A DNA stretch of 64,000 nucleotides, from assembly GCF_936916975.1 (NCBI RefSeq), contig NZ_CAKZGO010000007.1, positions 124,001 through 188,000 of the forward strand, read 5' to 3'. Source of the stretch: an uncultured Dongia sp. GTDB lineage: Bacteria > Pseudomonadota > Alphaproteobacteria > Dongiales > Dongiaceae. The notes beneath the pieces are model-generated. The model ran no database searches and had not been told where the DNA came from. It saw nothing but the letters and a program-made list of their open reading frames with translations. This document shows, piece by piece, positions 1 to 64,000 of this stretch (within the stretch, counting starts at the first letter, position 1; every line of letters starts with the position of its first letter). A program made the position numbers and the translations under genes.

Positions 1-165
1 GCCACCGAACGCCTGAAGCCAGGGCAGGATTCGAAGAAGGCCTATGATCTGGTTGAAGAGCTGGAGGCGCGCCTCGAGGAAGGTGCGGTGAAGGCGGCCG
101 AACGCGTCATACAAATCCGCAATCCGAAACCGGAAAGCAAAGAGGGTGAGCCCGCGCCGCAATAA
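1..165 (+). CDS. C-terminal end of an unidentified protein (cut by window start)
   Basis: An open frame runs from the first base to a TAA at 163-165 and gives the last 54 residues of a protein. The tail is rich in Glu, Lys and Ala, looks helical and charged, and ends in a Pro/Glu-rich stretch. No family can be assigned from this fragment. It converges on the lipoprotein gene, with only two bases between the two stop codons. That tight packing and the absence of stops support it as coding, but the product is unknown. Confidence 0.55.
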   Translation, partial: ATERLKPGQDSKKAYDLVEELEARLEEGAVKAAERVIQIRNPKPESKEGEPAPQ

Positions 166-167
166 CT

Positions 168-803
168 CTACGGATAGGTTGACGTGGCGTAGATTTTTTC
201 CAGCCGCGTGATCGTCTCGGCCGTTGAGAGCACCGCGTCCGACGCTGCTGGAGCCTTCACCAGATCAACGGTCAGGACAGATGTCGCCTTGCCCTTCGCC
301 GAACGCGTTTCGGAACAGGCGTAATCGTCCGGCCAACCGTAATAGCCGCGATGATGGCGATACCCATAGCCATATCCACCATATCCATATCCGTAACCCG
401 GATAGCCCCAGAAGCCGGGCGCACCCCAGAACGGCGCGGCCCGGCAGCGCGGGTAGGATTGCACATCGACATCGCTGTCGGTTTTTTCACTGACGATGCG
501 GATGGCGGGAATGCCGCGCTCTTGGGCGATGCGCGCGGCACGCAGCAAGGCGAGGTCATGGACCTTTTCCTTTTCGGCGCTGATGCGGGCGTCCTCGCGC
601 GGGGTGCGTGAAGAAACCGTCACCTCGGCACCGCGATAGGTGACCTCGACCGTATCGTCATCAACATTACGATCGCTGAAGCCAAAATTGCCGGCGACAG
701 ATAGCGGTTGCATGGCCGGGCGCGGCGGTGCCGGGGTTGTACAGGCGGCGAGCACCAGAGCTGCGGTCGCCAGCACGGACATGTGGAATGGGTGTATTTT
801 CAT
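168..803 (-). CDS. Lipoprotein, CC0125/CC1285-like
   Basis: 211 residues. It has a short charged N-terminus, a hydrophobic stretch and the lipobox LAAC with Cys21, so it should be lipidated and anchored in the envelope. Residues about 38-100 (GFSDRNVDDDTVEVTYRG, then an Ala/Leu-rich helix) resemble the small CC0125/CC1285 lipoprotein family of alphaproteobacteria, in which the conserved part begins with a G-[FY]-S-[DE] motif and a VTYRG-like strand. Residues about 127-150 form an unusual Gly/Tyr-rich loop followed by paired His and Arg. No enzymatic motif is visible. The family is of unknown function, so only the location is secure. Confidence 0.75.
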   Translation of the reverse strand: MKIHPFHMSVLATAALVLAACTTPAPPRPAMQPLSVAGNFGFSDRNVDDDTVEVTYRGAEVTVSSRTPREDARISAEKEKVHDLALLRAARIAQERGIPAIRIVSEKTDSDVDVQSYPRCRAAPFWGAPGFWGYPGYGYGYGGYGYGYRHHRGYYGWPDDYACSETRSAKGKATSVLTVDLVKAPAASDAVLSTAETITRLEKIYATSTYP

Positions 804-877
804 GGCCTAAATATAACACCGGCGTCCACGATCGGCTCCGGACGGGATGGTACACTCAAGAAAATGTGATCGGATTC

Positions 878-2101
878 TTATCGCCACTCCGCGTCAGGAT
901 TGGCGAGGACAGCCGGGCTGAGGGCAAGGCAATAACCCTTCTCCGCCCATACCTTTTTGCAGGCCTTACCCGCTTCCGCCTGATCGAGGCCGACCAGGAG
1001 GGCCGAATAGCGTGTCAGACCTTCCCAGGTGCGCTGGATAATTGCGGGGCGGCCCTTCTTGATCACGTCCTTCAGCTTCACTTTCATGCCGGCAATGGTG
1101 CTCTCAGCCTGCCCTTTTTGCGGAAAGGCGCCGAAGACAACACCCCAGCCGGAAATACGTGCGGTCGAGGTGATGGTCGAATTGCCTTCCTCCACGACAC
1201 GTTGGTTGCAATCACCACCTTTCAGCAAGGTCGGCGGCGGGCCTTGTTCAGCGGTCGAGACCTTGATGGGCATGTCCTTCAGCTTGATTCCGCCCTTGCC
1301 GTCCTCGGCAAAACCGGCATTGAGCAACTTCGTCATCAGTGCTGCCCGTTCGCCGCGATTGCTGCCGCCCAGGACGACGCCGATTAGGCGACGGCCGTTC
1401 CGCTTGGCCGACGCCACCAGATTGTAGCCGGAGCCGCAGGTGAAACCGGTCTTCATGCCGTCCGCCCCCTGATAGGAAGACAGGATGCCGTTGACCGAGG
1501 GCTGCGTCCGCCCGGCGATGGTTACCGAGCGTTTGCTGAAGAAATGATAGTGCTCCGGGTAATTGTCCAGAATCCGCATGGCGAGCAGCGCCATGTCGTG
1601 CGCGGTCGTCACCTGGCCAGCATTGGGCAGGCCCGAAGCATTGCGGAACTCGCTCCGGGTCATGCCGATGGCATGCGCGGTGTGGGTCATCATGCTGGCA
1701 AAACGCTCCTCCGTGCCGCCGATCGCTTCAGCCAGCGCCACAGCGGCATCATTGCCGGAAACCACAATCATTGCAGTAAGAGCTTGTTCCACCGTGATCT
1801 TTTGGCCGGTCTTGAGGCCGAACTTGGTCGGCGATTGACCAGCGGCAGCGGCAGAGACGGTGATCTTGTCGGCAAATTGCAGTTTGCCCGACTTGGCAGC
1901 TTCAAACACCATGAAGGCCGTCATCATTTTGGTGAGCGAGGCGGGGTACCAGAGGGCATTTGCGCCATCGGCACGTAGCACGGCGCCGTCCGTCGCATCC
2001 ACCAGGACACTGACATTGCGGGCTGCTGCCGGTACCGCGGCAAGCCCAACAAATAGGGCGAGAATGGCCCAAATCCACCGCGCAGAAGCCTTCAGCAACA
2101 T
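878..2101 (-). CDS. D-alanyl-D-alanine carboxypeptidase (PBP5/6 type, S11) with SPOR domain
   Basis: Trims the terminal D-Ala from peptidoglycan pentapeptides in the periplasm. Counted from the chosen start, a signal peptide ends near AAA-R28, the catalytic SxxK is S55-L-T-K58, the second motif is S115-G-N, and the third is K217-T-G. The C-terminal ~80 residues (GWGVVFGAF, then KGRPAIIQRT and RYSALLVG) form a SPOR domain, which binds denuded septal glycan and suggests a division-site role. The frame is open to 2155, but the ATG at 2101 is preferred because GAGGGAA lies just before it and the signal peptide begins there. It is divergent from the Sel1-repeat gene. The 119-base gap between them carries a small dyad (TGCGAC-AA-GTCGCA, 2148-2161). 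Confidence 0.93.
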   Translation of the reverse strand: MLLKASARWIWAILALFVGLAAVPAAARNVSVLVDATDGAVLRADGANALWYPASLTKMMTAFMVFEAAKSGKLQFADKITVSAAAAGQSPTKFGLKTGQKITVEQALTAMIVVSGNDAAVALAEAIGGTEERFASMMTHTAHAIGMTRSEFRNASGLPNAGQVTTAHDMALLAMRILDNYPEHYHFFSKRSVTIAGRTQPSVNGILSSYQGADGMKTGFTCGSGYNLVASAKRNGRRLIGVVLGGSNRGERAALMTKLLNAGFAEDGKGGIKLKDMPIKVSTAEQGPPPTLLKGGDCNQRVVEEGNSTITSTARISGWGVVFGAFPQKGQAESTIAGMKVKLKDVIKKGRPAIIQRTWEGLTRYSALLVGLDQAEAGKACKKVWAEKGYCLALSPAVLANPDAEWR

Positions 2102-2220
2102 ACTTCCCTCAAATCCCAAAATGGGGTTGGATGTTAAGACATGAGTCTGCGACAAGTCGCAAGCGTTATAGGCATTGTTCCGGGGGTTTACGACGGTAAG
2201 CTTCCGGAATTGGAAGGGTT

Positions 2221-3954
2221 TTGGGGGTATCTGTGATCCGAATCACGCGCAATCTCATGGTCGGTGGGTTTTTGAGCCTGGCTGTCCTGGCGGGGGCTTC
2301 TGTCTTCGCCGCCCTGCCCGCTCGGGCCGATTATCAGAGTGGCGTCGACGCCTATTACAAGGGTGATTTCCGGGCTGCCTATGATGCTTGGTTGCCGTTG
2401 GCGGAGGCCGGAGATGCGGTCGCGCAGAACAGCCTTGGAGCCCTTTACGATCACGGTCTGGGTGTCACCGAGGACAATTTGGAGGCGGCACGCTGGTATG
2501 AGATGGCGGCGCAACAGGGCATGCCGCTCGCCATGCGCAATCTGGGAACCCAATACGCGACCGGCCATGGTCTGCCATACGATCTCGAGGCGGCCAAACA
2601 GTGGTATGAGCGCGCGGCGGCTGCCGGCGACCAGCAATCGGTCGCCCTGCTCAATCATTTGCGCCCATCGACGGCGCCGGTGGACGCTTCTGCGGCAGCT
2701 GTCACCCCGACCTTCACCACGCCGAGCGTCACGGGCAATCTCGCAGAGCCAGGCGAGGCTGCCGTTGCGCCTGAGGCAACCAGTTCGATCGCCGACAGTT
2801 CGGGCAGCGACGATCTTGTCATTGCGGATGCGCCCACTGTTGCGCCCGCCGCGCCTGTTTCCGACGCGCCGATCGCCCTCGATCTGGGGAGCGAGACTGT
2901 CACCATGCCGGCGACAGGTGCGGCAACGACGCCCCAACCTGCCCCGGCGCAGCCGGTAGCCGCGCAGCCTGCTGCGGTGCAACAGGCGGCCGTAACGCCG
3001 GTCGCCCCCAGCACCCGTACCGATGGCAACTGGCTGATCGGCCAATGGCAGGGACCGTCGCTCGGTTGTCCGCAGGCGGGCGGCGTTGAGTTCACCGATA
3101 CTGAGACGCTGAGCTGGTTCGATGGCCAGGTGGCCGTGCGGCTCAGTTCCACCTATCAGATTGCCGGCGACAATATCGTCGTCACCGCCACCGGCGGCGA
3201 TGGCGTGCCGCAGCAATACACCTATCAGCGCGGCGGCGCCGACAAGATGATCATCGTCAGCATCCCGACCTCGATGCCGAAGTCACTGCTCGGGATCGCC
3301 TATCGCCGCTGCGGACCTGCACCTGCCGTGACGCAGGCAGCGAGTGCTGCGGCTCCGGCCGCTGCGCCCGTTGCCGCCGACCCCTCGCCGGTGCCGGCAG
3401 CCACGCCGATCATCAGCGCAGCACCTGCTGCAAGTACCCCGGCAGCCAGCACCGCAGCCCCAACAACCACCAGCGAATACTCACTCGCAGAAGAGCCGGT
3501 GGTCGGCAATGCAACCGCCGCCGCCGGTTGGAAGGCATTCGAGCAGGGGCAATACGAACAGGCCCTCGCGACCTTCAAATCTCTCGGTGAAGCGGGTGAC
3601 ACCAACATGCAGGTGATCGTCGGCAACATCTATGATTATGGCCAGGGCGTGCCGCAGGACGATGTGCAGGCGATGCAGTGGTATCTGATGGCGGCCGAGC
3701 GCGGCAATCCAAAGGGCCAGTATCAGGCCGGCGCGCTCTATTATCGCAGTCAGGGTGTGCCGCAGGACCTGATCGAATCCTATCGCTGGCTGACCCTGGC
3801 GGCGGAAGGGCCGTCTGCCGGTATGGCCAGCGACCCCAGCCAATCGAGCAATTTGCAGGCTAAGACTCTGCTCAATACGGTGGCCAGCGAAATGAGCGCT
3901 GCCGACATCGCCACGGCAAAGGCGCTGGCCAAGAAGTCCAAGAAGAAAAACTGA
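2221..3954 (+). CDS. Exported Sel1-like repeat protein with two repeat arrays
   Basis: 577 residues from a TTG start. GTG at 2233 (after a GGGGG run) or ATG at 2257 are equally possible, and all keep the signal peptide that ends at LPARA-D. Residues about 37-145 hold three Sel1/TPR-like repeats (AQNSLGALYDHGLGV and similar). A long Ala/Pro/Val-rich linker follows. Residues about 268-370 form a compact beta-rich segment beginning NWLIGQWQGPSLGC. A second low-complexity linker leads to another Sel1 array (about 440-540), and the protein ends in a Lys-rich tail. Such proteins are usually periplasmic scaffolds. The partner is not evident from the sequence. Confidence 0.85.
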   Translation: MGVSVIRITRNLMVGGFLSLAVLAGASVFAALPARADYQSGVDAYYKGDFRAAYDAWLPLAEAGDAVAQNSLGALYDHGLGVTEDNLEAARWYEMAAQQGMPLAMRNLGTQYATGHGLPYDLEAAKQWYERAAAAGDQQSVALLNHLRPSTAPVDASAAAVTPTFTTPSVTGNLAEPGEAAVAPEATSSIADSSGSDDLVIADAPTVAPAAPVSDAPIALDLGSETVTMPATGAATTPQPAPAQPVAAQPAAVQQAAVTPVAPSTRTDGNWLIGQWQGPSLGCPQAGGVEFTDTETLSWFDGQVAVRLSSTYQIAGDNIVVTATGGDGVPQQYTYQRGGADKMIIVSIPTSMPKSLLGIAYRRCGPAPAVTQAASAAAPAAAPVAADPSPVPAATPIISAAPAASTPAASTAAPTTTSEYSLAEEPVVGNATAAAGWKAFEQGQYEQALATFKSLGEAGDTNMQVIVGNIYDYGQGVPQDDVQAMQWYLMAAERGNPKGQYQAGALYYRSQGVPQDLIESYRWLTLAAEGPSAGMASDPSQSSNLQAKTLLNTVASEMSAADIATAKALAKKSKKKN

Positions 3955-3980
3955 CGACCGCCTCTTTCCGGAGTTCCCCC

Positions 3981-5381
3981 ATGACCACCAACCTCGCCTT
4001 CGATGCGGCCGATCTTGCCGCCAAGGACCGCGCGCATCTCATCCACCCCTGGGTCGATCTCGGCCTCGTCAAAGACACCGAACCGTTGATCGTGTCAGCA
4101 GCCGAAGGCGCCTATGTCTACAACGTGCAGGGCCAGAAGATGCTGGACGGCATCGGCGGCATGTGGTGCGTCAATGCGGGCTATGGCCGTGGCGAGATCG
4201 CCGATGCGATGGCCGACCAGGCGCGGCGGATGGCCTATTTTTCGCCCTTCGGCGTCATCGGCAACCCTCCGGCGATCGAATTTGCGCATCGCCTGACACA
4301 GCACACGCCGGGTGATCTCAAGCACGTCTTCTTCACGACAGGCGGTTCGACTGCCGTCGATTCAGCTTTGCGCTTCGTCCATTTCTACAACAACTTCCAC
4401 GGTCGACCGAAGAAGAAGCAGATCATCACGCGGGAATACGCCTATCACGGCTCGACCTATCTGACGGCCTCCGTCTCTGGCAAGCCCGCCGATCGCGGCA
4501 ATATGGATCTGGAGACCGGCTTCATCCATCACCTCTCGGCCCCCAATCCCTATCGCAGGCCTGACGGCATGTCGATGGAGGCATTCTGCGACGCTAAAGT
4601 AAAGGAGCTCGAGGACAAGATTCTGGCTCTGGGGCCCGACAACGTCGCCTGCTTCATCGCCGAGCCCCTGCTCGCGTCGGGTGGCGTTATCGTGCCACCG
4701 CCCGGCTATCAGCGCCGCACCTGGGAAGTGTGCAAGAAGTACGACGTGCTCTATATCTCGGATGAAGTCGTCACCGGCTTCGGCCGGTTGGGGCATATCT
4801 TTGCCTCAAAGGAAGTATTCGATATCGAGCCGGATATCATCACCTGCGCCAAGGGTCTGACCTCTGGCTATGTCCCGCTGGGCGCCATGATCGTCTCGGA
4901 CAAGCTCTATTCGACGCTAACTGACAAGGCCGGACGCGGTCAGACTTTCGCCAACGGCTATACCTATTCGGCGCATCCGGTATCCTGTGCCGCCGGCATG
5001 GCCAATCTCGATATCTTCGAGCGCGAAGACATTTGCGGCCATGTGCGCAAAACAGGCCCCTACTTTCATGAGCGGCTCCGCGAACTCAGCGCGCTCGACA
5101 TGGTCGGCGACGTGCGCGGCAGCCACTTCATGGTCTGCGTTGAGTACACGTCGGACAAGAAGAACAAGACCGTGCCGCCGGCCGACTGGAATGTCGGCAA
5201 GCGCATCTTCGAGAAATGCCAGGAAAAGGGCCTGCTCGTGCGACCGCTCGGCCATCTCATCGTCATGTCGCCGCCATTGATCATCAACCGCGCGCAGATC
5301 GACTTTGCGGTCGAGACGTTGCGGGCGGGCATCGTCGAGGTGATGGATGATCTCAAGCGCGAAGGGCTGTGGAATGCCTGA
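3981..5381 (+). CDS. Class III (omega) aminotransferase, PLP-dependent
   Basis: 466 residues. It transfers an amino group from an omega-amino acid or diamine to a keto acid such as pyruvate. The family features are complete: the glycine-rich phosphate-binding TTGGSTAVD, the ISDEVVTGFGR segment with the PLP-ring Asp, the Schiff-base Lys291 in CAKGLTSGYVPLG, and the downstream GYTYSAHP. The N-terminal HPWVDLG and the GGMWCVNAGYG stretch resemble the putrescine/taurine/beta-alanine branch, but the natural substrate cannot be read from sequence. It starts 26 bases after the Sel1 gene and ends directly against the convergent pbpC stop. An acetylornithine or GABA transaminase is less likely because of the N-terminal motif. 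Confidence 0.9.
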   Translation: MTTNLAFDAADLAAKDRAHLIHPWVDLGLVKDTEPLIVSAAEGAYVYNVQGQKMLDGIGGMWCVNAGYGRGEIADAMADQARRMAYFSPFGVIGNPPAIEFAHRLTQHTPGDLKHVFFTTGGSTAVDSALRFVHFYNNFHGRPKKKQIITREYAYHGSTYLTASVSGKPADRGNMDLETGFIHHLSAPNPYRRPDGMSMEAFCDAKVKELEDKILALGPDNVACFIAEPLLASGGVIVPPPGYQRRTWEVCKKYDVLYISDEVVTGFGRLGHIFASKEVFDIEPDIITCAKGLTSGYVPLGAMIVSDKLYSTLTDKAGRGQTFANGYTYSAHPVSCAAGMANLDIFEREDICGHVRKTGPYFHERLRELSALDMVGDVRGSHFMVCVEYTSDKKNKTVPPADWNVGKRIFEKCQEKGLLVRPLGHLIVMSPPLIINRAQIDFAVETLRAGIVEVMDDLKREGLWNA

Positions 5382-7478
5382 TTACTTGAGCCAGATCTCG
5401 GCGCTGGCGGATTTGCCGCCGGCGTCGATGACGGTGACGCGCTGCGCGCCCTTGCCGTCCGGATCCCACTGCGCCTGGCGCAGATAAGGCGGCGAGCTCA
5501 CGGGCTTGCCGTTGACCAGCCAGCGTAAGGGCAGGTTACCGCCCTCGGCCTTGAGCACCAGCGGCAGCAGCGGATCGCTTTCGGCAACCGGCACGGTCGA
5601 GCCGTCGAGCGGAAAGGCGATGCGCAGATTGTTCTGCGCGCGTTGTGCCGCCGCCATCATCGGCCCGGAATCATATCGCCGCAGATTGGCCGGCAGCCCG
5701 CCATTGCCGACCAGCAGAGCACCGGCTGGCGGTGTTCCCGCCAAGGCGCTTTCGCTTGGCGGCAATTGGTCGAAGGCTTCGAACAGCAGAGGTGCTGCCG
5801 CATCGCGCCCCATGCGGCCGCCGGAAAACGAGCCGTCCGGCCGTCCGACCCATATGCCGATCGTGTAGTCCCTTGTGTAGCCGATTGCCCAGGCATCGCG
5901 GTAGCCATAGGATGTGCCGGTCTTGTAGGCGATGCGGCTCGCCTGCCGCCGATTGCCGGAGGCCAGCCATGACGCCGGCGGCGGTGTGTCTTCCAGAATG
6001 CGCGTTACATAATAACTGCCGAGCGCACCGATGAAGGGCTTGGCTTCAGCGCTGGGCGCGCCGGCGAGAAAATTGAGTGCGCGCACCTGGCCTTCCTCCG
6101 AGAATGAGGCGTAGAGCGCCACCATCTCTTCCAAAGTGACGCCGACACCGCCCAGTACAATTGGCAGGCCCGGCCGCCCCGCATCCTTGGGCAGATGCAG
6201 CGGAAAACCGGCATCGGTCAGCTTCTGCGCGAAGGGCGGTGCGCCGATCGCATCCATCAGGGTGACCGCCGGCAAATTCAGCGACAGCTGCAACGCCTCG
6301 CGGGCGGAAATTTCGCCGCGGAACATATGGTCGAAATTCTCCGGCGCCCAATCGCCGAAGCGCATCGGCTGGTCGACCATGATCGTGTCTGGATGCACCA
6401 CCAACTCATCAAATGCCATGCCATAGATGAACGGCTTCAAGGCCGAACCCGGCGAACGGACGGCGGAAACCATGTCGATCGGGCCGAACTGGCGTCTGTC
6501 GAAATAATTGGCCGAACCGAGATAGGCCAACACCCGGCGCCCGTCATTGGCGACCACCAGAGCCGCCATCGTGGCCCCCGGTTCCAGATTGACCGACCGG
6601 CGCAGCAGCAAGGTCTGCAATCTCCGCTGCAGCTCATGATCGATGGTGGTGTGAATGACCGCGTCGTTGGGCAACGCACGCCGCAGGCGTTCGGCAAGGT
6701 GCGGCGCATCGCTGAGCGCCGGCATGCGCCGCACGGGAATCTTTTCAGCCAGCGCTGTCTCATAGCTCGGCTGATCGATCTCGCCTTCCGCCAGCAGTCG
6801 CGCGAGGACCTTGTCACGCGCGCGCTTGGCGGCCTCCGGGAAACGATCAGGTCGCAAGCGCTCCGGGCTCTGCGGCAAGGCCACCAGCAAGGCCGCTTCG
6901 GCCTCGGTCAGATATTGCGGCTCCTTGCCGAAATAGCCGAGGCTGGCGGCACGCACGCCCTCGAGGTTGCCGCCATAGGGCGCCAGCGTCAGATAGATAT
7001 CGAGCACACCCTCGCCGCCCAGCCGCCAGGTGAGCTGCAAGGCGCGCAAGGCTTCTATCGCCTTCGCCTCCAGCCCGCGCGGGCGCGGCTCCAGGAGGCG
7101 TGCGGTCTGCATGGTGAGGGTCGATGCTCCGGACACCACCTCCCCCGCCGTTGCCGCCTGAAAGCCGGCACGTATCACCGCCAGCGGATCGACACCCGGA
7201 TGCCAGCCGAAGCGGCCGTCTTCGAAGGTTTTCAGATAGCGCAGGAATTTCGGATCAACCTCGCCGGTCTTGGCCGGGAAACGCCATGCGCCGTCTGCGG
7301 TCGCAAACGCCCGTAGCACGCTGTCATCCGATGCCAGCACCAAGGTCGAATGATCCCGCAGCCGCCCCATGAACGGCGGATAGATCTGGTCGACCACCAG
7401 CCCGGCCACCATCGCCAGCAGGACAAGCCCGCTGGCGATGATGCCTATATGTCTGAGCCTCTGGCGCTGCCTTATCAT
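5382..7478 (-). CDS. pbpC: Penicillin-binding protein 1C (bifunctional GT51 / transpeptidase-like)
   Basis: 698 residues. One N-terminal membrane segment lies at about 11-30. The GT51 glycosyltransferase domain has the catalytic-Glu motif FEDGRF (E86) and the TLTMQ motif at about 120-124. The transpeptidase-like domain has the nucleophile motif S345-A-L-K348, then SLN and KTGTSYGYRDAW. The C-terminal ~90 residues are the BiPBP_C domain typical of PBP1C. It is 11 bases downstream of the alpha-2-macroglobulin gene and clearly in one operon with it. This is the classic pairing, in which the macroglobulin is thought to trap proteases once the wall is breached and PBP1C to repair it. Confidence 0.95.
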   Translation of the reverse strand: MIRQRQRLRHIGIIASGLVLLAMVAGLVVDQIYPPFMGRLRDHSTLVLASDDSVLRAFATADGAWRFPAKTGEVDPKFLRYLKTFEDGRFGWHPGVDPLAVIRAGFQAATAGEVVSGASTLTMQTARLLEPRPRGLEAKAIEALRALQLTWRLGGEGVLDIYLTLAPYGGNLEGVRAASLGYFGKEPQYLTEAEAALLVALPQSPERLRPDRFPEAAKRARDKVLARLLAEGEIDQPSYETALAEKIPVRRMPALSDAPHLAERLRRALPNDAVIHTTIDHELQRRLQTLLLRRSVNLEPGATMAALVVANDGRRVLAYLGSANYFDRRQFGPIDMVSAVRSPGSALKPFIYGMAFDELVVHPDTIMVDQPMRFGDWAPENFDHMFRGEISAREALQLSLNLPAVTLMDAIGAPPFAQKLTDAGFPLHLPKDAGRPGLPIVLGGVGVTLEEMVALYASFSEEGQVRALNFLAGAPSAEAKPFIGALGSYYVTRILEDTPPPASWLASGNRRQASRIAYKTGTSYGYRDAWAIGYTRDYTIGIWVGRPDGSFSGGRMGRDAAAPLLFEAFDQLPPSESALAGTPPAGALLVGNGGLPANLRRYDSGPMMAAAQRAQNNLRIAFPLDGSTVPVAESDPLLPLVLKAEGGNLPLRWLVNGKPVSSPPYLRQAQWDPDGKGAQRVTVIDAGGKSASAEIWLK

Positions 7479-7489
7479 GGCGACCGCGG

Positions 7490-10400
7490 TCAGTAGGCCG
7501 CGATCGTCAACTGGTCGCGGCCACCACGACCGCGAACGTCGGGGGCATACATGTCCTCGATCTGCACCGCCGGCACGGTATAGGAACCGGGGGTTACCGC
7601 GCGGACCATATAGGCCGCGTTGAAGGTGCCGGACTCACTGTTGGCATCGACATCGAGCGCGCCGATATAGCGGTCGTCCAGGAACTCGCTATAGGTAAGC
7701 GAGGTCAAGGTCGGCAGCCAGGACAGATCGCCGGTGCGCCGCGTATCGGTGAGGCGCTCGTTCTCGATCTCGAAACCCGCCGGCAGCAGATCGACCACCA
7801 GGGCACGCCGATAATCGGCGGCCTTGACGGTGCCGCTGATGACCGCAACCAGTACGTCGTTCTGTCGCACGGTCTTGAGATCCACCGGCTCGCCGGTCAG
7901 CGTGTAGTAGACACGCGTGATCTCAAAGCCACTTTGTTCCGGCGGCAGTTCGGCGATCGGCACACCGACAACCGTCGCCTTGGCATAGACCGGCTCAGTC
8001 CCGTTATTGGTGAAGATCGACCCCATGCCCAGATCATTGCCCGCGAGATGCAGGAAATAGGGCTTCGATTGGCTGACACTCGCCTCCGCATCGCGACCGA
8101 TGCTGATCTCCGATTGAGCGGATGCCGTCGTCGCCTTGGCGGCCATCAGAATCCAGACTTGCTCCTGAGTGCTGAGATAACCGCGCCCTGCCTGCATATT
8201 GGCAAGCGTGTCGAGATAGGTCGTGGGATCACGGCCCGGCAGCTTCGCTTCGCTGAGCAGCGTCACGATGGCGGCAAGATCGCGCAGATCCGACCCGTAG
8301 TCTCGCATATGCCGCCGCGCCCGGTTGACTGCCAGCAAGGCTGCATCGAACGCGCCATTGGCGCGGGCGATATCGCCGTTGAGGGCGAGTGCCGTACCAA
8401 GCTGGGCCAAGGCAAGGCCCGTCGGCATGCGGTCGAGATAGTTGTCGGCGAGATAACGCAGTTCGCTGAGTTTGGCTTCCTTGGCCTTCGCCAGCACATA
8501 GACCGCATAGGCCCGTGCCGCGAGATTGTCGGCGCTGTCATTGTTGTAATCGGTCGCCACATAACGCAACCCGTCGAGGCCGTGGTTATAGGCAATGTCG
8601 GAGACCTCGTAACCGCGGGCGCGCGCTTGGGTCAGGAAATCCATGGCGAACGCTGACAACCAGTTCTCCGGCGGGCTGAAGCTGGTCCACAGGCCGAATA
8701 GCCCATCGCTGCGCTGGCGTTCGAGAACCCGGCCGATGGCACCCTGCACTTCCTTCGGATCGCTCTTGGCGTATTTGTTCTCGAGGCTCCAGATCTCCGC
8801 CACCTCGTTGGTGAAGAGCAAGGGGAACGCAACGCTGGTTGTCTGCTCAAGGCAGCCATAGGGATAGTGATAGAGATCGGCCAGCACGCTCTGCACGTCG
8901 AGATTGGGATGCGGACTGAACGACAGGCGCAGATCCGATGTCTCCGGCAGGAAGTCTGCCAAGGCATTGGCCGAGACTTTCAGCGGCGCCCCCGGCAACA
9001 ATCGCTGCGTGAGTGTTTGGCTGATCGCCGGTTGCGACGGACGCACGGGCAGATTGACGTCACGCGTCAGCGCAAAGCCCTCCGGCCCCTTCATGGCGAC
9101 GGTGACATGACCCTCGCCGACACTGAGGCCCTGGATACCGATGCGCCAGTCATGGCTCGCCCCCTTGGCGAGATCGACCGTGAGATGCGTCTCTCCGGTG
9201 AGGCGCAGATTGGCGCTGGCCGTGAGATCGATTTCATACGTCCCCGCCGCACCTTCGACATTCTGGAGTGACAACGACACGGCGCTGTTGTCGCCGGGCG
9301 CCAGGAAGCGTGCCGCCGATGCCAATGCCACGACCGGATCGCGGACGATAAGATCGGCATCAGTCGCACCGACATTCTGCTCGTCCCAGGCCACCGCCAT
9401 CAACCGCAGGCGACCGTTATAGTCCGGCACCTCGAACTTGATCAGCGCCTTGCCCTCGGTATCCAGCTTGACGATGCCGGAGAACAGCGCCACCAGCTTG
9501 ATTTCCTTGGGTGCGCCGCGCTTGGCGAGGCCTTCGCCGTCACCGCCGGAGCGGATGACGCCGCGCTTGCCTTCCTTGCCGTCGATCAATTGGCCATAGA
9601 GGTCGCGGATCTCGACCCCAAGACGACGCTTGCCGAAATAATGATCGAGTGGGTCCGGCGTCGCAAAATCGGTCAGCAGAAGAATGCCTTCGTCCACCGC
9701 AGCCAAGGTGACATAAGCGTCCTTCCCGGCAAGATTGGTGACGGTCACCGGTATCTCGACCGCCTGACGCGGCTTCATGCTCTCCGGCACGGTCATCGAA
9801 ATCTGCAATTCGCGCGGCTTGGGATCGATGGCGAGCCAGGTAAGCCCGATGGCCCGGCCGGGACCATGCTCGTTCGCCTTGCCGGCACGATAGGCATTCA
9901 CCAGCACATAGGCGCCGGCGCCCCATTTCTTGTCGACATCAATCTTGATGGTCTTGCCATCTGCAGGCACCGAGACGGCGAAGCTGTCGATGACATGATC
10001 GGTGGCGATCGTCACCTGCGCCTCGCCAGCAAACGGCGCGCTCAGGCGGATCTCGGCCGTGTCATCAACGCCATAGAGTTCCTTGTCGGCCACCACCTGC
10101 ATCTTGTCTGGCGTGCCGCCAGTACCAGGTGCCGACCACCAGCCGGCATAGAAGCGGACGGAACTGGCTGTCCCGCTGGCCGCATCGAATACCTCCAGGC
10201 GATAGCGGCCCCAATCGACCGGCAGCGCAAGTTTGCCCGGTTGATCAGCCGTCACTGCTACGGCGCCAGTCGACGATTCCGCATCGCGCACGACATAGTC
10301 ATAGTCCCAGCGGTTGTCGCGATAGAACCAGACGTAATCCCAGTCTTCTTTCACCAGACGATAGGAGAGATCGGGCTGGGCGACGGTCTTGCCGTCACGG

Positions 10401-12697
10401 CCGACTGCCAGCACTTCGAATTCCGCCGTGGCGCCCTGTTGTGTCTGGTCATCGGCAAAGAGCGGCTTGATGCCGAGATAGAGATCGCGGTCGCGGATCG
10501 GCCGGGTGATCATCTCGATTACCGGACGGCCGCCGAATTCATAGACCTCAACCCGCAACGTGGCCGCCAGCGGCACCTGGGCCTCCGGCACCGTGTCGAA
10601 GGACATATCGAGTTCCAGATACCCTTTATCGTCGGTGGTGTTGTCGTCATAAACCAACCGTTCGGCCTCAACCTTCTCATCGGCGAGGCCGAAACGATAA
10701 TCCTTGAAGGTCGGGAACGGCGCGTAATCCGCGGCAATGACAACCTCAGCCTTCACCACAAGATTGGACGCAGGCGCACCGTAAAGGTATTTGGCATCAA
10801 TCTGGACCGGCAGAGGCTCGGGCGGATTCAAGACATCGGCCGCCGCCGTGAGCTTTGCCTCAATCCGCGCAGGGACGACGTCCTCCACCAGGAACTGCCC
10901 GCTGGCAATCGCATCGCCTTCGGGGTCGAGATACGCCTCGAGGGTCCATGTCCCGGTGCGCGCCGAACTGGGCAAATCAATGTCGACGCTGTATCCGCCA
11001 CCGGTATCGGCCACATCGGCAAAGCGTTTCGCTTCGATGCCGTCCGGCCGCACCAGGCGGAAAGTCAGCTTCTGATCCTTCAGCGCCTGGGTCGCCGGGT
11101 CGCGCGACAAGGCCATGACATGCGCTGTCTCACCCGGCCGATATACGCCACGGTCGGTATAGAAGAAAATATCGATATCGTTGGGCATGTGACGCCCGCC
11201 AACACCCCGATCCGACAGATCGAAAGCCGGGCCGCTGATATCGAGGAAGCTGAAATCGCCATCGCGTCGGAACGCCATCACCGCCGTCGCAGTGCGACCG
11301 CCGGCACCGCGCAGCAGGCCTGGGTCGAAATGCGCCATACCGGAGGTATCGGTCAGTTCCTTGGCCAGCACCTCGTTGTTGCGTGCGATCAGGCGCAACT
11401 CCAGTCGGTGCATCGGCCGACCGCTTTCCAGCGAGCGCGCTTGAACGTTGAGGCCATCGGTACCGTTGAACGCGGTCAAGCCGACATCGGACACGACCAG
11501 CCATTGGGTCGATTGCGGCCGCCAGCGCCAGGAGTAATCATCTTGTGATTCTTCATCAGCGGCATCATGAGCAATCAGAATATAGATGCCGGGCTTCGTG
11601 TCCGGCACCACTTCATCGATCGGAAACGCCGTAACAACGCGCTTGTTGCGGTCGGCGGCGATATCCATCTCGCCGGTCCAGATCTCCTCGCCGGATTTCT
11701 CGGCGATGCTGTCCCGGTCATATTCCTCAAGGTTGTTGAGGAAACGCCCCTGATAAAGCTCGTTGATCAGATTGCGGTCGTTGATGCGCATCAGGCGCAG
11801 CTTGGCCTTGTCGACATTGACCGTGATGAGCGGCACGCCGGTGCTGCCGATCTTGGGCAGGACATAGGCTTGGTTGCGGAAACCGATGCTGGGCGCGCGG
11901 TCGCCGACGGAGAAAGCCCATTCCTCGTTCTCGGTCAGCTTCTGACCGTCAAGCGCCGGCAGGCCCTTCAGCACGGTGATCTTGTAGTTCTCGCCGAAGC
12001 CGAGATTGCCGACGCACAATTGCGCACCGGAGACGCGATAGGTAGCCTTCAGGTCGGGCTCGATACGGACGTAATCCTGATAGTTCACAGTGTCCGGCGT
12101 GGCAAGGTCGCCGCGGAAGTCGAGGCAGGCCTCCGGCGTTTCGCCTTCGGTGTTGAGCTTGCTGCCGGTGAGCGAGAAGGCCAGCATCTGGCGCAGCTGT
12201 TCGGCGCGGTTGGCGGCCTGTTCGTCGTAATTGTAGCGCTGCGCCTCTTCATAGGCAGCTAGCGCCAGACGCTTCTCATCCAGATTATCGAGTTGCTTGG
12301 CCATCATGTTGAGGGATGCGGCCTGCAACTCGTACTGGTCGGTCTCGACAAAGGCGCGGTAGGCTGCCAGTGCGGCCTTGCGCTTCTCGCCGGCACCTTC
12401 GAGCAGGCTGGCCAGCGTGATCCAGCTGTCATAGCTCTCATCGCCCAGGCCGAGTGCCCGGGCGCGGAGGGCGGCCGCTTCGCTGAAGCGCCGCGCATCG
12501 GCTTCGGATTTCGATTGCTGCACCAGCACGTCGATGCGGCGCGGATCTTCTCCCTTGGCCGCGGCCAGCAATTCCGCACGATAGGCGGCGGCTTCCCGCG
12601 CGATGTCGGTGAGGTCGGCAGCGCGTGCTGCCTGAGGGAGGAGGAATTGGAGGACGAGCAGGAGGAGGAAGCCAAGGCGGAAGATGGGGGCACGCAT
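7490..12697 (-). CDS. Bacterial alpha-2-macroglobulin family protein
   Basis: 1735 residues, the expected size for a bacterial A2M. The signal peptide (residues 1-26, ending QAARA-A) is not followed by Cys, so unlike the E. coli YfhM lipoprotein this one should be soluble in the periplasm. A helical TPR-like N-terminal part is followed by many macroglobulin beta domains. The segment DRGVYRPGE is typical of the family. The thioester motif C1282-L-E-Q1285 is intact, so it should covalently trap attacking proteases. The C-terminal domain includes the ELPPEQSGFEITRVYY stretch seen in YfaS-like proteins. It is the first gene of the operon with pbpC and is divergent from the ELM1-family gene. Confidence 0.95.
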   Translation of the reverse strand: MRAPIFRLGFLLLLVLQFLLPQAARAADLTDIAREAAAYRAELLAAAKGEDPRRIDVLVQQSKSEADARRFSEAAALRARALGLGDESYDSWITLASLLEGAGEKRKAALAAYRAFVETDQYELQAASLNMMAKQLDNLDEKRLALAAYEEAQRYNYDEQAANRAEQLRQMLAFSLTGSKLNTEGETPEACLDFRGDLATPDTVNYQDYVRIEPDLKATYRVSGAQLCVGNLGFGENYKITVLKGLPALDGQKLTENEEWAFSVGDRAPSIGFRNQAYVLPKIGSTGVPLITVNVDKAKLRLMRINDRNLINELYQGRFLNNLEEYDRDSIAEKSGEEIWTGEMDIAADRNKRVVTAFPIDEVVPDTKPGIYILIAHDAADEESQDDYSWRWRPQSTQWLVVSDVGLTAFNGTDGLNVQARSLESGRPMHRLELRLIARNNEVLAKELTDTSGMAHFDPGLLRGAGGRTATAVMAFRRDGDFSFLDISGPAFDLSDRGVGGRHMPNDIDIFFYTDRGVYRPGETAHVMALSRDPATQALKDQKLTFRLVRPDGIEAKRFADVADTGGGYSVDIDLPSSARTGTWTLEAYLDPEGDAIASGQFLVEDVVPARIEAKLTAAADVLNPPEPLPVQIDAKYLYGAPASNLVVKAEVVIAADYAPFPTFKDYRFGLADEKVEAERLVYDDNTTDDKGYLELDMSFDTVPEAQVPLAATLRVEVYEFGGRPVIEMITRPIRDRDLYLGIKPLFADDQTQQGATAEFEVLAVGRDGKTVAQPDLSYRLVKEDWDYVWFYRDNRWDYDYVVRDAESSTGAVAVTADQPGKLALPVDWGRYRLEVFDAASGTASSVRFYAGWWSAPGTGGTPDKMQVVADKELYGVDDTAEIRLSAPFAGEAQVTIATDHVIDSFAVSVPADGKTIKIDVDKKWGAGAYVLVNAYRAGKANEHGPGRAIGLTWLAIDPKPRELQISMTVPESMKPRQAVEIPVTVTNLAGKDAYVTLAAVDEGILLLTDFATPDPLDHYFGKRRLGVEIRDLYGQLIDGKEGKRGVIRSGGDGEGLAKRGAPKEIKLVALFSGIVKLDTEGKALIKFEVPDYNGRLRLMAVAWDEQNVGATDADLIVRDPVVALASAARFLAPGDNSAVSLSLQNVEGAAGTYEIDLTASANLRLTGETHLTVDLAKGASHDWRIGIQGLSVGEGHVTVAMKGPEGFALTRDVNLPVRPSQPAISQTLTQRLLPGAPLKVSANALADFLPETSDLRLSFSPHPNLDVQSVLADLYHYPYGCLEQTTSVAFPLLFTNEVAEIWSLENKYAKSDPKEVQGAIGRVLERQRSDGLFGLWTSFSPPENWLSAFAMDFLTQARARGYEVSDIAYNHGLDGLRYVATDYNNDSADNLAARAYAVYVLAKAKEAKLSELRYLADNYLDRMPTGLALAQLGTALALNGDIARANGAFDAALLAVNRARRHMRDYGSDLRDLAAIVTLLSEAKLPGRDPTTYLDTLANMQAGRGYLSTQEQVWILMAAKATTASAQSEISIGRDAEASVSQSKPYFLHLAGNDLGMGSIFTNNGTEPVYAKATVVGVPIAELPPEQSGFEITRVYYTLTGEPVDLKTVRQNDVLVAVISGTVKAADYRRALVVDLLPAGFEIENERLTDTRRTGDLSWLPTLTSLTYSEFLDDRYIGALDVDANSESGTFNAAYMVRAVTPGSYTVPAVQIEDMYAPDVRGRGGRDQLTIAAY

Positions 12698-12911
12698 GTC
12701 AGTATTCCCGCATGAACGAGTTTGTCTGGAGGTTGTGTCGACGTCTCAGCACGGCGGACCGTCCCGCAAGAATCCGCAGCGACCAATTATAGCGTCGACG
12801 GAACGATTTGATACCCGATGATTGCGACAGGATTTGGGCGTTTCCGGGTGGCGCGAAGAAAAATTTCGCCGCCTTGGCGCTCGACGATTCCATTGATAAG
12901 GTCCGCCGGTC

Positions 12912-14087
12912 ATGAGCGAACCGACCAAAGACCAATCGATCGCCCCATCCAACACTCGGCCCAACACTTGGCTGATCCTGGGCGAGCGCACCGGCGACAA
13001 TGCCCAGGTTCTGGCATTGGGACGCGCCCTCGGCTGGCCCGGCATCATCAAGCAGATTCATTACGACGACAGCTGCACGGTCGATTTCAAGGATCGCGGT
13101 GCGACTCTCACCGGCATCGACCTGGCGCGCAGCGACCCGCTGAGCGCGCCCTGGCCGGATGCGATCATCGCCATCGGCCGCCGCTCGGTTCCGGTCGCGC
13201 GCTGGATCCGGACGCAGGCGGCGCGACCGCCACTCCATATTCATCTCGGACGCCCTCGGGTTGATCTCAGCTTGTTCGACCTCGTGATTACGACACCTCA
13301 GTACAATCTCCCGGACGCGGCGAATGTGATTGAAATCACGCTGCCCCTTGTTTCCGTTGAGGCCGAGGAATTAGGCCGGGCAGCCGCAGCCTGGCATGAA
13401 CGCTTTGCCGCCCTGCCTCGCCCTTGGACGGCGGTGATGGTCGGCGGACCGACGCCGCAACTGGCCTTTGGTGTCGGCGAGGCGCAGCGGTTGCTGACGG
13501 AACTGGCGGATTTCCGCGCCAAACGTTCCGGCAGCCTGTTGGTGACCACCTCGCCCCGCACGGAAGCTGCCGTGGTCGCAACATTGCAGGCAGGTTTGCC
13601 CGAAATGGCGCTCGGACGGCATTTGTTCATGCCCTTCCGGTCAGGAACCGACAATCCCTATCAGGCTATGCTGGCACTGGCGGATCATTTCGTTGTGTCG
13701 GTCGACAGCGCCTCAATGGTGGCCGAGGCCGCGACACGGCAAAAACCGATCCACCTTTTCCACCTCCCGAAGATTCCGCCTAAGGTGAAGCCCGGCCTCA
13801 AATCAGCGCTGTCGCGCAACTGGCGACTGCGGCGAAAGGCCCGGCAGGATGCCGACGCGCCAGCCGATCCGCTCGATAAGCTCTATGATTTCTGGACCCG
13901 GCGCGGCAAAGCACGCCCACGGCGCGATATCGACCAGTTGGAGAATCGATTAATCGAGCTCGGCGTGGCACAGCCCTTGGATGCCGCTGGCGACGAATCT
14001 GCGCCGGCTTTCGATGTGTTGCGGGCGGAGATCGACGGGATACTTACCCGCATCCAAGGCCTGTGGCGCGAGAAGGCGTCGAAATAG
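12912..14087 (+). CDS. ELM1/GtrOC1-family protein (mitochondrial fission ELM1-like)
   Basis: 391 residues. The opening segment TWLILGERTGDNAQVLALGRALGWP, the VMVGGPTPQLAFG strand-loop and the DHFVVSVDSASMVAEA motif are hallmarks of the DUF1022/ELM1 family. In bacteria this family is regarded as a GT-B-like putative glycosyltransferase of the envelope; in plants it has a mitochondrial role. No membrane span is seen, so it is probably cytoplasmic or peripheral. It is followed 95 bases later by a CDP-alcohol phosphatidyltransferase in the same direction, which hints at a lipid-headgroup or lipid-linked sugar function. The substrate is unknown. Confidence 0.85.
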   Translation: MSEPTKDQSIAPSNTRPNTWLILGERTGDNAQVLALGRALGWPGIIKQIHYDDSCTVDFKDRGATLTGIDLARSDPLSAPWPDAIIAIGRRSVPVARWIRTQAARPPLHIHLGRPRVDLSLFDLVITTPQYNLPDAANVIEITLPLVSVEAEELGRAAAAWHERFAALPRPWTAVMVGGPTPQLAFGVGEAQRLLTELADFRAKRSGSLLVTTSPRTEAAVVATLQAGLPEMALGRHLFMPFRSGTDNPYQAMLALADHFVVSVDSASMVAEAATRQKPIHLFHLPKIPPKVKPGLKSALSRNWRLRRKARQDADAPADPLDKLYDFWTRRGKARPRRDIDQLENRLIELGVAQPLDAAGDESAPAFDVLRAEIDGILTRIQGLWREKASK

Positions 14088-14182
14088 GACTAATATCCGC
14101 ATCGACGCCCAGCCAATGCTTGAGGGCCATGCAAGCCGCGTGATATGACGCCCCGATGAAATTTCCCCAGGAATCCCTATAA

Positions 14183-15475
14183 ATGCTGGTTTGGATTGAC
14201 GCCGCCCTGTGTGGGCGGATCCCGAAGATATTTGGCCTGACCTTGGTCGAACGGCACCTGCAGGCGCTGAAGCGCTCCCTGCCCCGCCCGACCCGGATCG
14301 TCGTCGATCTCGGCGCCGAGGGGCAGAAGCCGACCGTCGATTCCAGCCTGAAGGACGCGTTCCCGATCGAATGGCGCCAAGGCACCGGGGACTTCGCTGC
14401 GCGCCTCAATGCCTTTCTCGCCGAAACCGGCACCCAGCCGGTGCTGCTGCTGGACGGCGCCACCCTGCCTGATGCCCGCCTCCACACCTCGCTCACCGCC
14501 CTCACCGATTCCGTGGCCGTGCTGGCGCCCAAGGATCAGGAGCGCGCCGCCATGATCCGCCTTGAAGGCGGACTTGCTGGCCAGACCGTCAACGCTGGCG
14601 ACCTTTACTCCCTCGCGGAACAGCTGGTCACCGCCGGCACCGTGCGATCCTATGGCCAGGATGAGTTCAACGGCTTTATCCGCAAGCTGCGGCGCACGAT
14701 CCCCTACTACATGTTCCGGGTCGAAGCGGCCGACAAGGCTGCCAAGGTCGAGAAATTCATGTTCTGGTCGAACTACAAGGGCTCGACCGATTTCTTCACC
14801 CGCTATGTCTATCCGCCCTTGGTCTGGATCTCGGTTGGGCCGTTGGCGCGCGCGCGCGTCCATCCCAATGCGGTAACGATCTTCAGCATCATCCTCGCCT
14901 TGGGTGCCATTCCGATCTGGGCGATCGGCGAACCCTGGTCGTTCTGGACCGGCTTTGCCATGGCTTATGGCATGAGCGTGCTTGATTCCGTCGACGGCAA
15001 GCTCGCCCGACTCACCTTCACCGATTCACGGCTAGGCAATTTCCTCGACCATGGCCTCGACATGGTGCACCCGCCGTTCTGGTACCTGTCCTGGGCCTAC
15101 GGAATAGGGCTCGCCACGCTCGGCTGGGGATCGACGCTCGGCATCGCCACCATCCTGGTGATGGTGTTCTATGTCGTCGACCGGCTGATCCTGAAGGTCT
15201 ACCCCACCTACTTCCAACGCGCCTTTCACACGCATTCCAAGCTCGATGGCCGCATGCGTACCTTCATCGCACGGCGCAACATCACGCTGCCGATGTTCAT
15301 CCTGGGCTATGCGCTGGGCCTTGCCACGGAGGCGTTCTATTTCATCGTCGCCTGGCAGATCCTCACCGCCGCCTATCACGGTGTGCGGACGTTCTGGATC
15401 ATTGTCATCGACCGCGCCCATCTCAAGGACCGGCGGCCGACCGACGTCGCCAGCGCCTTGAAGCAGATCGACTGA
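14183..15475 (+). CDS. CDP-alcohol phosphatidyltransferase with N-terminal nucleotidyltransferase-like domain (paralogue 1)
   Basis: 430 residues. The C-terminal half is a multi-span membrane domain with the CDP-AP signature D268-x2-D271-G-x2-A-R-x8-G-x3-D-x3-D (DSVDGKLAR, then GNFLDHGLD), which transfers a phospho-alkyl group from a CDP-activated donor to an alcohol. Residues 1-150 look like a nucleotidyltransferase Rossmann fold (LVERHLQALKR; VLLLDGATL) but lack the glycine-rich LAxGxGxR signature, so this part is probably not catalytic. The junction block FWSNYKGSTDFFT is shared with the gene at 35605, a close paralogue. It ends just before a strong bidirectional terminator. The substrate cannot be deduced. 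Confidence 0.88.
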   Translation: MLVWIDAALCGRIPKIFGLTLVERHLQALKRSLPRPTRIVVDLGAEGQKPTVDSSLKDAFPIEWRQGTGDFAARLNAFLAETGTQPVLLLDGATLPDARLHTSLTALTDSVAVLAPKDQERAAMIRLEGGLAGQTVNAGDLYSLAEQLVTAGTVRSYGQDEFNGFIRKLRRTIPYYMFRVEAADKAAKVEKFMFWSNYKGSTDFFTRYVYPPLVWISVGPLARARVHPNAVTIFSIILALGAIPIWAIGEPWSFWTGFAMAYGMSVLDSVDGKLARLTFTDSRLGNFLDHGLDMVHPPFWYLSWAYGIGLATLGWGSTLGIATILVMVFYVVDRLILKVYPTYFQRAFHTHSKLDGRMRTFIARRNITLPMFILGYALGLATEAFYFIVAWQILTAAYHGVRTFWIIVIDRAHLKDRRPTDVASALKQID

Positions 15476-15481
15476 AACGAA

Positions 15482-15507
15482 AAACGCCGCCCGTTCGGGC
15501 GGCGTTT
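15482..15507. terminator. Bidirectional intrinsic terminator
   Basis: A perfect 12-base stem AAACGCCGCCCG / CGGGCGGCGTTT with a TT loop lies between the convergent CDP-AP gene and the oxygenase gene. The A-tract on one side and T-tract on the other make it usable from both strands. Confidence 0.9.
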
Positions 15508-15530
15508 CTCAATCCGTTAGATGCGCAGCG

Positions 15531-16391
15531 TCAGTATTTGTCGTCCTGGACGGCTTCACGCACATCATTGGCGTACCACATTCTCTGCAGTCGGTTGAGC
15601 TGCTTCGGCTCGAATGCCTTGAACGGCAGTTCGGCAATGAAGTTGATATAACGCCGTGGAATGGTTGTAATGCCGCGCGGGCTGACGCCGTGCACGGCGC
15701 GCGCCGAATTGACGAAGCAGGCATATGAATTCGCGGTATAACGCAGCGTCTTCACCAGCTCGACGTCGCGGTCCATCGAGCGGTGCTTGATGAAGCGCGG
15801 CTCACGTTTCCAGCGATAAAGATCGAAATCGCCACCATCAACCTGATCGGCGGTATCGCGGAAATAGAACAGGGCAGAAAAGATTTTGTCGCACAGATCG
15901 ACATGGGGTGTCTTGACGCTGGTCACTTCGCTGACCGGCGTGTTCATGACGAATTGGCAATCGAGGCGGATGTCGGCATCGCCGGCAAAGCCGCGCGGCA
16001 CGACGCGCCAGTCTTCGAAACGCCGCCCGACTCGCTCCTCGAGCCCCGGAAACTCGCGCCGCAGATGATCGCCGAACAGGCGTGTCACGTGGCGCCAATA
16101 GTCGCCCGAGGTATGGTATTCGAAGAACTCGCGCCACAGCGGCGAAATGCGCCGATCGCCCAGCACCTGCTTCACCGTCAGGCGGACAGCGACGTTGCTG
16201 CCGGTCTCATTGCGGCCATTGAGAATCGCCTCAAGGCTCGGAAACTCGGCCTCCAGCTGTCGGTAGACCTCCGCCGGGACGGCATTCTGGCGCGCGTGAT
16301 GCGTGTAGGGTTCAGTGACGACCTGATCGGCTGCAACGCTCTCAAGCAAATGCGGTGCGCGCTGTTCAACCGTGGCTGCCAACATCAACAT
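15531..16391 (-). CDS. Fe(II)/2-oxoglutarate-dependent oxygenase-like protein
   Basis: 286 residues. The core has a double-stranded beta-helix iron site: HVD at the TPHVDLCDKIFSALFYF motif, then a distal His and a 2-oxoglutarate-binding Arg in AVHGVSPRGITTIPRRYINF. This pattern fits prolyl-4-hydroxylase-like or related hydroxylases acting on small molecules or sugars. The protein has no signal peptide and should be cytoplasmic. It reads the same way as the putative glycosyltransferase 114 bases upstream, so the two may act on one glycan or metabolite. The start ATG follows GGGAGAC. The target is unknown. Confidence 0.78.
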   Translation of the reverse strand: MLMLAATVEQRAPHLLESVAADQVVTEPYTHHARQNAVPAEVYRQLEAEFPSLEAILNGRNETGSNVAVRLTVKQVLGDRRISPLWREFFEYHTSGDYWRHVTRLFGDHLRREFPGLEERVGRRFEDWRVVPRGFAGDADIRLDCQFVMNTPVSEVTSVKTPHVDLCDKIFSALFYFRDTADQVDGGDFDLYRWKREPRFIKHRSMDRDVELVKTLRYTANSYACFVNSARAVHGVSPRGITTIPRRYINFIAELPFKAFEPKQLNRLQRMWYANDVREAVQDDKY

Positions 16392-16505
16392 TGTCTCCCA
16401 TCCTGCCCCTCGCCGAGACTTGCTCTCGGAACATCAGCAGCTTGCCCGCTGCGGTAGCAACTAACAATCTGACAACCCGCCGCAGCGACGTTCCGTCGCC
16501 ATGTA

Positions 16506-17417
16506 TCAGGCCGCGATCTTGCGGCACAAATCCAAGGCGTCGTGACGCACGTGATTGAGGGCCATTTCACGTTCGACCAAGGCTTGATCGACGATGCCTT
16601 TTTGCAGCATCTCGCCCAGCAGGTTGAAGAACAGCCGCTCCTGACTTGGATCCGGATGCGGCTGATAGAAGCCATCCTTCACAGTGCGCGGCGGTTTTGC
16701 AACGCCAATACTCTTTCTGATGGATTTCACCAGGCTGCCGACCACGGACAGCCCCTTCTGCGGCTTCTCGCGAATCGAGAAATCGATCGGCAGACCGGTT
16801 TTCCAAGGCTGCGTCCGGCGATAGGTGGTGTGAAGAATCTTGGTGGCTGGGGTCAGGTGATCGAAATCATTCCATTCCGGCTCAAGCAGGCCGACATTGG
16901 CATCGGCCTCATATTCCAGCTTGATCCACTTCAGATAGTCCTTCTTGAATTCGAACAACTCGCCGAAGGTCCTTTCCGCATCCCAATGCGTGAGCTTGGC
17001 ATTTTCCAGCAGCATGACGCTGGATGCCCGGTAGGGCGGCATTTCCTTGAGGCCGGGCCGGATGCGGCACATGACGCCGGCACCCTGCATGTCCCGGGTG
17101 AACAGCTCCATGATGTCGGCAACGGCAAAGCAATCCGGGTCGATCACGACCGCACGGCCCTCGTAGCCCATGGTCTTGGGCGGCGTGAACCGCACCGGGG
17201 TGAAGGATTGCAGATCCGCATCGGTCCACACCCGATGCTCAAGCCCACGCAGGAACTTCTGTCCGACCCGGGCGCGGAGCCACGGGAAATCACGGAAATG
17301 CATGATCTCGACATCGAAGGCTTCGGGCTGCCGGCTATTCCGCTTTGCGGCATAGCTCGCAACCAGGGCGCCCAGATACTGTTCGTCGTTGGACTGGATG
17401 AAGAGTTTGTACGCCAC
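16506..17417 (-). CDS. Putative glycosyltransferase-like protein of unknown specificity
   Basis: About 303 residues from a GTG that follows a strong GAGGGGG ribosome site; a second GTG six codons upstream is also in frame. The N-terminal segment YKLFIQSNDEQYLGALVASYA and the central VVIDPDCFAVADIMELF look like a GT-A fold in which DPD would take the place of the DxD metal motif. ILHTTYRRTQPWKTG near residue 210 resembles the C-terminal part of GT8-like enzymes. There is no membrane span. It is divergent from the ABC exporter at 17620 and upstream of the oxygenase, so polysaccharide or glycoprotein modification is a reasonable guess. Family assignment is tentative. Confidence 0.6.
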   Translation of the reverse strand: MAYKLFIQSNDEQYLGALVASYAAKRNSRQPEAFDVEIMHFRDFPWLRARVGQKFLRGLEHRVWTDADLQSFTPVRFTPPKTMGYEGRAVVIDPDCFAVADIMELFTRDMQGAGVMCRIRPGLKEMPPYRASSVMLLENAKLTHWDAERTFGELFEFKKDYLKWIKLEYEADANVGLLEPEWNDFDHLTPATKILHTTYRRTQPWKTGLPIDFSIREKPQKGLSVVGSLVKSIRKSIGVAKPPRTVKDGFYQPHPDPSQERLFFNLLGEMLQKGIVDQALVEREMALNHVRHDALDLCRKIAA

Positions 17418-17619
17418 GAAACTACCCCCTCTCACGGGTCCCGAAAGCTTCCCTGCCCGTCACCGGCGATGATAGTCATGTTGCATGCCGCCAGCAACCG
17501 AACCTCTTGATAATGCGCCGATTTGCCGCAAATCCAGCAAGGTTAATTCAGCCCGCGGCCGGCCCTCAGCCAATTGACATCCCGCACCTGAATGTTATCA
17601 CAGGACAATTGTCGACCCA

Positions 17620-19482
17620 TTGTCGGCCATAGAGTTCAGACTGAAGGCGTACCCCTTGGGCGCATCCGACCGCGACTTAAGCAATATTCTGGATCCGAAA
17701 CAGGCGCCCTCTGCGCTGACCAACGCCTTTCGGGTGATCCGCAAACACGGGCTATGGCGGCAGGTGCCGGTCATGATCGGCGTGATGGCAGCCAGCCTGC
17801 TGGAGGGCCTCAGTGTCGCTAGCCTGTTCCCCATCCTGACCATCGTTTCCGGTGATGCCACGGAGACGCCGAACAAGGTCGAACGGCTGATCCTGATGAC
17901 GTTCGAGACCCTACGCATCCCTCCGACCTTGGGTGCGCTGATCCTGCTGCTGGGTGCATTCGCCATCCTGAAAGCGATCATTTCGCTGAATGTCGCCCGT
18001 TACGTCGGCTTCCTGGTGGCGGAAATCGCCACCGAGATGCGTTCCCGCATGATCGACGCCATGCTGGCAGCGCGCTGGTCCTATTACACCGTCAACCCTA
18101 TCGGCCGCTTTGCCGGCGGTATCACGACCGAGGCCAATTGGGGGGCGGCGATCTATCGGACGTCGCTCAACCTGATGACGGCCACCGTTCAGGCGGTCGT
18201 GTTCGTCGTCATCGTCTTCGTCGTCGATTGGCGTGTTGCCTTGATCGGTTCGGGTATGGCCCTCGTCGTCGGCATCACCATGCGTATTCTCATCCGACGT
18301 TCGCGCCTCTTTGCGCGGCGGATGCTGATGACCAGCCGCACCATCGTCACCGATCTCAATGACGTGGTCGTCAGCTTCAAGCCGATGAAGGCAATGCACC
18401 GGCATGAAGCCCTGATCCACGAATTGCGCAACGAGACCAAATCTTTGCGCCAATCGTTGCGCGAGTTGGTCTTGCTGGAGCAATTGGCCGGACAGCTGCC
18501 GGATCTTCTTATCATCATGATGCTGGCGGCAATCGCCTATATCGCGGTGAGCGTGCTGCACCTCGATCTCTCCAGCATGCTGGTCTCAGGCCTCCTTATC
18601 CTGGGGCTCACGCGGTCGGTTGCCAAGGTACATCGTTCAGTCCGTGAATCGGCCCATGCCGAAGTTGGCTACTGGTCTTTCATGGATACCTTGCGGGAGA
18701 CGGACGCTGCCGCCGAGACTTTCAAAGGCCGTGCGGCACCGAGTCTCAAGACCGCGTGCCGTCTGGAGAACGTGACGTTCTCTTATGGCAGGGCGCCGGT
18801 CCTGAAGAATGTCTCGATCGACCTCAACGTTGGCACCATCACGACATTGGTGGGCGAGTCAGGTTCGGGGAAAACCACCACGGCGGACCTCATCCTTGGC
18901 CTGTTCGAGCCGGAACAAGGCCGCGTGACTCTGGATGGCGTGCCGATGAAGGAGATCGATATCGGGCAATGGCGCAGCCAGGTCGGCTATGTGCCGCAGG
19001 AAATCCTTCTGTTCAATGACACGATCCTGGCCAATGTCACCTTGGGCGATCCCGCCATCAGCGAAGCGGCCGCTGTGCGCGCATTGGAGACGGCCGGCGC
19101 CATGCGATTTGTGGCGGAGTTGCCCAAAGGCCTGTTCACCACTGTGGGCGATCGCGGCGTGCTGTTGTCTGGCGGCCAACGCCAGCGTATCGCCCTGGCG
19201 CGCGCTTTGGTGACGGAGCCGGCCTTGCTCATTCTCGATGAAGCGACCAGCGCTCTCGACCCTGAAACAGAGGCGGAAATCTGTGCTGCCGTCGCCCGGC
19301 AACGCGGCAAACTTACCGTCCTTGCCATTACCCACCAACCGGCCTGGGTTGAGCTTGCCGACCAGGTCTATCGCATTGAGCAGGGCAGCATCGTGGATAT
19401 CAACAAAGACGCCGAGTCCAACCGGCCTGCTCAGGCTTCGACGACCGGCGCAATTGTTACTTTCCCATCGCGGATTTCATAG
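17620..19482 (+). CDS. ABC exporter, fused membrane and ATPase domains (copy A)
   Basis: 620 residues from TTG; the start is uncertain because no ATG or strong ribosome site is near. The N-terminal membrane domain (about 50-335) carries six likely spans. The ATPase domain has Walker A GESGSGKTTT near residue 412, Q-loop YVPQE, signature LSGGQRQR near 516, Walker B LLILDEATSALD and the H-loop ITHQ. The layout is that of type I exporters such as MsbA or lipid-linked oligosaccharide flippases. It is a clear paralogue of the convergent copy B, and the two coding regions overlap by 52 bases at their 3' ends. The substrate is unknown; neighbours suggest a glycan or lipid. Confidence 0.9.
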   Translation: MSAIEFRLKAYPLGASDRDLSNILDPKQAPSALTNAFRVIRKHGLWRQVPVMIGVMAASLLEGLSVASLFPILTIVSGDATETPNKVERLILMTFETLRIPPTLGALILLLGAFAILKAIISLNVARYVGFLVAEIATEMRSRMIDAMLAARWSYYTVNPIGRFAGGITTEANWGAAIYRTSLNLMTATVQAVVFVVIVFVVDWRVALIGSGMALVVGITMRILIRRSRLFARRMLMTSRTIVTDLNDVVVSFKPMKAMHRHEALIHELRNETKSLRQSLRELVLLEQLAGQLPDLLIIMMLAAIAYIAVSVLHLDLSSMLVSGLLILGLTRSVAKVHRSVRESAHAEVGYWSFMDTLRETDAAAETFKGRAAPSLKTACRLENVTFSYGRAPVLKNVSIDLNVGTITTLVGESGSGKTTTADLILGLFEPEQGRVTLDGVPMKEIDIGQWRSQVGYVPQEILLFNDTILANVTLGDPAISEAAAVRALETAGAMRFVAELPKGLFTTVGDRGVLLSGGQRQRIALARALVTEPALLILDEATSALDPETEAEICAAVARQRGKLTVLAITHQPAWVELADQVYRIEQGSIVDINKDAESNRPAQASTTGAIVTFPSRIS

Positions 19483-21134
19483 ACCCGGTCTGCTGCATCG
19501 ACCCACAAGGCTTGATGCGTGATGGCGAGGATTGAGCGACTGCCGGTCAGCGCACGCGCCGCGCGGCTGATCTCACGTGCGGTCTTGTGATCGAGCGCGC
19601 TGGTCGCCTCATCCAATATCAAAAGTTTGGGATCGCCGATCAGGGCGCGGGCGATGGCGAGACGCTGCCGCTGGCCGCCGGACAGAAGGCTGCCGCGTAC
19701 GCCGATCGTGAACGCCATTTCGCCTGGCAATTTGGACACGAAGCTCCAGGCGTCGGCGGATTTCAGCGCCGCTTCGACCTGGCCCGGCGAAATACTGGGA
19801 TCGCCCAATGTTACGTTATTGTGGATCGTATCGTTGAACAGGATGCTGTCCTGGGGAATGTAGCCGAGCTGGCGGCGCCATGCCGCCATATCCATATCGC
19901 CGATCGGCATGCCACCGATGCGAATCGTCCCCTCGGAAGCGATATGAAGACCGACGACAAGATCAGCGATCGTGGTCTTGCCGGCGCCTGACGGACCGAT
20001 CACCGTGGTGAGTTCACCTGCCGGCATCGTCAACTCGGCGTCGCGCATCACGCGCTTGCCGGGATAAGTGAAGCCGACATGGTCGAGCTCGATGGTGGCG
20101 GGCAGCGTCGGCAAAGTACCGGTGGCGAGGTGCTCGCGATTGCCGCGCACCTCCCGCAGCAATTGCTGGAGTTGCCAATAGGACGGCCGTTCCAGAATCA
20201 CGCGCTGATAATTGGAGCGTACGCTGCCGATGGCATCGGCCACGCGCTTGAGCAGGAGGGTCGAGCCCAGCATGACGCGTAGATCCATGCCCAGGACCGA
20301 ATGACCTATGTAGAGACCGCCCAGGATAAGAACCGTGAATAGCGGCTCCTGCACTGCTCTGACGGCACTGGTGCTGTAGGTTTCAGCCTGTGTTGCGCGG
20401 CGCAAACGGTCGACATGGACGGCGAAGGTATGGCCAATGAAGCCGTGTCGGTTCATCGCCTTCAGCGCCTTCACATTGGTCAGGGCGTCGGTGACAGAAT
20501 GCAGCAATGCAAGGTTATGCTTGGACTTGCCGCGGCCAGCCTTCTTGGCCATACGCATATAGCGCCCCACGCCCATCCACAGCACCACCGAGACACAAAT
20601 GGCGCCGAGGAAGAACGGCCATGACACAAAGAGAGCCATGGTCATCAGCACGGCGGTCTGCACCAATCCCGCAAGGCACAGGCCCGCAGATTTGAAGGCG
20701 ACGGCGGCACGATCGGCGTCGGAATTGATGGCAGCAGTATAGCGCGCCACCGGCTGTGCCACGAAGTAGCTCCACTTGGCGTGCACCAGGGCATCGATCA
20801 ATTGCAGTCGAACGTTGATGCCGAAATTGGCGACCGACCGGCCGACGAAGACCGAGCCGGCGGTACCGAATACAAAGGACAACGTCGCCGCGCCGATGAC
20901 CACCAGCAGCAGGACTTCGATGGTCAGTGGCAATCCCGCTTGTGCCAGGCCCCATTGAATATACTCATCGATGACGTGGCTCTTGGAGTGGGTCTCGCCC
21001 CCGATCAGGCCGATGATTGGCCACAGGGTCGCAATGCCGATAATCTCGACCACGCCGGAAACCAGCAGCGCCGCCAGGATCGTGATCTGCAGGCGCCAGC
21101 CGGTATCAAAGAAAATTCGAAAAACGTCTCGCAC
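19431..21134 (-). CDS. ABC exporter, fused membrane and ATPase domains (copy B)
   Basis: About 567 residues from a GTG four bases after the stop of the gene at 21139. The open frame extends to 21356, but that part overlaps the neighbouring gene and lacks exporter sequence. Six membrane spans are followed by Walker A GPSGAGKTT, Q-loop YIPQD, signature LSGGQRQR, Walker B LLILDEATSALD and H-loop ITHQ. The ATPase part shares GDPxIS and other blocks with copy A. It is the last gene of a minus-strand operon with two unknown proteins. It could pair with copy A as a heterodimer, or work as its own homodimer. Confidence 0.9.
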   Translation of the reverse strand: MRDVFRIFFDTGWRLQITILAALLVSGVVEIIGIATLWPIIGLIGGETHSKSHVIDEYIQWGLAQAGLPLTIEVLLLVVIGAATLSFVFGTAGSVFVGRSVANFGINVRLQLIDALVHAKWSYFVAQPVARYTAAINSDADRAAVAFKSAGLCLAGLVQTAVLMTMALFVSWPFFLGAICVSVVLWMGVGRYMRMAKKAGRGKSKHNLALLHSVTDALTNVKALKAMNRHGFIGHTFAVHVDRLRRATQAETYSTSAVRAVQEPLFTVLILGGLYIGHSVLGMDLRVMLGSTLLLKRVADAIGSVRSNYQRVILERPSYWQLQQLLREVRGNREHLATGTLPTLPATIELDHVGFTYPGKRVMRDAELTMPAGELTTVIGPSGAGKTTIADLVVGLHIASEGTIRIGGMPIGDMDMAAWRRQLGYIPQDSILFNDTIHNNVTLGDPSISPGQVEAALKSADAWSFVSKLPGEMAFTIGVRGSLLSGGQRQRLAIARALIGDPKLLILDEATSALDHKTAREISRAARALTGSRSILAITHQALWVDAADRVYEIRDGKVTIAPVVEA

Positions 21135-21138
21135 AGAG

Positions 21139-21816
21139 TCAACTCGTCGCTGATTTGATGGCCCGTTGCAGCGCGCCCGGGGCATCGCCCCCGGCGGCCT
21201 TGACGGCGGATTTTGCAAAAGCCCGGTCGATATGGGTAATCCGTGCCGAAACACTTGGCAACTCAAGTATTTGCGCGGCAGCCATCCGATGGGTCCCGCG
21301 CCGGATATGGATAATCTCGCCATCCGCCCCGAGGCCAAGGCAAATCTCGTCGTCACCGCTGTAGCGGTAGCCGTCCCGCTCCATTGACCGATAGAGGTCG
21401 AGATAGATCCGGCAATAAGCGTCGATGCTGGACTCGCTGTTAAAGACCCGGCCGCGGCCTTCGACCGGGCGGCCAGCCAGCCAGCTTGCCTTCAGCCACT
21501 GGTAAAGCCGTGTCGCGGGCAGATTGTCGCCGTGCCGGGCGATATCCGACATGTCCGTGAAGGTGTAGAGGTCTTCGATCGGCTCTGATGGCAGGGCACC
21601 AAGCCCGTCGACCAGGAACCTGTCCTTGAGCGGCGCCACCGCCTTTGCAACCAACTTGCGTCGGATACGCCTGGGATCGACCGATACGCTCAGGGCCGCA
21701 CCTAGCTCGCGCTCTGCGGCCGCACCGTAATTCCAGGCGGGATTATCGAGCGACGTCCAGAATTTGATCGTGACCGGGGCGAGGACGCGCCCAACCCCCT
21801 CCCCCCATATGGCCAT
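21139..21816 (-). CDS. Uncharacterized protein with a ParB/sulfiredoxin-like GTHR motif
   Basis: 225 residues. Not recognised as a named family. The segment LGADGEIIHIRRGTHRMAAA near residues 165-185 resembles the G-x-H-R-x-x-A core of ParB/Srx-like domains, sometimes found in polysaccharide-cluster proteins. The N-terminal part is rich in basic residues (RRIRRKLVAKAV). There is no signal peptide or membrane span. It sits between the 663-residue unknown gene (6 bases upstream) and the ABC exporter (4 bases downstream), so the three are almost certainly co-transcribed and functionally linked. Function unknown. Confidence 0.7.
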   Translation of the reverse strand: MAIWGEGVGRVLAPVTIKFWTSLDNPAWNYGAAAERELGAALSVSVDPRRIRRKLVAKAVAPLKDRFLVDGLGALPSEPIEDLYTFTDMSDIARHGDNLPATRLYQWLKASWLAGRPVEGRGRVFNSESSIDAYCRIYLDLYRSMERDGYRYSGDDEICLGLGADGEIIHIRRGTHRMAAAQILELPSVSARITHIDRAFAKSAVKAAGGDAPGALQRAIKSATS

Positions 21817-21822
21817 ACCGGC

Positions 21823-23814
21823 TCAGTACCCCCACAGATGCTGCAGGCCGACAGCACCTTGCGGCGACAGGCCGAGCACATGTGCAGTCAGATCGGCGTC
21901 GGCCGATTTTACCTGCAGGGCGGCAATGCCGGTCGGGCCGACATGCTGCTTCAATGTGGGCAACACGTCGTCGAGCCACACGATCTCAGCACCGAAGGCT
22001 GGCAATGTCAGCGCATGGCTGAGACGGTCGCCGGCATGATTGATCGCCGAAATCTCGATCTTCGCCGGCATGCTGTAATTGAGATTGCCGCTGGCGTTGG
22101 CCACGAACACGCCGGTCCTGAAGCCGTCCCGTGTCCGCACGCGGCCGATCACGTTGGTGCGCCCCATGATGCCGATCGACGGGTGCAGCCAATGCGGCAA
22201 GGTGGGGATATCGGTGCCAACATTGCGCCAGGAAGACTGGAACTCGGTGAAATCCTGATCGCCGGTGACGCGGTGGCGCACAGCCATGTCCGAGGTCGTC
22301 ACCAAGCGCTGCGGCGCCAAGCCGATCTTGAGGTGGTCCGGACAGACCAGCGCCATCGTGATCTCAGCTTTGCGCGGATGGGAGAAACCGGCGAGCACCT
22401 CATCCACGAAAGCCGGCCCGACAAAATCTTTGCGGTAGCGCATCTCGCCCACGAAGCCCCCAGCTCGGTCGTAGAAACGCAGCCAGTAATCATCGAACGG
22501 CGGATTGGAAGCATCGAAGTTGAAGCCGAAGGACAGCGGGTTGTTGGCATTTGTCACGGGCAGGCAGCAGGCGTGAATCATGAAGCCGGCCTTGATCGCC
22601 GTTTCAACGATGGCCCGCTCTTCCGGCTTGAACAGGATGTCGTCGCGGTTGTCGACGCCGACGCGGCAAAGATGATTGGCGGCGATCGAGGCGACCTTGC
22701 CCGGCTGTTGCGAAAAGCCCTGATCAAGCGCGTACCAGAAGGATGTGCCATATCCTGCATAGGATGCTGCGAAATAGGTGCGGTCTGTCGATGGCGTGCC
22801 GCTGCGCTTGAAATGCACCTCCTCGACCGGGCGTTGCCGCGCGCGTTTGATCGCCGATTTATTGGCGCCGGTGCCGATCTTGACCTCATCGTCACTGCCC
22901 ATGTCGAGATCGTAGTTGGGCACGGTCATCACGACTTCGCCATTGCGCACGACGGAATCGATGAGGCGGAATGGTTGCACCTTGTTCGGGTTCTTGAAGA
23001 ACTGGTGAGAGCCATGAATGATCGTGAAGCTGTCTTTCCAGAAGACATCGCCGCAGACACGGAAGCGGTAGTGCCGCCCACGCGTGAGGAAGGGGTGTGC
23101 GACAAATACCTTCATGCAGACTGCGCCCTTCCGCTCGGGCATCAGTGTCTTGAGGTTGAGGTTAACCGACTGGCTCGGCCCCAGCACCAGATAGGACCGT
23201 CGGATTTCGCCCTCGGCGATGATCTCGAAGCGGAACTGAATCGGATCCTTGATGCCGAAGAATTCTTCGAAATGATTGAATGTCAGCGCATCGACATCGT
23301 CGATCTCAAGCGGGATCGCAGCTGTCCCTGCACAGAACTCCCAGTTCTGCGCTACCCAATGCACCGGCTTGGTCGGCGCGGTGGCCTGCATTAGGCGCAG
23401 GCTGTAGCGGAACTTGGTCGCAACATCAGGGCCGCCAGCGACGACAGCATCACAATCGCTGATGGTGTCGGCCGTAACCGGCTTCGCACCCTTGGGCTGA
23501 TCGCCAATAATGTCGGTCGACATCCAGACGGCCTCGATACCGGATGCTTCGACACGGAATGAGTCGTAGAACGCCTGGTCGCCATAGACCCCGACACGGC
23601 GTGCGCCATCGGCCCGCAACAGGCGCAGGACATCGGCGATCGATTGGCTGACCTTAGTCTTGGTATCGGTAACCGGCGCGCTGGGCGGCGTACCTGCCTT
23701 GAACTTCTTTTTCTTGTTCTTCGTCTTCGGCAGAAGCCAGTCAAACAGGCCCGGCTTGCTCTCCTTGGCACCGGAACGATGTGCCGCCGACAGTTCCAGA
23801 TCCGAGGTCTTCAT
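21823..23814 (-). CDS. Large uncharacterized protein, first gene of the ABC-exporter operon
   Basis: 663 residues with no family I recognise. The N-terminus has a Lys-rich stretch (KTKNKKKKFK). Residues about 60-150 look like a Rossmann-type alpha/beta segment (VGVYGDQAFYDSF, DAVVAGGPDVA). The rest appears beta-rich, with many aromatic residues and short strands, as in carbohydrate-binding or jelly-roll modules. There is no signal peptide and no membrane span. The gene starts a three-gene minus-strand operon with the GTHR protein and exporter copy B, and is divergent from the acyl-AMP ligase that opens the sphingolipid locus. A role in making or modifying an exported glycan is only a guess. 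Confidence 0.7.
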   Translation of the reverse strand: MKTSDLELSAAHRSGAKESKPGLFDWLLPKTKNKKKKFKAGTPPSAPVTDTKTKVSQSIADVLRLLRADGARRVGVYGDQAFYDSFRVEASGIEAVWMSTDIIGDQPKGAKPVTADTISDCDAVVAGGPDVATKFRYSLRLMQATAPTKPVHWVAQNWEFCAGTAAIPLEIDDVDALTFNHFEEFFGIKDPIQFRFEIIAEGEIRRSYLVLGPSQSVNLNLKTLMPERKGAVCMKVFVAHPFLTRGRHYRFRVCGDVFWKDSFTIIHGSHQFFKNPNKVQPFRLIDSVVRNGEVVMTVPNYDLDMGSDDEVKIGTGANKSAIKRARQRPVEEVHFKRSGTPSTDRTYFAASYAGYGTSFWYALDQGFSQQPGKVASIAANHLCRVGVDNRDDILFKPEERAIVETAIKAGFMIHACCLPVTNANNPLSFGFNFDASNPPFDDYWLRFYDRAGGFVGEMRYRKDFVGPAFVDEVLAGFSHPRKAEITMALVCPDHLKIGLAPQRLVTTSDMAVRHRVTGDQDFTEFQSSWRNVGTDIPTLPHWLHPSIGIMGRTNVIGRVRTRDGFRTGVFVANASGNLNYSMPAKIEISAINHAGDRLSHALTLPAFGAEIVWLDDVLPTLKQHVGPTGIAALQVKSADADLTAHVLGLSPQGAVGLQHLWGY

Positions 23815-24012
23815 TAGGTAACTTCCCTAAAACTGAGGCGCTCCACCCATCGTCCACGTCGGGCGCCGAATGTGCAATGCCTTGTCCGCGGTCCGGACAT
23901 TTGCTATGGACCGCGAAATCCTAGGCGTCGCCAGACTATCGCGCAATTCATCCGACTGCGACCTAAGGTCCCACGAAACCTAGATTTATTCTACAATTTT
24001 AGCCCAGTGCAG

Positions 24013-25752
24013 ATGACCTCAAAACCGACCGCGACCACAAATTCCGGCCTGAAACATCGCCGCAGCACGTTTGAAACGCTGTGGGAGGCGCTGGATTATG
24101 CTGCCGGCGGCGTGACCGGGTTGAATTTCTACACGGCCAAGGGCGACCTGGCCAATGTGCTCACCTACGCCGAATTGCGCGATCGGGCCCGCGATCTGGC
24201 GCAGCGATTCGCCGGATTGGGCTTGGAGCGCGGATCGCGGATCGTGCTGATTGCCGACACCGATGCCGATTTCGTGACGGCTTTCTTTGCCACGCAATAT
24301 GCGGGATTGCTGCCCGTACCCGTGGCGGTCCCGACCAGCTTGGGTGGCCGCGAGGCTTATATCGCCCAGTTGCGCCAGCAGCTCACGGGTTGCGAGGCCA
24401 GTATTGCGATCGGACCAGAGGCTTTGATGGGCTTCCTCACCGAGGCCGCCGCCGGTCTCGACCATGTGCGCATGACGGGGACATTCGCCGATTTCATGGC
24501 GCTGCCCGCCAACAAGGCCGTGGTGCGCCCCTTCGCCGCCGATGAGCCCAGCTATCTGCAGTTTTCGTCCGGCTCGACGCGTTTCCCCAAAGGCATCGAG
24601 ATCCACCAGCGCGTGCTGATGGCCAATGCCCACGCCATCACCCATGACGGCCTGTCGATCATGGAGATCGATCGCTGTGCGTCCTGGCTGCCGTTTTATC
24701 ACGACATGGGTCTGGTGGGTTTCCTCCTGGTTCCGGTCACGGGACAGATCTCAATTGACTACATTGCCACGCGTGACTTCGCGCGCCGGCCTTTGACTTG
24801 GCTGAAGCTGATCTCCGAAAACCGAGGCACCCTCGCCTATTCGCCGACCTTCGGCTACGAGCTGTGCGTCAAACGGATGCGCGGTGACACCGATTTTGCC
24901 GGCGATCTTTCGAGCTGGCGTGGCGCCGGCATCGGCGGCGACATGGTGCAGGACACGATTTTGCACCGCTTCAGCGATACATTTGCTCCGTTCGGCTTCC
25001 AGCACAAAGCCTTCGTGCCAAGCTACGGCATGGCCGAAACCACGCTGGCCATGAGCTTTGCGCCGCTCGACGTCGACTACACAGTCGATCACGTTGATCG
25101 TGCTGCACTCGAAAATCAGAGCGCCGAACCGACCGCGCCGGGCAAGTCCGCCCGCGCCTTGGTTGCCTGCGGCCCCGCTCTGCCGGGTCATGCCTTCGAG
25201 GTGCGCGACGAGGCCGGCAAGGCGCTGCCGGAACGCCGCATCGGGCGCATCTTCTTCAAAGGCCCCAGCGTCATGACCGGCTATTTCCGCCAGCCGGAAC
25301 TGACCGCCGAGGCATTGAGCAGCGACGGTTGGCTTGATACTGGCGACCTCGGCTATCTGCTCAAGGGCGAGATCGTCATCACCGGCCGCGCCAAGGATCT
25401 GATCATCATCAACGGCCGCAACATCTGGCCGCAGGATCTGGAATGGACTGCGGAAACGCTGCCGGACTTGCGCCGGGGCGACGCCGCCGCCTTCTCGATC
25501 GTCGGCGACGACGAGCAGGAGCAGGTCGTGGTGCTGGTGCAGTGCCGCCTGGCCGACCTCGCTGCGCGCACCAAGCTGAAGCAGGACGTGGCCGGACTCC
25601 TGCAGCGCGCGATGAGTGTCGAGGCGCGCGTCGAGCTCGTGCCGCCCAAGGGCCTGCCGCAGACCTCCTCTGGCAAGCTCTCCCGCGCGAAGGCCAAGGC
25701 CAATTACCAGCAAGGCGTCTATGCCGATGCCGATCTCGGCATCAGTGCTTAA
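24013..25752 (+). CDS. Fatty acyl-AMP ligase / acyl-ACP synthetase of sphingolipid synthesis
   Basis: About 579 residues from ATG 24013; GTG at 24007 is an alternative. It is an ANL-superfamily adenylating enzyme that activates a fatty acid with ATP and, by context, loads the dedicated ACP two genes downstream. Motif A3 is S185-S-G-S-T-R-F-P-K-G, a variant with Arg after the Thr. The A8 hinge is ITGRAKDLIIINGRNIWPQDLEW, and the C-terminal catalytic Lys is in TSSGKLSR. The sequence style (PVPVAVPTSLGGRE; WLPFYHDMGLVG) is that of fatty-acyl-AMP ligases rather than CoA ligases. As I recall, the Caulobacter ceramide locus has an acyl-ACP synthetase in the same position next to cerR, acp and spt. 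Confidence 0.9.
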   Translation: MTSKPTATTNSGLKHRRSTFETLWEALDYAAGGVTGLNFYTAKGDLANVLTYAELRDRARDLAQRFAGLGLERGSRIVLIADTDADFVTAFFATQYAGLLPVPVAVPTSLGGREAYIAQLRQQLTGCEASIAIGPEALMGFLTEAAAGLDHVRMTGTFADFMALPANKAVVRPFAADEPSYLQFSSGSTRFPKGIEIHQRVLMANAHAITHDGLSIMEIDRCASWLPFYHDMGLVGFLLVPVTGQISIDYIATRDFARRPLTWLKLISENRGTLAYSPTFGYELCVKRMRGDTDFAGDLSSWRGAGIGGDMVQDTILHRFSDTFAPFGFQHKAFVPSYGMAETTLAMSFAPLDVDYTVDHVDRAALENQSAEPTAPGKSARALVACGPALPGHAFEVRDEAGKALPERRIGRIFFKGPSVMTGYFRQPELTAEALSSDGWLDTGDLGYLLKGEIVITGRAKDLIIINGRNIWPQDLEWTAETLPDLRRGDAAAFSIVGDDEQEQVVVLVQCRLADLAARTKLKQDVAGLLQRAMSVEARVELVPPKGLPQTSSGKLSRAKAKANYQQGVYADADLGISA

Positions 25753-25773
25753 CCGCCCCCTGGTCGCCCACTG

Positions 25774-26721
25774 ATGCCAGGGATCGTTGCCCTGACCGGC
25801 GCCACAGGCTTCGTCGGCGCCGCGACCGTCCATCATCTAGCGCAAGCTGGCTGGCGCGTGCGCATCCTCACCCGGCGCATGCCGCAAGCAGCATTGATGC
25901 CGGATCACCGGATTGATGTCGTGCTCGGCGACCTGGATGACCGCGCCAGCCTGGAACGGCTGGTCACCGGCTGTGATGCCATCGTCCACAGTGCCGGCCT
26001 GGTCCGCGCACTGACACCGCTTGAATTCTTCCGGGTCAATGAACAGGGCACGGCCCATCTCCTGGAAGCAGCAGCGACGGCAGCACCCACGGCCCGCTTC
26101 GTCCATATCTCGTCTCTGGCCGCCCGCGAACCACAGCTTTCCCCCTACGCCTCCAGCAAGCATGCGGCTGAGGCCAAGCTTGCTGCGCTGGCCGGCGCGC
26201 GGGACTGGATCGCCCTGCGCCCGCCCGCTGTCTACGGTCCCGGCGACCATGAACTGCTGCTGCTGTTCAAGGCAGCCAAGCTCGGCCTCCTCGCTTACCC
26301 GGCCGAATTGGGTGCCCGGGTGTCCACGATTCACGTCGAAGATCTGGCAGCTGCGGTGGTCAAATTCTGTGAGAATGCTAATTATTCTCACAGAATTATT
26401 GAGCTGGATGACGAGAAATCCGGCGGTCATGACTGGCCCGAAATTGTCCGGATCCTGGGGCAGTGCTTTGGCCGCCAACCACTCGCATGGCGCTTGCCCA
26501 GGCCCCTGATGACGCCGATTGCCGCGGCGGTGACACTGTTCTCCAACCTTTCAGGCCGCCCGCAGGTGCTCTCAACGCACAAGTTGGGGGAGCTTTATCA
26601 CCCCGACTGGGTCGCAAAAGGGCCGAAACTGTCCAGCATGGTTAATTGGGCGCCGCGCTTCGACCTCGCCAAGGGCTTTGCCGACACCCTGCGCTGGTAC
26701 CGCTCGCAATCTCTTTTGTGA
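25774..26721 (+). CDS. cerR: NAD(P)-dependent SDR, ceramide reductase CerR-like
   Basis: 315 residues of the extended SDR (epimerase/dehydratase) type. Nucleotide binding is shown by GATGFVG (residues 9-15), and catalysis by Ser113/114 with Y125-x3-K129. In Caulobacter a protein of this type in the same cluster reduces the 3-keto group of the N-acylated base to give dihydroceramide; the assignment here rests on family plus position between the acyl ligase and the ACP/spt pair. It begins 21 bases after the ligase stop. The coding sequence contains a striking perfect 14-base inverted repeat at 26363-26397. A generic NDP-sugar epimerase is the alternative but fits the context poorly. Confidence 0.85.
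   Translation: MPGIVALTGATGFVGAATVHHLAQAGWRVRILTRRMPQAALMPDHRIDVVLGDLDDRASLERLVTGCDAIVHSAGLVRALTPLEFFRVNEQGTAHLLEAAATAAPTARFVHISSLAAREPQLSPYASSKHAAEAKLAALAGARDWIALRPPAVYGPGDHELLLLFKAAKLGLLAYPAELGARVSTIHVEDLAAAVVKFCENANYSHRIIELDDEKSGGHDWPEIVRILGQCFGRQPLAWRLPRPLMTPIAAAVTLFSNLSGRPQVLSTHKLGELYHPDWVAKGPKLSSMVNWAPRFDLAKGFADTLRWYRSQSLL
26363..26397. repeat. Perfect 14-bp inverted repeat inside cerR
   Basis: Arms AATTCTGTGAGAAT (26363-26376) and ATTCTCACAGAATT (26384-26397) are exact reverse complements around the spacer GCTAATT. The block is AT-rich within a GC-rich gene and encodes residues about 197-208. Confidence 0.9.
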
Positions 26722-26758
26722 GGTTAGATTCCTGTCCTAAGGACTTGGAATCGATGAC

Positions 26759-26777
26759 TTGTTACATACGGTAACAA
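26759..26777. promoter_or_regulatory. Operator-like dyad upstream of acp-spt
   Basis: TTGTTAC-ATACG-GTAACAA is a perfect 7-base inverted repeat in the AT-rich 142-base gap between cerR and the ACP gene. The size and symmetry fit a transcription-factor site; the factor is unknown. Confidence 0.4.
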
Positions 26778-26863
26778 TTCGTCATTTAACTTTAGCACCA
26801 AAATTTACGACAACCTCCTGGCAGAGATGCGGCGCGAGTCGTTCCCTGCCTAAGGGGTTCCCA

Positions 26864-27181
26864 TTGTTAACAGATTCGATAACAAGAAAAGATTGGTCCG
26901 ACATCGTGGCGGCTAGTGCAGCGCAGGTTTCCAGTTTCTCTCTCCATGACGTCGTGGCCGAAATTGCCACAGCGCTGGTGCCGTTCAAGAAGTCCGAGAT
27001 CGAGATCACGGCGACCACCGATATCTCCCGTGACCTCAACATGGACTCGCTCGCGGTGATGGATCTGCTGATGGAGCTCGAAGACAAATTCGATGTCTCC
27101 ATCCCACTCAACATGGTGCCGGAGATTTCAACGGTCGGCCAGCTTGCCCAGACCGTGATTGATTCGAAGAAGGGGGCGTAG
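26864..27181 (+). CDS. Dedicated acyl carrier protein for sphingolipid synthesis
   Basis: About 105 residues from a TTG that follows AAGGGG at a good distance; GTG at 26906 would give a shorter form, and a TTG at 26759 a longer one that runs through likely promoter DNA. The ACP fold is clear: acidic helices and the phosphopantetheine Ser62 in LNMDSLAVMDLLMELEDKFD. It ends two bases before spt, so the two are translated together. In the Caulobacter pathway a separate ACP of this kind carries the acyl chain that serine palmitoyltransferase condenses with serine. It is not the housekeeping AcpP, whose usual fab neighbours are absent. Confidence 0.88.
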   Translation: MLTDSITRKDWSDIVAASAAQVSSFSLHDVVAEIATALVPFKKSEIEITATTDISRDLNMDSLAVMDLLMELEDKFDVSIPLNMVPEISTVGQLAQTVIDSKKGA

Positions 27182-27183
27182 TT

Positions 27184-28404
27184 ATGGGGTTGATGGATCG
27201 TTTCAAGGCGCAGCGCGAATTGCATGCCGCCGTGAAGACCTGCGGTGCCGACCCGTTCGGCGTGAAGATGGACAAGATTCTGTCCTCCACCGAAGCCCTG
27301 GTCGAAGGCCGCCGCACCATCCTCTGCGGCTCCAACAACTATCTCGGCTTCACCTTCGATGCCGATTGCATCCAGGCTGCCAAGGACGCGCTTGATGCCT
27401 GCGGTACCGGCACGACCGGCTCGCGCATCGCCAACGGCTCCTACAACGATCACAAGGCCCTCGAAGCCGATCTCGCCGATTTCTATGGCAAGAAGCATTG
27501 CATGGTCTTCACGACCGGCTATCAGGCCAACCTCGGCGCCATCTCGACCCTCGCCGGCCCGGACGATTTCCTGATCATCGACGCCGACAGCCATGCCAGC
27601 ATCTACGATGCCTGCAAGCTGGGCTCGGCCACCGTGATCCGCTTCAAGCATAACGACCCGGCCGATCTTGATCGCCGCCTGGGCCGCCTGGCCGACCAGC
27701 CCGGCAACAAGATCGTCGTCGTCGAAGGCATCTATTCGATGCTGGGCGATCATGCCCCGCTCAAGGAATTCGTCGCCGTCAGCAAGAAGCACGGCGCCTA
27801 CATCCTGGTCGACGAAGCTCACTCGATGGGCGTCATGGGCAAGACCGGCCAAGGCGTCGTCGAACATGACGGCGTGCTCGATCAGGTCGATTTCATCACC
27901 GGCACGTTCTCGAAGAGCATGGGCGCCATCGGCGGCTTCCTGGTCTCGAACGATCCGGATTTCGAAATCCTGCGCGTTTCCTGCCGTCCCTACATGTTCA
28001 CGGCATCCTTGCCGCCGGCGACCGTCGCCTCGGTGCGCGTCTCACTGGCGAAGCTGCGCGCCAACCCGGGCCTGATGAACAAGCTCTGGGACAATGTCGA
28101 TACGCTTTACAACGGCGTCCAGGCTGCCGGGTTCTCTGTCGGCAAGCAAAAGGGCCCGGTTGTCGCCATTCATCTGACCGACCCGGCCATGGCGGCGCGT
28201 GCGTGGCGTGCCCTGCTGCTCAATGGTGTCTATGTGAATTTGGCCCTGCCGCCGGCGACGCCGTCGGGCACGGCGCTGCTGCGCTGCTCGGTTTCTGCCG
28301 CGCATAGCACGGAACAGCTTGAGACGGTCGTCTCGATCCTGAGCCAGATCGGCCGCGAAATCGGCATCCTCAAGAACGAGACCCGTGCCGTCGCTGCAGA
28401 ATAA
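27184..28404 (+). CDS. spt: Serine palmitoyltransferase
   Basis: 406 residues of the alpha-oxoamine synthase family. It condenses L-serine with an acyl thioester to 3-ketosphinganine, CO2 being released, using PLP. Visible features are SNNYLGF near residue 46, the GTGTTGSR block, DEAHSMGVMG with the PLP-binding Asp and His, and Schiff-base K244 in GTFSKSMGAIGG. Close relatives (KBL, AONS, ALAS) share these motifs. The call as spt rests on the adjacent ACP, acyl-ACP ligase and CerR, which form the bacterial ceramide set. It is followed by a strong terminator. Confidence 0.93.
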   Translation: MGLMDRFKAQRELHAAVKTCGADPFGVKMDKILSSTEALVEGRRTILCGSNNYLGFTFDADCIQAAKDALDACGTGTTGSRIANGSYNDHKALEADLADFYGKKHCMVFTTGYQANLGAISTLAGPDDFLIIDADSHASIYDACKLGSATVIRFKHNDPADLDRRLGRLADQPGNKIVVVEGIYSMLGDHAPLKEFVAVSKKHGAYILVDEAHSMGVMGKTGQGVVEHDGVLDQVDFITGTFSKSMGAIGGFLVSNDPDFEILRVSCRPYMFTASLPPATVASVRVSLAKLRANPGLMNKLWDNVDTLYNGVQAAGFSVGKQKGPVVAIHLTDPAMAARAWRALLLNGVYVNLALPPATPSGTALLRCSVSAAHSTEQLETVVSILSQIGREIGILKNETRAVAAE

Positions 28405-28431
28405 CAATTGACGTTGCGATGCCTGTCTAAC

Positions 28432-28460
28432 AGGGCCGGTGCCAACGCACCGGCCCTTTT
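28432..28460. terminator. Intrinsic terminator after spt
   Basis: Stem AGGGCCGGTGC / GCACCGGCCCT with loop CAAC, followed by a T-rich run. It separates spt from the convergent DinB-family gene and ends the acyl ligase-to-spt transcript. Confidence 0.9.
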
Positions 28461-28461
28461 C

Positions 28462-29037
28462 TTATTTGGGTTCCAGGCCGCGCCAGATATCGGCTTCGCG
28501 CCAGCCTAGCTCGGCGAAATCCTCGCTGCGGAATTTGGCGTCGCCCGCACAAAAAAATTCATCGAGCTGCGGCGGCGCCACATCGGTGCCGGCCAGCATG
28601 GCATGTGCCTGGCCGCGGTGATGAATCTGATGTTCGAAGAGATGTAACAGGATGCGATCGGCGCGGTCGACCTGAACATGTGTCGCCCGATGCATATGAA
28701 CCGGTAGCGCCAGCGCGGCATCGTCGAGCTTCTCGCAGAACGCGATGAGGCGTTGATCGACCGCCGTCTGCGCCGCGCGCAGATCGGAGAATTTCGGGCA
28801 AGGTATTTCGTTCTCCCAGGCCTTCGGGCCGAGAGTGCCGCCTTCCAGCGCATCGACATAGAACCAGTCGACCACCAGGATATGATTGAGGGTCGCGACC
28901 ACAGACGGGAAGAAACTGGTGCGCGTGGCCGCAAACGCATCGGCCGACAGTCCCGCGCAGGCCTTCAACAGGCGATGGTTGGCCCAGGCATTGTTCCGCG
29001 CCATCGCCAGAAAGTAGAGACCAGCCCCCGATGTCAT
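28462..29037 (-). CDS. DinB/YfiT-like metal-binding four-helix protein
   Basis: About 191 residues from the ATG that follows AGGAG; a GTG two codons upstream is also in frame. The DinB-fold metal site is visible as His in ATLNHILVVDW and the later EHQIHHRGQAHAML motif. Family members are thiol-dependent transferases or isomerases, or have no known activity. They should not be confused with DNA polymerase IV. It lies between spt and the Tam41-like gene on the same strand as the latter (28 bases), so it may be co-transcribed with the lipid-headgroup genes. A link to sphingolipids is not established. Confidence 0.85.
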   Translation of the reverse strand: MTSGAGLYFLAMARNNAWANHRLLKACAGLSADAFAATRTSFFPSVVATLNHILVVDWFYVDALEGGTLGPKAWENEIPCPKFSDLRAAQTAVDQRLIAFCEKLDDAALALPVHMHRATHVQVDRADRILLHLFEHQIHHRGQAHAMLAGTDVAPPQLDEFFCAGDAKFRSEDFAELGWREADIWRGLEPK

Positions 29038-29065
29038 GACCACTCCTTCGCTTGCCTTGGGCTTG

Positions 29066-29977
29066 CTACCTGAATGCGCCGCGCCGATAGAGCTTCCACG
29101 CCAAACCCGGCGCCGCCAACAGCGGGTGTCGACGCTGCCAGTCGGTCACCGGAATGACCACGCCCGAATGGCGCCGCACCTTCCACATCACGTAATCGAC
29201 TGCGCCATCAAAGGTGAAAGCCGCCTTGACCAGGCGGAGATAGTTGAGCGTCTTGCCGAGCAGGCGCCGGCCGCGCCAGCGTTGCATGGCTTCTTCCCGC
29301 GTCACGCCTTCCGCCTGTGCGGGCGCCAACAGCAGCATACCGATCTGCCGATAGCGCGCTTCATCTGCCGCCACGATCGCGAGCGCCCGATCACTCGATT
29401 CAGAACGGAGCTCCGCCGCATAGGTTGCCATGAAGCCACGCTGCCACACAGTCAGCGGGTCAACCTTCTCGCCCAATTGCAGCAGCGGCAGCGCGTTGCC
29501 GAACATCGTGCGGCAGGCTTGTGCCAGCGCATCGGCCAGCATCAAATCGACCACGGGTTCGCGCGACCAGATCAAACGCGCCGGCTGGCAGAAGCGCGCC
29601 CAGATAGAGACGTTGCGTGCGTCACGGCCGCAACCTGCTGAAAACTGTCGCAGGGACATGACGGCGTATTTCGCGCGCAGATGGGCGCCCTGCCACGGCA
29701 GTTCGACATAGAACACATTGGGCGGCAGTAACGCGTTGGCCCAAGCCAGCAGCGGATTGCCATAGGCCGCATTGTAGTCATCAACAATAAGGTAGAAATC
29801 GAGCAGGCCGTCAGTCAATGCCTGATCCGGTTGCCGCAGGCAGGACCCGTAGAACAGGACGCCAAGGACCGCACGTCCGTGACGCTGCCGGCAATGCTCG
29901 GCCATCGCACGCGCGGCCGGGCCCACGGGAACATGGAGTTCGTTGGCGATCAATGCGGCAAGAGCATCCGACGCCAT
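29066..29977 (-). CDS. Tam41-like cytidylyltransferase, candidate ceramide-1-phosphate/phosphatidate cytidylyltransferase
   Basis: 303 residues. It resembles the Tam41/MMP37 branch of the pol-beta nucleotidyltransferase superfamily, which makes CDP-diacylglycerol in mitochondria. Points of resemblance are FYGSCLRQ (YGS at 43-45), LLDFYLIVDD (59-67), RAKYAVMSLRQF (101-112) and IWARFCQPARLIW (125-137). These correspond to the Tam41 YGSG, DFI-x-V-D, IKYGVI and LYVAGR-x-x-KPV blocks. No membrane span is seen. It is downstream of a DAGK-family kinase and a CDP-AP enzyme, which gives the order kinase, CTP activation, headgroup transfer. I recall a gene of this type (cpgC) in the Caulobacter ceramide phosphoglycerate set. 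The lipid substrate is inferred. Confidence 0.75.
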   Translation of the reverse strand: MASDALAALIANELHVPVGPAARAMAEHCRQRHGRAVLGVLFYGSCLRQPDQALTDGLLDFYLIVDDYNAAYGNPLLAWANALLPPNVFYVELPWQGAHLRAKYAVMSLRQFSAGCGRDARNVSIWARFCQPARLIWSREPVVDLMLADALAQACRTMFGNALPLLQLGEKVDPLTVWQRGFMATYAAELRSESSDRALAIVAADEARYRQIGMLLLAPAQAEGVTREEAMQRWRGRRLLGKTLNYLRLVKAAFTFDGAVDYVMWKVRRHSGVVIPVTDWQRRHPLLAAPGLAWKLYRRGAFR

Positions 29978-29995
29978 GTTCCTGGCTACCTCCTG

Positions 29996-30982
29996 CTAGA
30001 ACCGGTGAAAGCGCATGACCGGGCCGGCCGTGACGATAATGCGGCCGCTGGCCGGTGCCTCAAACTTCTCGCCATCGATCATCACCGGTGAACTGATATC
30101 AAGCACCAGCTTTTCCATCCGGCGGCTGAGATAACCAGCCGCCGCCATCCAGGGCTTCGGCTTGCCGCGCAGAACCGCGAGGGCCGCGGAGGCGAAGCGG
30201 CGCGGCGGTGAATCGATCGTGGTCAGTTGCAGGCGACCTGGTCCCTCGCCCCAGAACGGTGCGACACCGGGCAACACGGTCTGCAGGGTCGACGCCAGAA
30301 ACATCAAGCAATCGCGTCGCTCGGCCTGCCCATCGATGGTGAGGCCGATGTCTTCGCCATGGAAACCAGAACGCGGGCCCGGCCCGAAAACGAGAATCTT
30401 CAGGATCGACCAGGCAATGCCAAGCTTGGCGGCAAAGGTCTGCTTGGCACCCAGGGTATGGATGTCGCGCCGCACCAGCTGAGTGCCCTGATAAAAGCCG
30501 ATGCCGCCGATCAGGAAACCGCGCTCGATGACGCGGCCATCGCCAAAATCGACCGACAGCACCGGACGTTCCAGGATCTCGCCGGTCTCGCCCGCTTCGG
30601 CGCGCAATACCAGGCGCTTCAGACCCGTCGCCGGCAATCCAGGCTGACCGACCTCATGAGCAATCACATTGGTCATCCCAGCGGAGAGCAGGCTGAGGCA
30701 GGGCTGCGTCTTGAACGGACTGTCATTCAGCAGTGCCGACACCACCGCGAGGACGGTGCCGTCGCCACCACTGATGGCAAGATGTGTCACCTCCGCCGCC
30801 GCCATTTCCGCGAGGCAGCTCGGCAGTTCTAGGATGTGCTGGAAGCTGCGATGCAGAACCTGCGGATGATCGGCCAGCAAGGCATGAATCTCGCGCATCG
30901 ACATCTTGTTGCGCTTGCTATGCGCATTGCTGATGACGCCGATCCGGACCATGGGCACCCGGGTCATGGCTATTTGGGCCAT
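29996..30982 (-). CDS. DAGK-family lipid kinase, ceramide kinase (CpgB)-like
   Basis: About 328 residues from the ATG two bases after the upstream CDP-AP stop; the frame is open to 31090 but overlaps that gene. The diacylglycerol/sphingosine-kinase catalytic core is shown by the GGDGT motif at 72-76 (ISGGDGTVLAVV), with the following LSAGMTNVIAHE. It would phosphorylate a lipid hydroxyl with ATP at the inner face of the membrane. In Caulobacter a kinase of this family in the ceramide cluster (CpgB) is, as I recall, a ceramide kinase. Position between CDP-AP and Tam41-like genes supports the same role here, making ceramide-1-phosphate. Confidence 0.85.
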   Translation of the reverse strand: MAQIAMTRVPMVRIGVISNAHSKRNKMSMREIHALLADHPQVLHRSFQHILELPSCLAEMAAAEVTHLAISGGDGTVLAVVSALLNDSPFKTQPCLSLLSAGMTNVIAHEVGQPGLPATGLKRLVLRAEAGETGEILERPVLSVDFGDGRVIERGFLIGGIGFYQGTQLVRRDIHTLGAKQTFAAKLGIAWSILKILVFGPGPRSGFHGEDIGLTIDGQAERRDCLMFLASTLQTVLPGVAPFWGEGPGRLQLTTIDSPPRRFASAALAVLRGKPKPWMAAAGYLSRRMEKLVLDISSPVMIDGEKFEAPASGRIIVTAGPVMRFHRF

Positions 30983-30984
30983 GT

Positions 30985-32106
30985 TCACGATGCCTCGGTC
31001 AGCCATGATTGCAGGCGCAAACCGCGGGCGCGGGCGATGAAGGCCTGGCCGATCCGCACGCAATGAAAAATGAACGAGAGAATCGTCCACCAGGCGACGA
31101 TTTCAAAACCGATATCGGGTGCCCCTAGAATGACGGCAGCGCTGAGGATGAGGAGGTTCGGATTGCGCCGCGCCGTGATCTGGCGAAACGCTGAATCCAG
31201 CGGTCGCCAGATATGCATCTCAATCCCGAAGCGCCAGATGAACAACCCTTCCTGGCCGCGTCCCAGCAAATAGCCGGCGATGATCACCCAGAAGGTCCAG
31301 GGCGCCACGGTTGCAGCGCCGCCCAGCCCTTCATACCAGGCCCAATACCAGAAAGGCGGATGCACCAGGTCGGTGCCGTGATCGAACACGTTGCCCCATT
31401 TGCTCGACGTCAGCGTACAACGGGCCAGCTTGCCGTCGACCGTGTCCAGGAAACACATCGCCCAGGCGGCGATGAGGCCCGCCCCGAAAGCGCCGATCGC
31501 AAACCACCAGGTGGCGAGCAGCACGCAGATGAAGCTGACCAGCGTCACCATGTTGGGCGAGATGCCGAACCGGGCGCAGAAACGCGTGACATAGAGCGCC
31601 GGGACCGGCCAGACATGCTTGGTCACCACGTCGGTGACGCCCTTATAGGATTCCATATACATGCGGCGCTCGATCTCCGCGGTCGGCAGCTTGCCGATCT
31701 CGTAGAGATAGGGCGCACCCTTGCGGCGGAGCGCCTTGTTGTAATTGCTGGCGAGGCCCGCGGCGTCGACGATCGTGAAGCCAGGTGGCAACAGGCGCTG
31801 ATCGCCGGCCTTAATGGCGGCGGTCATGCCCGGCAACAAGGACGGGTCGTCGGCGTGACCAGCCATAGGTTGGCCGTCATTGTTGGTCAGCACCTTGCCC
31901 GGCTGCTGCAGAAGCGCCTTGACCAGAGCTTCATCGAAAATGGCGTCAGCCCGGAACACAAGGCCCGGCGAATCAGGCATGTCGCCCGCCACTGCGGCAC
32001 GGGTCAGGGCGCGCTCCAGGCGCTGGCGCGGCGTCAGGCCCCAGACAATCTCGGCCGACTCGTTGACGAAGACCACTTCCAGCCTTCTATCTAGTTGAAT
32101 TGTCAT
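30985..32106 (-). CDS. CDP-alcohol phosphatidyltransferase family protein (CpgA-like; paralogue 2)
   Basis: 373 residues. Residues 1-125 are a degenerate nucleotidyltransferase-like domain (EVVFVNESAEIVWGL; PGFTIVDAAGL). The membrane domain has the full motif D221-x2-D224-G-x2-A228-R229-x8-G238-x3-D242-x3-D246 (DTVDGKLAR; GNVFDHGTD). MESYKGVTDVVTKHVWP at about 151-167 matches the WSNYKGSTDFFT block of the paralogues at 14183 and 35605. It heads an operon with the lipid kinase and Tam41-like gene, and is divergent from the metallophosphoesterase. With those partners it could use a CDP-lipid and an alcohol such as glycerate to build a phosphosphingolipid headgroup. Confidence 0.87.
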   Translation of the reverse strand: MTIQLDRRLEVVFVNESAEIVWGLTPRQRLERALTRAAVAGDMPDSPGLVFRADAIFDEALVKALLQQPGKVLTNNDGQPMAGHADDPSLLPGMTAAIKAGDQRLLPPGFTIVDAAGLASNYNKALRRKGAPYLYEIGKLPTAEIERRMYMESYKGVTDVVTKHVWPVPALYVTRFCARFGISPNMVTLVSFICVLLATWWFAIGAFGAGLIAAWAMCFLDTVDGKLARCTLTSSKWGNVFDHGTDLVHPPFWYWAWYEGLGGAATVAPWTFWVIIAGYLLGRGQEGLFIWRFGIEMHIWRPLDSAFRQITARRNPNLLILSAAVILGAPDIGFEIVAWWTILSFIFHCVRIGQAFIARARGLRLQSWLTEAS

Positions 32107-32290
32107 GTGTTTTTATAAATATTCGCGGCTTGCCTGGGCCTTGTTAGCCCCGATTGGGCCACGGCGTCTAGCCAAATCGGCAGACAGCCATAGCGAGTGT
32201 TAGAAGCTTGACCAAGCGTGATTATCAGCCCAGATAAGGCACCCGGAGATCAGGCGCCGCAAACGGGGCGTCTCATGCAAGGATTCCGCC

Positions 32291-33259
32291 GTGACCGGCT
32301 ACACACTGGCCCATTTCAGCGACCCGCATCTTGGCCCCCTGCCCGCCATCGGCTGGCGGGATCTGGCCAACAAACGGCTGTCCGGCTTCTTTTCCTGGTC
32401 GCGTAACCGGGTCCGGATCCACAAGCCGGCCGTTCTCAAACTGCTGGTGGACGATTTACGGGCCCAGGCGCCTGACCACACCGCGATCACCGGTGATCTC
32501 GTGAACATCTCGCTGCCGACGGAATTCGCTGCCGCCGCAAGCTGGCTGAAAACTGTTGGCGGCCCCGACGACGTGACGGTGATCCCGGGCAATCATGACG
32601 CCTATGTCGACATGCCCTGGGACGAGTCTCTGGCTTTGTGGGCGCCTTACATGCGCGGCGCCCGGGGCACGACTGGCACAGAGACGCTGCCCGGCAGCGC
32701 AGAGGACTTCCCCTTCATTCGCCGACTGGGGCCGATTGCGCTCGTCGGTACGTCGACGGCCGTGCCGATGCCGCCCTTCATCGCGGCAGGTCGCCTTGGC
32801 GAGAGCCAACTGGCGCGTTTGCGCGACCAACTGAAGCGTCTGGGCGCCGAGGGAGCTTTTCGCGTCGTGCTGATCCATCATCCGCCCTTTGGTGGTGGCG
32901 CCTACAAGCGAAAATCGCTGCTCGACGCCCAGGCATTCCAGGACGTTCTGGCAGAAGCAGGCGCCGAACTGGTGCTTCACGGCCACACCCATGTCTCGGG
33001 CCTCGGCCGAATCCCCGCCGCACAGGGACCAATTCCTGTCATTGGCGTGCCGTCAGCATCGGCGGTCGCTGCGGGACACAAGGATCCGTCACGCTATCAC
33101 CTCTACAAGATCCGCCGTGGCACTGAATCCTGGCTGATCGACGTTGATGTTCGCGGCCTCAATGCCACCGAAAATGCCTTTGAACATCAAGGTGGTATGG
33201 CGCTCACGATTCCCCTGATATCATCAAAGACTTTCGCGGCTGCCGGGACGGCGGCGTGA
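32291..33259 (+). CDS. Calcineurin-like metallophosphoesterase
   Basis: 322 residues from GTG after AAGGA. The dimetal site is complete: DPHLG near residue 13, GDLVN, GNHDAY, HHPP and HGHTH. It hydrolyses a phosphoester or pyrophosphate in the cytoplasm; the substrate cannot be read from the motifs. Relatives include UDP-diacylglucosamine hydrolases, cyclic-nucleotide phosphodiesterases and lipid-phosphate phosphatases. It is divergent from the CDP-AP/kinase operon and is followed 44 bases later by lptF on the same strand. A role in lipid intermediate turnover is plausible by location only. Confidence 0.88.
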   Translation: MTGYTLAHFSDPHLGPLPAIGWRDLANKRLSGFFSWSRNRVRIHKPAVLKLLVDDLRAQAPDHTAITGDLVNISLPTEFAAAASWLKTVGGPDDVTVIPGNHDAYVDMPWDESLALWAPYMRGARGTTGTETLPGSAEDFPFIRRLGPIALVGTSTAVPMPPFIAAGRLGESQLARLRDQLKRLGAEGAFRVVLIHHPPFGGGAYKRKSLLDAQAFQDVLAEAGAELVLHGHTHVSGLGRIPAAQGPIPVIGVPSASAVAAGHKDPSRYHLYKIRRGTESWLIDVDVRGLNATENAFEHQGGMALTIPLISSKTFAAAGTAA

Positions 33260-33303
33260 TGTTTACCCGCGCCGATCTCATGGCTTGAGGCAACCACCGT
33301 TTC

Positions 33304-34512
33304 ATGAAGTTTCTTCGCATCGATCTTTACATCCTGAAGCGCGTGGCGCTGCCGCTGCTGGCGACTGTGGGCGTTGCCATGGCGGCGCTGCTGCTTGAGC
33401 GGCTGATCCGCCTGCTGGATCTGTTCGCCAATCGCGGCGGCCCGATGAACATTGTCATCAAGATGCTGGCCAATCTGGTGCCACATTATCTTGGCATTGC
33501 GGTGCCGGCGGCGCTCTTCGTGGGCGTGCTTTATGCCAGCATGCGCCTTTCCTCCGACAGCGAACTTGATGCCATGCGCGCAAGCGGCCTGTCGCTGCGC
33601 CGCCTGATGGCACCGATCCTGGCACTGTCCGTGGTGCTGGTCATCGTCAGCGGTTACCTCATCGGCTTTCTCCAGCCCTATACCCGTTTCGGCTATCGCG
33701 CCTTGGTGCATCTCGTCGTCGAGACGGCCTGGGATTCTGCGATCGAGCGCGGGGCATTTTTCACTGGCTTTGGTGGCAAGACGATTCTGATCGGCGACAT
33801 TTCCGAAGGCGGCCGCAAGCTTTCGCAGATCTTCGTCAAGGAAGTTGATGAGAACGGCCAAGACCTCGTGATCACCGCCGAGACTGGGCAGCTTGACCGC
33901 GGCCGCGACCTGACGCTGATCCTGACCCTCTATAACGGCGTGCGAACCGAAGTCACACCGGGCACCGACCAGGCCGAGGCCGTCGAGTTCACCGAACTCA
34001 AGCTGCCGATGGAATCTGTGACGCCCGAACCGTTCCGCAATCGTGGCGAGCGTGAGAGCGAACTCGATTTCGTTGAGCTCATTCAGGCCTATTTCAACAC
34101 ACCGCCGACTTTGCACATCGAAGACATCAAGGCAGAACTCAACAGCCGATTGGTGCGCACGGTATCCATCATCTTCCTACCGCTCCTCGCCATGCCGATC
34201 GGGGTTTCGTCTCGGCGCACGTCCAAGGGTCTGCGCCTCTTGGTCGGAATCTTGTTTCTGGTCGCCTATTTCCAGATCCTGCAGTTCGGACGCGATGCTG
34301 TCGGCAGCGCCATCCTCGGGCCGCTGGTGGCTTTGTGGCTGCCCTTTGCCATCTTCGGCAGCGTCAGTCTGTGGTTGTTCCATCTCGCCAATTCCCGTCC
34401 CGGTGCCGATCCACTGGCGCATGTCTTCGAATCCATTTCCGATGGGTCGGATTGGGTCGTCGCCAAGCTGCGGCGCCTGTGGCCGCGCCGCAAACGAGAG
34501 ATCGCAGAATGA
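33304..34512 (+). CDS. lptF: LptF-family permease
   Basis: 402 residues of the YjgP/YjgQ family. Six membrane spans are arranged three and three around a periplasmic beta-jellyroll (about 150-260). The cytoplasmic coupling helix motif SSDSELDAMRASGLS follows span 2. In the LPS pathway LptF and LptG form the membrane part of the LptB2FG extractor. The stop overlaps the lptG start by four bases. The usual alphaproteobacterial neighbours (lptD, surA, pdxA, rsmA, pepA) are absent, and the pair instead sits among sphingolipid genes. It could be the only lptFG copy, moved here, or a paralogue for another lipid. Confidence 0.92.
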   Translation: MKFLRIDLYILKRVALPLLATVGVAMAALLLERLIRLLDLFANRGGPMNIVIKMLANLVPHYLGIAVPAALFVGVLYASMRLSSDSELDAMRASGLSLRRLMAPILALSVVLVIVSGYLIGFLQPYTRFGYRALVHLVVETAWDSAIERGAFFTGFGGKTILIGDISEGGRKLSQIFVKEVDENGQDLVITAETGQLDRGRDLTLILTLYNGVRTEVTPGTDQAEAVEFTELKLPMESVTPEPFRNRGERESELDFVELIQAYFNTPPTLHIEDIKAELNSRLVRTVSIIFLPLLAMPIGVSSRRTSKGLRLLVGILFLVAYFQILQFGRDAVGSAILGPLVALWLPFAIFGSVSLWLFHLANSRPGADPLAHVFESISDGSDWVVAKLRRLWPRRKREIAE

Positions 34513-35600
34513 ACACATTCAGCCGCTATGTGCTGCGCAGCTTCCTGTGGCAGTTTGCGCTGCTGCTGATCGGCTTTACCGCGCTGCTGCAGCTCTTTGA
34601 CCTTCTCAACAACAGCGCCGATATCCTGCAGGATCATTTGGGCGATATGAGCGCAGTCGCGGAATACGCGGCGCTACGCTTGCCCGAGATCGCCTCGTTC
34701 CTCATTCCCTTTGCTGTGCTGATGGGTGCGCTCATCACGCTGGGGCGGATGGAGCGCAATAACGAAATCATGGCCTTCAAGGCGGCTGGTGCCCCCTACT
34801 TCACCGTATTGTGGGCCTTCCTGCCTGCCGTCGGTATCGTTGCTTTCCTGCACTTCTTCCTTGCGGACCAGCTCGTGCCGATCTCGATCCAGACACTGGT
34901 GTCGCGAGATTTGATCGCCGAGCGCAGCAAATCGAAGAACGAAACCAAGAATGATCCGTTGTTCGTCCAGGAAGGTAATTCGGTCATCGAAGCCGGCGCG
35001 GTCGGGCTGGACGGTGTCATCCTCAGCCACCTGCGGATCTATCAGCGTGATGATACCGGCAAGATGGTTAAACAGATTTTCGCGAATGACGCTCACTTCG
35101 ACAGCGCTACCGAGAAATGGGTCCTCACCAATGTCTGGACGACGCTGGTTCCGGCTGGCGGTGCTGCGCAGACAGAACATGTAGATAAGCAGGAATGGCA
35201 AACCCAGCTGACCCCCGCCGAATTCTCCGACCTCGTCGAGAAGCCGCAGGCTATGACCTTTATGAAGTTGAGGAGCCTCGTGACCTCAACCCAGGTCGGC
35301 GTGCGGCCAACTTATTTCTATGAGACATGGCAGCAGAAGCGCATCGCGTTGCCGGTGAGTTCGATCCTGATGATCCTGCTCGCCGCACCTGTGGCGCATT
35401 CGCTGCATCGGCGCGAGCGTGGGTTGGCGGCCGGCATGACGATTGGTTTTGGCCTCGGCTTTCTCTATTTCCTGACCGACGGCCTGGTGTTGTCGCTGGG
35501 TGAGTCCGGGGCCGTCCCGCCATTCCTTGCTGCCTGGTTGCCGATCCTGCTCTTCGCCGCCATTGGTGGCGCCTGGCTGATCAAGCAAGAAGGCTATTGA
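34509..35600 (+). CDS. lptG: LptG-family permease
   Basis: 363 residues from the ATG that overlaps the lptF stop; the frame is open further upstream but only as an overlap with lptF. Six spans, a central periplasmic domain (about 130-270) and the coupling-helix motif LGRMERNNEIMAFKAAG identify LptG. The typical LptG feature RPTYFYETWQQKRIALP precedes span 4. It would form the heterodimer with LptF and need the ATPase LptB, which is not encoded in this window. It is followed four bases later by a CDP-AP gene, so the three are one transcript. That linkage suggests a headgroup-bearing lipid as cargo, which is inference. Confidence 0.92.
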   Translation: MNTFSRYVLRSFLWQFALLLIGFTALLQLFDLLNNSADILQDHLGDMSAVAEYAALRLPEIASFLIPFAVLMGALITLGRMERNNEIMAFKAAGAPYFTVLWAFLPAVGIVAFLHFFLADQLVPISIQTLVSRDLIAERSKSKNETKNDPLFVQEGNSVIEAGAVGLDGVILSHLRIYQRDDTGKMVKQIFANDAHFDSATEKWVLTNVWTTLVPAGGAAQTEHVDKQEWQTQLTPAEFSDLVEKPQAMTFMKLRSLVTSTQVGVRPTYFYETWQQKRIALPVSSILMILLAAPVAHSLHRRERGLAAGMTIGFGLGFLYFLTDGLVLSLGESGAVPPFLAAWLPILLFAAIGGAWLIKQEGY

Positions 35601-35604
35601 TCCC

Positions 35605-36831
35605 ATGAAGCTGTGGATCGATGCCGGGCGCACCAGCGCTGGGCGGGACGGCGCCGAGCACGTCTTTGGCATGGATCTGATCGAACGCCATCTGAAGGCC
35701 GCACGCCATCAGAAGCTTGAGCTCAGCGAAGTCATCATCGATGTCGGCGACGGTGCTGCCCCCGTTTGGGCTAGCGAGCCGCGCCTCGGCTGTCCCGTGC
35801 GCGTCGAAAGCGGCAGCGGTAATTGCGGCGATCGCTTGAGGCGCGCGCTTGCGGCCGGCGAGGTGCTGCTGGTGAGCGATGCGGCGACCCTCGCCGATGC
35901 CAGGCTCTATCGCTATCTCGCAGATCGAACCGGGAGTGCCGCCGTCCGCGCCAACAAGGCGGCCATCGGCCGTGTCGAACCGGCGGATGCGGAGAAAATT
36001 CTCTCGGCGCCAACGCTCGACGCCGCCATCGGGCATCTTGCCGAAGTCTCCCAGGACGAGTTCCCGTCCTTTGTCGTGAAGCTGCGGCGTGCCCTGCCCT
36101 TCTACCTTTTCTCCGTCACCAATCCGGCGGAACGTAAATCGGTCGAGCGTTTCCTGTTCTGGTCGAACTACAAGGGCTCGACCGATTTCTTCACGAAGTA
36201 TGTCTACCCGCCGCTGGTCTGGGCCATGGTGCCGCCGCTGGCGCGTGCGCGGGTTCATCCCAATACGGTGACGCTGGTCAGCATCGTGCTCACGGTGCTC
36301 GCGGTGCCACTGTTTGCCACGGGATATTTCTGGTGGGGCTTTGCCTGCGCCTATGGCATGAGCGTGCTGGATTCGGTCGATGGCAAGCTCGCGCGCCTCA
36401 CCTTCACCGATTCAGCTATCGGCAATGTGCTGGATCATGGCCTCGATATCGTGCATCCGCCATTCTGGTATTTCGGTTGGGCGATCGGGCTGCTGGGCGG
36501 CTGGGCTGTCACGGATTTCAACCAACCGCTGTGGCAGGCGGCCTGGATCATGATGGCGCTCTATGTGCTCGACCGGCTGATCCTCGCCGTCTACCGAGCG
36601 AAATATAAGCGCGGTCTCCATACCCATGCGCCGATGGACGCAGTCGTGCGCACGTTTATTTCGCGTCGCAATATCAACCTTCCTTTATTTACAGTAGCTT
36701 ATGCGGCGGGGTGGGGTGTCGAGGCGTTTTATGTGGTGGTTTTGTGGCAGGCCTTGACCTGCACCTATCACGGCCTGCGCACGATCTGGATCCTGGGGAC
36801 TTATCGCCCTGCGGCCAAACGCCATCCATAA
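35605..36831 (+). CDS. CDP-alcohol phosphatidyltransferase with N-terminal nucleotidyltransferase-like domain (paralogue 3)
   Basis: 408 residues. Residues 1-150 keep the outline of a nucleotidyltransferase (GMDLIERHLKAA, VIIDVG, VLLVSDAATLADA) but lack the glycine-rich signature and Lys. The membrane domain has D256-x2-D259-G-x2-A-R264-x8-G273-x3-D277-x3-D281. FWSNYKGSTDFFTKYVYPPLVW at the junction is nearly identical to the gene at 14183, and the two are recent paralogues. Co-transcription with lptF/lptG ties it to lipid synthesis or export. The architecture recalls the inositol-phosphate cytidylyltransferase/DIPP synthase fusion of hyperthermophiles, but without an intact first domain. Confidence 0.88.
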   Translation: MKLWIDAGRTSAGRDGAEHVFGMDLIERHLKAARHQKLELSEVIIDVGDGAAPVWASEPRLGCPVRVESGSGNCGDRLRRALAAGEVLLVSDAATLADARLYRYLADRTGSAAVRANKAAIGRVEPADAEKILSAPTLDAAIGHLAEVSQDEFPSFVVKLRRALPFYLFSVTNPAERKSVERFLFWSNYKGSTDFFTKYVYPPLVWAMVPPLARARVHPNTVTLVSIVLTVLAVPLFATGYFWWGFACAYGMSVLDSVDGKLARLTFTDSAIGNVLDHGLDIVHPPFWYFGWAIGLLGGWAVTDFNQPLWQAAWIMMALYVLDRLILAVYRAKYKRGLHTHAPMDAVVRTFISRRNINLPLFTVAYAAGWGVEAFYVVVLWQALTCTYHGLRTIWILGTYRPAAKRHP

Positions 36832-36920
36832 TGATCGATTGCTTGCCGTAATTCCTTGATCCGACTAGATTACCGGCAACCCATTCAGCACCCATCACCT
36901 CAGGTAGCGAGTCGCCCGCA

Positions 36921-37709
36921 ATGATCCGTTTCGGCTTCTGGAAAGACCGGACCCATAATCTCGACCGCATGTCGTTGAAGGATCTGGTGCGGGCATTCGC
37001 CACCTATCCTTCCGTGCACGCCTATATCGGCCTTGCCGCGGTCAGCCTCTATCTGGTCGTGCGCTGGTATGACGGCTGGGCGCCGCTCGCCGTGGCGGTG
37101 GGCCTTGCGATCGTCATCTACCCGCTGGTCTGGTACGCGCTCCATCGCTGGGTGCTGCATAGCCAGTTCCTCTACAAATCACCGCTGACCGCCAAGGTGT
37201 GGAAGCGCATCCATTTCGACCATCACCAGGACCCGCATAATCTCGTCGTGCTGTTCGGGGCGCTCTATACGACCATCCCCACCATCGCCATCGTCACCAT
37301 GCCGATCGGCTACGCGGTCGGTGGCCTTGCCGGTGCCGCAATGGCGTTTGCAACCGGGCTGCTCACCACCTGCTTCTACGAATTCTCCCATTGTGTGCAG
37401 CATCTCAACACCGCGCCCAAGACCAAGTTCATGAAGCGCATCAAGCAACTGCACATGTGGCATCACTTCCACAACGAGCAGGGCAATTTCGGCATCACTA
37501 ATTTTCTGTGGGACCGGCTCGGCAACACCTATTATTCCAAGGCCAGCGCTGTGCCGAAGAGCCCGACGGTGTTCAACATCGGCTATACCGCAGAGATGGC
37601 GGAGCGCTATCCCTGGGTGGCACAGATGTCGAACAATACGCGTGGCGACGGCAATCCACGCCGCTTCCGCACGGGTGCCGACGCCGCGGATAACGGCCCC
37701 GCCGCGTAG
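36921..37709 (+). CDS. Membrane fatty-acid-hydroxylase/sterol-desaturase family protein, candidate sphingolipid hydroxylase
   Basis: 262 residues with about four membrane spans and the di-iron histidine boxes: HRWVLH (75-80), HFDHH (98-102), HCVQH (157-161) and HMWHH (178-182). The family introduces hydroxyls or double bonds into sterols, carotenoids, fatty acids or sphingoid bases using O2. The position, 89 bases after a CDP-AP gene and 30 bases before the bCerS-like gene, suggests hydroxylation of the ceramide base or acyl chain, analogous to eukaryotic Sur2/Scs7. That substrate is inferred. Confidence 0.87.
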   Translation: MIRFGFWKDRTHNLDRMSLKDLVRAFATYPSVHAYIGLAAVSLYLVVRWYDGWAPLAVAVGLAIVIYPLVWYALHRWVLHSQFLYKSPLTAKVWKRIHFDHHQDPHNLVVLFGALYTTIPTIAIVTMPIGYAVGGLAGAAMAFATGLLTTCFYEFSHCVQHLNTAPKTKFMKRIKQLHMWHHFHNEQGNFGITNFLWDRLGNTYYSKASAVPKSPTVFNIGYTAEMAERYPWVAQMSNNTRGDGNPRRFRTGADAADNGPAA

Positions 37710-37739
37710 TCCTTCCATATCACTGATAGGCAGACGCTC

Positions 37740-38876
37740 ATGGCGGCGATCGACGTTGTTCCAGTCACCGACAAGGCTGGGCTGAAGGCCTTCATTGCCT
37801 TGCCCAAGCGGCTCTATCGTGGTCACAAAGGGTATGTGGCCCCGCTCGACATGGAACGCGGCGAAGTCCTCTCGCCCAAGAAAAATCCCTATTTCACCCA
37901 CGCCAAGGCGCAGCTGTTTCTGGCGACGCGGGATGGCAAGGTGGTCGGCCGCATCTCGGCCCAAATGTGCGAGTTGGAACAGAAACTGCGCCCCGGCACC
38001 GGCCATTTCGGCTGGCTGGATGCCGAGGATGATCCGGCCATTTATCAGGCCCTGATCAACGCCGCCGCCGATTGGCTGCGCGCGCAAGGATCGACTCGCA
38101 TGGTCGGCCCGTTCAGCTTTTCCAGCAATGAGGAAACCGGCCTGCTGGTCGAGGGGTTCGACAGCCTCCCGATGCTGCTGATGCCCTATCACGCGCCCTA
38201 TGCCGGCAGACACGTCGAGGCTGCCGATCTGGCACGACTGAAAGACGTATTGGCCTACGATCTCGATAAGAGCGCCTACAAACCCGTGGGATCATCGCGC
38301 ATGCTGGAGAAGCTGCAATCGGATGGCACCATCCGCATGCGCGGGCTCGACATGAAGAATTACACCCAGGATCTCAGCATCATCCTCGACATCTTCAATG
38401 ATGCCTGGTCGGAGAACTGGGGCATGGTGCCGTTCACCGCCACCGAAATCGCCGCAGCCGCGGCTTCGATGAAGCCGCTCATCGATCCCGACCTCGTCAT
38501 CATCGCCGAGGTGAAGGGCGAGCCAGCCGGGATGCTGGTCTGCCTGCCCAATCTCATGGAAGCGATCCGCGACTTTGACGGCAGCCTGCTGCCGTTCAAC
38601 GTCGTCAAGCTGCTCTATCGCTTGAAGGGCAAGAAGCTGAAGACCAGCCGTATTCCCTTGATGGGCATCCGTCGCAAGCATCATGGCTCGGTGCTGGGCG
38701 CTACCTTGCTGCCCCTCATGTTCGATCGTCTTAAGGAACCGTTCCTGAAGCGCGAATTGGAGCGGGTCGAGATGTCCTGGATTCTCGAAGACAATTTGCC
38801 CATGCGGCGCGTGATCGAAGGTATTGGCGGCAAGGCCTACAAGACCTATCGCCTCTACGAAAAATCGCTGACCTGA
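37740..38876 (+). CDS. Bacterial ceramide synthase (bCerS)-like GNAT-fold acyltransferase
   Basis: 378 residues. The N-terminal segment IALPKRLYRGHKGYVAPLDMERGEVL, followed by KNPYFTHAKAQLFLATRDGKVVGRISAQ, is characteristic of the large GNAT-like family that includes Caulobacter bCerS, the enzyme that N-acylates 3-ketosphinganine. The C-terminal half repeats a GNAT-like unit (LVIIAEVKGEPAGMLVCLPN; SWILEDNLPMRRVIEGIGGKAYKTYRLYEK). There is no signal peptide or membrane span. It shares its stop with the next gene start (TGATG). The spt, acp, acyl ligase and cerR genes in the same locus make this the most likely ceramide synthase here. Confidence 0.87.
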   Translation: MAAIDVVPVTDKAGLKAFIALPKRLYRGHKGYVAPLDMERGEVLSPKKNPYFTHAKAQLFLATRDGKVVGRISAQMCELEQKLRPGTGHFGWLDAEDDPAIYQALINAAADWLRAQGSTRMVGPFSFSSNEETGLLVEGFDSLPMLLMPYHAPYAGRHVEAADLARLKDVLAYDLDKSAYKPVGSSRMLEKLQSDGTIRMRGLDMKNYTQDLSIILDIFNDAWSENWGMVPFTATEIAAAAASMKPLIDPDLVIIAEVKGEPAGMLVCLPNLMEAIRDFDGSLLPFNVVKLLYRLKGKKLKTSRIPLMGIRRKHHGSVLGATLLPLMFDRLKEPFLKRELERVEMSWILEDNLPMRRVIEGIGGKAYKTYRLYEKSLT

Positions 38877-39670
38877 TGGCAACCTTCAACGCCTTGATCC
38901 TGGCTGGCAATCGGCGCGAGGGCGACAGTGTCGCTAAGCTCACCGGCGTCAGCCACAAGGCGCTGGCGCCGATCAATGGCGTGCCCATGTTGCAGCGGCT
39001 CTATCGCACCCTGCGCGCCTGCCCCGGCATCGCGGACATCTATGTCTGCATTGACGATGCCACGTTGCTGGACAGCATCGCCGAGTTGGCGGAGGCCCGC
39101 GATACGGGTGGCTTGCGCATCGTGCCACCGGCGGAGAGCCCTGCGGCGAGTGTCGCGCTGGCGCTCGACGCCATCGGGCTACAGCGGCCGCTCCTCGTCA
39201 CGACAGCCGATCATCCGCTGCTAAGTGTCGAGATGGTTTCGCATATGGTGGCAGAAGCGCCGGCCGATGCCGATCTCAGTGTCGGTCTTGCGGAGGCCGA
39301 TACGGTGATTGCCACTTATCCGGATGCTATCCGCACCTTCTATCGTTTCAAGGGTCGGCGCTTCAGTGGCTGTAATTTGTTCTTCGCCCGCGGCGAGAAC
39401 GCCCGGAAGGTCGCCGCCTATTGGCAGCAGATGGAGCGCCATCGCAAGAAGCCTTGGCGCCTGGTGTGGCAGGTCGGGCCAATGGCCTTGCTGCGGATCC
39501 TGCTTGGGCAACTGAGCCTCGACGATGCCTTCGCGCATGTCTCCCGCCTGACCGGCGCCCGCATCAGGCCCGTGCTCATGCCATTCGCCGAGGCGCCGAT
39601 CGATGTCGACAAGCCGGCTGATTACGAGCTGGTCAGTGCCATCCTGCGCAAGCGCGAAGGAACCGCCTGA
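38876..39670 (+). CDS. NTP-transferase domain protein (MobA-like nucleotidyltransferase)
   Basis: 264 residues. The N-terminus has an intact nucleotidyltransferase signature, ALILAGNRREGDSVAK (residues 6-21), then K28 in SHKALAPINGVPML and the metal-binding VTTADHPLL. It would activate a phospho-compound with CTP or another NTP. It is translationally coupled to the ceramide synthase gene. In this window it is the only intact nucleotidyltransferase of this type, while three CDP-AP enzymes carry degenerate versions of the same domain. It might therefore supply CDP-activated headgroup. MobA and CofC-like functions are alternatives, but no molybdopterin or F420 genes adjoin. Confidence 0.8.
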   Translation: MATFNALILAGNRREGDSVAKLTGVSHKALAPINGVPMLQRLYRTLRACPGIADIYVCIDDATLLDSIAELAEARDTGGLRIVPPAESPAASVALALDAIGLQRPLLVTTADHPLLSVEMVSHMVAEAPADADLSVGLAEADTVIATYPDAIRTFYRFKGRRFSGCNLFFARGENARKVAAYWQQMERHRKKPWRLVWQVGPMALLRILLGQLSLDDAFAHVSRLTGARIRPVLMPFAEAPIDVDKPADYELVSAILRKREGTA

Positions 39671-39813
39671 CCGCCGATTTATGGCGTCAGACCAATTTCT
39701 CCTGCTGGCACCGGGTATTGGGACTGCCTGCCCCCTTGGCTTTCCGGTCCTATGCGTCCTAGATTGTCGCACATAAGCCTGTGAAATCGGGCGGCGCGAA
39801 TCGGGAGCCTGTG

Positions 39814-41124
39814 ATGCAGTACACCGCGAACACCCTCGAAAACCATTGGATGCCCTTCACCTCGAACCGGGACTTCAAGGCGGAACCGCGCTTGATGGTC
39901 AAGGCGCAGGGCATGCACTACTGGAACCACAAGGGCGAGAAGCTGATCGACGCATCGTCCGGCCTGTTCTGCTGCGCCGCCGGTCACGGCCGCACCGAAA
40001 TCATTGAGGCCGTGCACGCGTCGATGAAAGAGATCGACTACACGCCGCATTTCCAGCTCGGCCATCCCTCCTCCTTCGAGCTCGCCCAGAAGGTCGCCAA
40101 GATCACGCCGGGCGATCTCGACTACGTCTTCTTCTGCAACTCGGGCTCCGAGGCGGTCGAGACCGCGATCAAGATCGCACTCGCCTATCACGTCGCCAAG
40201 GGCGAGGGTCAGCGGACCCGCTTCGTCAGCCGCGAGCGCGCCTATCACGGCGTCAACATCGGTGGCGTGTCCTTGAGCGGCATGGTGCGAAACCGCGAGA
40301 CCTTCGGCGCCGTCATGCCGGGTGTCGCCCATCTCCGCCACACCTGGCAGCCGGAAGCGCGCTTTACCCGCGGCCAACCGGAACAGGGGGCCGATCTCGC
40401 CAACGATCTGCAGCGCTTCATCGATCTCTACGGCCCCAAATCCATCGCCGCCTGCTTTGTTGAGCCGATTGCCGGCTCGACCGGCGTGCTCATTCCGCCG
40501 AAAGGCTATCTCGAACGCCTGCGCGAGATCTGCGACAAGAACGGCATCCTCCTGGTGTTCGACGAAGTGATCTGCGGCTTCGGTCGCACCGGTAAGGCGT
40601 TCGCCGCGCAGAGTTTCGGCGTGACACCCGACATCATCACCATGGCCAAGGCATTGACCAACGGCGCGCTGCCGATGGGTGCCGTGGCGGTCAGCGAGAA
40701 GATCTATCACACCGTCACGAGCTCGGCGCTTGATGGCGCCGTGGAATTCTTCCACGGCTATACCTACTCGGCCCATCCGGCCGCGTGCGCCGCCGGCATC
40801 GCTGCGCTCGACGTCTATGAGAAAGAAGGCCTGTTCGAGCGTGCGGCCGAGATGTCCCCTTACTTCCTCGACCGGATGTATTCGCTACAGGGCGTCAAGG
40901 CTGTGACCGACATCCGCGGCTACGGCATGTTGTGCGGCATCGATCTGGCACCTGCCGCGCGGCCGGGTTTGCGCGGCGTCGACGCCACCAAGCGGCTGTT
41001 TGCCAAGGGCCTCCACATCAAGTTTACCGGAGATGCCGGGATCTGCGCGCCCGCTTTGGTCGCTACGAAGTCTGACATCGACGAAATTTGGCGTATCTTT
41101 AAGGACGTGTTCAGCGAATATTGA
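39814..41124 (+). CDS. Omega-amino acid:pyruvate aminotransferase (beta-alanine/taurine type)
   Basis: About 436 residues from the ATG after GGGAG; an upstream GTG at 39781 would add 11 residues. A PLP class III transaminase with HWMPFTSNRDFK at the N-terminus, CNSGSEAVETAIK, VFDEVICGFGRTG, the Schiff-base Lys279 in MAKALTNGALPMGA, and FFHGYTYSAHP. The N-terminal motif is typical of beta-alanine:pyruvate transaminases, and taurine:pyruvate enzymes are close. It lies 33 bases before the soeA-like gene in the same direction. If the substrate is taurine or another aminosulfonate, the sulfite released later would be handled by the next genes. No xsc is present in the window. Confidence 0.9.
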   Translation: MQYTANTLENHWMPFTSNRDFKAEPRLMVKAQGMHYWNHKGEKLIDASSGLFCCAAGHGRTEIIEAVHASMKEIDYTPHFQLGHPSSFELAQKVAKITPGDLDYVFFCNSGSEAVETAIKIALAYHVAKGEGQRTRFVSRERAYHGVNIGGVSLSGMVRNRETFGAVMPGVAHLRHTWQPEARFTRGQPEQGADLANDLQRFIDLYGPKSIAACFVEPIAGSTGVLIPPKGYLERLREICDKNGILLVFDEVICGFGRTGKAFAAQSFGVTPDIITMAKALTNGALPMGAVAVSEKIYHTVTSSALDGAVEFFHGYTYSAHPAACAAGIAALDVYEKEGLFERAAEMSPYFLDRMYSLQGVKAVTDIRGYGMLCGIDLAPAARPGLRGVDATKRLFAKGLHIKFTGDAGICAPALVATKSDIDEIWRIFKDVFSEY

Positions 41125-41157
41125 TGTGCCCATCACAGCCAGGTCACGCATAGTTCT

Positions 41158-44070
41158 ATGACCAAGCCCCGCTATCTCGCGGAGACGATCGCCGCACCTG
41201 CCCACCGGGCGGGTGAGCAGGAAATCGACTATTCGGTTCCGGCCGACGACGAGGTGAAAACTACGACTTGCTACATGTGCGCCTGCCGTTGCGGCATCAA
41301 GGTGCATATGAAGGATGGCAAGATCCGCTACATCGAAGGCAATCGCGATCATCCGGTAAATAAAGGTGTGCTCTGCGCCAAGGGTTCCGCCGGGATCATG
41401 ACGCAATATTCCCCGGCGCGCCTAACCAAGCCGTTGAAGCGCATCGGCGAGCGTGGTGCCGGCGAGTTTGTCGAGATCGAGTGGGAAGAAGCGCTCACCC
41501 TCGCCACCGAACGCCTGGCCAGGATCCGTGCGACCGACCCGAAGCGCCTCGCCTTCTTCACTGGTCGCGATCAGAGCCAGGCCCTGACCGGTTGGTGGGC
41601 GAAGCAATTCGGCACGCCGAATTTTGCGGCGCATGGTGGCTTCTGCTCCGTCAACATGGCGGCAGCAGGTCTCTATTCCCTCGGCGGCGCCTTCTGGGAA
41701 TTCGGCGAACCGGATTGGGAGCGCACCAAATATTTCCTGATGTTCGGCGTCGCCGAGGATCACGACAGCAACCCGATCAAGATCGGCCTCGGTCATCTGA
41801 AAGGCCGCTCGGGCGCTGACCAGGCGAAGTTCGTCTCGGTCAACCCGATCCGGACCGGCTATTCGGCCATTGCCGATGAGTGGTTGGGGATCAAGCCGGG
41901 CACCGATGGGCTGTTCGTACTGTCGCTCATCCACGAATTGCTGCGCAACGACAAGATCGATCTCGATTTCCTGGTGCGCTACACCAACGCGCCCTGGCTG
42001 ATCGTCAATGCACCGGAAACTGAAGAACACGGCCTCATCTATCGCAACCAGGAAGGCGATCCGCTCTGTCTGGATCGCGATAGCGGTGATTTCGTCGACG
42101 CCTTGCGCGCCGGCGTTCGTCCGCATCTCATCGGCCCGGTCAGCTTGCCTGACGGCCGCCCTGCCCGCACGGTGCTGGACCTGATGGTGGCCCGCTATCG
42201 TGACGCGATTTATGCGCCTGCGACCGTCGCATCACAGATCGGCATTCCAGCCGAGACCATCATTCGCATCGCCGCCGAACTGGCGGATGTCGCCTTCGAA
42301 CAGACCATCGAGATCAAGACGCCGTGGACCGATTGGGCCGGCCGACACCACGAAAGCTTCATCGGGCGACCGGTTTCGATGCATGCGATGCGCGGTGTGT
42401 CGGCACATTCCAACGGCTTCCAGACTTGCCGTGCCATCCATGTGCTGCAGATGCTGCTCGGCAGCGTCGATTGCCCCGGCGGCTGGCGCTACAAGCCGCC
42501 CTTCCCGCGCGTGCCCGGCTCCGGCCCGACGCCGTCGCCCATGGTCGGGCCAAACCAGCCCCTCGCCGGCATGCCGCTTGGCTTTCCGCAAGGGCCGAAC
42601 GATTTGCTGGTCGATGCCCTCGGTCGCCCGCAGCGCGTCGACAAGGCCTATTCCTGGGAGGCACCGCTCGCTCTCCATGGTCTGATGCACATGGTCATCC
42701 ACAATGCCTGGAAGGGTGATCCCTATACGATCGACACGCTCTTTCTCTACATGGCGAACATGGCCTGGAACTCGTCAATGAACACGGCGGGTACCATGGA
42801 CATGCTGAAAGACAAGGACCCGGTTACCGGCCAATACAAGATCCCCTATGTGATCTATAGCGACGCCTATTACTCCGAGACTGTGGCGTTCGCCGATCTC
42901 ATCCTGCCGGATACCACCTATCTCGAACGCTGGGATTGCATCTCACTGCTCGACCGGCCGATCAGCCATGCCGATGCAGCGGGTGACGCCATCCGCCAGC
43001 CGGTGATCAAACCGGACCGCGATGTGCGGCCGTTCCAGGATGTGCTGCTCGATCTGGGCACGCGCCTCAAGCTGCCTGGCATCGTGGCAGAAGACGGCAG
43101 CGCGCTCTATCCGGGCGGCCTCCACGACTACATCCTGAAGCACGAGCGCAAGCCGGGCATCGGCATGCTGAGCGGCTTCCGCGGCGCCGATGGGGCGGAG
43201 ATGGGGCGCGGCAAGCCCAACCCCGACCAGATCCAGCGCTATATCGCCCAGGGATGCTTCAACGAAATGCCGATCCCTGAGAACGCGCGCTTCTATCGCT
43301 TTGGCAATCAGGACTATCTGCAATGGTCGACGGCGCGCGGCCTGATCGACAGCCCGGACCCAATGGTACTGCAGCTCTATTGCGAACCGATGCGCAAGTT
43401 CCAGCTGGCAGCCGAAGGTTTCGGCAGCAGGCAGCCACCCAATGAGGCCGACCGCGAGCGCCTCAAGGCCTTTGCCGATCCGCTGCCGATCTGGTATCCG
43501 CCGTTTGGCGAAGCAGAGACGAGCGATGGTTTCCCGCTGCATGCGCTGACGCAACGCCCGATGCACATGTATCATTCCTGGGGCACGCATAATGCCTGGC
43601 TGCGGCAGCTGCAATCGCGCAACCCACTCTTCGTTCATCACACAACGGCCGCCGAACTTGACCTCGTCGATGGCGATTGGGTGTGGATCGAAAGCGCTCA
43701 TGCGCGCGTCAAGGCCGAGGTCAAGTTGATGGACGGCGTGCATCCGGGCACCGTCTGGACCTGGAACGCGATCGGCAAGCGCAAGGGGGCGTGGAACCTG
43801 ACGCCCCAGGCGCCGGAGGCCAAGACCGGCTTCCTGCTCAACCATGTCATCAGCGAGCTGTTGCCCGCGCGAGCCGACGGCTATCGCTATACCAATTCCG
43901 ATCCGGTGACCGGACAGGCCGCCTGGTTCGATCTCAAAATCCGGCTCGTGAAATGCGCTGCGGATGAGGCGCACGAGACGTCACCCAGCTTCACGGCCGT
44001 GCCCCGGCGCGGTGAGCCCGCATCGACGCTGCGCTATGGTGCCGGCATGGGCAAAGGGAAAGCGTCATGA
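41158..44070 (+). CDS. soeA: Molybdopterin oxidoreductase catalytic subunit, SoeA-like (sulfite:quinone oxidoreductase)
   Basis: 970 residues of the DMSO reductase family. An N-terminal [4Fe-4S] motif lies at C38-x2-C41-(C43)-C45 and ends with a Cys in GVLCAKG. GGFCSVN offers a Cys near the molybdenum site. There is no twin-arginine signal, so the enzyme is cytoplasmic, as SoeA is, unlike DmsA, PsrA or TtrA. The following genes encode a four-cluster ferredoxin subunit and a DmsC-type anchor, giving the exact SoeABC order. Sulfite oxidation to sulfate with electrons to quinone is the best guess; another cytoplasmic DMSO-reductase-family activity cannot be excluded. Maturation needs bis-MGD. 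Confidence 0.8.
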   Translation: MTKPRYLAETIAAPAHRAGEQEIDYSVPADDEVKTTTCYMCACRCGIKVHMKDGKIRYIEGNRDHPVNKGVLCAKGSAGIMTQYSPARLTKPLKRIGERGAGEFVEIEWEEALTLATERLARIRATDPKRLAFFTGRDQSQALTGWWAKQFGTPNFAAHGGFCSVNMAAAGLYSLGGAFWEFGEPDWERTKYFLMFGVAEDHDSNPIKIGLGHLKGRSGADQAKFVSVNPIRTGYSAIADEWLGIKPGTDGLFVLSLIHELLRNDKIDLDFLVRYTNAPWLIVNAPETEEHGLIYRNQEGDPLCLDRDSGDFVDALRAGVRPHLIGPVSLPDGRPARTVLDLMVARYRDAIYAPATVASQIGIPAETIIRIAAELADVAFEQTIEIKTPWTDWAGRHHESFIGRPVSMHAMRGVSAHSNGFQTCRAIHVLQMLLGSVDCPGGWRYKPPFPRVPGSGPTPSPMVGPNQPLAGMPLGFPQGPNDLLVDALGRPQRVDKAYSWEAPLALHGLMHMVIHNAWKGDPYTIDTLFLYMANMAWNSSMNTAGTMDMLKDKDPVTGQYKIPYVIYSDAYYSETVAFADLILPDTTYLERWDCISLLDRPISHADAAGDAIRQPVIKPDRDVRPFQDVLLDLGTRLKLPGIVAEDGSALYPGGLHDYILKHERKPGIGMLSGFRGADGAEMGRGKPNPDQIQRYIAQGCFNEMPIPENARFYRFGNQDYLQWSTARGLIDSPDPMVLQLYCEPMRKFQLAAEGFGSRQPPNEADRERLKAFADPLPIWYPPFGEAETSDGFPLHALTQRPMHMYHSWGTHNAWLRQLQSRNPLFVHHTTAAELDLVDGDWVWIESAHARVKAEVKLMDGVHPGTVWTWNAIGKRKGAWNLTPQAPEAKTGFLLNHVISELLPARADGYRYTNSDPVTGQAAWFDLKIRLVKCAADEAHETSPSFTAVPRRGEPASTLRYGAGMGKGKAS

Positions 44071-44825
44071 CCTCGCTGCCGACGGAACCAGCAACCCGGC
44101 GTCTCGGCCTGGTCATCGATCTCGACATCTGCGTCGGCTGTCATGCCTGCGCCGTCAACTGCAAGGAATGGAATGCCGGCGGGCATATGGCCCCGCTCAC
44201 CGATTTCGATGCCTTCGGCGAAAAGCCGAGTGGCGTCTGGTTCAACCGCATCCATACCTTCGAGGCCGGCGAAGGCGCCGACGGCCGCACAGTTCACTTC
44301 CCGAAATCCTGCTTGCATTGCGAGACGCCGGATTGTGTGACCGTCTGCCCGACAGGCGCCTCCTACAAGCGCGCGGCGGACGGCATCGTCCTTATCAACG
44401 AGGACATGTGCATCGGCTGCAAGCTCTGCTCCTGGGCCTGCCCCTATGGCGCGCGGGAGTACGACGAAGACGTTGGCGTCATGAAGAAATGCACGCTCTG
44501 CGTCGACCGCATCTACAATGAAACATTGGACGAAGTGGAGCGTGTGCCGGCCTGCGTGTCGACCTGCCCGGTGGGTGCCCGGCATTTCGGCGATCTAGGT
44601 GACCCGGAATCCAGCGTTTCGCAACTGGTGGCGGAGCGCGAGGGCTACGATTTGATGCCCGAGATGGGCTATCGCCCGACCAACAAATATCTGCCGCCAC
44701 GCCCACGCCGCAATGGCTCGACGAGCTGCGGCAGCAAGAGCGCGCCGACAGAACCGGTCGTCGATGCCGCAACGCTCACCAACCATCCGTTCTTGCGCTG
44801 GGTCGACCGGCTGCTGACGCGCTGA
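44067..44825 (+). CDS. soeB: Iron-sulfur subunit with four [4Fe-4S] clusters, SoeB-like
   Basis: 252 residues. Four Cys clusters are visible: CVGCHACAVNC, CLHCETPDCVTVC, CIGCKLCSWACPYG and CTLC with ACVSTCPVGARHFGD. This is the DmsB/NrfC/PsrB electron-transfer subunit pattern. It overlaps the catalytic gene by four bases (ATGA) and is followed six bases later by the membrane anchor. It passes electrons from the molybdenum subunit to the anchor and quinone. There is no signal peptide, consistent with cytoplasmic orientation. Confidence 0.9.
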   Translation: MTSLPTEPATRRLGLVIDLDICVGCHACAVNCKEWNAGGHMAPLTDFDAFGEKPSGVWFNRIHTFEAGEGADGRTVHFPKSCLHCETPDCVTVCPTGASYKRAADGIVLINEDMCIGCKLCSWACPYGAREYDEDVGVMKKCTLCVDRIYNETLDEVERVPACVSTCPVGARHFGDLGDPESSVSQLVAEREGYDLMPEMGYRPTNKYLPPRPRRNGSTSCGSKSAPTEPVVDAATLTNHPFLRWVDRLLTR

Positions 44826-44831
44826 GGCCGC

Positions 44832-45767
44832 ATGTATCCAGCCTATTCCGTTATCTTCTTCACCACGGCATCGGGCGCTGGCTATGCGCTGATGGTGCTG
44901 CTGAGTTTGCTGGCCGTCCTCGGCGTGCTGCCGGCTGAACGCTGGTTCGGCTTCACCGGTTTCCTCATCGGGCTGATCGCGGTCACGGCCGGCCTCCTCT
45001 CCTCGACCTACCATCTCGGCCGCCCGGAACGCGCCTGGCGCGCCTTTTCGCAATGGCGCTCATCCTGGTTGTCGCGCGAAGGTATCCTCGCCGTCGCGAC
45101 TTTTGTGCCGGCCGGCCTCACGGCCTTGGGCTGGGTGTTCTTCGAACAGATCTGGTGGCTGCCGGCGCTGTTGTTGGTGGCACTCGCCATCACGACGATC
45201 TGCGCTACCGCGATGATCTATGCCAGCCTGAAGACCGTCCGGCGCTGGCGCAATGGCTGGACCCTGCCCGGCTATCTCACGATGGCATTTGCCAGCGGCG
45301 TCCTGTGGCTGTGCCTGCTCTGCGCCGTGTTCGAGATCCGCGGCGAGCCGTTGCTTTGGCTGGCGCTCATCAGCATTTTTGCCGCCAGTCTGGTCAAGCT
45401 CGGCTATTGGCGATTTGTCGATACCGAGACCGGCAATGCCACGGCTGGATCCGCCACGGGTCTTGGCCGCTTCGGCAAGGTCAAGCTGTTCGCCGCACCG
45501 CATACCGAGGAGAACTATCTCCTCAAGGAAATGGGCTTCAAGATCGCGCGGAAGCATGCGCTGAAGCTGCGCCGCATCGCCTTGCTCCTGGGCTTCGCAG
45601 CCCCGGTGCTCGCCATTCTGATCGCGGCTTTGATGCCCCAGGCGACGTTGTTCCTGTTCATTCTGGCAGTGCTGGCCAATGCCGTCGGTACGCTGACCGA
45701 ACGCTGGCTGTTCTTTGCCGAGGCGCGGCATGTCGTGACGCTGTTCTATGGCGCGGATGTGGCCTAG
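44832..45767 (+). CDS. soeC: DmsC-type membrane anchor, SoeC-like
   Basis: 311 residues with about eight hydrophobic spans. It belongs to the DMSO reductase anchor (DmsC) family rather than NrfD: the N-terminal YSVIFFTTASGAGYALMVLL, STYHLGRPERAWRAFSQWRSSWLSREG and the PHTEENYLLKEMGF loop are typical. It anchors the SoeAB-like dimer on the cytoplasmic face and reduces quinone. Its stop overlaps the convergent pleD stop by four bases. Confidence 0.88.
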   Translation: MYPAYSVIFFTTASGAGYALMVLLSLLAVLGVLPAERWFGFTGFLIGLIAVTAGLLSSTYHLGRPERAWRAFSQWRSSWLSREGILAVATFVPAGLTALGWVFFEQIWWLPALLLVALAITTICATAMIYASLKTVRRWRNGWTLPGYLTMAFASGVLWLCLLCAVFEIRGEPLLWLALISIFAASLVKLGYWRFVDTETGNATAGSATGLGRFGKVKLFAAPHTEENYLLKEMGFKIARKHALKLRRIALLLGFAAPVLAILIAALMPQATLFLFILAVLANAVGTLTERWLFFAEARHVVTLFYGADVA

Positions 45768-47146
45768 AGGAGCGCGCTCGGGTCCGCCATGACCTGGTTG
45801 CGGCCGTTCTGCTTAGCCCGGTAGAGCGCAGCGTCGGCGAGCTTCAGCAGATCCTCGCCGGGCATGACTTTCATCGTCGCAGCAAGACCGATGGAGACGG
45901 TGACGATGAGATCACCATCCGGCGCTCCCTCGACCTTCATCGGCGTATCACCAACCCGCCGGCACAGGCGCTCGGCGACCTTCAGGGCCGCCTGACCATC
46001 GGTATCCGGCAGCAGGCAGACGAATTCCTCACCGCCGGTGCGTGCCACCATGTCGAAATTGCGCATCGCCGCAGTGGCGCGGAGCGCGAACTGCTTCAGC
46101 ACCTCGTCGCCGGCGGCATGGCCATAGCTGTCATTGACGTTCTTGAAGCGATCGAGATCGCAGACCAGCACGCTCAACGCCTTGCCGGACTCCTTCACCC
46201 GGTCCATCAAGCCGTCGAGATGGCGCATGGCGTAGCGGCGATTATAAAGGCCGGTCAGGCTGTCGGTGAGTGCCAGCGACAGGCTGCGTTCGTAATTGGT
46301 ACGCAGGCGGTCCTGGTAACGCCGGCGGCGCACCTGGATGCGCACGCGGGCCAGCAATTCATTGGGGTCGATCGGCTTCATCAGGTAGTCACTGGCGCCG
46401 ATATCGAGCCCCTTGATCAAGCGCGGCATATCGAATTCTTCGACGATGAGGAGGATCGGTACCTGCCGCGTTTCTTCCTGCGAGCGGAGATGTGAGCACA
46501 GACGCAGGCCGTCTTCGCCGCCAACCTGGATGTTGGTGATGATGAGGTCGTAGCGCGTATGCGCCGCCAGCTCCTGCGCGCGTGCAAGATTGTCGGTCAC
46601 CTCGACCGTATCGCCATCTTTCGACAGCACCTGCACGACACGTTGCGCCGCCGGGGCGAAACCTTCGACCAGCAGGACCGAGGCGTTGCGATCCTCGTTG
46701 ATCTCCGGCTCGTTGGTGCCGAGGAGATCGAAGGCGCCGGACGTCTGCTCGCGCATCCGCCATTCGTCCATGATCATCTTCAGGCGCACGAGCGAGCGCA
46801 CCCGGGCGAACAGCGCCAAATCATTGACGGGCTTGGTCAGGAAATCGTCGGCGCCGGCCTCAAGCCCGCGCACACGGTCGCTGGGATCGCTGAGCGCCGT
46901 CACCATGACGACGGGCAGAAAATGGGTCTTCGGATTGGCGCGGATGCGCGCGCATACTTCGAAGCCGTCCATCTCCGGCATCATCACGTCGAGGAGGACG
47001 ATATCGGGGATTTGCTTGTCGATCAGCTCCAGCGCTTCCTTGCCGCTGGCGGCACTGACCACCTCGAAGTATTCGGCGGCCAGTTTGGCTTCAAGCAGGC
47101 GAACGTTGGCTGGAATATCGTCTACGACCAGAATACGTGCCGACAT
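45764..47146 (-). CDS. pleD: PleD-type diguanylate cyclase (REC-REC-GGDEF)
   Basis: 460 residues. The first receiver has the phospho-acceptor Asp in IVLLDVMMPEMDG near residue 53. The second receiver has Asn in that place (LIITNIQVGG), so it is an adaptor, as in Caulobacter PleD. The GGDEF domain has the active motif GGEEF, with an allosteric I-site RNFD five residues before it, so c-di-GMP feedback is expected. Located 19 bases downstream of divK, as in Caulobacter. It should link polarity or cell-cycle phosphorelay to c-di-GMP signalling. Confidence 0.95.
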   Translation of the reverse strand: MSARILVVDDIPANVRLLEAKLAAEYFEVVSAASGKEALELIDKQIPDIVLLDVMMPEMDGFEVCARIRANPKTHFLPVVMVTALSDPSDRVRGLEAGADDFLTKPVNDLALFARVRSLVRLKMIMDEWRMREQTSGAFDLLGTNEPEINEDRNASVLLVEGFAPAAQRVVQVLSKDGDTVEVTDNLARAQELAAHTRYDLIITNIQVGGEDGLRLCSHLRSQEETRQVPILLIVEEFDMPRLIKGLDIGASDYLMKPIDPNELLARVRIQVRRRRYQDRLRTNYERSLSLALTDSLTGLYNRRYAMRHLDGLMDRVKESGKALSVLVCDLDRFKNVNDSYGHAAGDEVLKQFALRATAAMRNFDMVARTGGEEFVCLLPDTDGQAALKVAERLCRRVGDTPMKVEGAPDGDLIVTVSIGLAATMKVMPGEDLLKLADAALYRAKQNGRNQVMADPSALL

Positions 47147-47165
47147 TTACTCGCTTTACCTACGA

Positions 47166-47573
47166 TTATTGCAGGAAGCGATCGACCGTCTCCAGGAACT
47201 GGACGACAGAGATGGGCTTGGCGATATAGGCCTCGCAACCGCCTTCGCGGATCTTTTCCTCGTCGCCCTTCATGGCAAAGGCCGTGACGGCGATGATCGG
47301 AATGGAACGCAAATTGTCGTCTTCCTTGATCCATTTGGTGACTTCCAACCCGGACACTTCCGGCAGCTGGATATCCATCAGGATCAAATCGGGCTTGTGC
47401 TGGCGCGCCAGTTTAAGTGCGTCCATCCCATCCTTGGTCTGCAGGATATTGTAACCCTGCGCCTGGATGAGGTCGTGGAAAAGCTTCATATTAAGCTCGT
47501 TATCCTCGACGATCAGGATCGTCTTGGTTGCTGCTTTTTTCCGCTTTTCTTCAGACGAAAGCTGGTCTGCCAT
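47166..47573 (-). CDS. divK: Single-domain response regulator DivK
   Basis: 135 residues from the ATG after GGGAGGATGC; an in-frame GTG four codons upstream is not preferred. One receiver domain with the acidic pocket [11 protein letters not shown], phospho-acceptor D67 in [10 protein letters not shown], switch T in [11 protein letters not shown] and K in IAKPIS. The sequence [12 protein letters not shown] is typical of DivK. It has no output domain and would act by binding histidine kinases of the DivJ/PleC/CckA type, none of which is encoded here. It precedes pleD in one operon. Confidence 0.95.
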
Positions 47574-47755
47574 GCATCCTCCCACCGGCCTTCAGAATCC
47601 GGCATCCCCATAATCCGACTCATAGGATCGGCACGAGTGTCACTCGACCCTATTCCCGCCTACTTTTCAATGCCATATTAGTAAATGTTCTACAAAAATA
47701 CCAACTGTGAATCGGGTTGGTGTTAATATTTAAGGCCAGCTGTTCGGAGCGCGAA

Positions 47756-49075
47756 GTGGCCGGCTTTTGTCGCGAATGCGAGGCAATATTTTCGGAATCC
47801 CGTCTAGCCGGGACGGATAAGCCACGACCGCAAAGCAGCAATGAGCCATCCAGGCCATCGCCGCGCTGCCCGGTCTGTCGCTCGCCGCGCCTGTTGCAGC
47901 ATGCCGAACTCGATACACTGGCCATTGGCCATGTCGATTGCGACGCCTTCTACGCCGCCGTGGAGAAGCGCGACAGGCCGGAATTGCGCGACAAGGCCCT
48001 GATCATCGGCGGCGGCCATCGCGGGGTGGTCTCGACCGCCTGCTACATTGCCCGTCTTTCCGGCGTCCGCTCGGCCATGCCGATGTTCACCGCCAAGAAA
48101 TTATGCCCGGAGGCGGTCATCTTGCCACCGGACATGGCCAAGTATCGGCGTGTCGCCGAGGACATCCGCGCCCTGATGTTTTCGCTGACACCCCAGGTGG
48201 AACCCGTTTCGATCGACGAGGCGTTCCTCGACCTTACCGGCACCAGCGCGCTCCACAAGATGAGCCCGGCCCAATCCCTCAACCACCTCACCAAGCGGGT
48301 GGAGAGCGAGATCGGCGTCACCGTGTCGGTCGGGCTGAGCCACAACAAATTTCTGGCCAAGCTCGCTTCCGACCTCGACAAGCCGCGCGGCTTCTCGGTC
48401 ATCGGCAAGGCGGAAACGGAGACATTCCTCGCCGGGAAATCTGTTGGCCTGATCTGGGGCGTCGGCAAGGTGATGCGCGACCAATTGGCCAAGGACGGCA
48501 TTCTCACCATGGGCCAGATCCAGCAGATGGCGCTCGACGGTATGCTGCGCCGTTACGGCAACATGGGTTCCCACATCTGGCATCTCGCGCGCGGCCTTGA
48601 TGAGCGCCGGGTAGAGCCAGACAGCGCTGCCAAGAGCATCTCCGCCGAGACCACCTTCGACATCGACATCGCCGATCTCGATACGCTGGCCGGCGAATTA
48701 TGGCCGCTCTGCGAAAAGGTGGCCTTCCGATTGAAGGCCGCAAGCCTTGCCGGCCAAGTGGTGCATATAAAACTGAAGACTGCCGGTTTCCGTTTGATCA
48801 CCCGTCAAGTCCGCCTGCAGGCGCCGACGCAATTGGCTGAAAGCCTTTATCGGTCGGGGCTCGGCCTCCTGCAGAAGGAAGTGACCGGTGATTGGTATCG
48901 TCTCATCGGGATCGGTGTGGATTCACTTCATGACGCCAAAGACGCTGACCCGATCGATCTCGCCGACCCGGATTCAGATCGCCGCCGCCGCGTGGAAGCT
49001 GCCATGGATTCAGTTCGCGCCAAGCTCGGCAAGGATGCCATCGTCAAAGGCCGCAGCTTGAAGACGCTGAAATAG
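47756..49075 (+). CDS. dinB: DNA polymerase IV (Y family) with N-terminal Cys-rich segment
   Basis: About 439 residues from GTG 47756; TTG 47717 would add 13 residues. Translesion polymerase. The catalytic carboxylates are in HVDCDAFYAAVE and SIDEAFLDLTG. The little-finger domain follows, near residue 320. Before the palm there are about 45 residues with C-x2-C in FCRECEAIF and C-x2-C in RCPVCRSPRL, a possible zinc site seen in many alphaproteobacterial DinB proteins but absent from E. coli DinB. No clear LexA box is upstream. It is divergent from divK. Confidence 0.92.
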   Translation: MAGFCRECEAIFSESRLAGTDKPRPQSSNEPSRPSPRCPVCRSPRLLQHAELDTLAIGHVDCDAFYAAVEKRDRPELRDKALIIGGGHRGVVSTACYIARLSGVRSAMPMFTAKKLCPEAVILPPDMAKYRRVAEDIRALMFSLTPQVEPVSIDEAFLDLTGTSALHKMSPAQSLNHLTKRVESEIGVTVSVGLSHNKFLAKLASDLDKPRGFSVIGKAETETFLAGKSVGLIWGVGKVMRDQLAKDGILTMGQIQQMALDGMLRRYGNMGSHIWHLARGLDERRVEPDSAAKSISAETTFDIDIADLDTLAGELWPLCEKVAFRLKAASLAGQVVHIKLKTAGFRLITRQVRLQAPTQLAESLYRSGLGLLQKEVTGDWYRLIGIGVDSLHDAKDADPIDLADPDSDRRRRVEAAMDSVRAKLGKDAIVKGRSLKTLK

Positions 49076-49077
49076 GC

Positions 49078-49884
49078 TCAGCAGCCTTCCGGCTTCAGGG
49101 GCGTCAACTCATCCATGCTGGCATGTACCTTGAGATCGCCCAAAGCGAAGGTGAGATTACCCACCACGCCATTGCTGTACAGCCGCATGCTCTGCTCGGT
49201 GTCGGGCACACCCTCCGGTGAGCCGCTCATGAAGAAGGCCAAGGCGGCGGGGAATGAACGCACGCCCTTGAGATCGGCAATCGCCTTCGCCGACGGCGTC
49301 CAATCGAGTGCGCCTGGCCCGAGTGCCGCGCCGACCTCAATCGCCTCGTTGCCAATCGAGCCGTCGAACAGATTGGCCAGGACATATGCCTCGCCGGCGG
49401 CATCGGCCTTGATCAGGGCCTCGGTATGCTGCACCGGGAACATGGTCTTGGCCGGCAGGGTGAATTCCGCTTGTTCGGGCAGGTCGGCCACGACCTGGGC
49501 AACACCATCCGGGCTGTCGCGGCGCGCCTCCCCTCGGCGGCGGGAGGTCTCCTCGGTATCGGACAATTCGCGGGTGAAGTAACGGTAACGCTTGCCGTCC
49601 TTGGATTCCCAGCTGACCTGGCTCCAGCCCAGCCGGTGGATCTGGCCATCTTCGCCGGCCAGCGACAGCTCGGCCTTCAGATCCATGGCCCAACCGTCGC
49701 AGACGTCCTTGATTTCGAACGTCATCAGGCCGTTGCCACCGGTCAGGGTGCCGCTGGTGCCAAGGGCCAAAGTATAGACCACCCGATGGGGCAATAAGTC
49801 CGCCTGGGCAGGTACTGCGGCCCCCACTAAAAGAGCCAGGCCCAGGAAAACCGGGAGGCAGATGCGGCAAATCGACAAAACCAT
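49078..49884 (-). CDS. eipB: Cell envelope integrity protein EipB-like (DUF1849)
   Basis: 268 residues with a signal peptide ending VPAQA-D. The mature start LLPHRVVYTLALGTSG and the EIKDVCDGWAMDLK motif are characteristic of the DUF1849/EipB family, a periplasmic beta-spiral protein needed for envelope integrity in Brucella. Two mature Cys remain: C62 in the CDGW motif and C268 as the very last residue. They match the conserved disulfide that EipB forms between these regions. It converges on the dinB polymerase gene with a two-base gap. Confidence 0.9.
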   Translation of the reverse strand: MVLSICRICLPVFLGLALLVGAAVPAQADLLPHRVVYTLALGTSGTLTGGNGLMTFEIKDVCDGWAMDLKAELSLAGEDGQIHRLGWSQVSWESKDGKRYRYFTRELSDTEETSRRRGEARRDSPDGVAQVVADLPEQAEFTLPAKTMFPVQHTEALIKADAAGEAYVLANLFDGSIGNEAIEVGAALGPGALDWTPSAKAIADLKGVRSFPAALAFFMSGSPEGVPDTEQSMRLYSNGVVGNLTFALGDLKVHASMDELTPLKPEGC

Positions 49885-50058
49885 CGCCCTTTCTTGTCGT
49901 TCACGGGGCAGTTAAAGCCGTTCTTAGGAAGTATGGCACGCGGTCCCTTTGCATGATAGACCGCACCAATTGCGAAATTCCAATCTCGTGGACAGCCTGA
50001 CCGTTTTGGGCGACCGAGTGGACCTTTTTACCGCGCATATTTACCTCAGGGGAACCAA

Positions 50059-51024
50059 ATGACCGCCCGGCCGAAACTGCTGATCACCCGCCGCCTGCCC
50101 GATGCCGTCACCAAGCGCGTCAATGCCCATTACGACGTCGAACTCAACGCCGATGACCATGTCATGTCGGCAGACGAGCTGCTGACCAAGGCTGCCGGCA
50201 AGGATGCCTTGCTGGTCACCCCGGTCGACAAGATCACGCCGGAGCTGGTCGAAAAGCTGCCCGCATCGGTCAAGATGATCGCAACGTTCTCGGTCGGCTA
50301 CGAGCATATCAACGTGCCGGCCCTGAAGGCCCGTGGCGTGAAGGCTTCGAACACGCCGGACGTGCTGACCGACGCCACTGCCGATATCGCCCTCCTGCTA
50401 CTGCTGGGCGCCGCCCGCCGCGCCTATGAAGGCGAACGTGCTGTCCGCGAAGGCACCTGGAAGTCGTGGTCGACCGTCTACATGCTGGGCGTCCACGCGA
50501 CCGGCAAGCGTCTCGGCATCTTCGGCATGGGCCGCATCGGCCAGGCCGTTGCCAAGCGCGCCCGCGCCTTCGACATGCCGATTCATTACTACAACCGCAG
50601 CCGCCTCTCGCCGGAATTGGAACAGGGCGCCATCTATCACAAGACCGCTGAGGACATGCTGCCGCATTGCGACTTCCTGTCGATCAATGCACCGGGTGGT
50701 GCCGACACCCAGCATTGGCTGAACGCCGAACGCATCGCCCTGATGCCGGACGGCGCCATCGTTGTCAACACTGCACGCGGTGGCCTCGTCGATGACAATG
50801 CGCTGATTGCCGCGCTGAAATCGGGCAAGCTGTTCGCCGCCGGCCTCGACGTGTTTGAGAACGAGCCCAACCTCAACCCGGCCTATCGCGAGCTATCCAA
50901 TGTGTTCCTGCTGCCGCATCTCGGCAGTGCCACGATCGACACCAGGAACGCGATGGGCTTCAAGGCGCTCGACAATCTCGACGCCTTCTTTGCCGGCAAG
51001 CCGCTGATCGATCCGATCGCGTAG
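50059..51024 (+). CDS. D-isomer-specific 2-hydroxyacid dehydrogenase (glyoxylate/hydroxypyruvate reductase type)
   Basis: 321 residues. NAD(P)-binding GMGRIGQAVAKRA near residue 155, catalytic Arg in VNTARGGLVDD, Glu in DVFENEP and His in LLPHLGSAT are all present. The substrate-binding loop FSVGYEHINVPA suggests the glyoxylate/hydroxypyruvate (GyaR/GRHPR) subgroup. A monocistronic gene, followed by a long palindromic repeat that probably ends transcription. It is a distant relative of the serA gene at the end of the window but is clearly a different subgroup. Confidence 0.92.
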   Translation: MTARPKLLITRRLPDAVTKRVNAHYDVELNADDHVMSADELLTKAAGKDALLVTPVDKITPELVEKLPASVKMIATFSVGYEHINVPALKARGVKASNTPDVLTDATADIALLLLLGAARRAYEGERAVREGTWKSWSTVYMLGVHATGKRLGIFGMGRIGQAVAKRARAFDMPIHYYNRSRLSPELEQGAIYHKTAEDMLPHCDFLSINAPGGADTQHWLNAERIALMPDGAIVVNTARGGLVDDNALIAALKSGKLFAAGLDVFENEPNLNPAYRELSNVFLLPHLGSATIDTRNAMGFKALDNLDAFFAGKPLIDPIA

Positions 51025-51042
51025 AAGTTCACATCACTAAGC

Positions 51043-51163
51043 CGTCATGCCCGCACTTGGTGCGGGCATCCACGAGTTTGAAGCACCGTCAAACAGTAAG
51101 TCGTGGATCCCCGGGGCCCCGCCGACGAATGTCGGCATGCGCCCACAGGGCCCGGGGATGACG
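51043..51163. repeat. Alphaproteobacterial intergenic palindromic repeat
   Basis: A 121-base element whose ends CGTCAT and ATGACG are inverted. It contains a perfect hairpin ATGCCCGCAC-TTG-GTGCGGGCAT (51047-51069), CCACGA/TCGTGG arms, ATCCCCGGGGCCC (51107-51119) facing GGGCCCGGGGAT (51148-51159), and a small GCCGAC-GAAT-GTCGGC hairpin (51121-51136). It matches the common CGTCATGCCC...GGGGATGACG element scattered between genes in many alphaproteobacteria. It lies between two convergent genes and can serve as a bidirectional terminator. Confidence 0.85.
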
Positions 51164-51191
51164 TTTAGGGGCAGAGGGGCTTAGGCGACCA

Positions 51192-52697
51192 TCAAACAAT
51201 CGCGACCGGCATGCCGAACGCTTTGCCCACGGCATCGAGCCGGCGCTGCACGGCTTCACCGAACAGTGCGCCGGCGTCTTGCGGCAAGTGCAGCTCGATC
51301 CGGTCGTTGCGCTTCTCGATCGAGGTCAAACTCAGCATATGTTCTGTGCCGGCACTGAGGGCATAGGCAAGGCGCAGGGCCGCACCGACGCGGGCGGCGA
51401 AATCCTTGTCTGTGTCTTCCAGCAGACTGGGCAGGTTCTGAATATAAGAGGCGTCCGGGCTGTCGCCGTAGCGCGCCGCGATGATGAGGGCCAGCACGAC
51501 GCGCTCAGGATGCGTGATCCCCGCGACCGGCAGACGAAGCACGCGCAGGAAGGCGTGCTCCCCGCGGTAATCGGGATGTTCGCGCCAGGCGATGTCAGAG
51601 AGCAGGCAGGCAGCTTCGCGCAACCGGGCACGCGGCTTGCCTTCCGACCGGAACAAGGGCGCCAGCCAATCGTCGAGCAGATCGCTCACCGATCCGAACC
51701 GCCCATCCGCGCCGGCAAGATCAGCACAGCCAACCAGCAACGGGTCGCCCTGTTGTGCTGCGGCATCGAGCGTACTGAAGAGATAGCCCTCGCGCAGACC
51801 ATAGGCTGAATAAAGCACGCATTCCGGCTTCACCGCCTTGATGAGGCGTTCGAGCACCAGGGCACCATAGGGCAGCGTTTCCGTGCGCCGGCGCGACATG
51901 CCGACAATGTTGGCGAGCGATTTCTTGCCGAGATGTGCCAGCACATTCGCCAGTTCCTCGCTCTGCTTGCGCGACATGCGGTATTCATGAATCACGTGCA
52001 GCGGGTAGTGCGTCTGTTCCATATGGATGCGTGCAAGCGATCGCCAGGTCCCGCCAACAGGATACAGCGTCTTGCCCTTGACCTCGGACAGCCACGACAG
52101 CTTCTCGAATTGCCGGTCAATGAGGCGCTGTGCTTCCTCGATATTGCCATTGGTCGCCTCAACCAGGCGCAGCGGGCCTAGCGGCAAGGTCACATGCTCC
52201 CGGATCTGTCCCGCCTGCAGGCGCACCAGTTCCAGACTGCCGCCGCCAAGGTCGCCCATCAGGCCATCGGCTTCCGGAATGCCGGCGAGCACGCCGAGGG
52301 CCGAGAGCTTTGCCTCGTCCTCCCCGCTGACGATCTGTACCTTGCGGCCGGTCTGCTTTTCGATCTGTGCCGCGAAGGCAGCGCCGTCCTTGGCATCACG
52401 CACCGCCGCGGTCGCCAGCAAGGTGATGCTGTCGACATCCATTGCTTCCGCCATGGTGACGAAGCGCCGAATGTTGATCAGTGCCGCCTGGGTGCCGTCC
52501 GGATTGAGCATGCCGTGGCGCTCCAGCCCCTTGCCGAGGCCGGGCTGCGCCTTCTCGTTGAATACCGGCACCGGACAGCGCGAACGCTTGTCGAAGACGA
52601 CCAGACGGAGGGAGTTGGAACCGATATCGATCACCGCCACGCGCCCGGACTTTGTGGCCCTGGCGGTGGCTGTGGCCTTGCGGAGAGATGCTGTCAC
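51192..52697 (-). CDS. ppx: Exopolyphosphatase (Ppx/GppA family)
   Basis: 501 residues from a GTG that begins two bases after the ppk stop. The actin-like ATPase core is shown by VAVIDIGSNSLRLVVFD and GDLGGGSLELVRL, with the catalytic Glu in ATAAVRDAKDG. The C-terminal HD-like helical domain carries HPDYRGEHAFLR. It degrades polyphosphate or pppGpp. Operon order ppk-ppx is widespread and supports polyphosphate turnover. Confidence 0.93.
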   Translation of the reverse strand: MTASLRKATATARATKSGRVAVIDIGSNSLRLVVFDKRSRCPVPVFNEKAQPGLGKGLERHGMLNPDGTQAALINIRRFVTMAEAMDVDSITLLATAAVRDAKDGAAFAAQIEKQTGRKVQIVSGEDEAKLSALGVLAGIPEADGLMGDLGGGSLELVRLQAGQIREHVTLPLGPLRLVEATNGNIEEAQRLIDRQFEKLSWLSEVKGKTLYPVGGTWRSLARIHMEQTHYPLHVIHEYRMSRKQSEELANVLAHLGKKSLANIVGMSRRRTETLPYGALVLERLIKAVKPECVLYSAYGLREGYLFSTLDAAAQQGDPLLVGCADLAGADGRFGSVSDLLDDWLAPLFRSEGKPRARLREAACLLSDIAWREHPDYRGEHAFLRVLRLPVAGITHPERVVLALIIAARYGDSPDASYIQNLPSLLEDTDKDFAARVGAALRLAYALSAGTEHMLSLTSIEKRNDRIELHLPQDAGALFGEAVQRRLDAVGKAFGMPVAIV

Positions 52698-52699
52698 TA

Positions 52700-54895
52700 T
52701 TACGCCTTCGGCAAATCCAGTTTCGAAATCTTCTTCTGCTTCTTCAAGGCCGAACCACGGCCGGACAGGCTCGGATTGGTCATGAAATAGGTGTGTGCGC
52801 TGAAGCCTACCACACCTTCGGCCGGCGCCAGCCGATGATAGACACCGTCCGAATCCAGTTCCCAGCTTTGCAGATTGTCCTTCAGATTCGCCATCATGAT
52901 CTGATCGAGCACCTGCTGGTGCACAGTCGGGTTTTCTACCGGGACCATGATCTCAAGCCGGCGATCCATGTTGCGCGGCATCCAATCAGCCGAGGAGATG
53001 AACACCTTGGAATGACGCGACGGCAAAGCATGGCCATTGCCAAAGCACATGATGCGCGAATGTTCGAGGAAACGGCCGATGATGCTTTTGACGCGAATAT
53101 TTTCCGACAACCCCTTCACACCGGGTCGCAGGCAGCAGACGCCACGGATGATCAGCATGATCTTCACGCCGGCTTGGCTGGCCCGGTAGAGCGCATCGAT
53201 GAGGCCGTTATCGACCAGCGAATTGAGCTTGACCCAGATCGCCCCTGCCCGACCTGCCTTGACATGTTCGATCTCATCATCGATCAACTTCAAGAGCGTC
53301 GAGCGGAGTGTCGTCGGCGCGAACGCCACTTTCTCGGTCGATTGCGGTCGCGCATAGCCGGTCATGTAGTTGAACAGCTTTGCTGCGTCGTGGCACAGGC
53401 CCGGCTCGCTCGTGAAGAAGCTGAGATCGGTATAGATCTTGGCCGTGATCGGATGGTAGTTGCCGGTGCCGAAATGCACATAGGTCTTGAGGCTGCCGCC
53501 TTCGCGGCGCATCACCATCGAGACCTTAGCGTGTGTCTTGAGCGCCACGAAACCATAGACCACCTGCACGCCGGCGCGCTCCAGGTCGCGCGCCCAGCGG
53601 ATGTTGGCAGCCTCATCGAAACGTGCCTTCAATTCGACCAGTGCCGTCACCGACTTGCCGGCCTCTGCCGCCTCGATCAGCGCCTTGACGATCGGGCTGT
53701 CGTCACTGGTGCGATAAAGTGTTTGCTTGATGGCGACGACATTGGGATCGCGAGCCGCCTGCAGCACAAACTGCACCACCACGTCGAAGCTTTCGTAAGG
53801 ATGATGGACGACGATGTCCTTGGTGCGGATGGCGGCGAAGCAATCGCCGCCCATCTCGCGGATGCGCTCCGGAAAACGCGGATTGAACGGCTGGAATTTG
53901 AGGTCCGGCCGGTCACCGATGAGCTGCGACGTGGCACCGAGGCCGAGCAGGCCATCCAGCACGAACACATCCTCGCGGTCGACATCAAGCTCGTCGATGA
54001 TGAAGGATAGCAAATCCTCCGGCATCTCGGCATTGACCTTGAGCCGGATGACAAGGCCGCGGCGGCGGCGCTTCAGCGCGGATTCATAGTGCCGTACCAG
54101 ATCCTCTGCTTCCTCAAGGATCTCGATCTCGCTATCACGGATGAGGCGGAAATAGCCGTTGCTGATCACCTCGAAGCCCGGGAACAGCCGGTCGAGATAG
54201 AGCCCCACCACCGCCTCCAGCGTGAGGAAGCGGACATTGTAGGGGTCCTTGCCAGGCAGCCGGATGAAGCGCGGCAGCAGGTTGGGCAGCATAATGAGTG
54301 CCCGCATCGGCTTGCCGTCGCTCAATTGCCGCAGTTCGAGCACAACTGAGAAGCCGAGATTGGGAATGAACGGGAACGGATGTGCCGGATCGACCGCCAT
54401 CGGCGTCAGCACCGGGAAGATCTGGTCCATGAAATGGTTGTCGAGCCATTCCTTTTCCGAGCCGGTCACTTCCGATGGTTCAATCACGGAAATGCCGTTC
54501 TCGCGCAGATCATCGCGCAGATTGCGCCAATGCTCCTGCTGCGCCCGCATCAGCTCGCCGGAACGCTGGTTGATGGCGGCCAACTGCTGAACCGGCGTCA
54601 GGCCGTCGGCGGAGATGACGTTGACATGGGCGCGCTCCTGGCCACGCAGGCCGGCCACGCGCACCATGTAAAACTCGTCGAGGTTGTTGGCGGAGATCGA
54701 CAGGAAACGGACCCGTTCGAGCAACGGATGGGCCCTGTTGCCGGTCTCCTCCAGCACCCGTTCGTTAAAGGCCAGCCATGAGAGTTCGCGGTTGATGAAG
54801 CGGTTCAGCGCGTCATGCTGGTATTTCGGTTCGACCAATTGTGCATCGTCCACGGGCAGCTTCCTGTACTTGTCCGAGCGTGTTCCATACCCCAT
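52700..54895 (-). CDS. ppk: Polyphosphate kinase 1
   Basis: 731 residues, the normal length. It makes polyphosphate from ATP at the inner membrane. The N-terminal domain begins [18 protein letters not shown]. The phospho-accepting His is H455 in [10 protein letters not shown] and the second essential His is H612 in [13 protein letters not shown]. It is immediately upstream of ppx. The divergent region to the SixA-like gene contains CTGTCATCAAA (minus strand, 55003-55013), identical to half of the PHO-box-like site before the CYTH-CHAD gene. Confidence 0.96.
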
Positions 54896-55014
54896 CTGTC
54901 CACCAGCGCCATGGAACCGGCGCTAGCTAAAGATGGCCACCTTCCTTACAGTATAGAACACTCGCTTAGTGGTGGGTATTCCTTATAAATCAATTACTTC
55001 AATTTGATGACAGA

Positions 55015-55542
55015 ATGAAGACACTGATCCTTATGCGCCACGCCAAATCCTCCTGGGAGGCCGGCCAGATTGCAGACCATGACCGAATATTATCGGATCG
55101 CGGGCGTGAGGCGGCACCCGCCATGGGCCAGTGGCTGAAATCGCAGAAGCTGAAACCCGATCTGGTGCTCTGCTCAACCGCAGCCAGGGTGAGCGACACC
55201 TTGGCCCTGCTGCAGCCGGCCCTCCCCACCGGCACGCCAGTGAAGGCGCTCGAAGCACTCTATATGGCGCTGCCACGGGAAATCCTGACCGTGCTTGCCA
55301 AGGTCAAGGAGAAGGACAAGGTCGAGACGCTGATGGTGATCGGCCACAATCCCGGCATCGGCAGCCTGGCGCATTGGCTTTCCGGCCAGGGCGACAAGCG
55401 GGCACTGGAGCGCATGCGCGACAAGTTCCCGACGGCCGGAATCGCGGTGATCGATTTTGAGATCGCGACGTGGAAGGAATTGGACGGCGAACAGGGCACC
55501 TTGCGTCAGTTCATGACGCCCAAGGATCTACCCAAGGCATGA
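55015..55542 (+). CDS. SixA-like histidine phosphatase
   Basis: 175 residues of the histidine phosphatase superfamily. The catalytic motif is LMRHAKSSW (His9 with RHA replacing the classic RHG) and the second His is in MVIGHNPGI. These are the features of the SixA branch, which removes phosphate from phospho-histidine. No signal peptide. Divergent from ppk and convergent with the CYTH-CHAD gene, so it sits inside a polyphosphate-related group, but a direct substrate link is not shown. Confidence 0.88.
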   Translation: MKTLILMRHAKSSWEAGQIADHDRILSDRGREAAPAMGQWLKSQKLKPDLVLCSTAARVSDTLALLQPALPTGTPVKALEALYMALPREILTVLAKVKEKDKVETLMVIGHNPGIGSLAHWLSGQGDKRALERMRDKFPTAGIAVIDFEIATWKELDGEQGTLRQFMTPKDLPKA

Positions 55543-55566
55543 AGTCCGGGACATGAATCCTGGGGC

Positions 55567-57126
55567 CTAGCCTTCGCCCCAGAACTTCTTCTGGGCGCGG
55601 AAGGCCTCCCAGGTCGCCTGGAAGCCGCCGAGGTCCTGCGCGATGCGGCGCGTTTGCCAACCCAGCACGACCCCCTGCAGCAGACTTGTATCCCCAGCAC
55701 TGAGGCCGCGGTCCCGGCTTAGCCGGGCGATCAGATCAACCAGGAGATGGCGCCCGACCACGGCATCGTTGAGCGAGCCGAGATGATCTTGAATCGCTGC
55801 GAGGTGCAGCAGATACTTTTCAGTCCGCTTGCTGCGATAGAGCGAGGCGAAGGCCTGTGTGCCGTAACGCATTTTCTTGGCCAGCAGCCGCAGCCGATGC
55901 AGTTCCGCCTCCGACAATTCAGCATGCTCGCCGCCCAGGCGCACCAGGCGCTTATGGGCCTTGCTCAGCCAGTCATCGGAGAAGGCACGCACGGGCTGAT
56001 CGAGCCCGAACTGCGCCACTGCGCTGCGCCCACGCCAATCATCCGTCAGCAACAGGCGATAGATCTGCAGCAGCATCACCGCATAGCGCGGGTTGTCGAG
56101 CGCCTGGTGCGCTCGGCGCCGGGCTTCCGCGCGGGCCTCTTTGGCGGTCTCCAGCAACGGACCGATCGCGGTCTGCTCGAGCAGTCGCGCCTGCATCGGC
56201 ACCAATGTGTCGGCAATCAGCACATCGAGATCGCGCGCCGGGCCAAACTGGCGCTGCAGCCATCGGAGGTCAATCGACATCGCGGCATGGGCGCCGTCAT
56301 CGATCAATTCGCGATAGGCGCCGATGGCCGCGCGAAAGCGACGGATGGCGACGCGAAACTGGTGAATGGCTTCGTCATCTTCCGATTCCAGGATCGCCGA
56401 TTCATTGGCGCGCAACTGCTCCAGGCAATTGCGCACAATGGCGCCGAACGCATCGCCGGCACTGCCCTTGCGCGCAAGCTCAAGTGGCTCGGCCCGGACT
56501 GGCTCAGCCTTGATGTCATGAGCCAGGGCATAGCCGCGGGCGGCCTTGGTGGCCGAGCCCAGCCGCGCCGGCAGATCTTCCGCGAGATGTTCGGCACAGT
56601 GGAAGAGCTCGACCGGCTGTCCCGATTTCAGCTCCAGCTCGATTTCCGCGATCGGCGTCTTGCGACCCTTCGTTTCGATGCTGCCGATATCGAGTGCCAC
56701 TTCGATCTCGCTGTCACCGCGCTTGATCAGCCAGGCTGCGCGCTCGAATCGGGTCGTGAAAACCGGCCGCACCTTTTCCAGGACGCCATTGCGTGCCAGA
56801 CGCCGCTGCAGCTTGGTATCCGAAATGGCGGCAAGGATCGGCCGCGTGCCTTTGATGTCCGCCTCATATTCCAGATAGGATTGCAGACCATCGAGGCCGT
56901 CGCCCGGCACTTTCAAGGTCTGCACGCGCCTGGTGCCGATGCGCCGCACGCGCAAGGCCATGCCCTGGTTCTTCAACCAGGCGTCCGGCGTATCGAAATA
57001 GGTCGTTTCCAATTCGTGGATGCGCGCCGGCGATGGCGCTGCCAGCAGCCGGCGCAGCGCAACCGGCCGCAACCTCGCCGCGCCCGCGGGCAGCGTCAGC
57101 TTCAATTCAATTTCTTGGTTCTTCAT
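55567..57126 (-). CDS. CYTH-CHAD domain protein (inorganic triphosphatase/polyphosphate-binding)
   Basis: 519 residues from the ATG after GGGGA; the frame is open to 57177. The CYTH domain begins at once with the metal-binding ExExK motif (EIELKL) and would hydrolyse triphosphates such as PPPi. The C-terminal CHAD domain (about 235-500) has the conserved basic helices and His residues (AIHQFRVAIRRFRAA; KKMRYGTQAF) that bind polyphosphate. The adjacent polyphosphate genes and a PHO-box-like site 53 bases before the start codon support a role in phosphate metabolism. Confidence 0.93.
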   Translation of the reverse strand: MKNQEIELKLTLPAGAARLRPVALRRLLAAPSPARIHELETTYFDTPDAWLKNQGMALRVRRIGTRRVQTLKVPGDGLDGLQSYLEYEADIKGTRPILAAISDTKLQRRLARNGVLEKVRPVFTTRFERAAWLIKRGDSEIEVALDIGSIETKGRKTPIAEIELELKSGQPVELFHCAEHLAEDLPARLGSATKAARGYALAHDIKAEPVRAEPLELARKGSAGDAFGAIVRNCLEQLRANESAILESEDDEAIHQFRVAIRRFRAAIGAYRELIDDGAHAAMSIDLRWLQRQFGPARDLDVLIADTLVPMQARLLEQTAIGPLLETAKEARAEARRRAHQALDNPRYAVMLLQIYRLLLTDDWRGRSAVAQFGLDQPVRAFSDDWLSKAHKRLVRLGGEHAELSEAELHRLRLLAKKMRYGTQAFASLYRSKRTEKYLLHLAAIQDHLGSLNDAVVGRHLLVDLIARLSRDRGLSAGDTSLLQGVVLGWQTRRIAQDLGGFQATWEAFRAQKKFWGEG

Positions 57127-57178
57127 GGTCCCCAACCGTATTGGGCGCGATCCTAACCACCATGAAGCGGCCGTCAAA

Positions 57179-57196
57179 ATGACGGTTTGATGACAG
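57179..57196 (-). promoter_or_regulatory. PHO-box-like site upstream of the CYTH-CHAD gene
   Basis: On the minus strand the sequence reads CTGTCAT-CAAA-CCGTCAT, matching 13 of 14 bases of the direct repeat CTGTCAT-N4-CTGTCAT bound by PhoB. Its distance and orientation suit activation of the CYTH-CHAD gene. No strong -10 is evident. Confidence 0.6.
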
Positions 57197-57337
57197 TCCG
57201 CCTCGGCAGGTCAAAATAATCCTACCACTTCACAACTCCGTGATCTGGTCCCATGAAGCTGCCTTGTCTGCGGCAAAACGGCATACTCCACCGGTCAAAT
57301 TTTCAGCCATCACTCTGAAATCGGAGGGAAAAGCCAT

Positions 57338-57778
57338 ATGACTCGCCTAAAATTGCTGTTTGGTGCTGCCGCCATCGTCCTTGCCATGGGTGGCGTCGTT
57401 GCGACCGTTGCCGCCGAAACGCCGCGCCAGGACGCGATGAAGGAGATCGGCAAAAACATGAAAGCCATCAAGGGGGTCATCGATGCCGGCGGCCCTGCAG
57501 CGGATGTCGTGGCGCCGGCACAGAAAATTGCCGAGATTGCGGCCAAGATTCCCGACCTGTTCCCGGCCGGCTCCGATACCGCTGATGACGAAGCCAGCGC
57601 CAAGATCTGGGAAAGCTGGGACGAGTTTACGGCAAAGGCGAAGTCACTGGGCGATGAAGCCACCCTCCTCGCCTCGGCCGGCGGCGGCGGCGATATGGCG
57701 ACGGTCGGCGCCCAGTTCGAGAAAGTCGGCGGCGCCTGCGGTTCCTGCCACAAGGCCTTCCGCGAAAAGAAGAACTGA
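57338..57778 (+). CDS. Cytochrome c' / c556-type (class II) periplasmic haem protein
   Basis: 146 residues. A signal peptide ends near VAAE26. The mature part is a four-helix bundle with the haem-binding C134-G-S-C-H138 at the very C-terminus, which is the class II arrangement. The N-terminal helix RQDAMKEIGKNMKAIKGVI is typical; the position of a sixth ligand, if any, is uncertain. Such proteins bind NO or carry electrons. Preceded by GGAGGGAAA-like ribosome site. It converges on the dihaem cytochrome gene, with a terminator hairpin between them. Confidence 0.92.
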   Translation: MTRLKLLFGAAAIVLAMGGVVATVAAETPRQDAMKEIGKNMKAIKGVIDAGGPAADVVAPAQKIAEIAAKIPDLFPAGSDTADDEASAKIWESWDEFTAKAKSLGDEATLLASAGGGGDMATVGAQFEKVGGACGSCHKAFREKKN

Positions 57779-57799
57779 CACACCGAGAGTGCTTCTTGG

Positions 57800-57830
57800 C
57801 GGCAGTCCGGCATCACGCCGGGCTGCCGTT
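57800..57830. terminator. Bidirectional terminator hairpin
   Basis: CGGCAGTCCGGC and GCCGGGCTGCCG pair (one T-G wobble) around ATCAC, followed by GTTTGC. It lies between two convergent cytochrome genes. Confidence 0.7.
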
Positions 57831-57832
57831 TG

Positions 57833-58732
57833 CTATTTCAGGGTGCTGAGATAGTCCGCGATGGCCCGAATATCAGCGTCCGGCAGCTTGGCGATGTTCT
57901 GCTGCACATCGCCCATGCCACCCTTTGATAGGTCCTCGTAGAAGCCTTCCTCGCCCTCTTTCAGGCCGGTCGCCAGGTCAGCCGCATCGGTGAACTTCTT
58001 GCGGCCGATGAGGTCGCGCAGGCTCGGCACCTCGCCTCGGCCTTCGGGATGCGGCCCGCCGGCAAAGGCGCGTGCCTGATCCATCACCATCATCAAATTG
58101 CGTGGCGTGTGGCATTCGGCGCAATGCCCTGGGCCGTTCACCAGATAGGCGCCACGATTCCAGCTGGCGGATTGGGAACTATCCGGCTCGATCGGCGGCA
58201 ACTGCGCCACGCGTTTCCACAAGCCCAGGCCACGGCGCACCACCCATGTGAAAGGCACGTCCGCTGGCTTTGGCGGCGAGCTGACAGCCGGCAGGCTCAT
58301 CAGGTATGCCTTGATATCCAGCACATCCTCGACCTTCATCCGGCCATAGGAAATATAGGGAAAGGCCGGGATGAGATGTTCGCCAGTTGGCGAAACGCCG
58401 TGCTGGACCGCATCGACAAAAGCCGCGTCCGACCATGCCCCGATGCCGGTCGCCGCATCGGGTGTGATGTTGGGTGGATAGAGTGTCCCGATCGGTGTTA
58501 CGAAGGGCGTACCGCCGGATGGCAACGCCATGTCGGCACCGCTATCCTTGGGTGGATGATGGCACGAGATGCAGCCACCGATATGATAGAGCACCTCACC
58601 ATTGGCCGCGTCGGCGACATGCGTCGGCAAACTGGCGCTGTCGGTATGCTGGGCGGCCGAGGCGAAGAGCAGCCCCGCCGCTGCAGCGGCACCGAAGATC
58701 ACCACCCCCAACATGAACCGCTTTTTCATCAC
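57833..58732 (-). CDS. Dihaem c-type cytochrome
   Basis: 299 residues with an N-terminal membrane/signal segment (about 5-26). Two haem sites are visible: C54-I-S-C-H58 and C204-A-E-C-H208. The layout, including PNITPDAATGIGAWSDAAFVDAVQHG and AFPYISYGRMKVEDVLDIKAYL, is that of the cytochrome subunits of alcohol/aldehyde dehydrogenases and related dihaem electron carriers. M132 is a likely axial ligand of the first haem. No dehydrogenase partner is encoded beside it, so its electron donor is unknown. Confidence 0.9.
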   Translation of the reverse strand: MMKKRFMLGVVIFGAAAAAGLLFASAAQHTDSASLPTHVADAANGEVLYHIGGCISCHHPPKDSGADMALPSGGTPFVTPIGTLYPPNITPDAATGIGAWSDAAFVDAVQHGVSPTGEHLIPAFPYISYGRMKVEDVLDIKAYLMSLPAVSSPPKPADVPFTWVVRRGLGLWKRVAQLPPIEPDSSQSASWNRGAYLVNGPGHCAECHTPRNLMMVMDQARAFAGGPHPEGRGEVPSLRDLIGRKKFTDAADLATGLKEGEEGFYEDLSKGGMGDVQQNIAKLPDADIRAIADYLSTLK

Positions 58733-58830
58733 GTCCTATCCGCGATCATCGCCTACCGGAAACATTTGCAGGTTCCCGGCAGGCCGTCCAGCTTGGTGTT
58801 GGGGTGGCGAGAATTCCCGTCAAACCAAGA

Positions 58831-59094
58831 CTATTTGACGCCAAGTACCGCCTTGAGATCCTTCAGATAGTCCATGCATTCGTCTTCGTCTGCTTCGGTT
58901 GTCGCCTCGTCGATCGCCTTCTCCTGCAGCTTGCTGGCCTTCTCCTTCGTGGCGGCATCGGTCAGCGCGTCGATCATGGGCGACAGGGCTTTGGTCTGCA
59001 TTTCGCAACTGTCTGCCGCGAAGGCCATCTGGCTGACACCGATCAGGCTACCGGTGATGAATACAGCAGCAAGAAATGATTTCCCAAACGTCAT
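58831..59094 (-). CDS. Small exported protein with two cysteines
   Basis: About 87 residues from the ATG after GGGAGTT; the frame continues to 59166 without signal-like sequence. A signal peptide ends QMAFA-A. The mature part is about 60 residues, mostly charged helix, with Cys in DSCEMQ and DECMDYLKDL that could form a disulfide. Not recognised as a known family. It follows the LysR gene on the same strand and precedes the dihaem cytochrome gene. Confidence 0.65.
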   Translation of the reverse strand: MTFGKSFLAAVFITGSLIGVSQMAFAADSCEMQTKALSPMIDALTDAATKEKASKLQEKAIDEATTEADEDECMDYLKDLKAVLGVK

Positions 59095-59200
59095 AGAATG
59101 AACTCCCAGTGAGTGTTGCCGGAACGGCGTTGAACAGGCGCCATACCTAGACAGCCTCTCTGTCATCTCTCTGACTGACGGTGGGAAAGTTTCCTGACCT

Positions 59201-60091
59201 TCAGCTGTCTGCGAAATGCTCCGCCATCAGATCGACGAACACCCGCACCTTGGGCGAGAGATGTCGGTTCTGCGGATAGACGACGTGGAGCGAAACGGCA
59301 TCGCTCGGATACTCGGTCAGCAATCGTTTGACGCGACCCTTCTTCAGATGTTCCTCGACCGCAAAGATCGGCAGCATCGCGATGCCGCGGCCGGCAAGCA
59401 ATGGCTCCATCAGCAGCATGCCGTGATTGCTCTGGAAGGTACCGGATACGCGGACCGTCTTGCGACCTTGCGGTGTCCGAAACGCCCAATCGAAGGGTGC
59501 CGGCGATTGCGTGTAAACGATGCAATCATGGTTCTTCAAATCTTCCGGCCGCTTCGGTTCGCCGTATTTCTTGAGATATTTGGGTGACGCGCAGACATAA
59601 CGCGGGAAGGTGCACAGCCGCCGTGCGATCAATGTCGAATCCGGTAGCTCGGTTCGGATACGGACGGCTGCGTCATACCCCTCCTCGATGAGATCGACGA
59701 AGCGGTCGCTGGCTTCGATGTTGAGGCGCAGTTTCGGGTAGCGTGTGGCGAGATCGTTTATCGTCGCCGCCAGCTGCGTGACACTGAATGCGTTTGGAAC
59801 GCTGAGCTTCAGCGAGCCCGAGGGCTCCGCCTGCAGATGCCGCACCTCAGCCTCCGCCGCCTCGAACTCATCCAACAACCGCACGGCGCGCTCGAAATAG
59901 CCGTGCCCCACTTCAGTCACTGACAGGCGCCGCGTCGTGCGATGAATGAGTGTCGCACCAAGATGCGCTTCAAGCTCGCCCACCTGCTTCGAGACCGCGG
60001 CCTTGCTGAGGTTAAGACCCTGCGCCGCGGCAGTGAAACTCCCCAGTTCCACCACCCGCCGAAAGGTCCGCATGGCGGTCAACTGATCCAT
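59201..60091 (-). CDS. LysR-family transcription regulator
   Basis: 296 residues from ATG 60091 (GTG nine bases upstream is an alternative). The N-terminal winged helix-turn-helix is clear (MRTFRRVVELGSFTAAAQGLNLSKAAVSKQVGELEAHLG), followed by the effector domain beginning GSLKLSVPNAFSV. It belongs to the DsdC/CrgA-like group (VVELGSF, TTRRLSVTEVG). Divergent from wrbA across 146 bases, so it probably controls wrbA and itself. The inducer is unknown. Confidence 0.93.
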   Translation of the reverse strand: MDQLTAMRTFRRVVELGSFTAAAQGLNLSKAAVSKQVGELEAHLGATLIHRTTRRLSVTEVGHGYFERAVRLLDEFEAAEAEVRHLQAEPSGSLKLSVPNAFSVTQLAATINDLATRYPKLRLNIEASDRFVDLIEEGYDAAVRIRTELPDSTLIARRLCTFPRYVCASPKYLKKYGEPKRPEDLKNHDCIVYTQSPAPFDWAFRTPQGRKTVRVSGTFQSNHGMLLMEPLLAGRGIAMLPIFAVEEHLKKGRVKRLLTEYPSDAVSLHVVYPQNRHLSPKVRVFVDLMAEHFADS

Positions 60092-60237
60092 GAAGCTCAC
60101 CCATTGTCATCCAATAGTGAACGATCTTATCACAATCGGCCTCATTGTATCCAGGGCGCCACGCGCTCAACATAACGCTGGTATCCTTTCCGCTCGCAGA
60201 ATCCCATTCACGCTCCCCAGACTTTGAAGAGGCTCTC

Positions 60238-60837
60238 ATGACTAAGGTTCTCGTCCTCTATTACTCCACCTACGGCCATATCGAGACGATGGCGGAAGCC
60301 GTCGCCGAAGGCGCGCGCAAGGTTGCCGGTGCCACCGTCACCGTTAAACGCGTTCCCGAACTGGTACCCGACGAAGTTGCCAAGGCCGGCCATTTCAAGC
60401 TCGACCAGAAGGCACCGATCGCTACGGTGGATGAGCTTGCCGATTACGACGCGATCATCTTCGGCGCGCCGACGCGCTTTGGTGTCGCAGCCTCGCAGAT
60501 GCGCAGTTTCCTCGATCAGACCGGTGGCCTCTGGGCCAAAGGCGCCCTGATCGGCAAGGTCGGCAGCGTGTTTACGTCGTCCGCGACGCAGCATGGCGGC
60601 CAGGAAACCACCATCACCTCGTTCCATACCACGCTGCTGCATCATGGCATGGTGATTGTCGGCCTGCCCTATTCCTGCGCCGCGCAGATGGGCCTCGATG
60701 AAATCAAAGGCGGCTCGCCCTATGGCGCCAGCACGATCGCCGGTGGCGACGGCAGCCGCAAGCCCAGCGAACAGGAGCTCGGCATGGCCCGTTTCCAGGG
60801 CGAACATGTCGCCAAGATCGCAGCGAAGCTGGCTTAA
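60238..60837 (+). CDS. wrbA: NAD(P)H:quinone oxidoreductase WrbA
   Basis: 199 residues from ATG after AGAGG; the open frame upstream is promoter. Flavodoxin-like fold with FMN-binding [46 protein letters not shown] and [11 protein letters not shown]. Reduces quinones by two electrons to avoid semiquinone radicals. Divergent from a LysR regulator, a common arrangement, and followed by a strong terminator. Confidence 0.96.
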
Positions 60838-60867
60838 CTGACCGCACTGATCGCCGGCGACTGACGC

Positions 60868-60903
60868 AAAAAATGACGCAGAGAGATCTGCGTCATTTTT
60901 TTT
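60868..60903 (+). terminator. Intrinsic terminator after wrbA
   Basis: AAAATGACGCAGA / TCTGCGTCATTTT with loop GAGA, followed by a run of eight T. A textbook rho-independent terminator. Confidence 0.93.
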
Positions 60904-60962
60904 ATGGCTGAAGTACTCGTTTTACGGTATATTCTACTAGTCATTGCATTCTGAGGCAGAAT

Positions 60963-61604
60963 ATGGACACGCCAACTTTCGTCGTTTCAGCCGTGACAAC
61001 CAAGGACGAGGTCGACGAGTTAATTATGTTCATCCACAGCCTTATCGACCTCTTTCCGGAGGATAAGAGAATACTCGTGGATGCGTTGAATGGCGTGAGC
61101 TGCAACGCGCAGAGTTTGATCGGCCTCGGACGATTTGAGGGTGACCCTCTCGCGTTCTTCGTCATCGCATTAGATGGCGAGCCGTCGCTCGAAGCAATCT
61201 ACGTTCCGCCGGAAGTCCGAAACCAGCGCCTGGGATCGAGCCTCTTCCCGTTCATGGCGGGCATGCTGCATATCGAGCAGATCCCACAAATCCGCATTCG
61301 CGCGACCCGTGAGAGCTTCCGCTTTTTCGAACGATTTGGGGCAAAGCCTTCAAAAGAAATAAGCCCCGCACCTGATAAATGGACGCTGATGGAATTCGCG
61401 CCGAGTGACTTGCGAAGACCTGAAAATTGGTTCGAGGATTACGTCGTCAAGAATCATCGGGTCGCTAGTTCAGCGACGCCCGACAATTCAGCGATGTCCG
61501 ACGGCGCCCCGCCGCCAGCAGCACCAGCCGCTCGCGCGGGTATTGTGCAACTGCTTCGATCAATTTCATCAGCGGTACGGAGATTTTTTCTTCTGGCTGG
61601 ATAA
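60963..61604 (+). CDS. GNAT-fold acetyltransferase-like protein
   Basis: 213 residues from ATG after GAGG. The central segment AIYVPPEVRNQRLGSSLFPFMAGML resembles the acetyl-CoA-binding loop (R/Q-x-x-G-x-G/A) in a degenerate form, and ESFRFFERFGAKPSKE matches the GNAT C-terminal FYExxGF strand. The last 45 residues are Ala/Pro-rich and end in a basic hydrophobic helix. That tail overlaps the convergent 103-residue gene by 140 bases. The lower GC at the 5' end differs from neighbours and may mark a recent arrival. The substrate is unknown. Confidence 0.65.
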   Translation: MDTPTFVVSAVTTKDEVDELIMFIHSLIDLFPEDKRILVDALNGVSCNAQSLIGLGRFEGDPLAFFVIALDGEPSLEAIYVPPEVRNQRLGSSLFPFMAGMLHIEQIPQIRIRATRESFRFFERFGAKPSKEISPAPDKWTLMEFAPSDLRRPENWFEDYVVKNHRVASSATPDNSAMSDGAPPPAAPAARAGIVQLLRSISSAVRRFFLLAG

Positions 61605-61776
61605 CCTGCTGCTGCATCACAACCCGCGCCGCTATTGCGGGATCGATGCCGGATGGCAGGCCCATGACCCAGGCCAGAAGTTTCATCTGCACAGGCTCGT
61701 TCACTTGCGTGTCGAGTGCCAGAAGCGATGCGTTCAATTGCGCAGCATCGAGGGGGAGTTCGGAATTTAGAATCAT
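61465..61776 (-). CDS. Small protein of unknown function downstream of a cobalamin riboswitch
   Basis: 103 residues from ATG after AGAGG. No family recognised. It is mostly helical, with no signal peptide or membrane span, and ends in a basic tail (GRRRTSLN). It is the only gene that the cobalamin riboswitch at 61825-62005 can control, since the next minus-strand gene is the LysR gene far beyond wrbA. Its 3' end overlaps the GNAT-like gene by 140 bases, so either that overlap is real or one reading frame is shorter than drawn. Confidence 0.6.
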   Translation of the reverse strand: MILNSELPLDAAQLNASLLALDTQVNEPVQMKLLAWVMGLPSGIDPAIAARVVMQQQVIQPEEKISVPLMKLIEAVAQYPRERLVLLAAGRRRTSLNCRASLN

Positions 61777-61824
61777 CTTCTACCTCTGCCAGGCCCGCCG
61801 CCCGGTCGCGTGAGTTTCAACAAG

Positions 61825-62005
61825 TGATGGCAGGTCTCCTGGCTTGCGGTTCATCGTTCCCATCCGGCCTTCCCGGGACGTTTGACGTCCCAGTGGCGTT
61901 ATCGGCTGGCAACTCACCGCTCACAGTTGCGGGGGCAGCCGCGGTATCGCACCGCGTTCCCTATTAATCCCGGGCCCTGACGTTTTCGCGCCAGGACTCC
62001 AAGAA
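61825..62005 (-). ncRNA. Cobalamin (adenosylcobalamin-type) riboswitch
   Basis: On the minus strand the order of conserved elements is GGGAACGCGGTGCGATACCGC, GGCTGCCCCCGCAACTGTGAGCGG, GCCACTGGGACGT, GGGAAGGCC and the B12 box AGCCAGGAGACCTGCC (complement of 61829-61844). These are the core sequence blocks of the cobalamin riboswitch. It ends about 50 bases before the start of the 103-residue protein gene and would repress it when B12 is plentiful. Ends are approximate because the P1 stem was not folded computationally. Confidence 0.95.
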
Positions 62006-62112
62006 CCATCGCCGCGGAAATTACGGCAGGCGCCCCGGAAAGGCAAAGGCCGAAACGCCGCGCCGCCAGTTGCTGGCCAATCGGTCAGGAAGCGACGCTT
62101 TTTGTCCCCCGC

Positions 62113-62141
62113 TTGACATGGGCCGCTGCATCCGTCATATC
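62113..62141 (+). promoter_or_regulatory. Probable promoter of serC
   Basis: TTGACA (62113-62118), a 17-base spacer and CATATC (62136-62141). The -35 is perfect; the -10 is weak. It precedes the serC leader. Confidence 0.5.
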
Positions 62142-62149
62142 GGCGGCGG

Positions 62150-62192
62150 GCCACGCTCCCCCAACGGAGCGCTTCGTTCTGGGAGGAACGAT
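62150..62192 (+). ncRNA. serC leader: serC leader-like RNA
   Basis: Two tandem hairpins directly before the serC start: CGCTCC / GGAGCG (62154-62159 with 62166-62171) and TCGTT / AACGA (62174-62178 with 62187-62191), the latter with the ribosome site GGGAGG in its loop. This fits the conserved serC RNA motif described upstream of serC-serA operons in alphaproteobacteria. The match is by eye. Confidence 0.5.
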
Positions 62193-63380
62193 ATGACAAG
62201 ACCGCTCCAGCGGCCGATTCGGCCGCTCTTCTCTTCCGGACCCTGCGCCAAGCGCCCGGGCTGGACCCCCACCCTCCTCAATACTGATGACCCCAAGATT
62301 TCGACCCTGGGCCGTTCGCATCGCTCGAAGCCCGGCAAGGACCGCCTCGCCGAGGTGATCGCGCAATCGCGCCGTCTGCTCGGCATCCCGGCGGATTATC
62401 GCCTCGGCATCGTGCCGGCCTCCGATACCGGCGCTGTCGAGATGGCGCTCTGGTCCTTGCTGGGGCCGCAGCCGATCACCGTCCTGGCTTTTGAGAGTTT
62501 CAGCGAGGAATGGGCCAGCGACATCATCAACGAATTGCATCTGCCGACGAAATTACGACGTGCCGATTACGGCATCCTGCCGGATCTCCGCGCCATCGAT
62601 CCGGCCGACGACATCGTCTTTGCCTGGAACGGCACCACGTCCGGCGTGCGCATGCCGCATGCCGATTGGATCGCCGATGACCGCACCGGCCTCACCATCT
62701 GCGACGCGACCTCCGCGGTCTTCGCGATGGATCTTCCCTGGAACAAGCTCGATGTCGTCACCTGGTCCTGGCAAAAGGTCCTTGGCGGCGAAGGCGGCCA
62801 CGGCATGATTGCCCTATCGCCCCATGCCGTGGCCCGCCTGCAATCGCACACGCCTGCCTGGCCGATGCCCAAAGTCTTCCGTCTCGCCAAGGGCGGCAAG
62901 CTCATCGAAGGCATCTTCAAGGGCGAGACGATCAACACGCCCTCCATGCTATGCGTTGAAGACCAGATCGATGCCTTGCGTTGGGCTGACTCAGTTGGTG
63001 GCTTGAAAGGCCTCATCGCCCGCAGCGAAGGCAACGCCGCCTTGATCGCCGATTGGGTGGCAAGCTCTGACTGGGCGAGTTTCCTTGCCAAGGATCCGGC
63101 GACGCGCTCCTGCACCAGCGTGTGCCTCGCCATCAAGGATTCGTGGTTCACCGGCCTCGATCCCGACCGGCAGCAGGCAATCGCCAAGGACATCGTGTCG
63201 CTGCTCGACAAGGAAGGTGTCGGTCTCGACATCGGCGCCTATCGCGATGCACCGCCGGGCCTGCGCATCTGGTGTGGCGCTACCGTGGAAAGCGACGACA
63301 TCAAGGCGCTGCTGCCCTGGCTCGACTGGGCCTATGCGGGTGTCAAACAGAATGCGACGAATATCGCCAAGGAAGCCTGA
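62193..63380 (+). CDS. serC: Phosphoserine aminotransferase
   Basis: 395 residues from ATG after GGGAGGAA; the open frame upstream is leader RNA. PLP-dependent transaminase of serine (and pyridoxal) synthesis, 3-phosphohydroxypyruvate to phosphoserine. It begins [14 protein letters not shown], has GNG-equivalent [12 protein letters not shown], and the Schiff-base Lys195 in [13 protein letters not shown], all typical of the longer alphaproteobacterial form. It is followed two bases later by serA in one operon. The same serine supply would feed the spt step encoded elsewhere in the window. Confidence 0.96.
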
Positions 63381-63382
63381 TC

Positions 63383-64000
63383 ATGCCCAAGGTTCTTATC
63401 TCCGATGAACTGTCCCCCGCCGCCGTCCAGATATTCAAGGAGCGCGGTATCGAGGTCGTTGAAAAGACCGGCATGAAACCAAAAGAACTCGCCGCCATGA
63501 TCGGCGAGTTCGACGGCCTCGCCTTGCGCTCTGCCAGCAAGGTGACACCGGAAGTTCTCGCCGCCGCGACGAAACTCAAAGTCATCGGCCGCGCCGGTAT
63601 CGGTGTCGACAATATCGACGTCAAGACCGCGACCGCCCGCGGCATCTGTGTCATGAACACACCGTTCGGCAACAACATCACCACCGCCGAGCATTCCGTC
63701 GGCATGATGATGGCGCTCGCCCGCCAGATCCCGGAAGCCAATAGCTCGACCCATCTCGGGAAGTGGGAGAAGTCGCGCTTCGTCGGCGTCGAGCTTTACG
63801 CGAAGACCCTGGGCCTCGTGGGCTGCGGCAACATCGGCTCGATCGTCGCCGACCGCGCGCAGGGTTTGAAGATGAAGGTCATCGCCTATGACCCCTTCCT
63901 CTCTCCGGAACGCGCCGTCGATCTCGGCGTCGAAAAGGTCGATCTGGACACCCTGCTCCACCGGTCCGATTTCATCAGCCTGCACACGCCGCTCACTGAC
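63383..64000 (+). CDS. serA: D-3-phosphoglycerate dehydrogenase (5' part, cut by window end)
   Basis: 206 codons from ATG 63383 run to the window end without a stop. The start MPKVLISDELSPAAVQIF, the substrate-binding GRAGIGVDNIDV, the NTPFGNNITTAEHS segment and the NAD-binding VGCGNIGSIVADRA identify SerA, the first enzyme of serine synthesis from 3-phosphoglycerate. The catalytic Arg/Glu/His and the ACT domains lie beyond the window. It is the second gene of the serC-serA operon. Confidence 0.96.
   Translation, partial: MPKVLISDELSPAAVQIFKERGIEVVEKTGMKPKELAAMIGEFDGLALRSASKVTPEVLAAATKLKVIGRAGIGVDNIDVKTATARGICVMNTPFGNNITTAEHSVGMMMALARQIPEANSSTHLGKWEKSRFVGVELYAKTLGLVGCGNIGSIVADRAQGLKMKVIAYDPFLSPERAVDLGVEKVDLDTLLHRSDFISLHTPLTD

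Follow-up and report, generated by a model that had tools for sequence, protein, structure and literature searches.

Within the 64,000-nucleotide stretch of Dongia DNA analysed here (the window), the interval 24013-39670 carries a Dongia form of the Caulobacter ceramide phosphoglycerate (CPG/CPG2) cluster. The best explanation for the whole, to which we assign a probability of about 0.65, is a CPG/CPG2 biosynthesis and export cluster working through ceramide-1-phosphate (C1P), CDP-ceramide and CDP-glycerate. Our own observations are of gene content, predicted folds and co-occurrence, and the kinase and CpgD activities and the mutant lipid profiles come from the work of others in Caulobacter, as described in PMC10331486, PMC12275187 and PMC11324152. 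All reactions proposed for Dongia, CDP-ceramide formation in any organism and export are inferred from these.

In the proposed pathway AasR, AcpR, Spt, CerR and CerS would make dihydroceramide, which a PF04116 hydroxylase may hydroxylate. A kinase would form C1P, and a protein predicted to fold like Tam41 would use CTP to convert C1P to CDP-ceramide. CPG would then arise from CDP-ceramide and glycerate through an enzyme whose gene lies outside the locus and which may be a housekeeping CDP-alcohol phosphotransferase (CDP-AP). The CDP-glycerate that CpgA-type CDP-APs would use to add phosphoglycerate to CPG would come from CpgD, whose gene is elsewhere in the genome, and LptF/LptG-family proteins may help export the product.

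The step from C1P to CPG is a gap in bacterial sphingolipid synthesis, and the Tam41-fold protein is one named candidate enzyme for CDP-ceramide formation. If the proposal is true, CDP-ceramide would be a CDP-lipid alongside CDP-diacylglycerol. The sequence-only reading regarded such an intermediate as notable. The idea is not new: CC_1161 was suggested to make NDP-activated ceramide in 2024 (PMC11324152), although the word "CDP-ceramide" was not found in the literature text searched. The additions to published work are the prediction of the Tam41 fold, the co-inheritance sets, and a third CDP-AP with a distant CpgD-like gene.

Gene content and relation to the Caulobacter cluster

Open reading frames and their translations located every gene listed by the sequence-only reading within the interval.

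24013..25752, plus strand: aasR-like fatty acyl-AMP/ACP ligase (PF00501, 166 bits; NF006624 fatty acyl-AMP ligase, 809.1 bits, cut-off 600)
25774..26721, plus strand: cerR-like SDR (PF01370, 102 bits), ahead of acpR and spt
26759..27181, plus strand: acpR, acyl carrier protein (PF00550, 42 bits, ORF residues 79-132)
27184..28404, plus strand: spt, serine palmitoyltransferase (PF00155, aminotransferase I/II, 176 bits; NF047599)
28462..29043, minus strand: DinB-family gene (PF05163)
29066..29977, minus strand: Tam41-fold protein in the CpgC/CC_1161 position, proposed CTP:ceramide-1-phosphate cytidylyltransferase (predicted fold, co-occurrence)
29996..30982, minus strand: DAGK-type kinase in the CpgB/CC_1160 position, proposed ceramide kinase (PF00781, 37.4 bits), adjoining the Tam41-like gene
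30985..32106, minus strand: CDP-AP1, CpgA-type CDP-AP in the CC_1159 position (PF01066; clade support 100/100)
32291..33259, plus strand: calcineurin-type phosphoesterase, CC_1158-like (PF00149)
33304..34512, plus strand: LptF-family export permease (PF03739, 237 bits)
34509..35600, plus strand: LptG-family export permease (PF03739, 245 bits)
35605..36831, plus strand: CDP-AP2, two-domain CDP-AP (PF01066; fold like IPCT-DIPPS and AF2299)
36921..37709, plus strand: fatty acid hydroxylase family protein (PF04116, 72.8 bits)
37740..38876, plus strand: cerS, bacterial ceramide-synthase (bCerS)-like acyltransferase in the CC_1154 position (gene order, co-occurrence with spt)
38876..39670, plus strand: NT, MobA/CofC-like nucleotidyltransferase in the CC_1153 position (PF12804, 56.3 bits; PDB 2dpw, E 3.6e-19)
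14183..15475, plus strand: CDP-AP3, third CDP-AP (PF01066), in the window and outside the interval

A sphingolipid locus is borne out by the gene families, by the Caulobacter-like order and by spt, which scores 655.5 bits against the equivalog cut-off of 500 for the NCBIfam proteobacterial serine palmitoyltransferase model NF047599. The true start of acpR is probably further inside its ORF, and the kinase ORF is open as far as 31090, overlapping the next gene. The cerS product was without a match in Pfam and NCBIfam searches; its name is based on its place in the gene order, as known from Caulobacter publications, and on the presence of a high-scoring spt in 56 of 58 cerS genomes. Two CDP-AP enzymes had been read from the sequence. 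Two do lie inside the interval, with PF01066 scores of 36.6 and 38.0 bits, but with CDP-AP3 the window has three. The interval also holds a DinB-family gene, a PF00149 phosphoesterase, LptF and LptG, which that reading did not list. The DinB-family gene is present in 4 of the 13 stretches fetched from relatives (L024-L036) and probably has no part in the sphingolipid pathway.

The gene set is not a chance grouping, as it recurs across the relatives' stretches. Among named loci drawn from the best 80 of 578, the Tam41-like gene has spt or cerS within about 10 kb in 44 of the 46 with at least 9 kb on each side. None of the 80 comes from Caulobacter, some share their genomes with some of L024-L036, L047 and L049 are one assembly, and the kinase of L072 was entered by hand as present, the kinase and Tam41-like matches there overlapping one long ORF.

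The source genome belongs to the genus of Dongia mobilis. Compared by published description, its gene order is nearly that of Caulobacter crescentus CC_1152-CC_1168 (Spt, AasR, AcpR, CerR, CerS, CpgA-D, LptF2/G2) and matches the account of CC_1165-CC_1152 in PMC11324152. Both clusters contain the ceramide genes, a kinase, the CDP-DAG-synthase-like CC_1161 or its counterpart, a CDP-AP, a phosphoesterase, LptF/LptG, CerS and a CC_1153-like NT. One run comprises aasR-cerR-acpR-spt and another LptF, LptG and cerS, which fits the published order; the DAGK-type kinase lies 18 bp from the CpgC-position gene, and the PF01066 protein at 30985-32106 is of the CpgA type. Unlike Caulobacter, Dongia has two further CDP-AP genes in or near the cluster (35605-36831 and 14183-15475), a PF04116 hydroxylase gene within it, two ABC transporter genes upstream and a CpgD-like gene on another contig. 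The Caulobacter candidate hydroxylase, CC_0202 of the DesA family, is placed elsewhere in that genome (PMC11324152).

Functions in Caulobacter are taken from three papers. PMC10331486 identifies CpgB as a ceramide kinase, and PMC12275187 demonstrates biochemically that CpgD forms CDP-glycerate. Mutants without CC_1160 or CC_1161 make no CPG, whereas those without CC_1159, CC_1153 or CC_1152 lack CPG2 but retain CPG (PMC11324152). CPG-type lipids can partly substitute for LPS (PMC12275187).

Co-inheritance of the headgroup genes

Co-occurrence was measured in 387 alphaproteobacterial genomes, each at least 90% complete. The cerS gene is found in 58, the Tam41-like gene in 45 and a CpgA-type CDP-AP in 24; the sets are strictly nested, and p-values for this nesting ignore phylogeny. 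The spt, kinase, CpgD and NT genes were searched for in a subset of 67 genomes, made up of all 58 cerS genomes and 9 selected from those lacking cerS. The kinase, NT and Tam41-like sets are identical, covering 45 of the 58 cerS genomes and none of the other 13, and the three genes switch together within 3 mixed families. The CpgD set equals the CpgA-type CDP-AP set (the same 24 genomes, all among the 45), and these two switch together within 2 mixed families. The CDP-alcohol enzymes therefore track CDP-glycerate supply. The genes divide into two testable modules, kinase/Tam41-fold/NT and CpgD/CDP-alcohol enzymes.

The kinase and Tam41-like genes occur with the ceramide genes rather than mostly without them: cerS is present in 45/45 Tam41-like genomes and a high-scoring spt in 44/45. 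The exception, G300, has the Tam41-like, kinase, NT and cerS genes and lacks a high-scoring spt. The kinase was absent from all 9 control genomes save for one fragment match (G017, 47.6 bits). The pairing of a DAGK-type kinase with a Tam41-like protein held up: the two genes are adjacent and strictly co-inherited. This pattern fits conversion of C1P to CDP-ceramide, and the sequence ceramide to C1P to CDP-ceramide is a supported inference. A kinase/Tam41-like/CDP-AP triplet was rejected as an inherited unit because 21 of the 45 Tam41-like genomes are missing a CpgA-type CDP-AP.

Matches left out before counting were Tam41-like G045 (19.7 bits, partial) and cerS G073 (88.8 bits, partial) and G131 (19.5 bits). 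Also left out were CDP-AP matches below 61 bits (weakest retained 326, weakest best-per-genome 362), the G017 kinase, CpgD-like matches of 117 bits or less (weakest retained 285) and NT matches below 35 bits. G157 and G192, among others, were retained despite contig-end splits or fragments.

CDP-alcohol phosphotransferases and the CDP-glycerate supply

CDP-AP2 begins 4 bp past lptG and has the same two-domain layout as IPCT-DIPPS (4mnd), its best full-length fold match (Z 24.7, 355 residues, 4.5 Å), and AF2299 (Z 23.2, 323 residues, 3.3 Å). Residues D256, D259, G260, A263, R264, G273, D277 and D281 are invariant in 19 aligned rows and match D(x)2DG(x)2AR(x)8G(x)3D(x)3D, which we take to be the CDP-alcohol phosphotransferase signature. 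The first (N-terminal) domain has a nucleotidyltransferase fold with no CTP-binding loop recognisable by eye in the alignment, and so may be inactive. CDP-AP3 clades with CDP-AP2 in the tree and is found in 5/5 same-genus genomes of the class sample.

The cluster's CDP-APs, or at least Dongia CDP-AP2, might use CDP-ceramide made by the Tam41-like protein directly, as the sequence-only reading had it. In 10 of the 13 relatives' stretches lptG and the hydroxylase gene enclose CDP-AP2 (no hydroxylase was found in 1 of the 10; the first CDP-AP2 profile, used on these stretches, took in CDP-AP1 members from three loci, and the tree is independent of that profile). One of the domains of CDP-AP2 is similar to PIP synthases, enzymes that take a CDP-lipid as substrate, and in Nitrospirales, too, two CDP-AP genes flank the kinase and Tam41-like gene. 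IPCT-DIPPS, however, transfers from a CDP-activated soluble alcohol. Direct use is also opposed by the 21 Tam41-like genomes without a CpgA-type CDP-AP, by the coincidence of CDP-AP with CpgD (24/24) and by the dispensability of the Caulobacter CpgA gene CC_1159 for CPG, as described in PMC11324152. We consider direct use unlikely.

The preferred reading, in which CDP-APs of the CpgA type would use CDP-glycerate, leaves the joining of CDP-ceramide and glycerate to another enzyme. PF01066 counts revealed no transferase for CDP-ceramide co-inherited with the Tam41-like gene. Each of the 21 CpgA-less genomes with a Tam41-like gene has between 2 and 5 PF01066 genes (just 2 in 9 of them), and the 9 examined of the 13 Tam41-less cerS genomes also have 2 to 5. 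Since these counts show no excess, the idea that genomes lacking CpgA encode an additional CDP-alcohol enzyme for this step at another site was rejected. Score bands suggest that genomes with two PF01066 genes may hold housekeeping members alone.

The CpgD-like gene of the source genome lies outside the window on another contig (G000:C6:289446) and is 51% identical to a Nitrospirales cluster copy. By hand count its Arg14 and Lys24 (alignment A8) are each offset by two positions towards the N-terminus from R16 and K26 as numbered in PMC12275187. NT (38876-39670) was rejected as CpgD because L047 and L121 carry both as separate genes, and because NT tracks Tam41-like genes and CpgD tracks CDP-AP. 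NT accompanies the kinase and the Tam41-like gene also in genomes that have neither CpgD nor CpgA, which counts against the best explanation; Caulobacter NT (CC_1153) is described as needed for CPG2 and not for CPG (PMC11324152).

A broader proposal, which we hold tentatively and at somewhat less than even odds, is that many bacteria that make sphingolipids do so through CDP-ceramide as a true, obligatory intermediate, formed by a Tam41-fold enzyme whose gene always accompanies that of the ceramide kinase. Headgroups would be built from two halves, each activated separately with CTP, namely CDP-ceramide and CDP-glycerate. Duplicated CDP-APs, in Dongia and independently in Nitrospirales, would lengthen or vary the headgroup.

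Predicted fold and role of the Tam41-like protein

Searches with the Tam41-like protein returned no match in Pfam or NCBIfam (E 0.001), nor did a profile search of PDB sequences. The closest structures to its AlphaFold2 model (pLDDT 89.6) are those of Tam41, with a Z score of 18.6 against 7ecd over 219 residues at 2.9 Å and of 14.6 and 14.4 against yeast Tam41; the next family reaches only 7.2. The predicted fold of the protein is thus that of the CDP-DAG synthase Tam41 (7ecd, 6ig2, 6ig4). The protein differs from Tam41 in being 13-16% identical to the Tam41 structures, in being missed by the Pfam Tam41 model PF09139 and in its co-inheritance with a ceramide kinase. PF09139 matches 0 of 15 Tam41-like family members, and over 299 genomes of the phylum it gave no match above cut-off and two sub-threshold ones, with none in the source genome (G000); the protein is therefore named Tam41-fold and not a PF09139 member. 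A Gly-Ser and a downstream Asp, presumably the Tam41 motif, are invariant among 15 relatives. We know of no assay of any Tam41-like protein on C1P.

A route without CDP-ceramide would have the Tam41-like protein attach glycerate to C1P by other chemistry, its nucleotidyltransferase fold serving a different donor. This early CpgC model had been proposed for CC_1161 acting on C1P, according to PMC11324152. It suits the 21 genomes, which would need no dedicated CDP-AP, and NT, a possible maker of activated glycerate, is in 45/45 Tam41-like genomes. It is improbable, as the same paper describes the reaction as energetically unfavourable and a Caulobacter NT mutant as still making CPG, and the Tam41-like fold matches CTP:phosphatidate enzymes.

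A general CDP-DAG synthase whose location in the locus is incidental would agree with the best fold matches, which are CDP-DAG synthases, but is very improbable. Almost all bacteria require CDP-DAG, yet the gene is in just 45 of the 387 genomes and is accompanied in each by the genes for ceramide kinase and ceramide synthase, and the Caulobacter CC_1161 mutant is described as losing CPG (PMC11324152).

Gene content of the sphingolipid locus

The genome belongs to the same genus as Dongia mobilis; the congeneric genome G005 agrees in position and match with Dongia mobilis CGMCC 1.7660 (locus L040). ORF calls and family scans located every gene that the sequence-only reading had placed at 24013-39670. 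Its assignment of a sphingolipid locus is correct: the four ceramide-backbone genes (acyl-AMP ligase, SDR, ACP and serine palmitoyltransferase, spt) are present, and spt exceeds the NCBIfam equivalog cut-off. A divergent run following a DinB-family gene encodes a Tam41-like protein, a DAGK-type kinase and a CDP-alcohol phosphotransferase (CDP-AP). The last run proceeds from a phosphoesterase through LptF, LptG, a second CDP-AP, a PF04116 hydroxylase and a ceramide-synthase-like gene to a nucleotidyltransferase (NT), and is closely packed from LptF onward (gaps of -4 to +89 bp). The window holds a third CDP-AP.

14183-15475, + strand, CDP-AP3
28462-29043, - strand, DinB-family gene between spt and the Tam41-like gene
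29066-29977, - strand, Tam41-like gene
30985-32106, - strand, CDP-AP1
35605-36831, + strand, CDP-AP2
38876-39670, NT

The DinB-family insertion is confined to the window and some close relatives. Gene order is almost identical to that of the Caulobacter cluster as described in PMC11324152, a 17-gene region whose members include aasR, cerR, acpR, spt, CC_1161, the kinase CC_1160, the CDP-alcohol enzyme CC_1159, the phosphoesterase CC_1158, LptF2, LptG2, CerS, CC_1153 and CC_1152.

Pfam, NCBIfam and PDB sequence searches found no relatives of the Tam41-like protein. A structural model was built from a 15-row alignment (pLDDT 89.6), and its top four Foldseek matches are Tam41 structures (E = 3.6e-7 to 4.1e-5). 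In a second structure comparison, three Tam41 entries scored Z = 18.6, 14.6 and 14.4, and the first aminoglycoside nucleotidyltransferase Z = 7.2. The Tam41-like label holds for the fold of the predicted model and not for Pfam membership.

Distribution of the two gene sets

The sample comprised 387 genomes of Alphaproteobacteria with a completeness of at least 90%. Ceramide synthase occurs in 58, the Tam41-like family in 45 and a full-length CpgA-type CDP-alcohol enzyme in 24, and nesting is complete: the 24 lie within the 45, and the 45 within the 58. Searches for spt, kinase, NT and CpgD covered the 58 ceramide-synthase genomes, which spread over 25 families, and 9 controls. High-scoring spt was found in 56 of the 58 (exceptions, G049 and G300), and spt matches in the controls reached at most 283 bits. 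The kinase and NT each occur in the same 45 genomes as the Tam41-like family and in none of the other 13; one control has a weak kinase fragment. CpgD-like genes occur in the same 24 genomes as the CDP-alcohol enzyme, the next-best match being 117 bits. A recount gave exactly identical sets. Fisher values for the nesting of the 24, 45 and 58 genomes ignore kinship among genomes. Three families are mixed for kinase, Tam41-like and NT genes and two for CpgD and the CDP-alcohol enzyme; within them the genes switch together. G010, a single-contig genome from the same family as the window (Dongiaceae), has spt and two ceramide synthase copies; Tam41-like, kinase and NT searches found none there.

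In a tree of 35 CDP-alcohol sequences, 22 rows form a CDP-AP1 clade (100/100), and the remaining 13 unite CDP-AP2 with CDP-AP3 (100/100). The Dongia CDP-AP3 groups beside Dongiaceae CDP-AP2 in an enclosing set of nine (99/96). CDP-AP2 is present in 10 of 13 relatives' stretches. Three genomes from other families have it too, two of them at the same site, the lptG/hydroxylase interval. In Nitrospirales, two CDP-AP1-type genes that arose independently flank the kinase and Tam41-like gene. The additional copies may be used for headgroups that are longer or of another kind.

Proposed roles in headgroup synthesis

The ceramide kinase (CpgB; PMC10331486) is co-inherited with the Tam41-fold protein and not with the CDP-alcohol enzymes. 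This pattern fits a two-enzyme route, by kinase and Tam41-fold protein, to CDP-ceramide via ceramide-1-phosphate. CDP-ceramide, the intermediate proposed in the sequence-only reading, is plausible. It is not an original idea: PMC11324152 suggests an NDP-activated ceramide as a possible CC_1161 product from a CDP-DAG-synthase InterPro domain. The term "CDP-ceramide" was not found in the literature searched, and among papers retrieved under several wordings for activated ceramide, only PMC11324152 had bacterial sphingolipids in its title. The two-module result makes the published suggestion directly testable.

Linking the CDP-alcohol enzymes to CDP-ceramide, as that reading did, is not supported: they coincide with CpgD in 24 genomes. 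These enzymes would instead move phosphoglycerate from CDP-glycerate onto ceramide phosphoglycerate (CPG). CDP-glycerate is the product of CpgD (CC_1152) according to PMC12275187, and CpgD structures are the subject of a preprint (PMC13228409). Tracking of the CDP-glycerate maker is as expected if CDP-glycerate is their donor to CPG. IPCT-DIPPS and AF2299 match the CDP-AP2 model over its full length (Z = 24.7 and 23.2).

PMC11324152 gives the enzyme acting after CC_1161 in Caulobacter as not known. Nine Tam41-like genomes contain only two PF01066 genes in total, and PF01066 counts single out no candidate for joining CDP-ceramide to glycerate. The NT does not fit well: in PMC11324152 Caulobacter CC_1153 is required for CPG2 only, yet the gene accompanies the kinase and Tam41-like genes in genomes that lack CpgD and CpgA.

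Neighboring genes and wider occurrence

Further genes flank the cluster.

12912-14087, + strand, ELM1-family gene (PF06258, 197.6 bits)
17620-19482, + strand, ABC transporter gene (ABC_membrane and ABC_tran)
19431-21356, - strand, ABC transporter gene (ABC_membrane and ABC_tran)
21823-23814, - strand, 663-residue protein; no significant Pfam match found

By profile matches, the 663-residue protein gene adjoins the cluster in 8 of the 13 relatives' stretches L024-L036 (among L024-L026 and L028-L033). The two ABC transporter genes are convergent beside the cluster and possibly encode lipid flippases; a similar gene adjoins the CDP-AP2-type gene in G098 (locus L125). The ELM1-family gene directly adjoins CDP-AP3 in the three Dongia genomes examined (the window, L128 and L129), and ELM1-like matches lie near the sphingolipid loci L121, L124, L045, L068, L100 and L113.

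Kinase, Tam41-like and CpgA-type genes are present in Nitrospirota MAGs (L047, L049, L052 and L079). L047, L052 and L079 additionally carry a ceramide synthase-like gene, hydroxylase, NT and CpgD-like gene; spt was not found within these three stretches. The kinase and Tam41-like pair also occurs in L106 and L114, which come from MAGs bearing the names Desulfuromusa sp. and Deltaproteobacteria bacterium.
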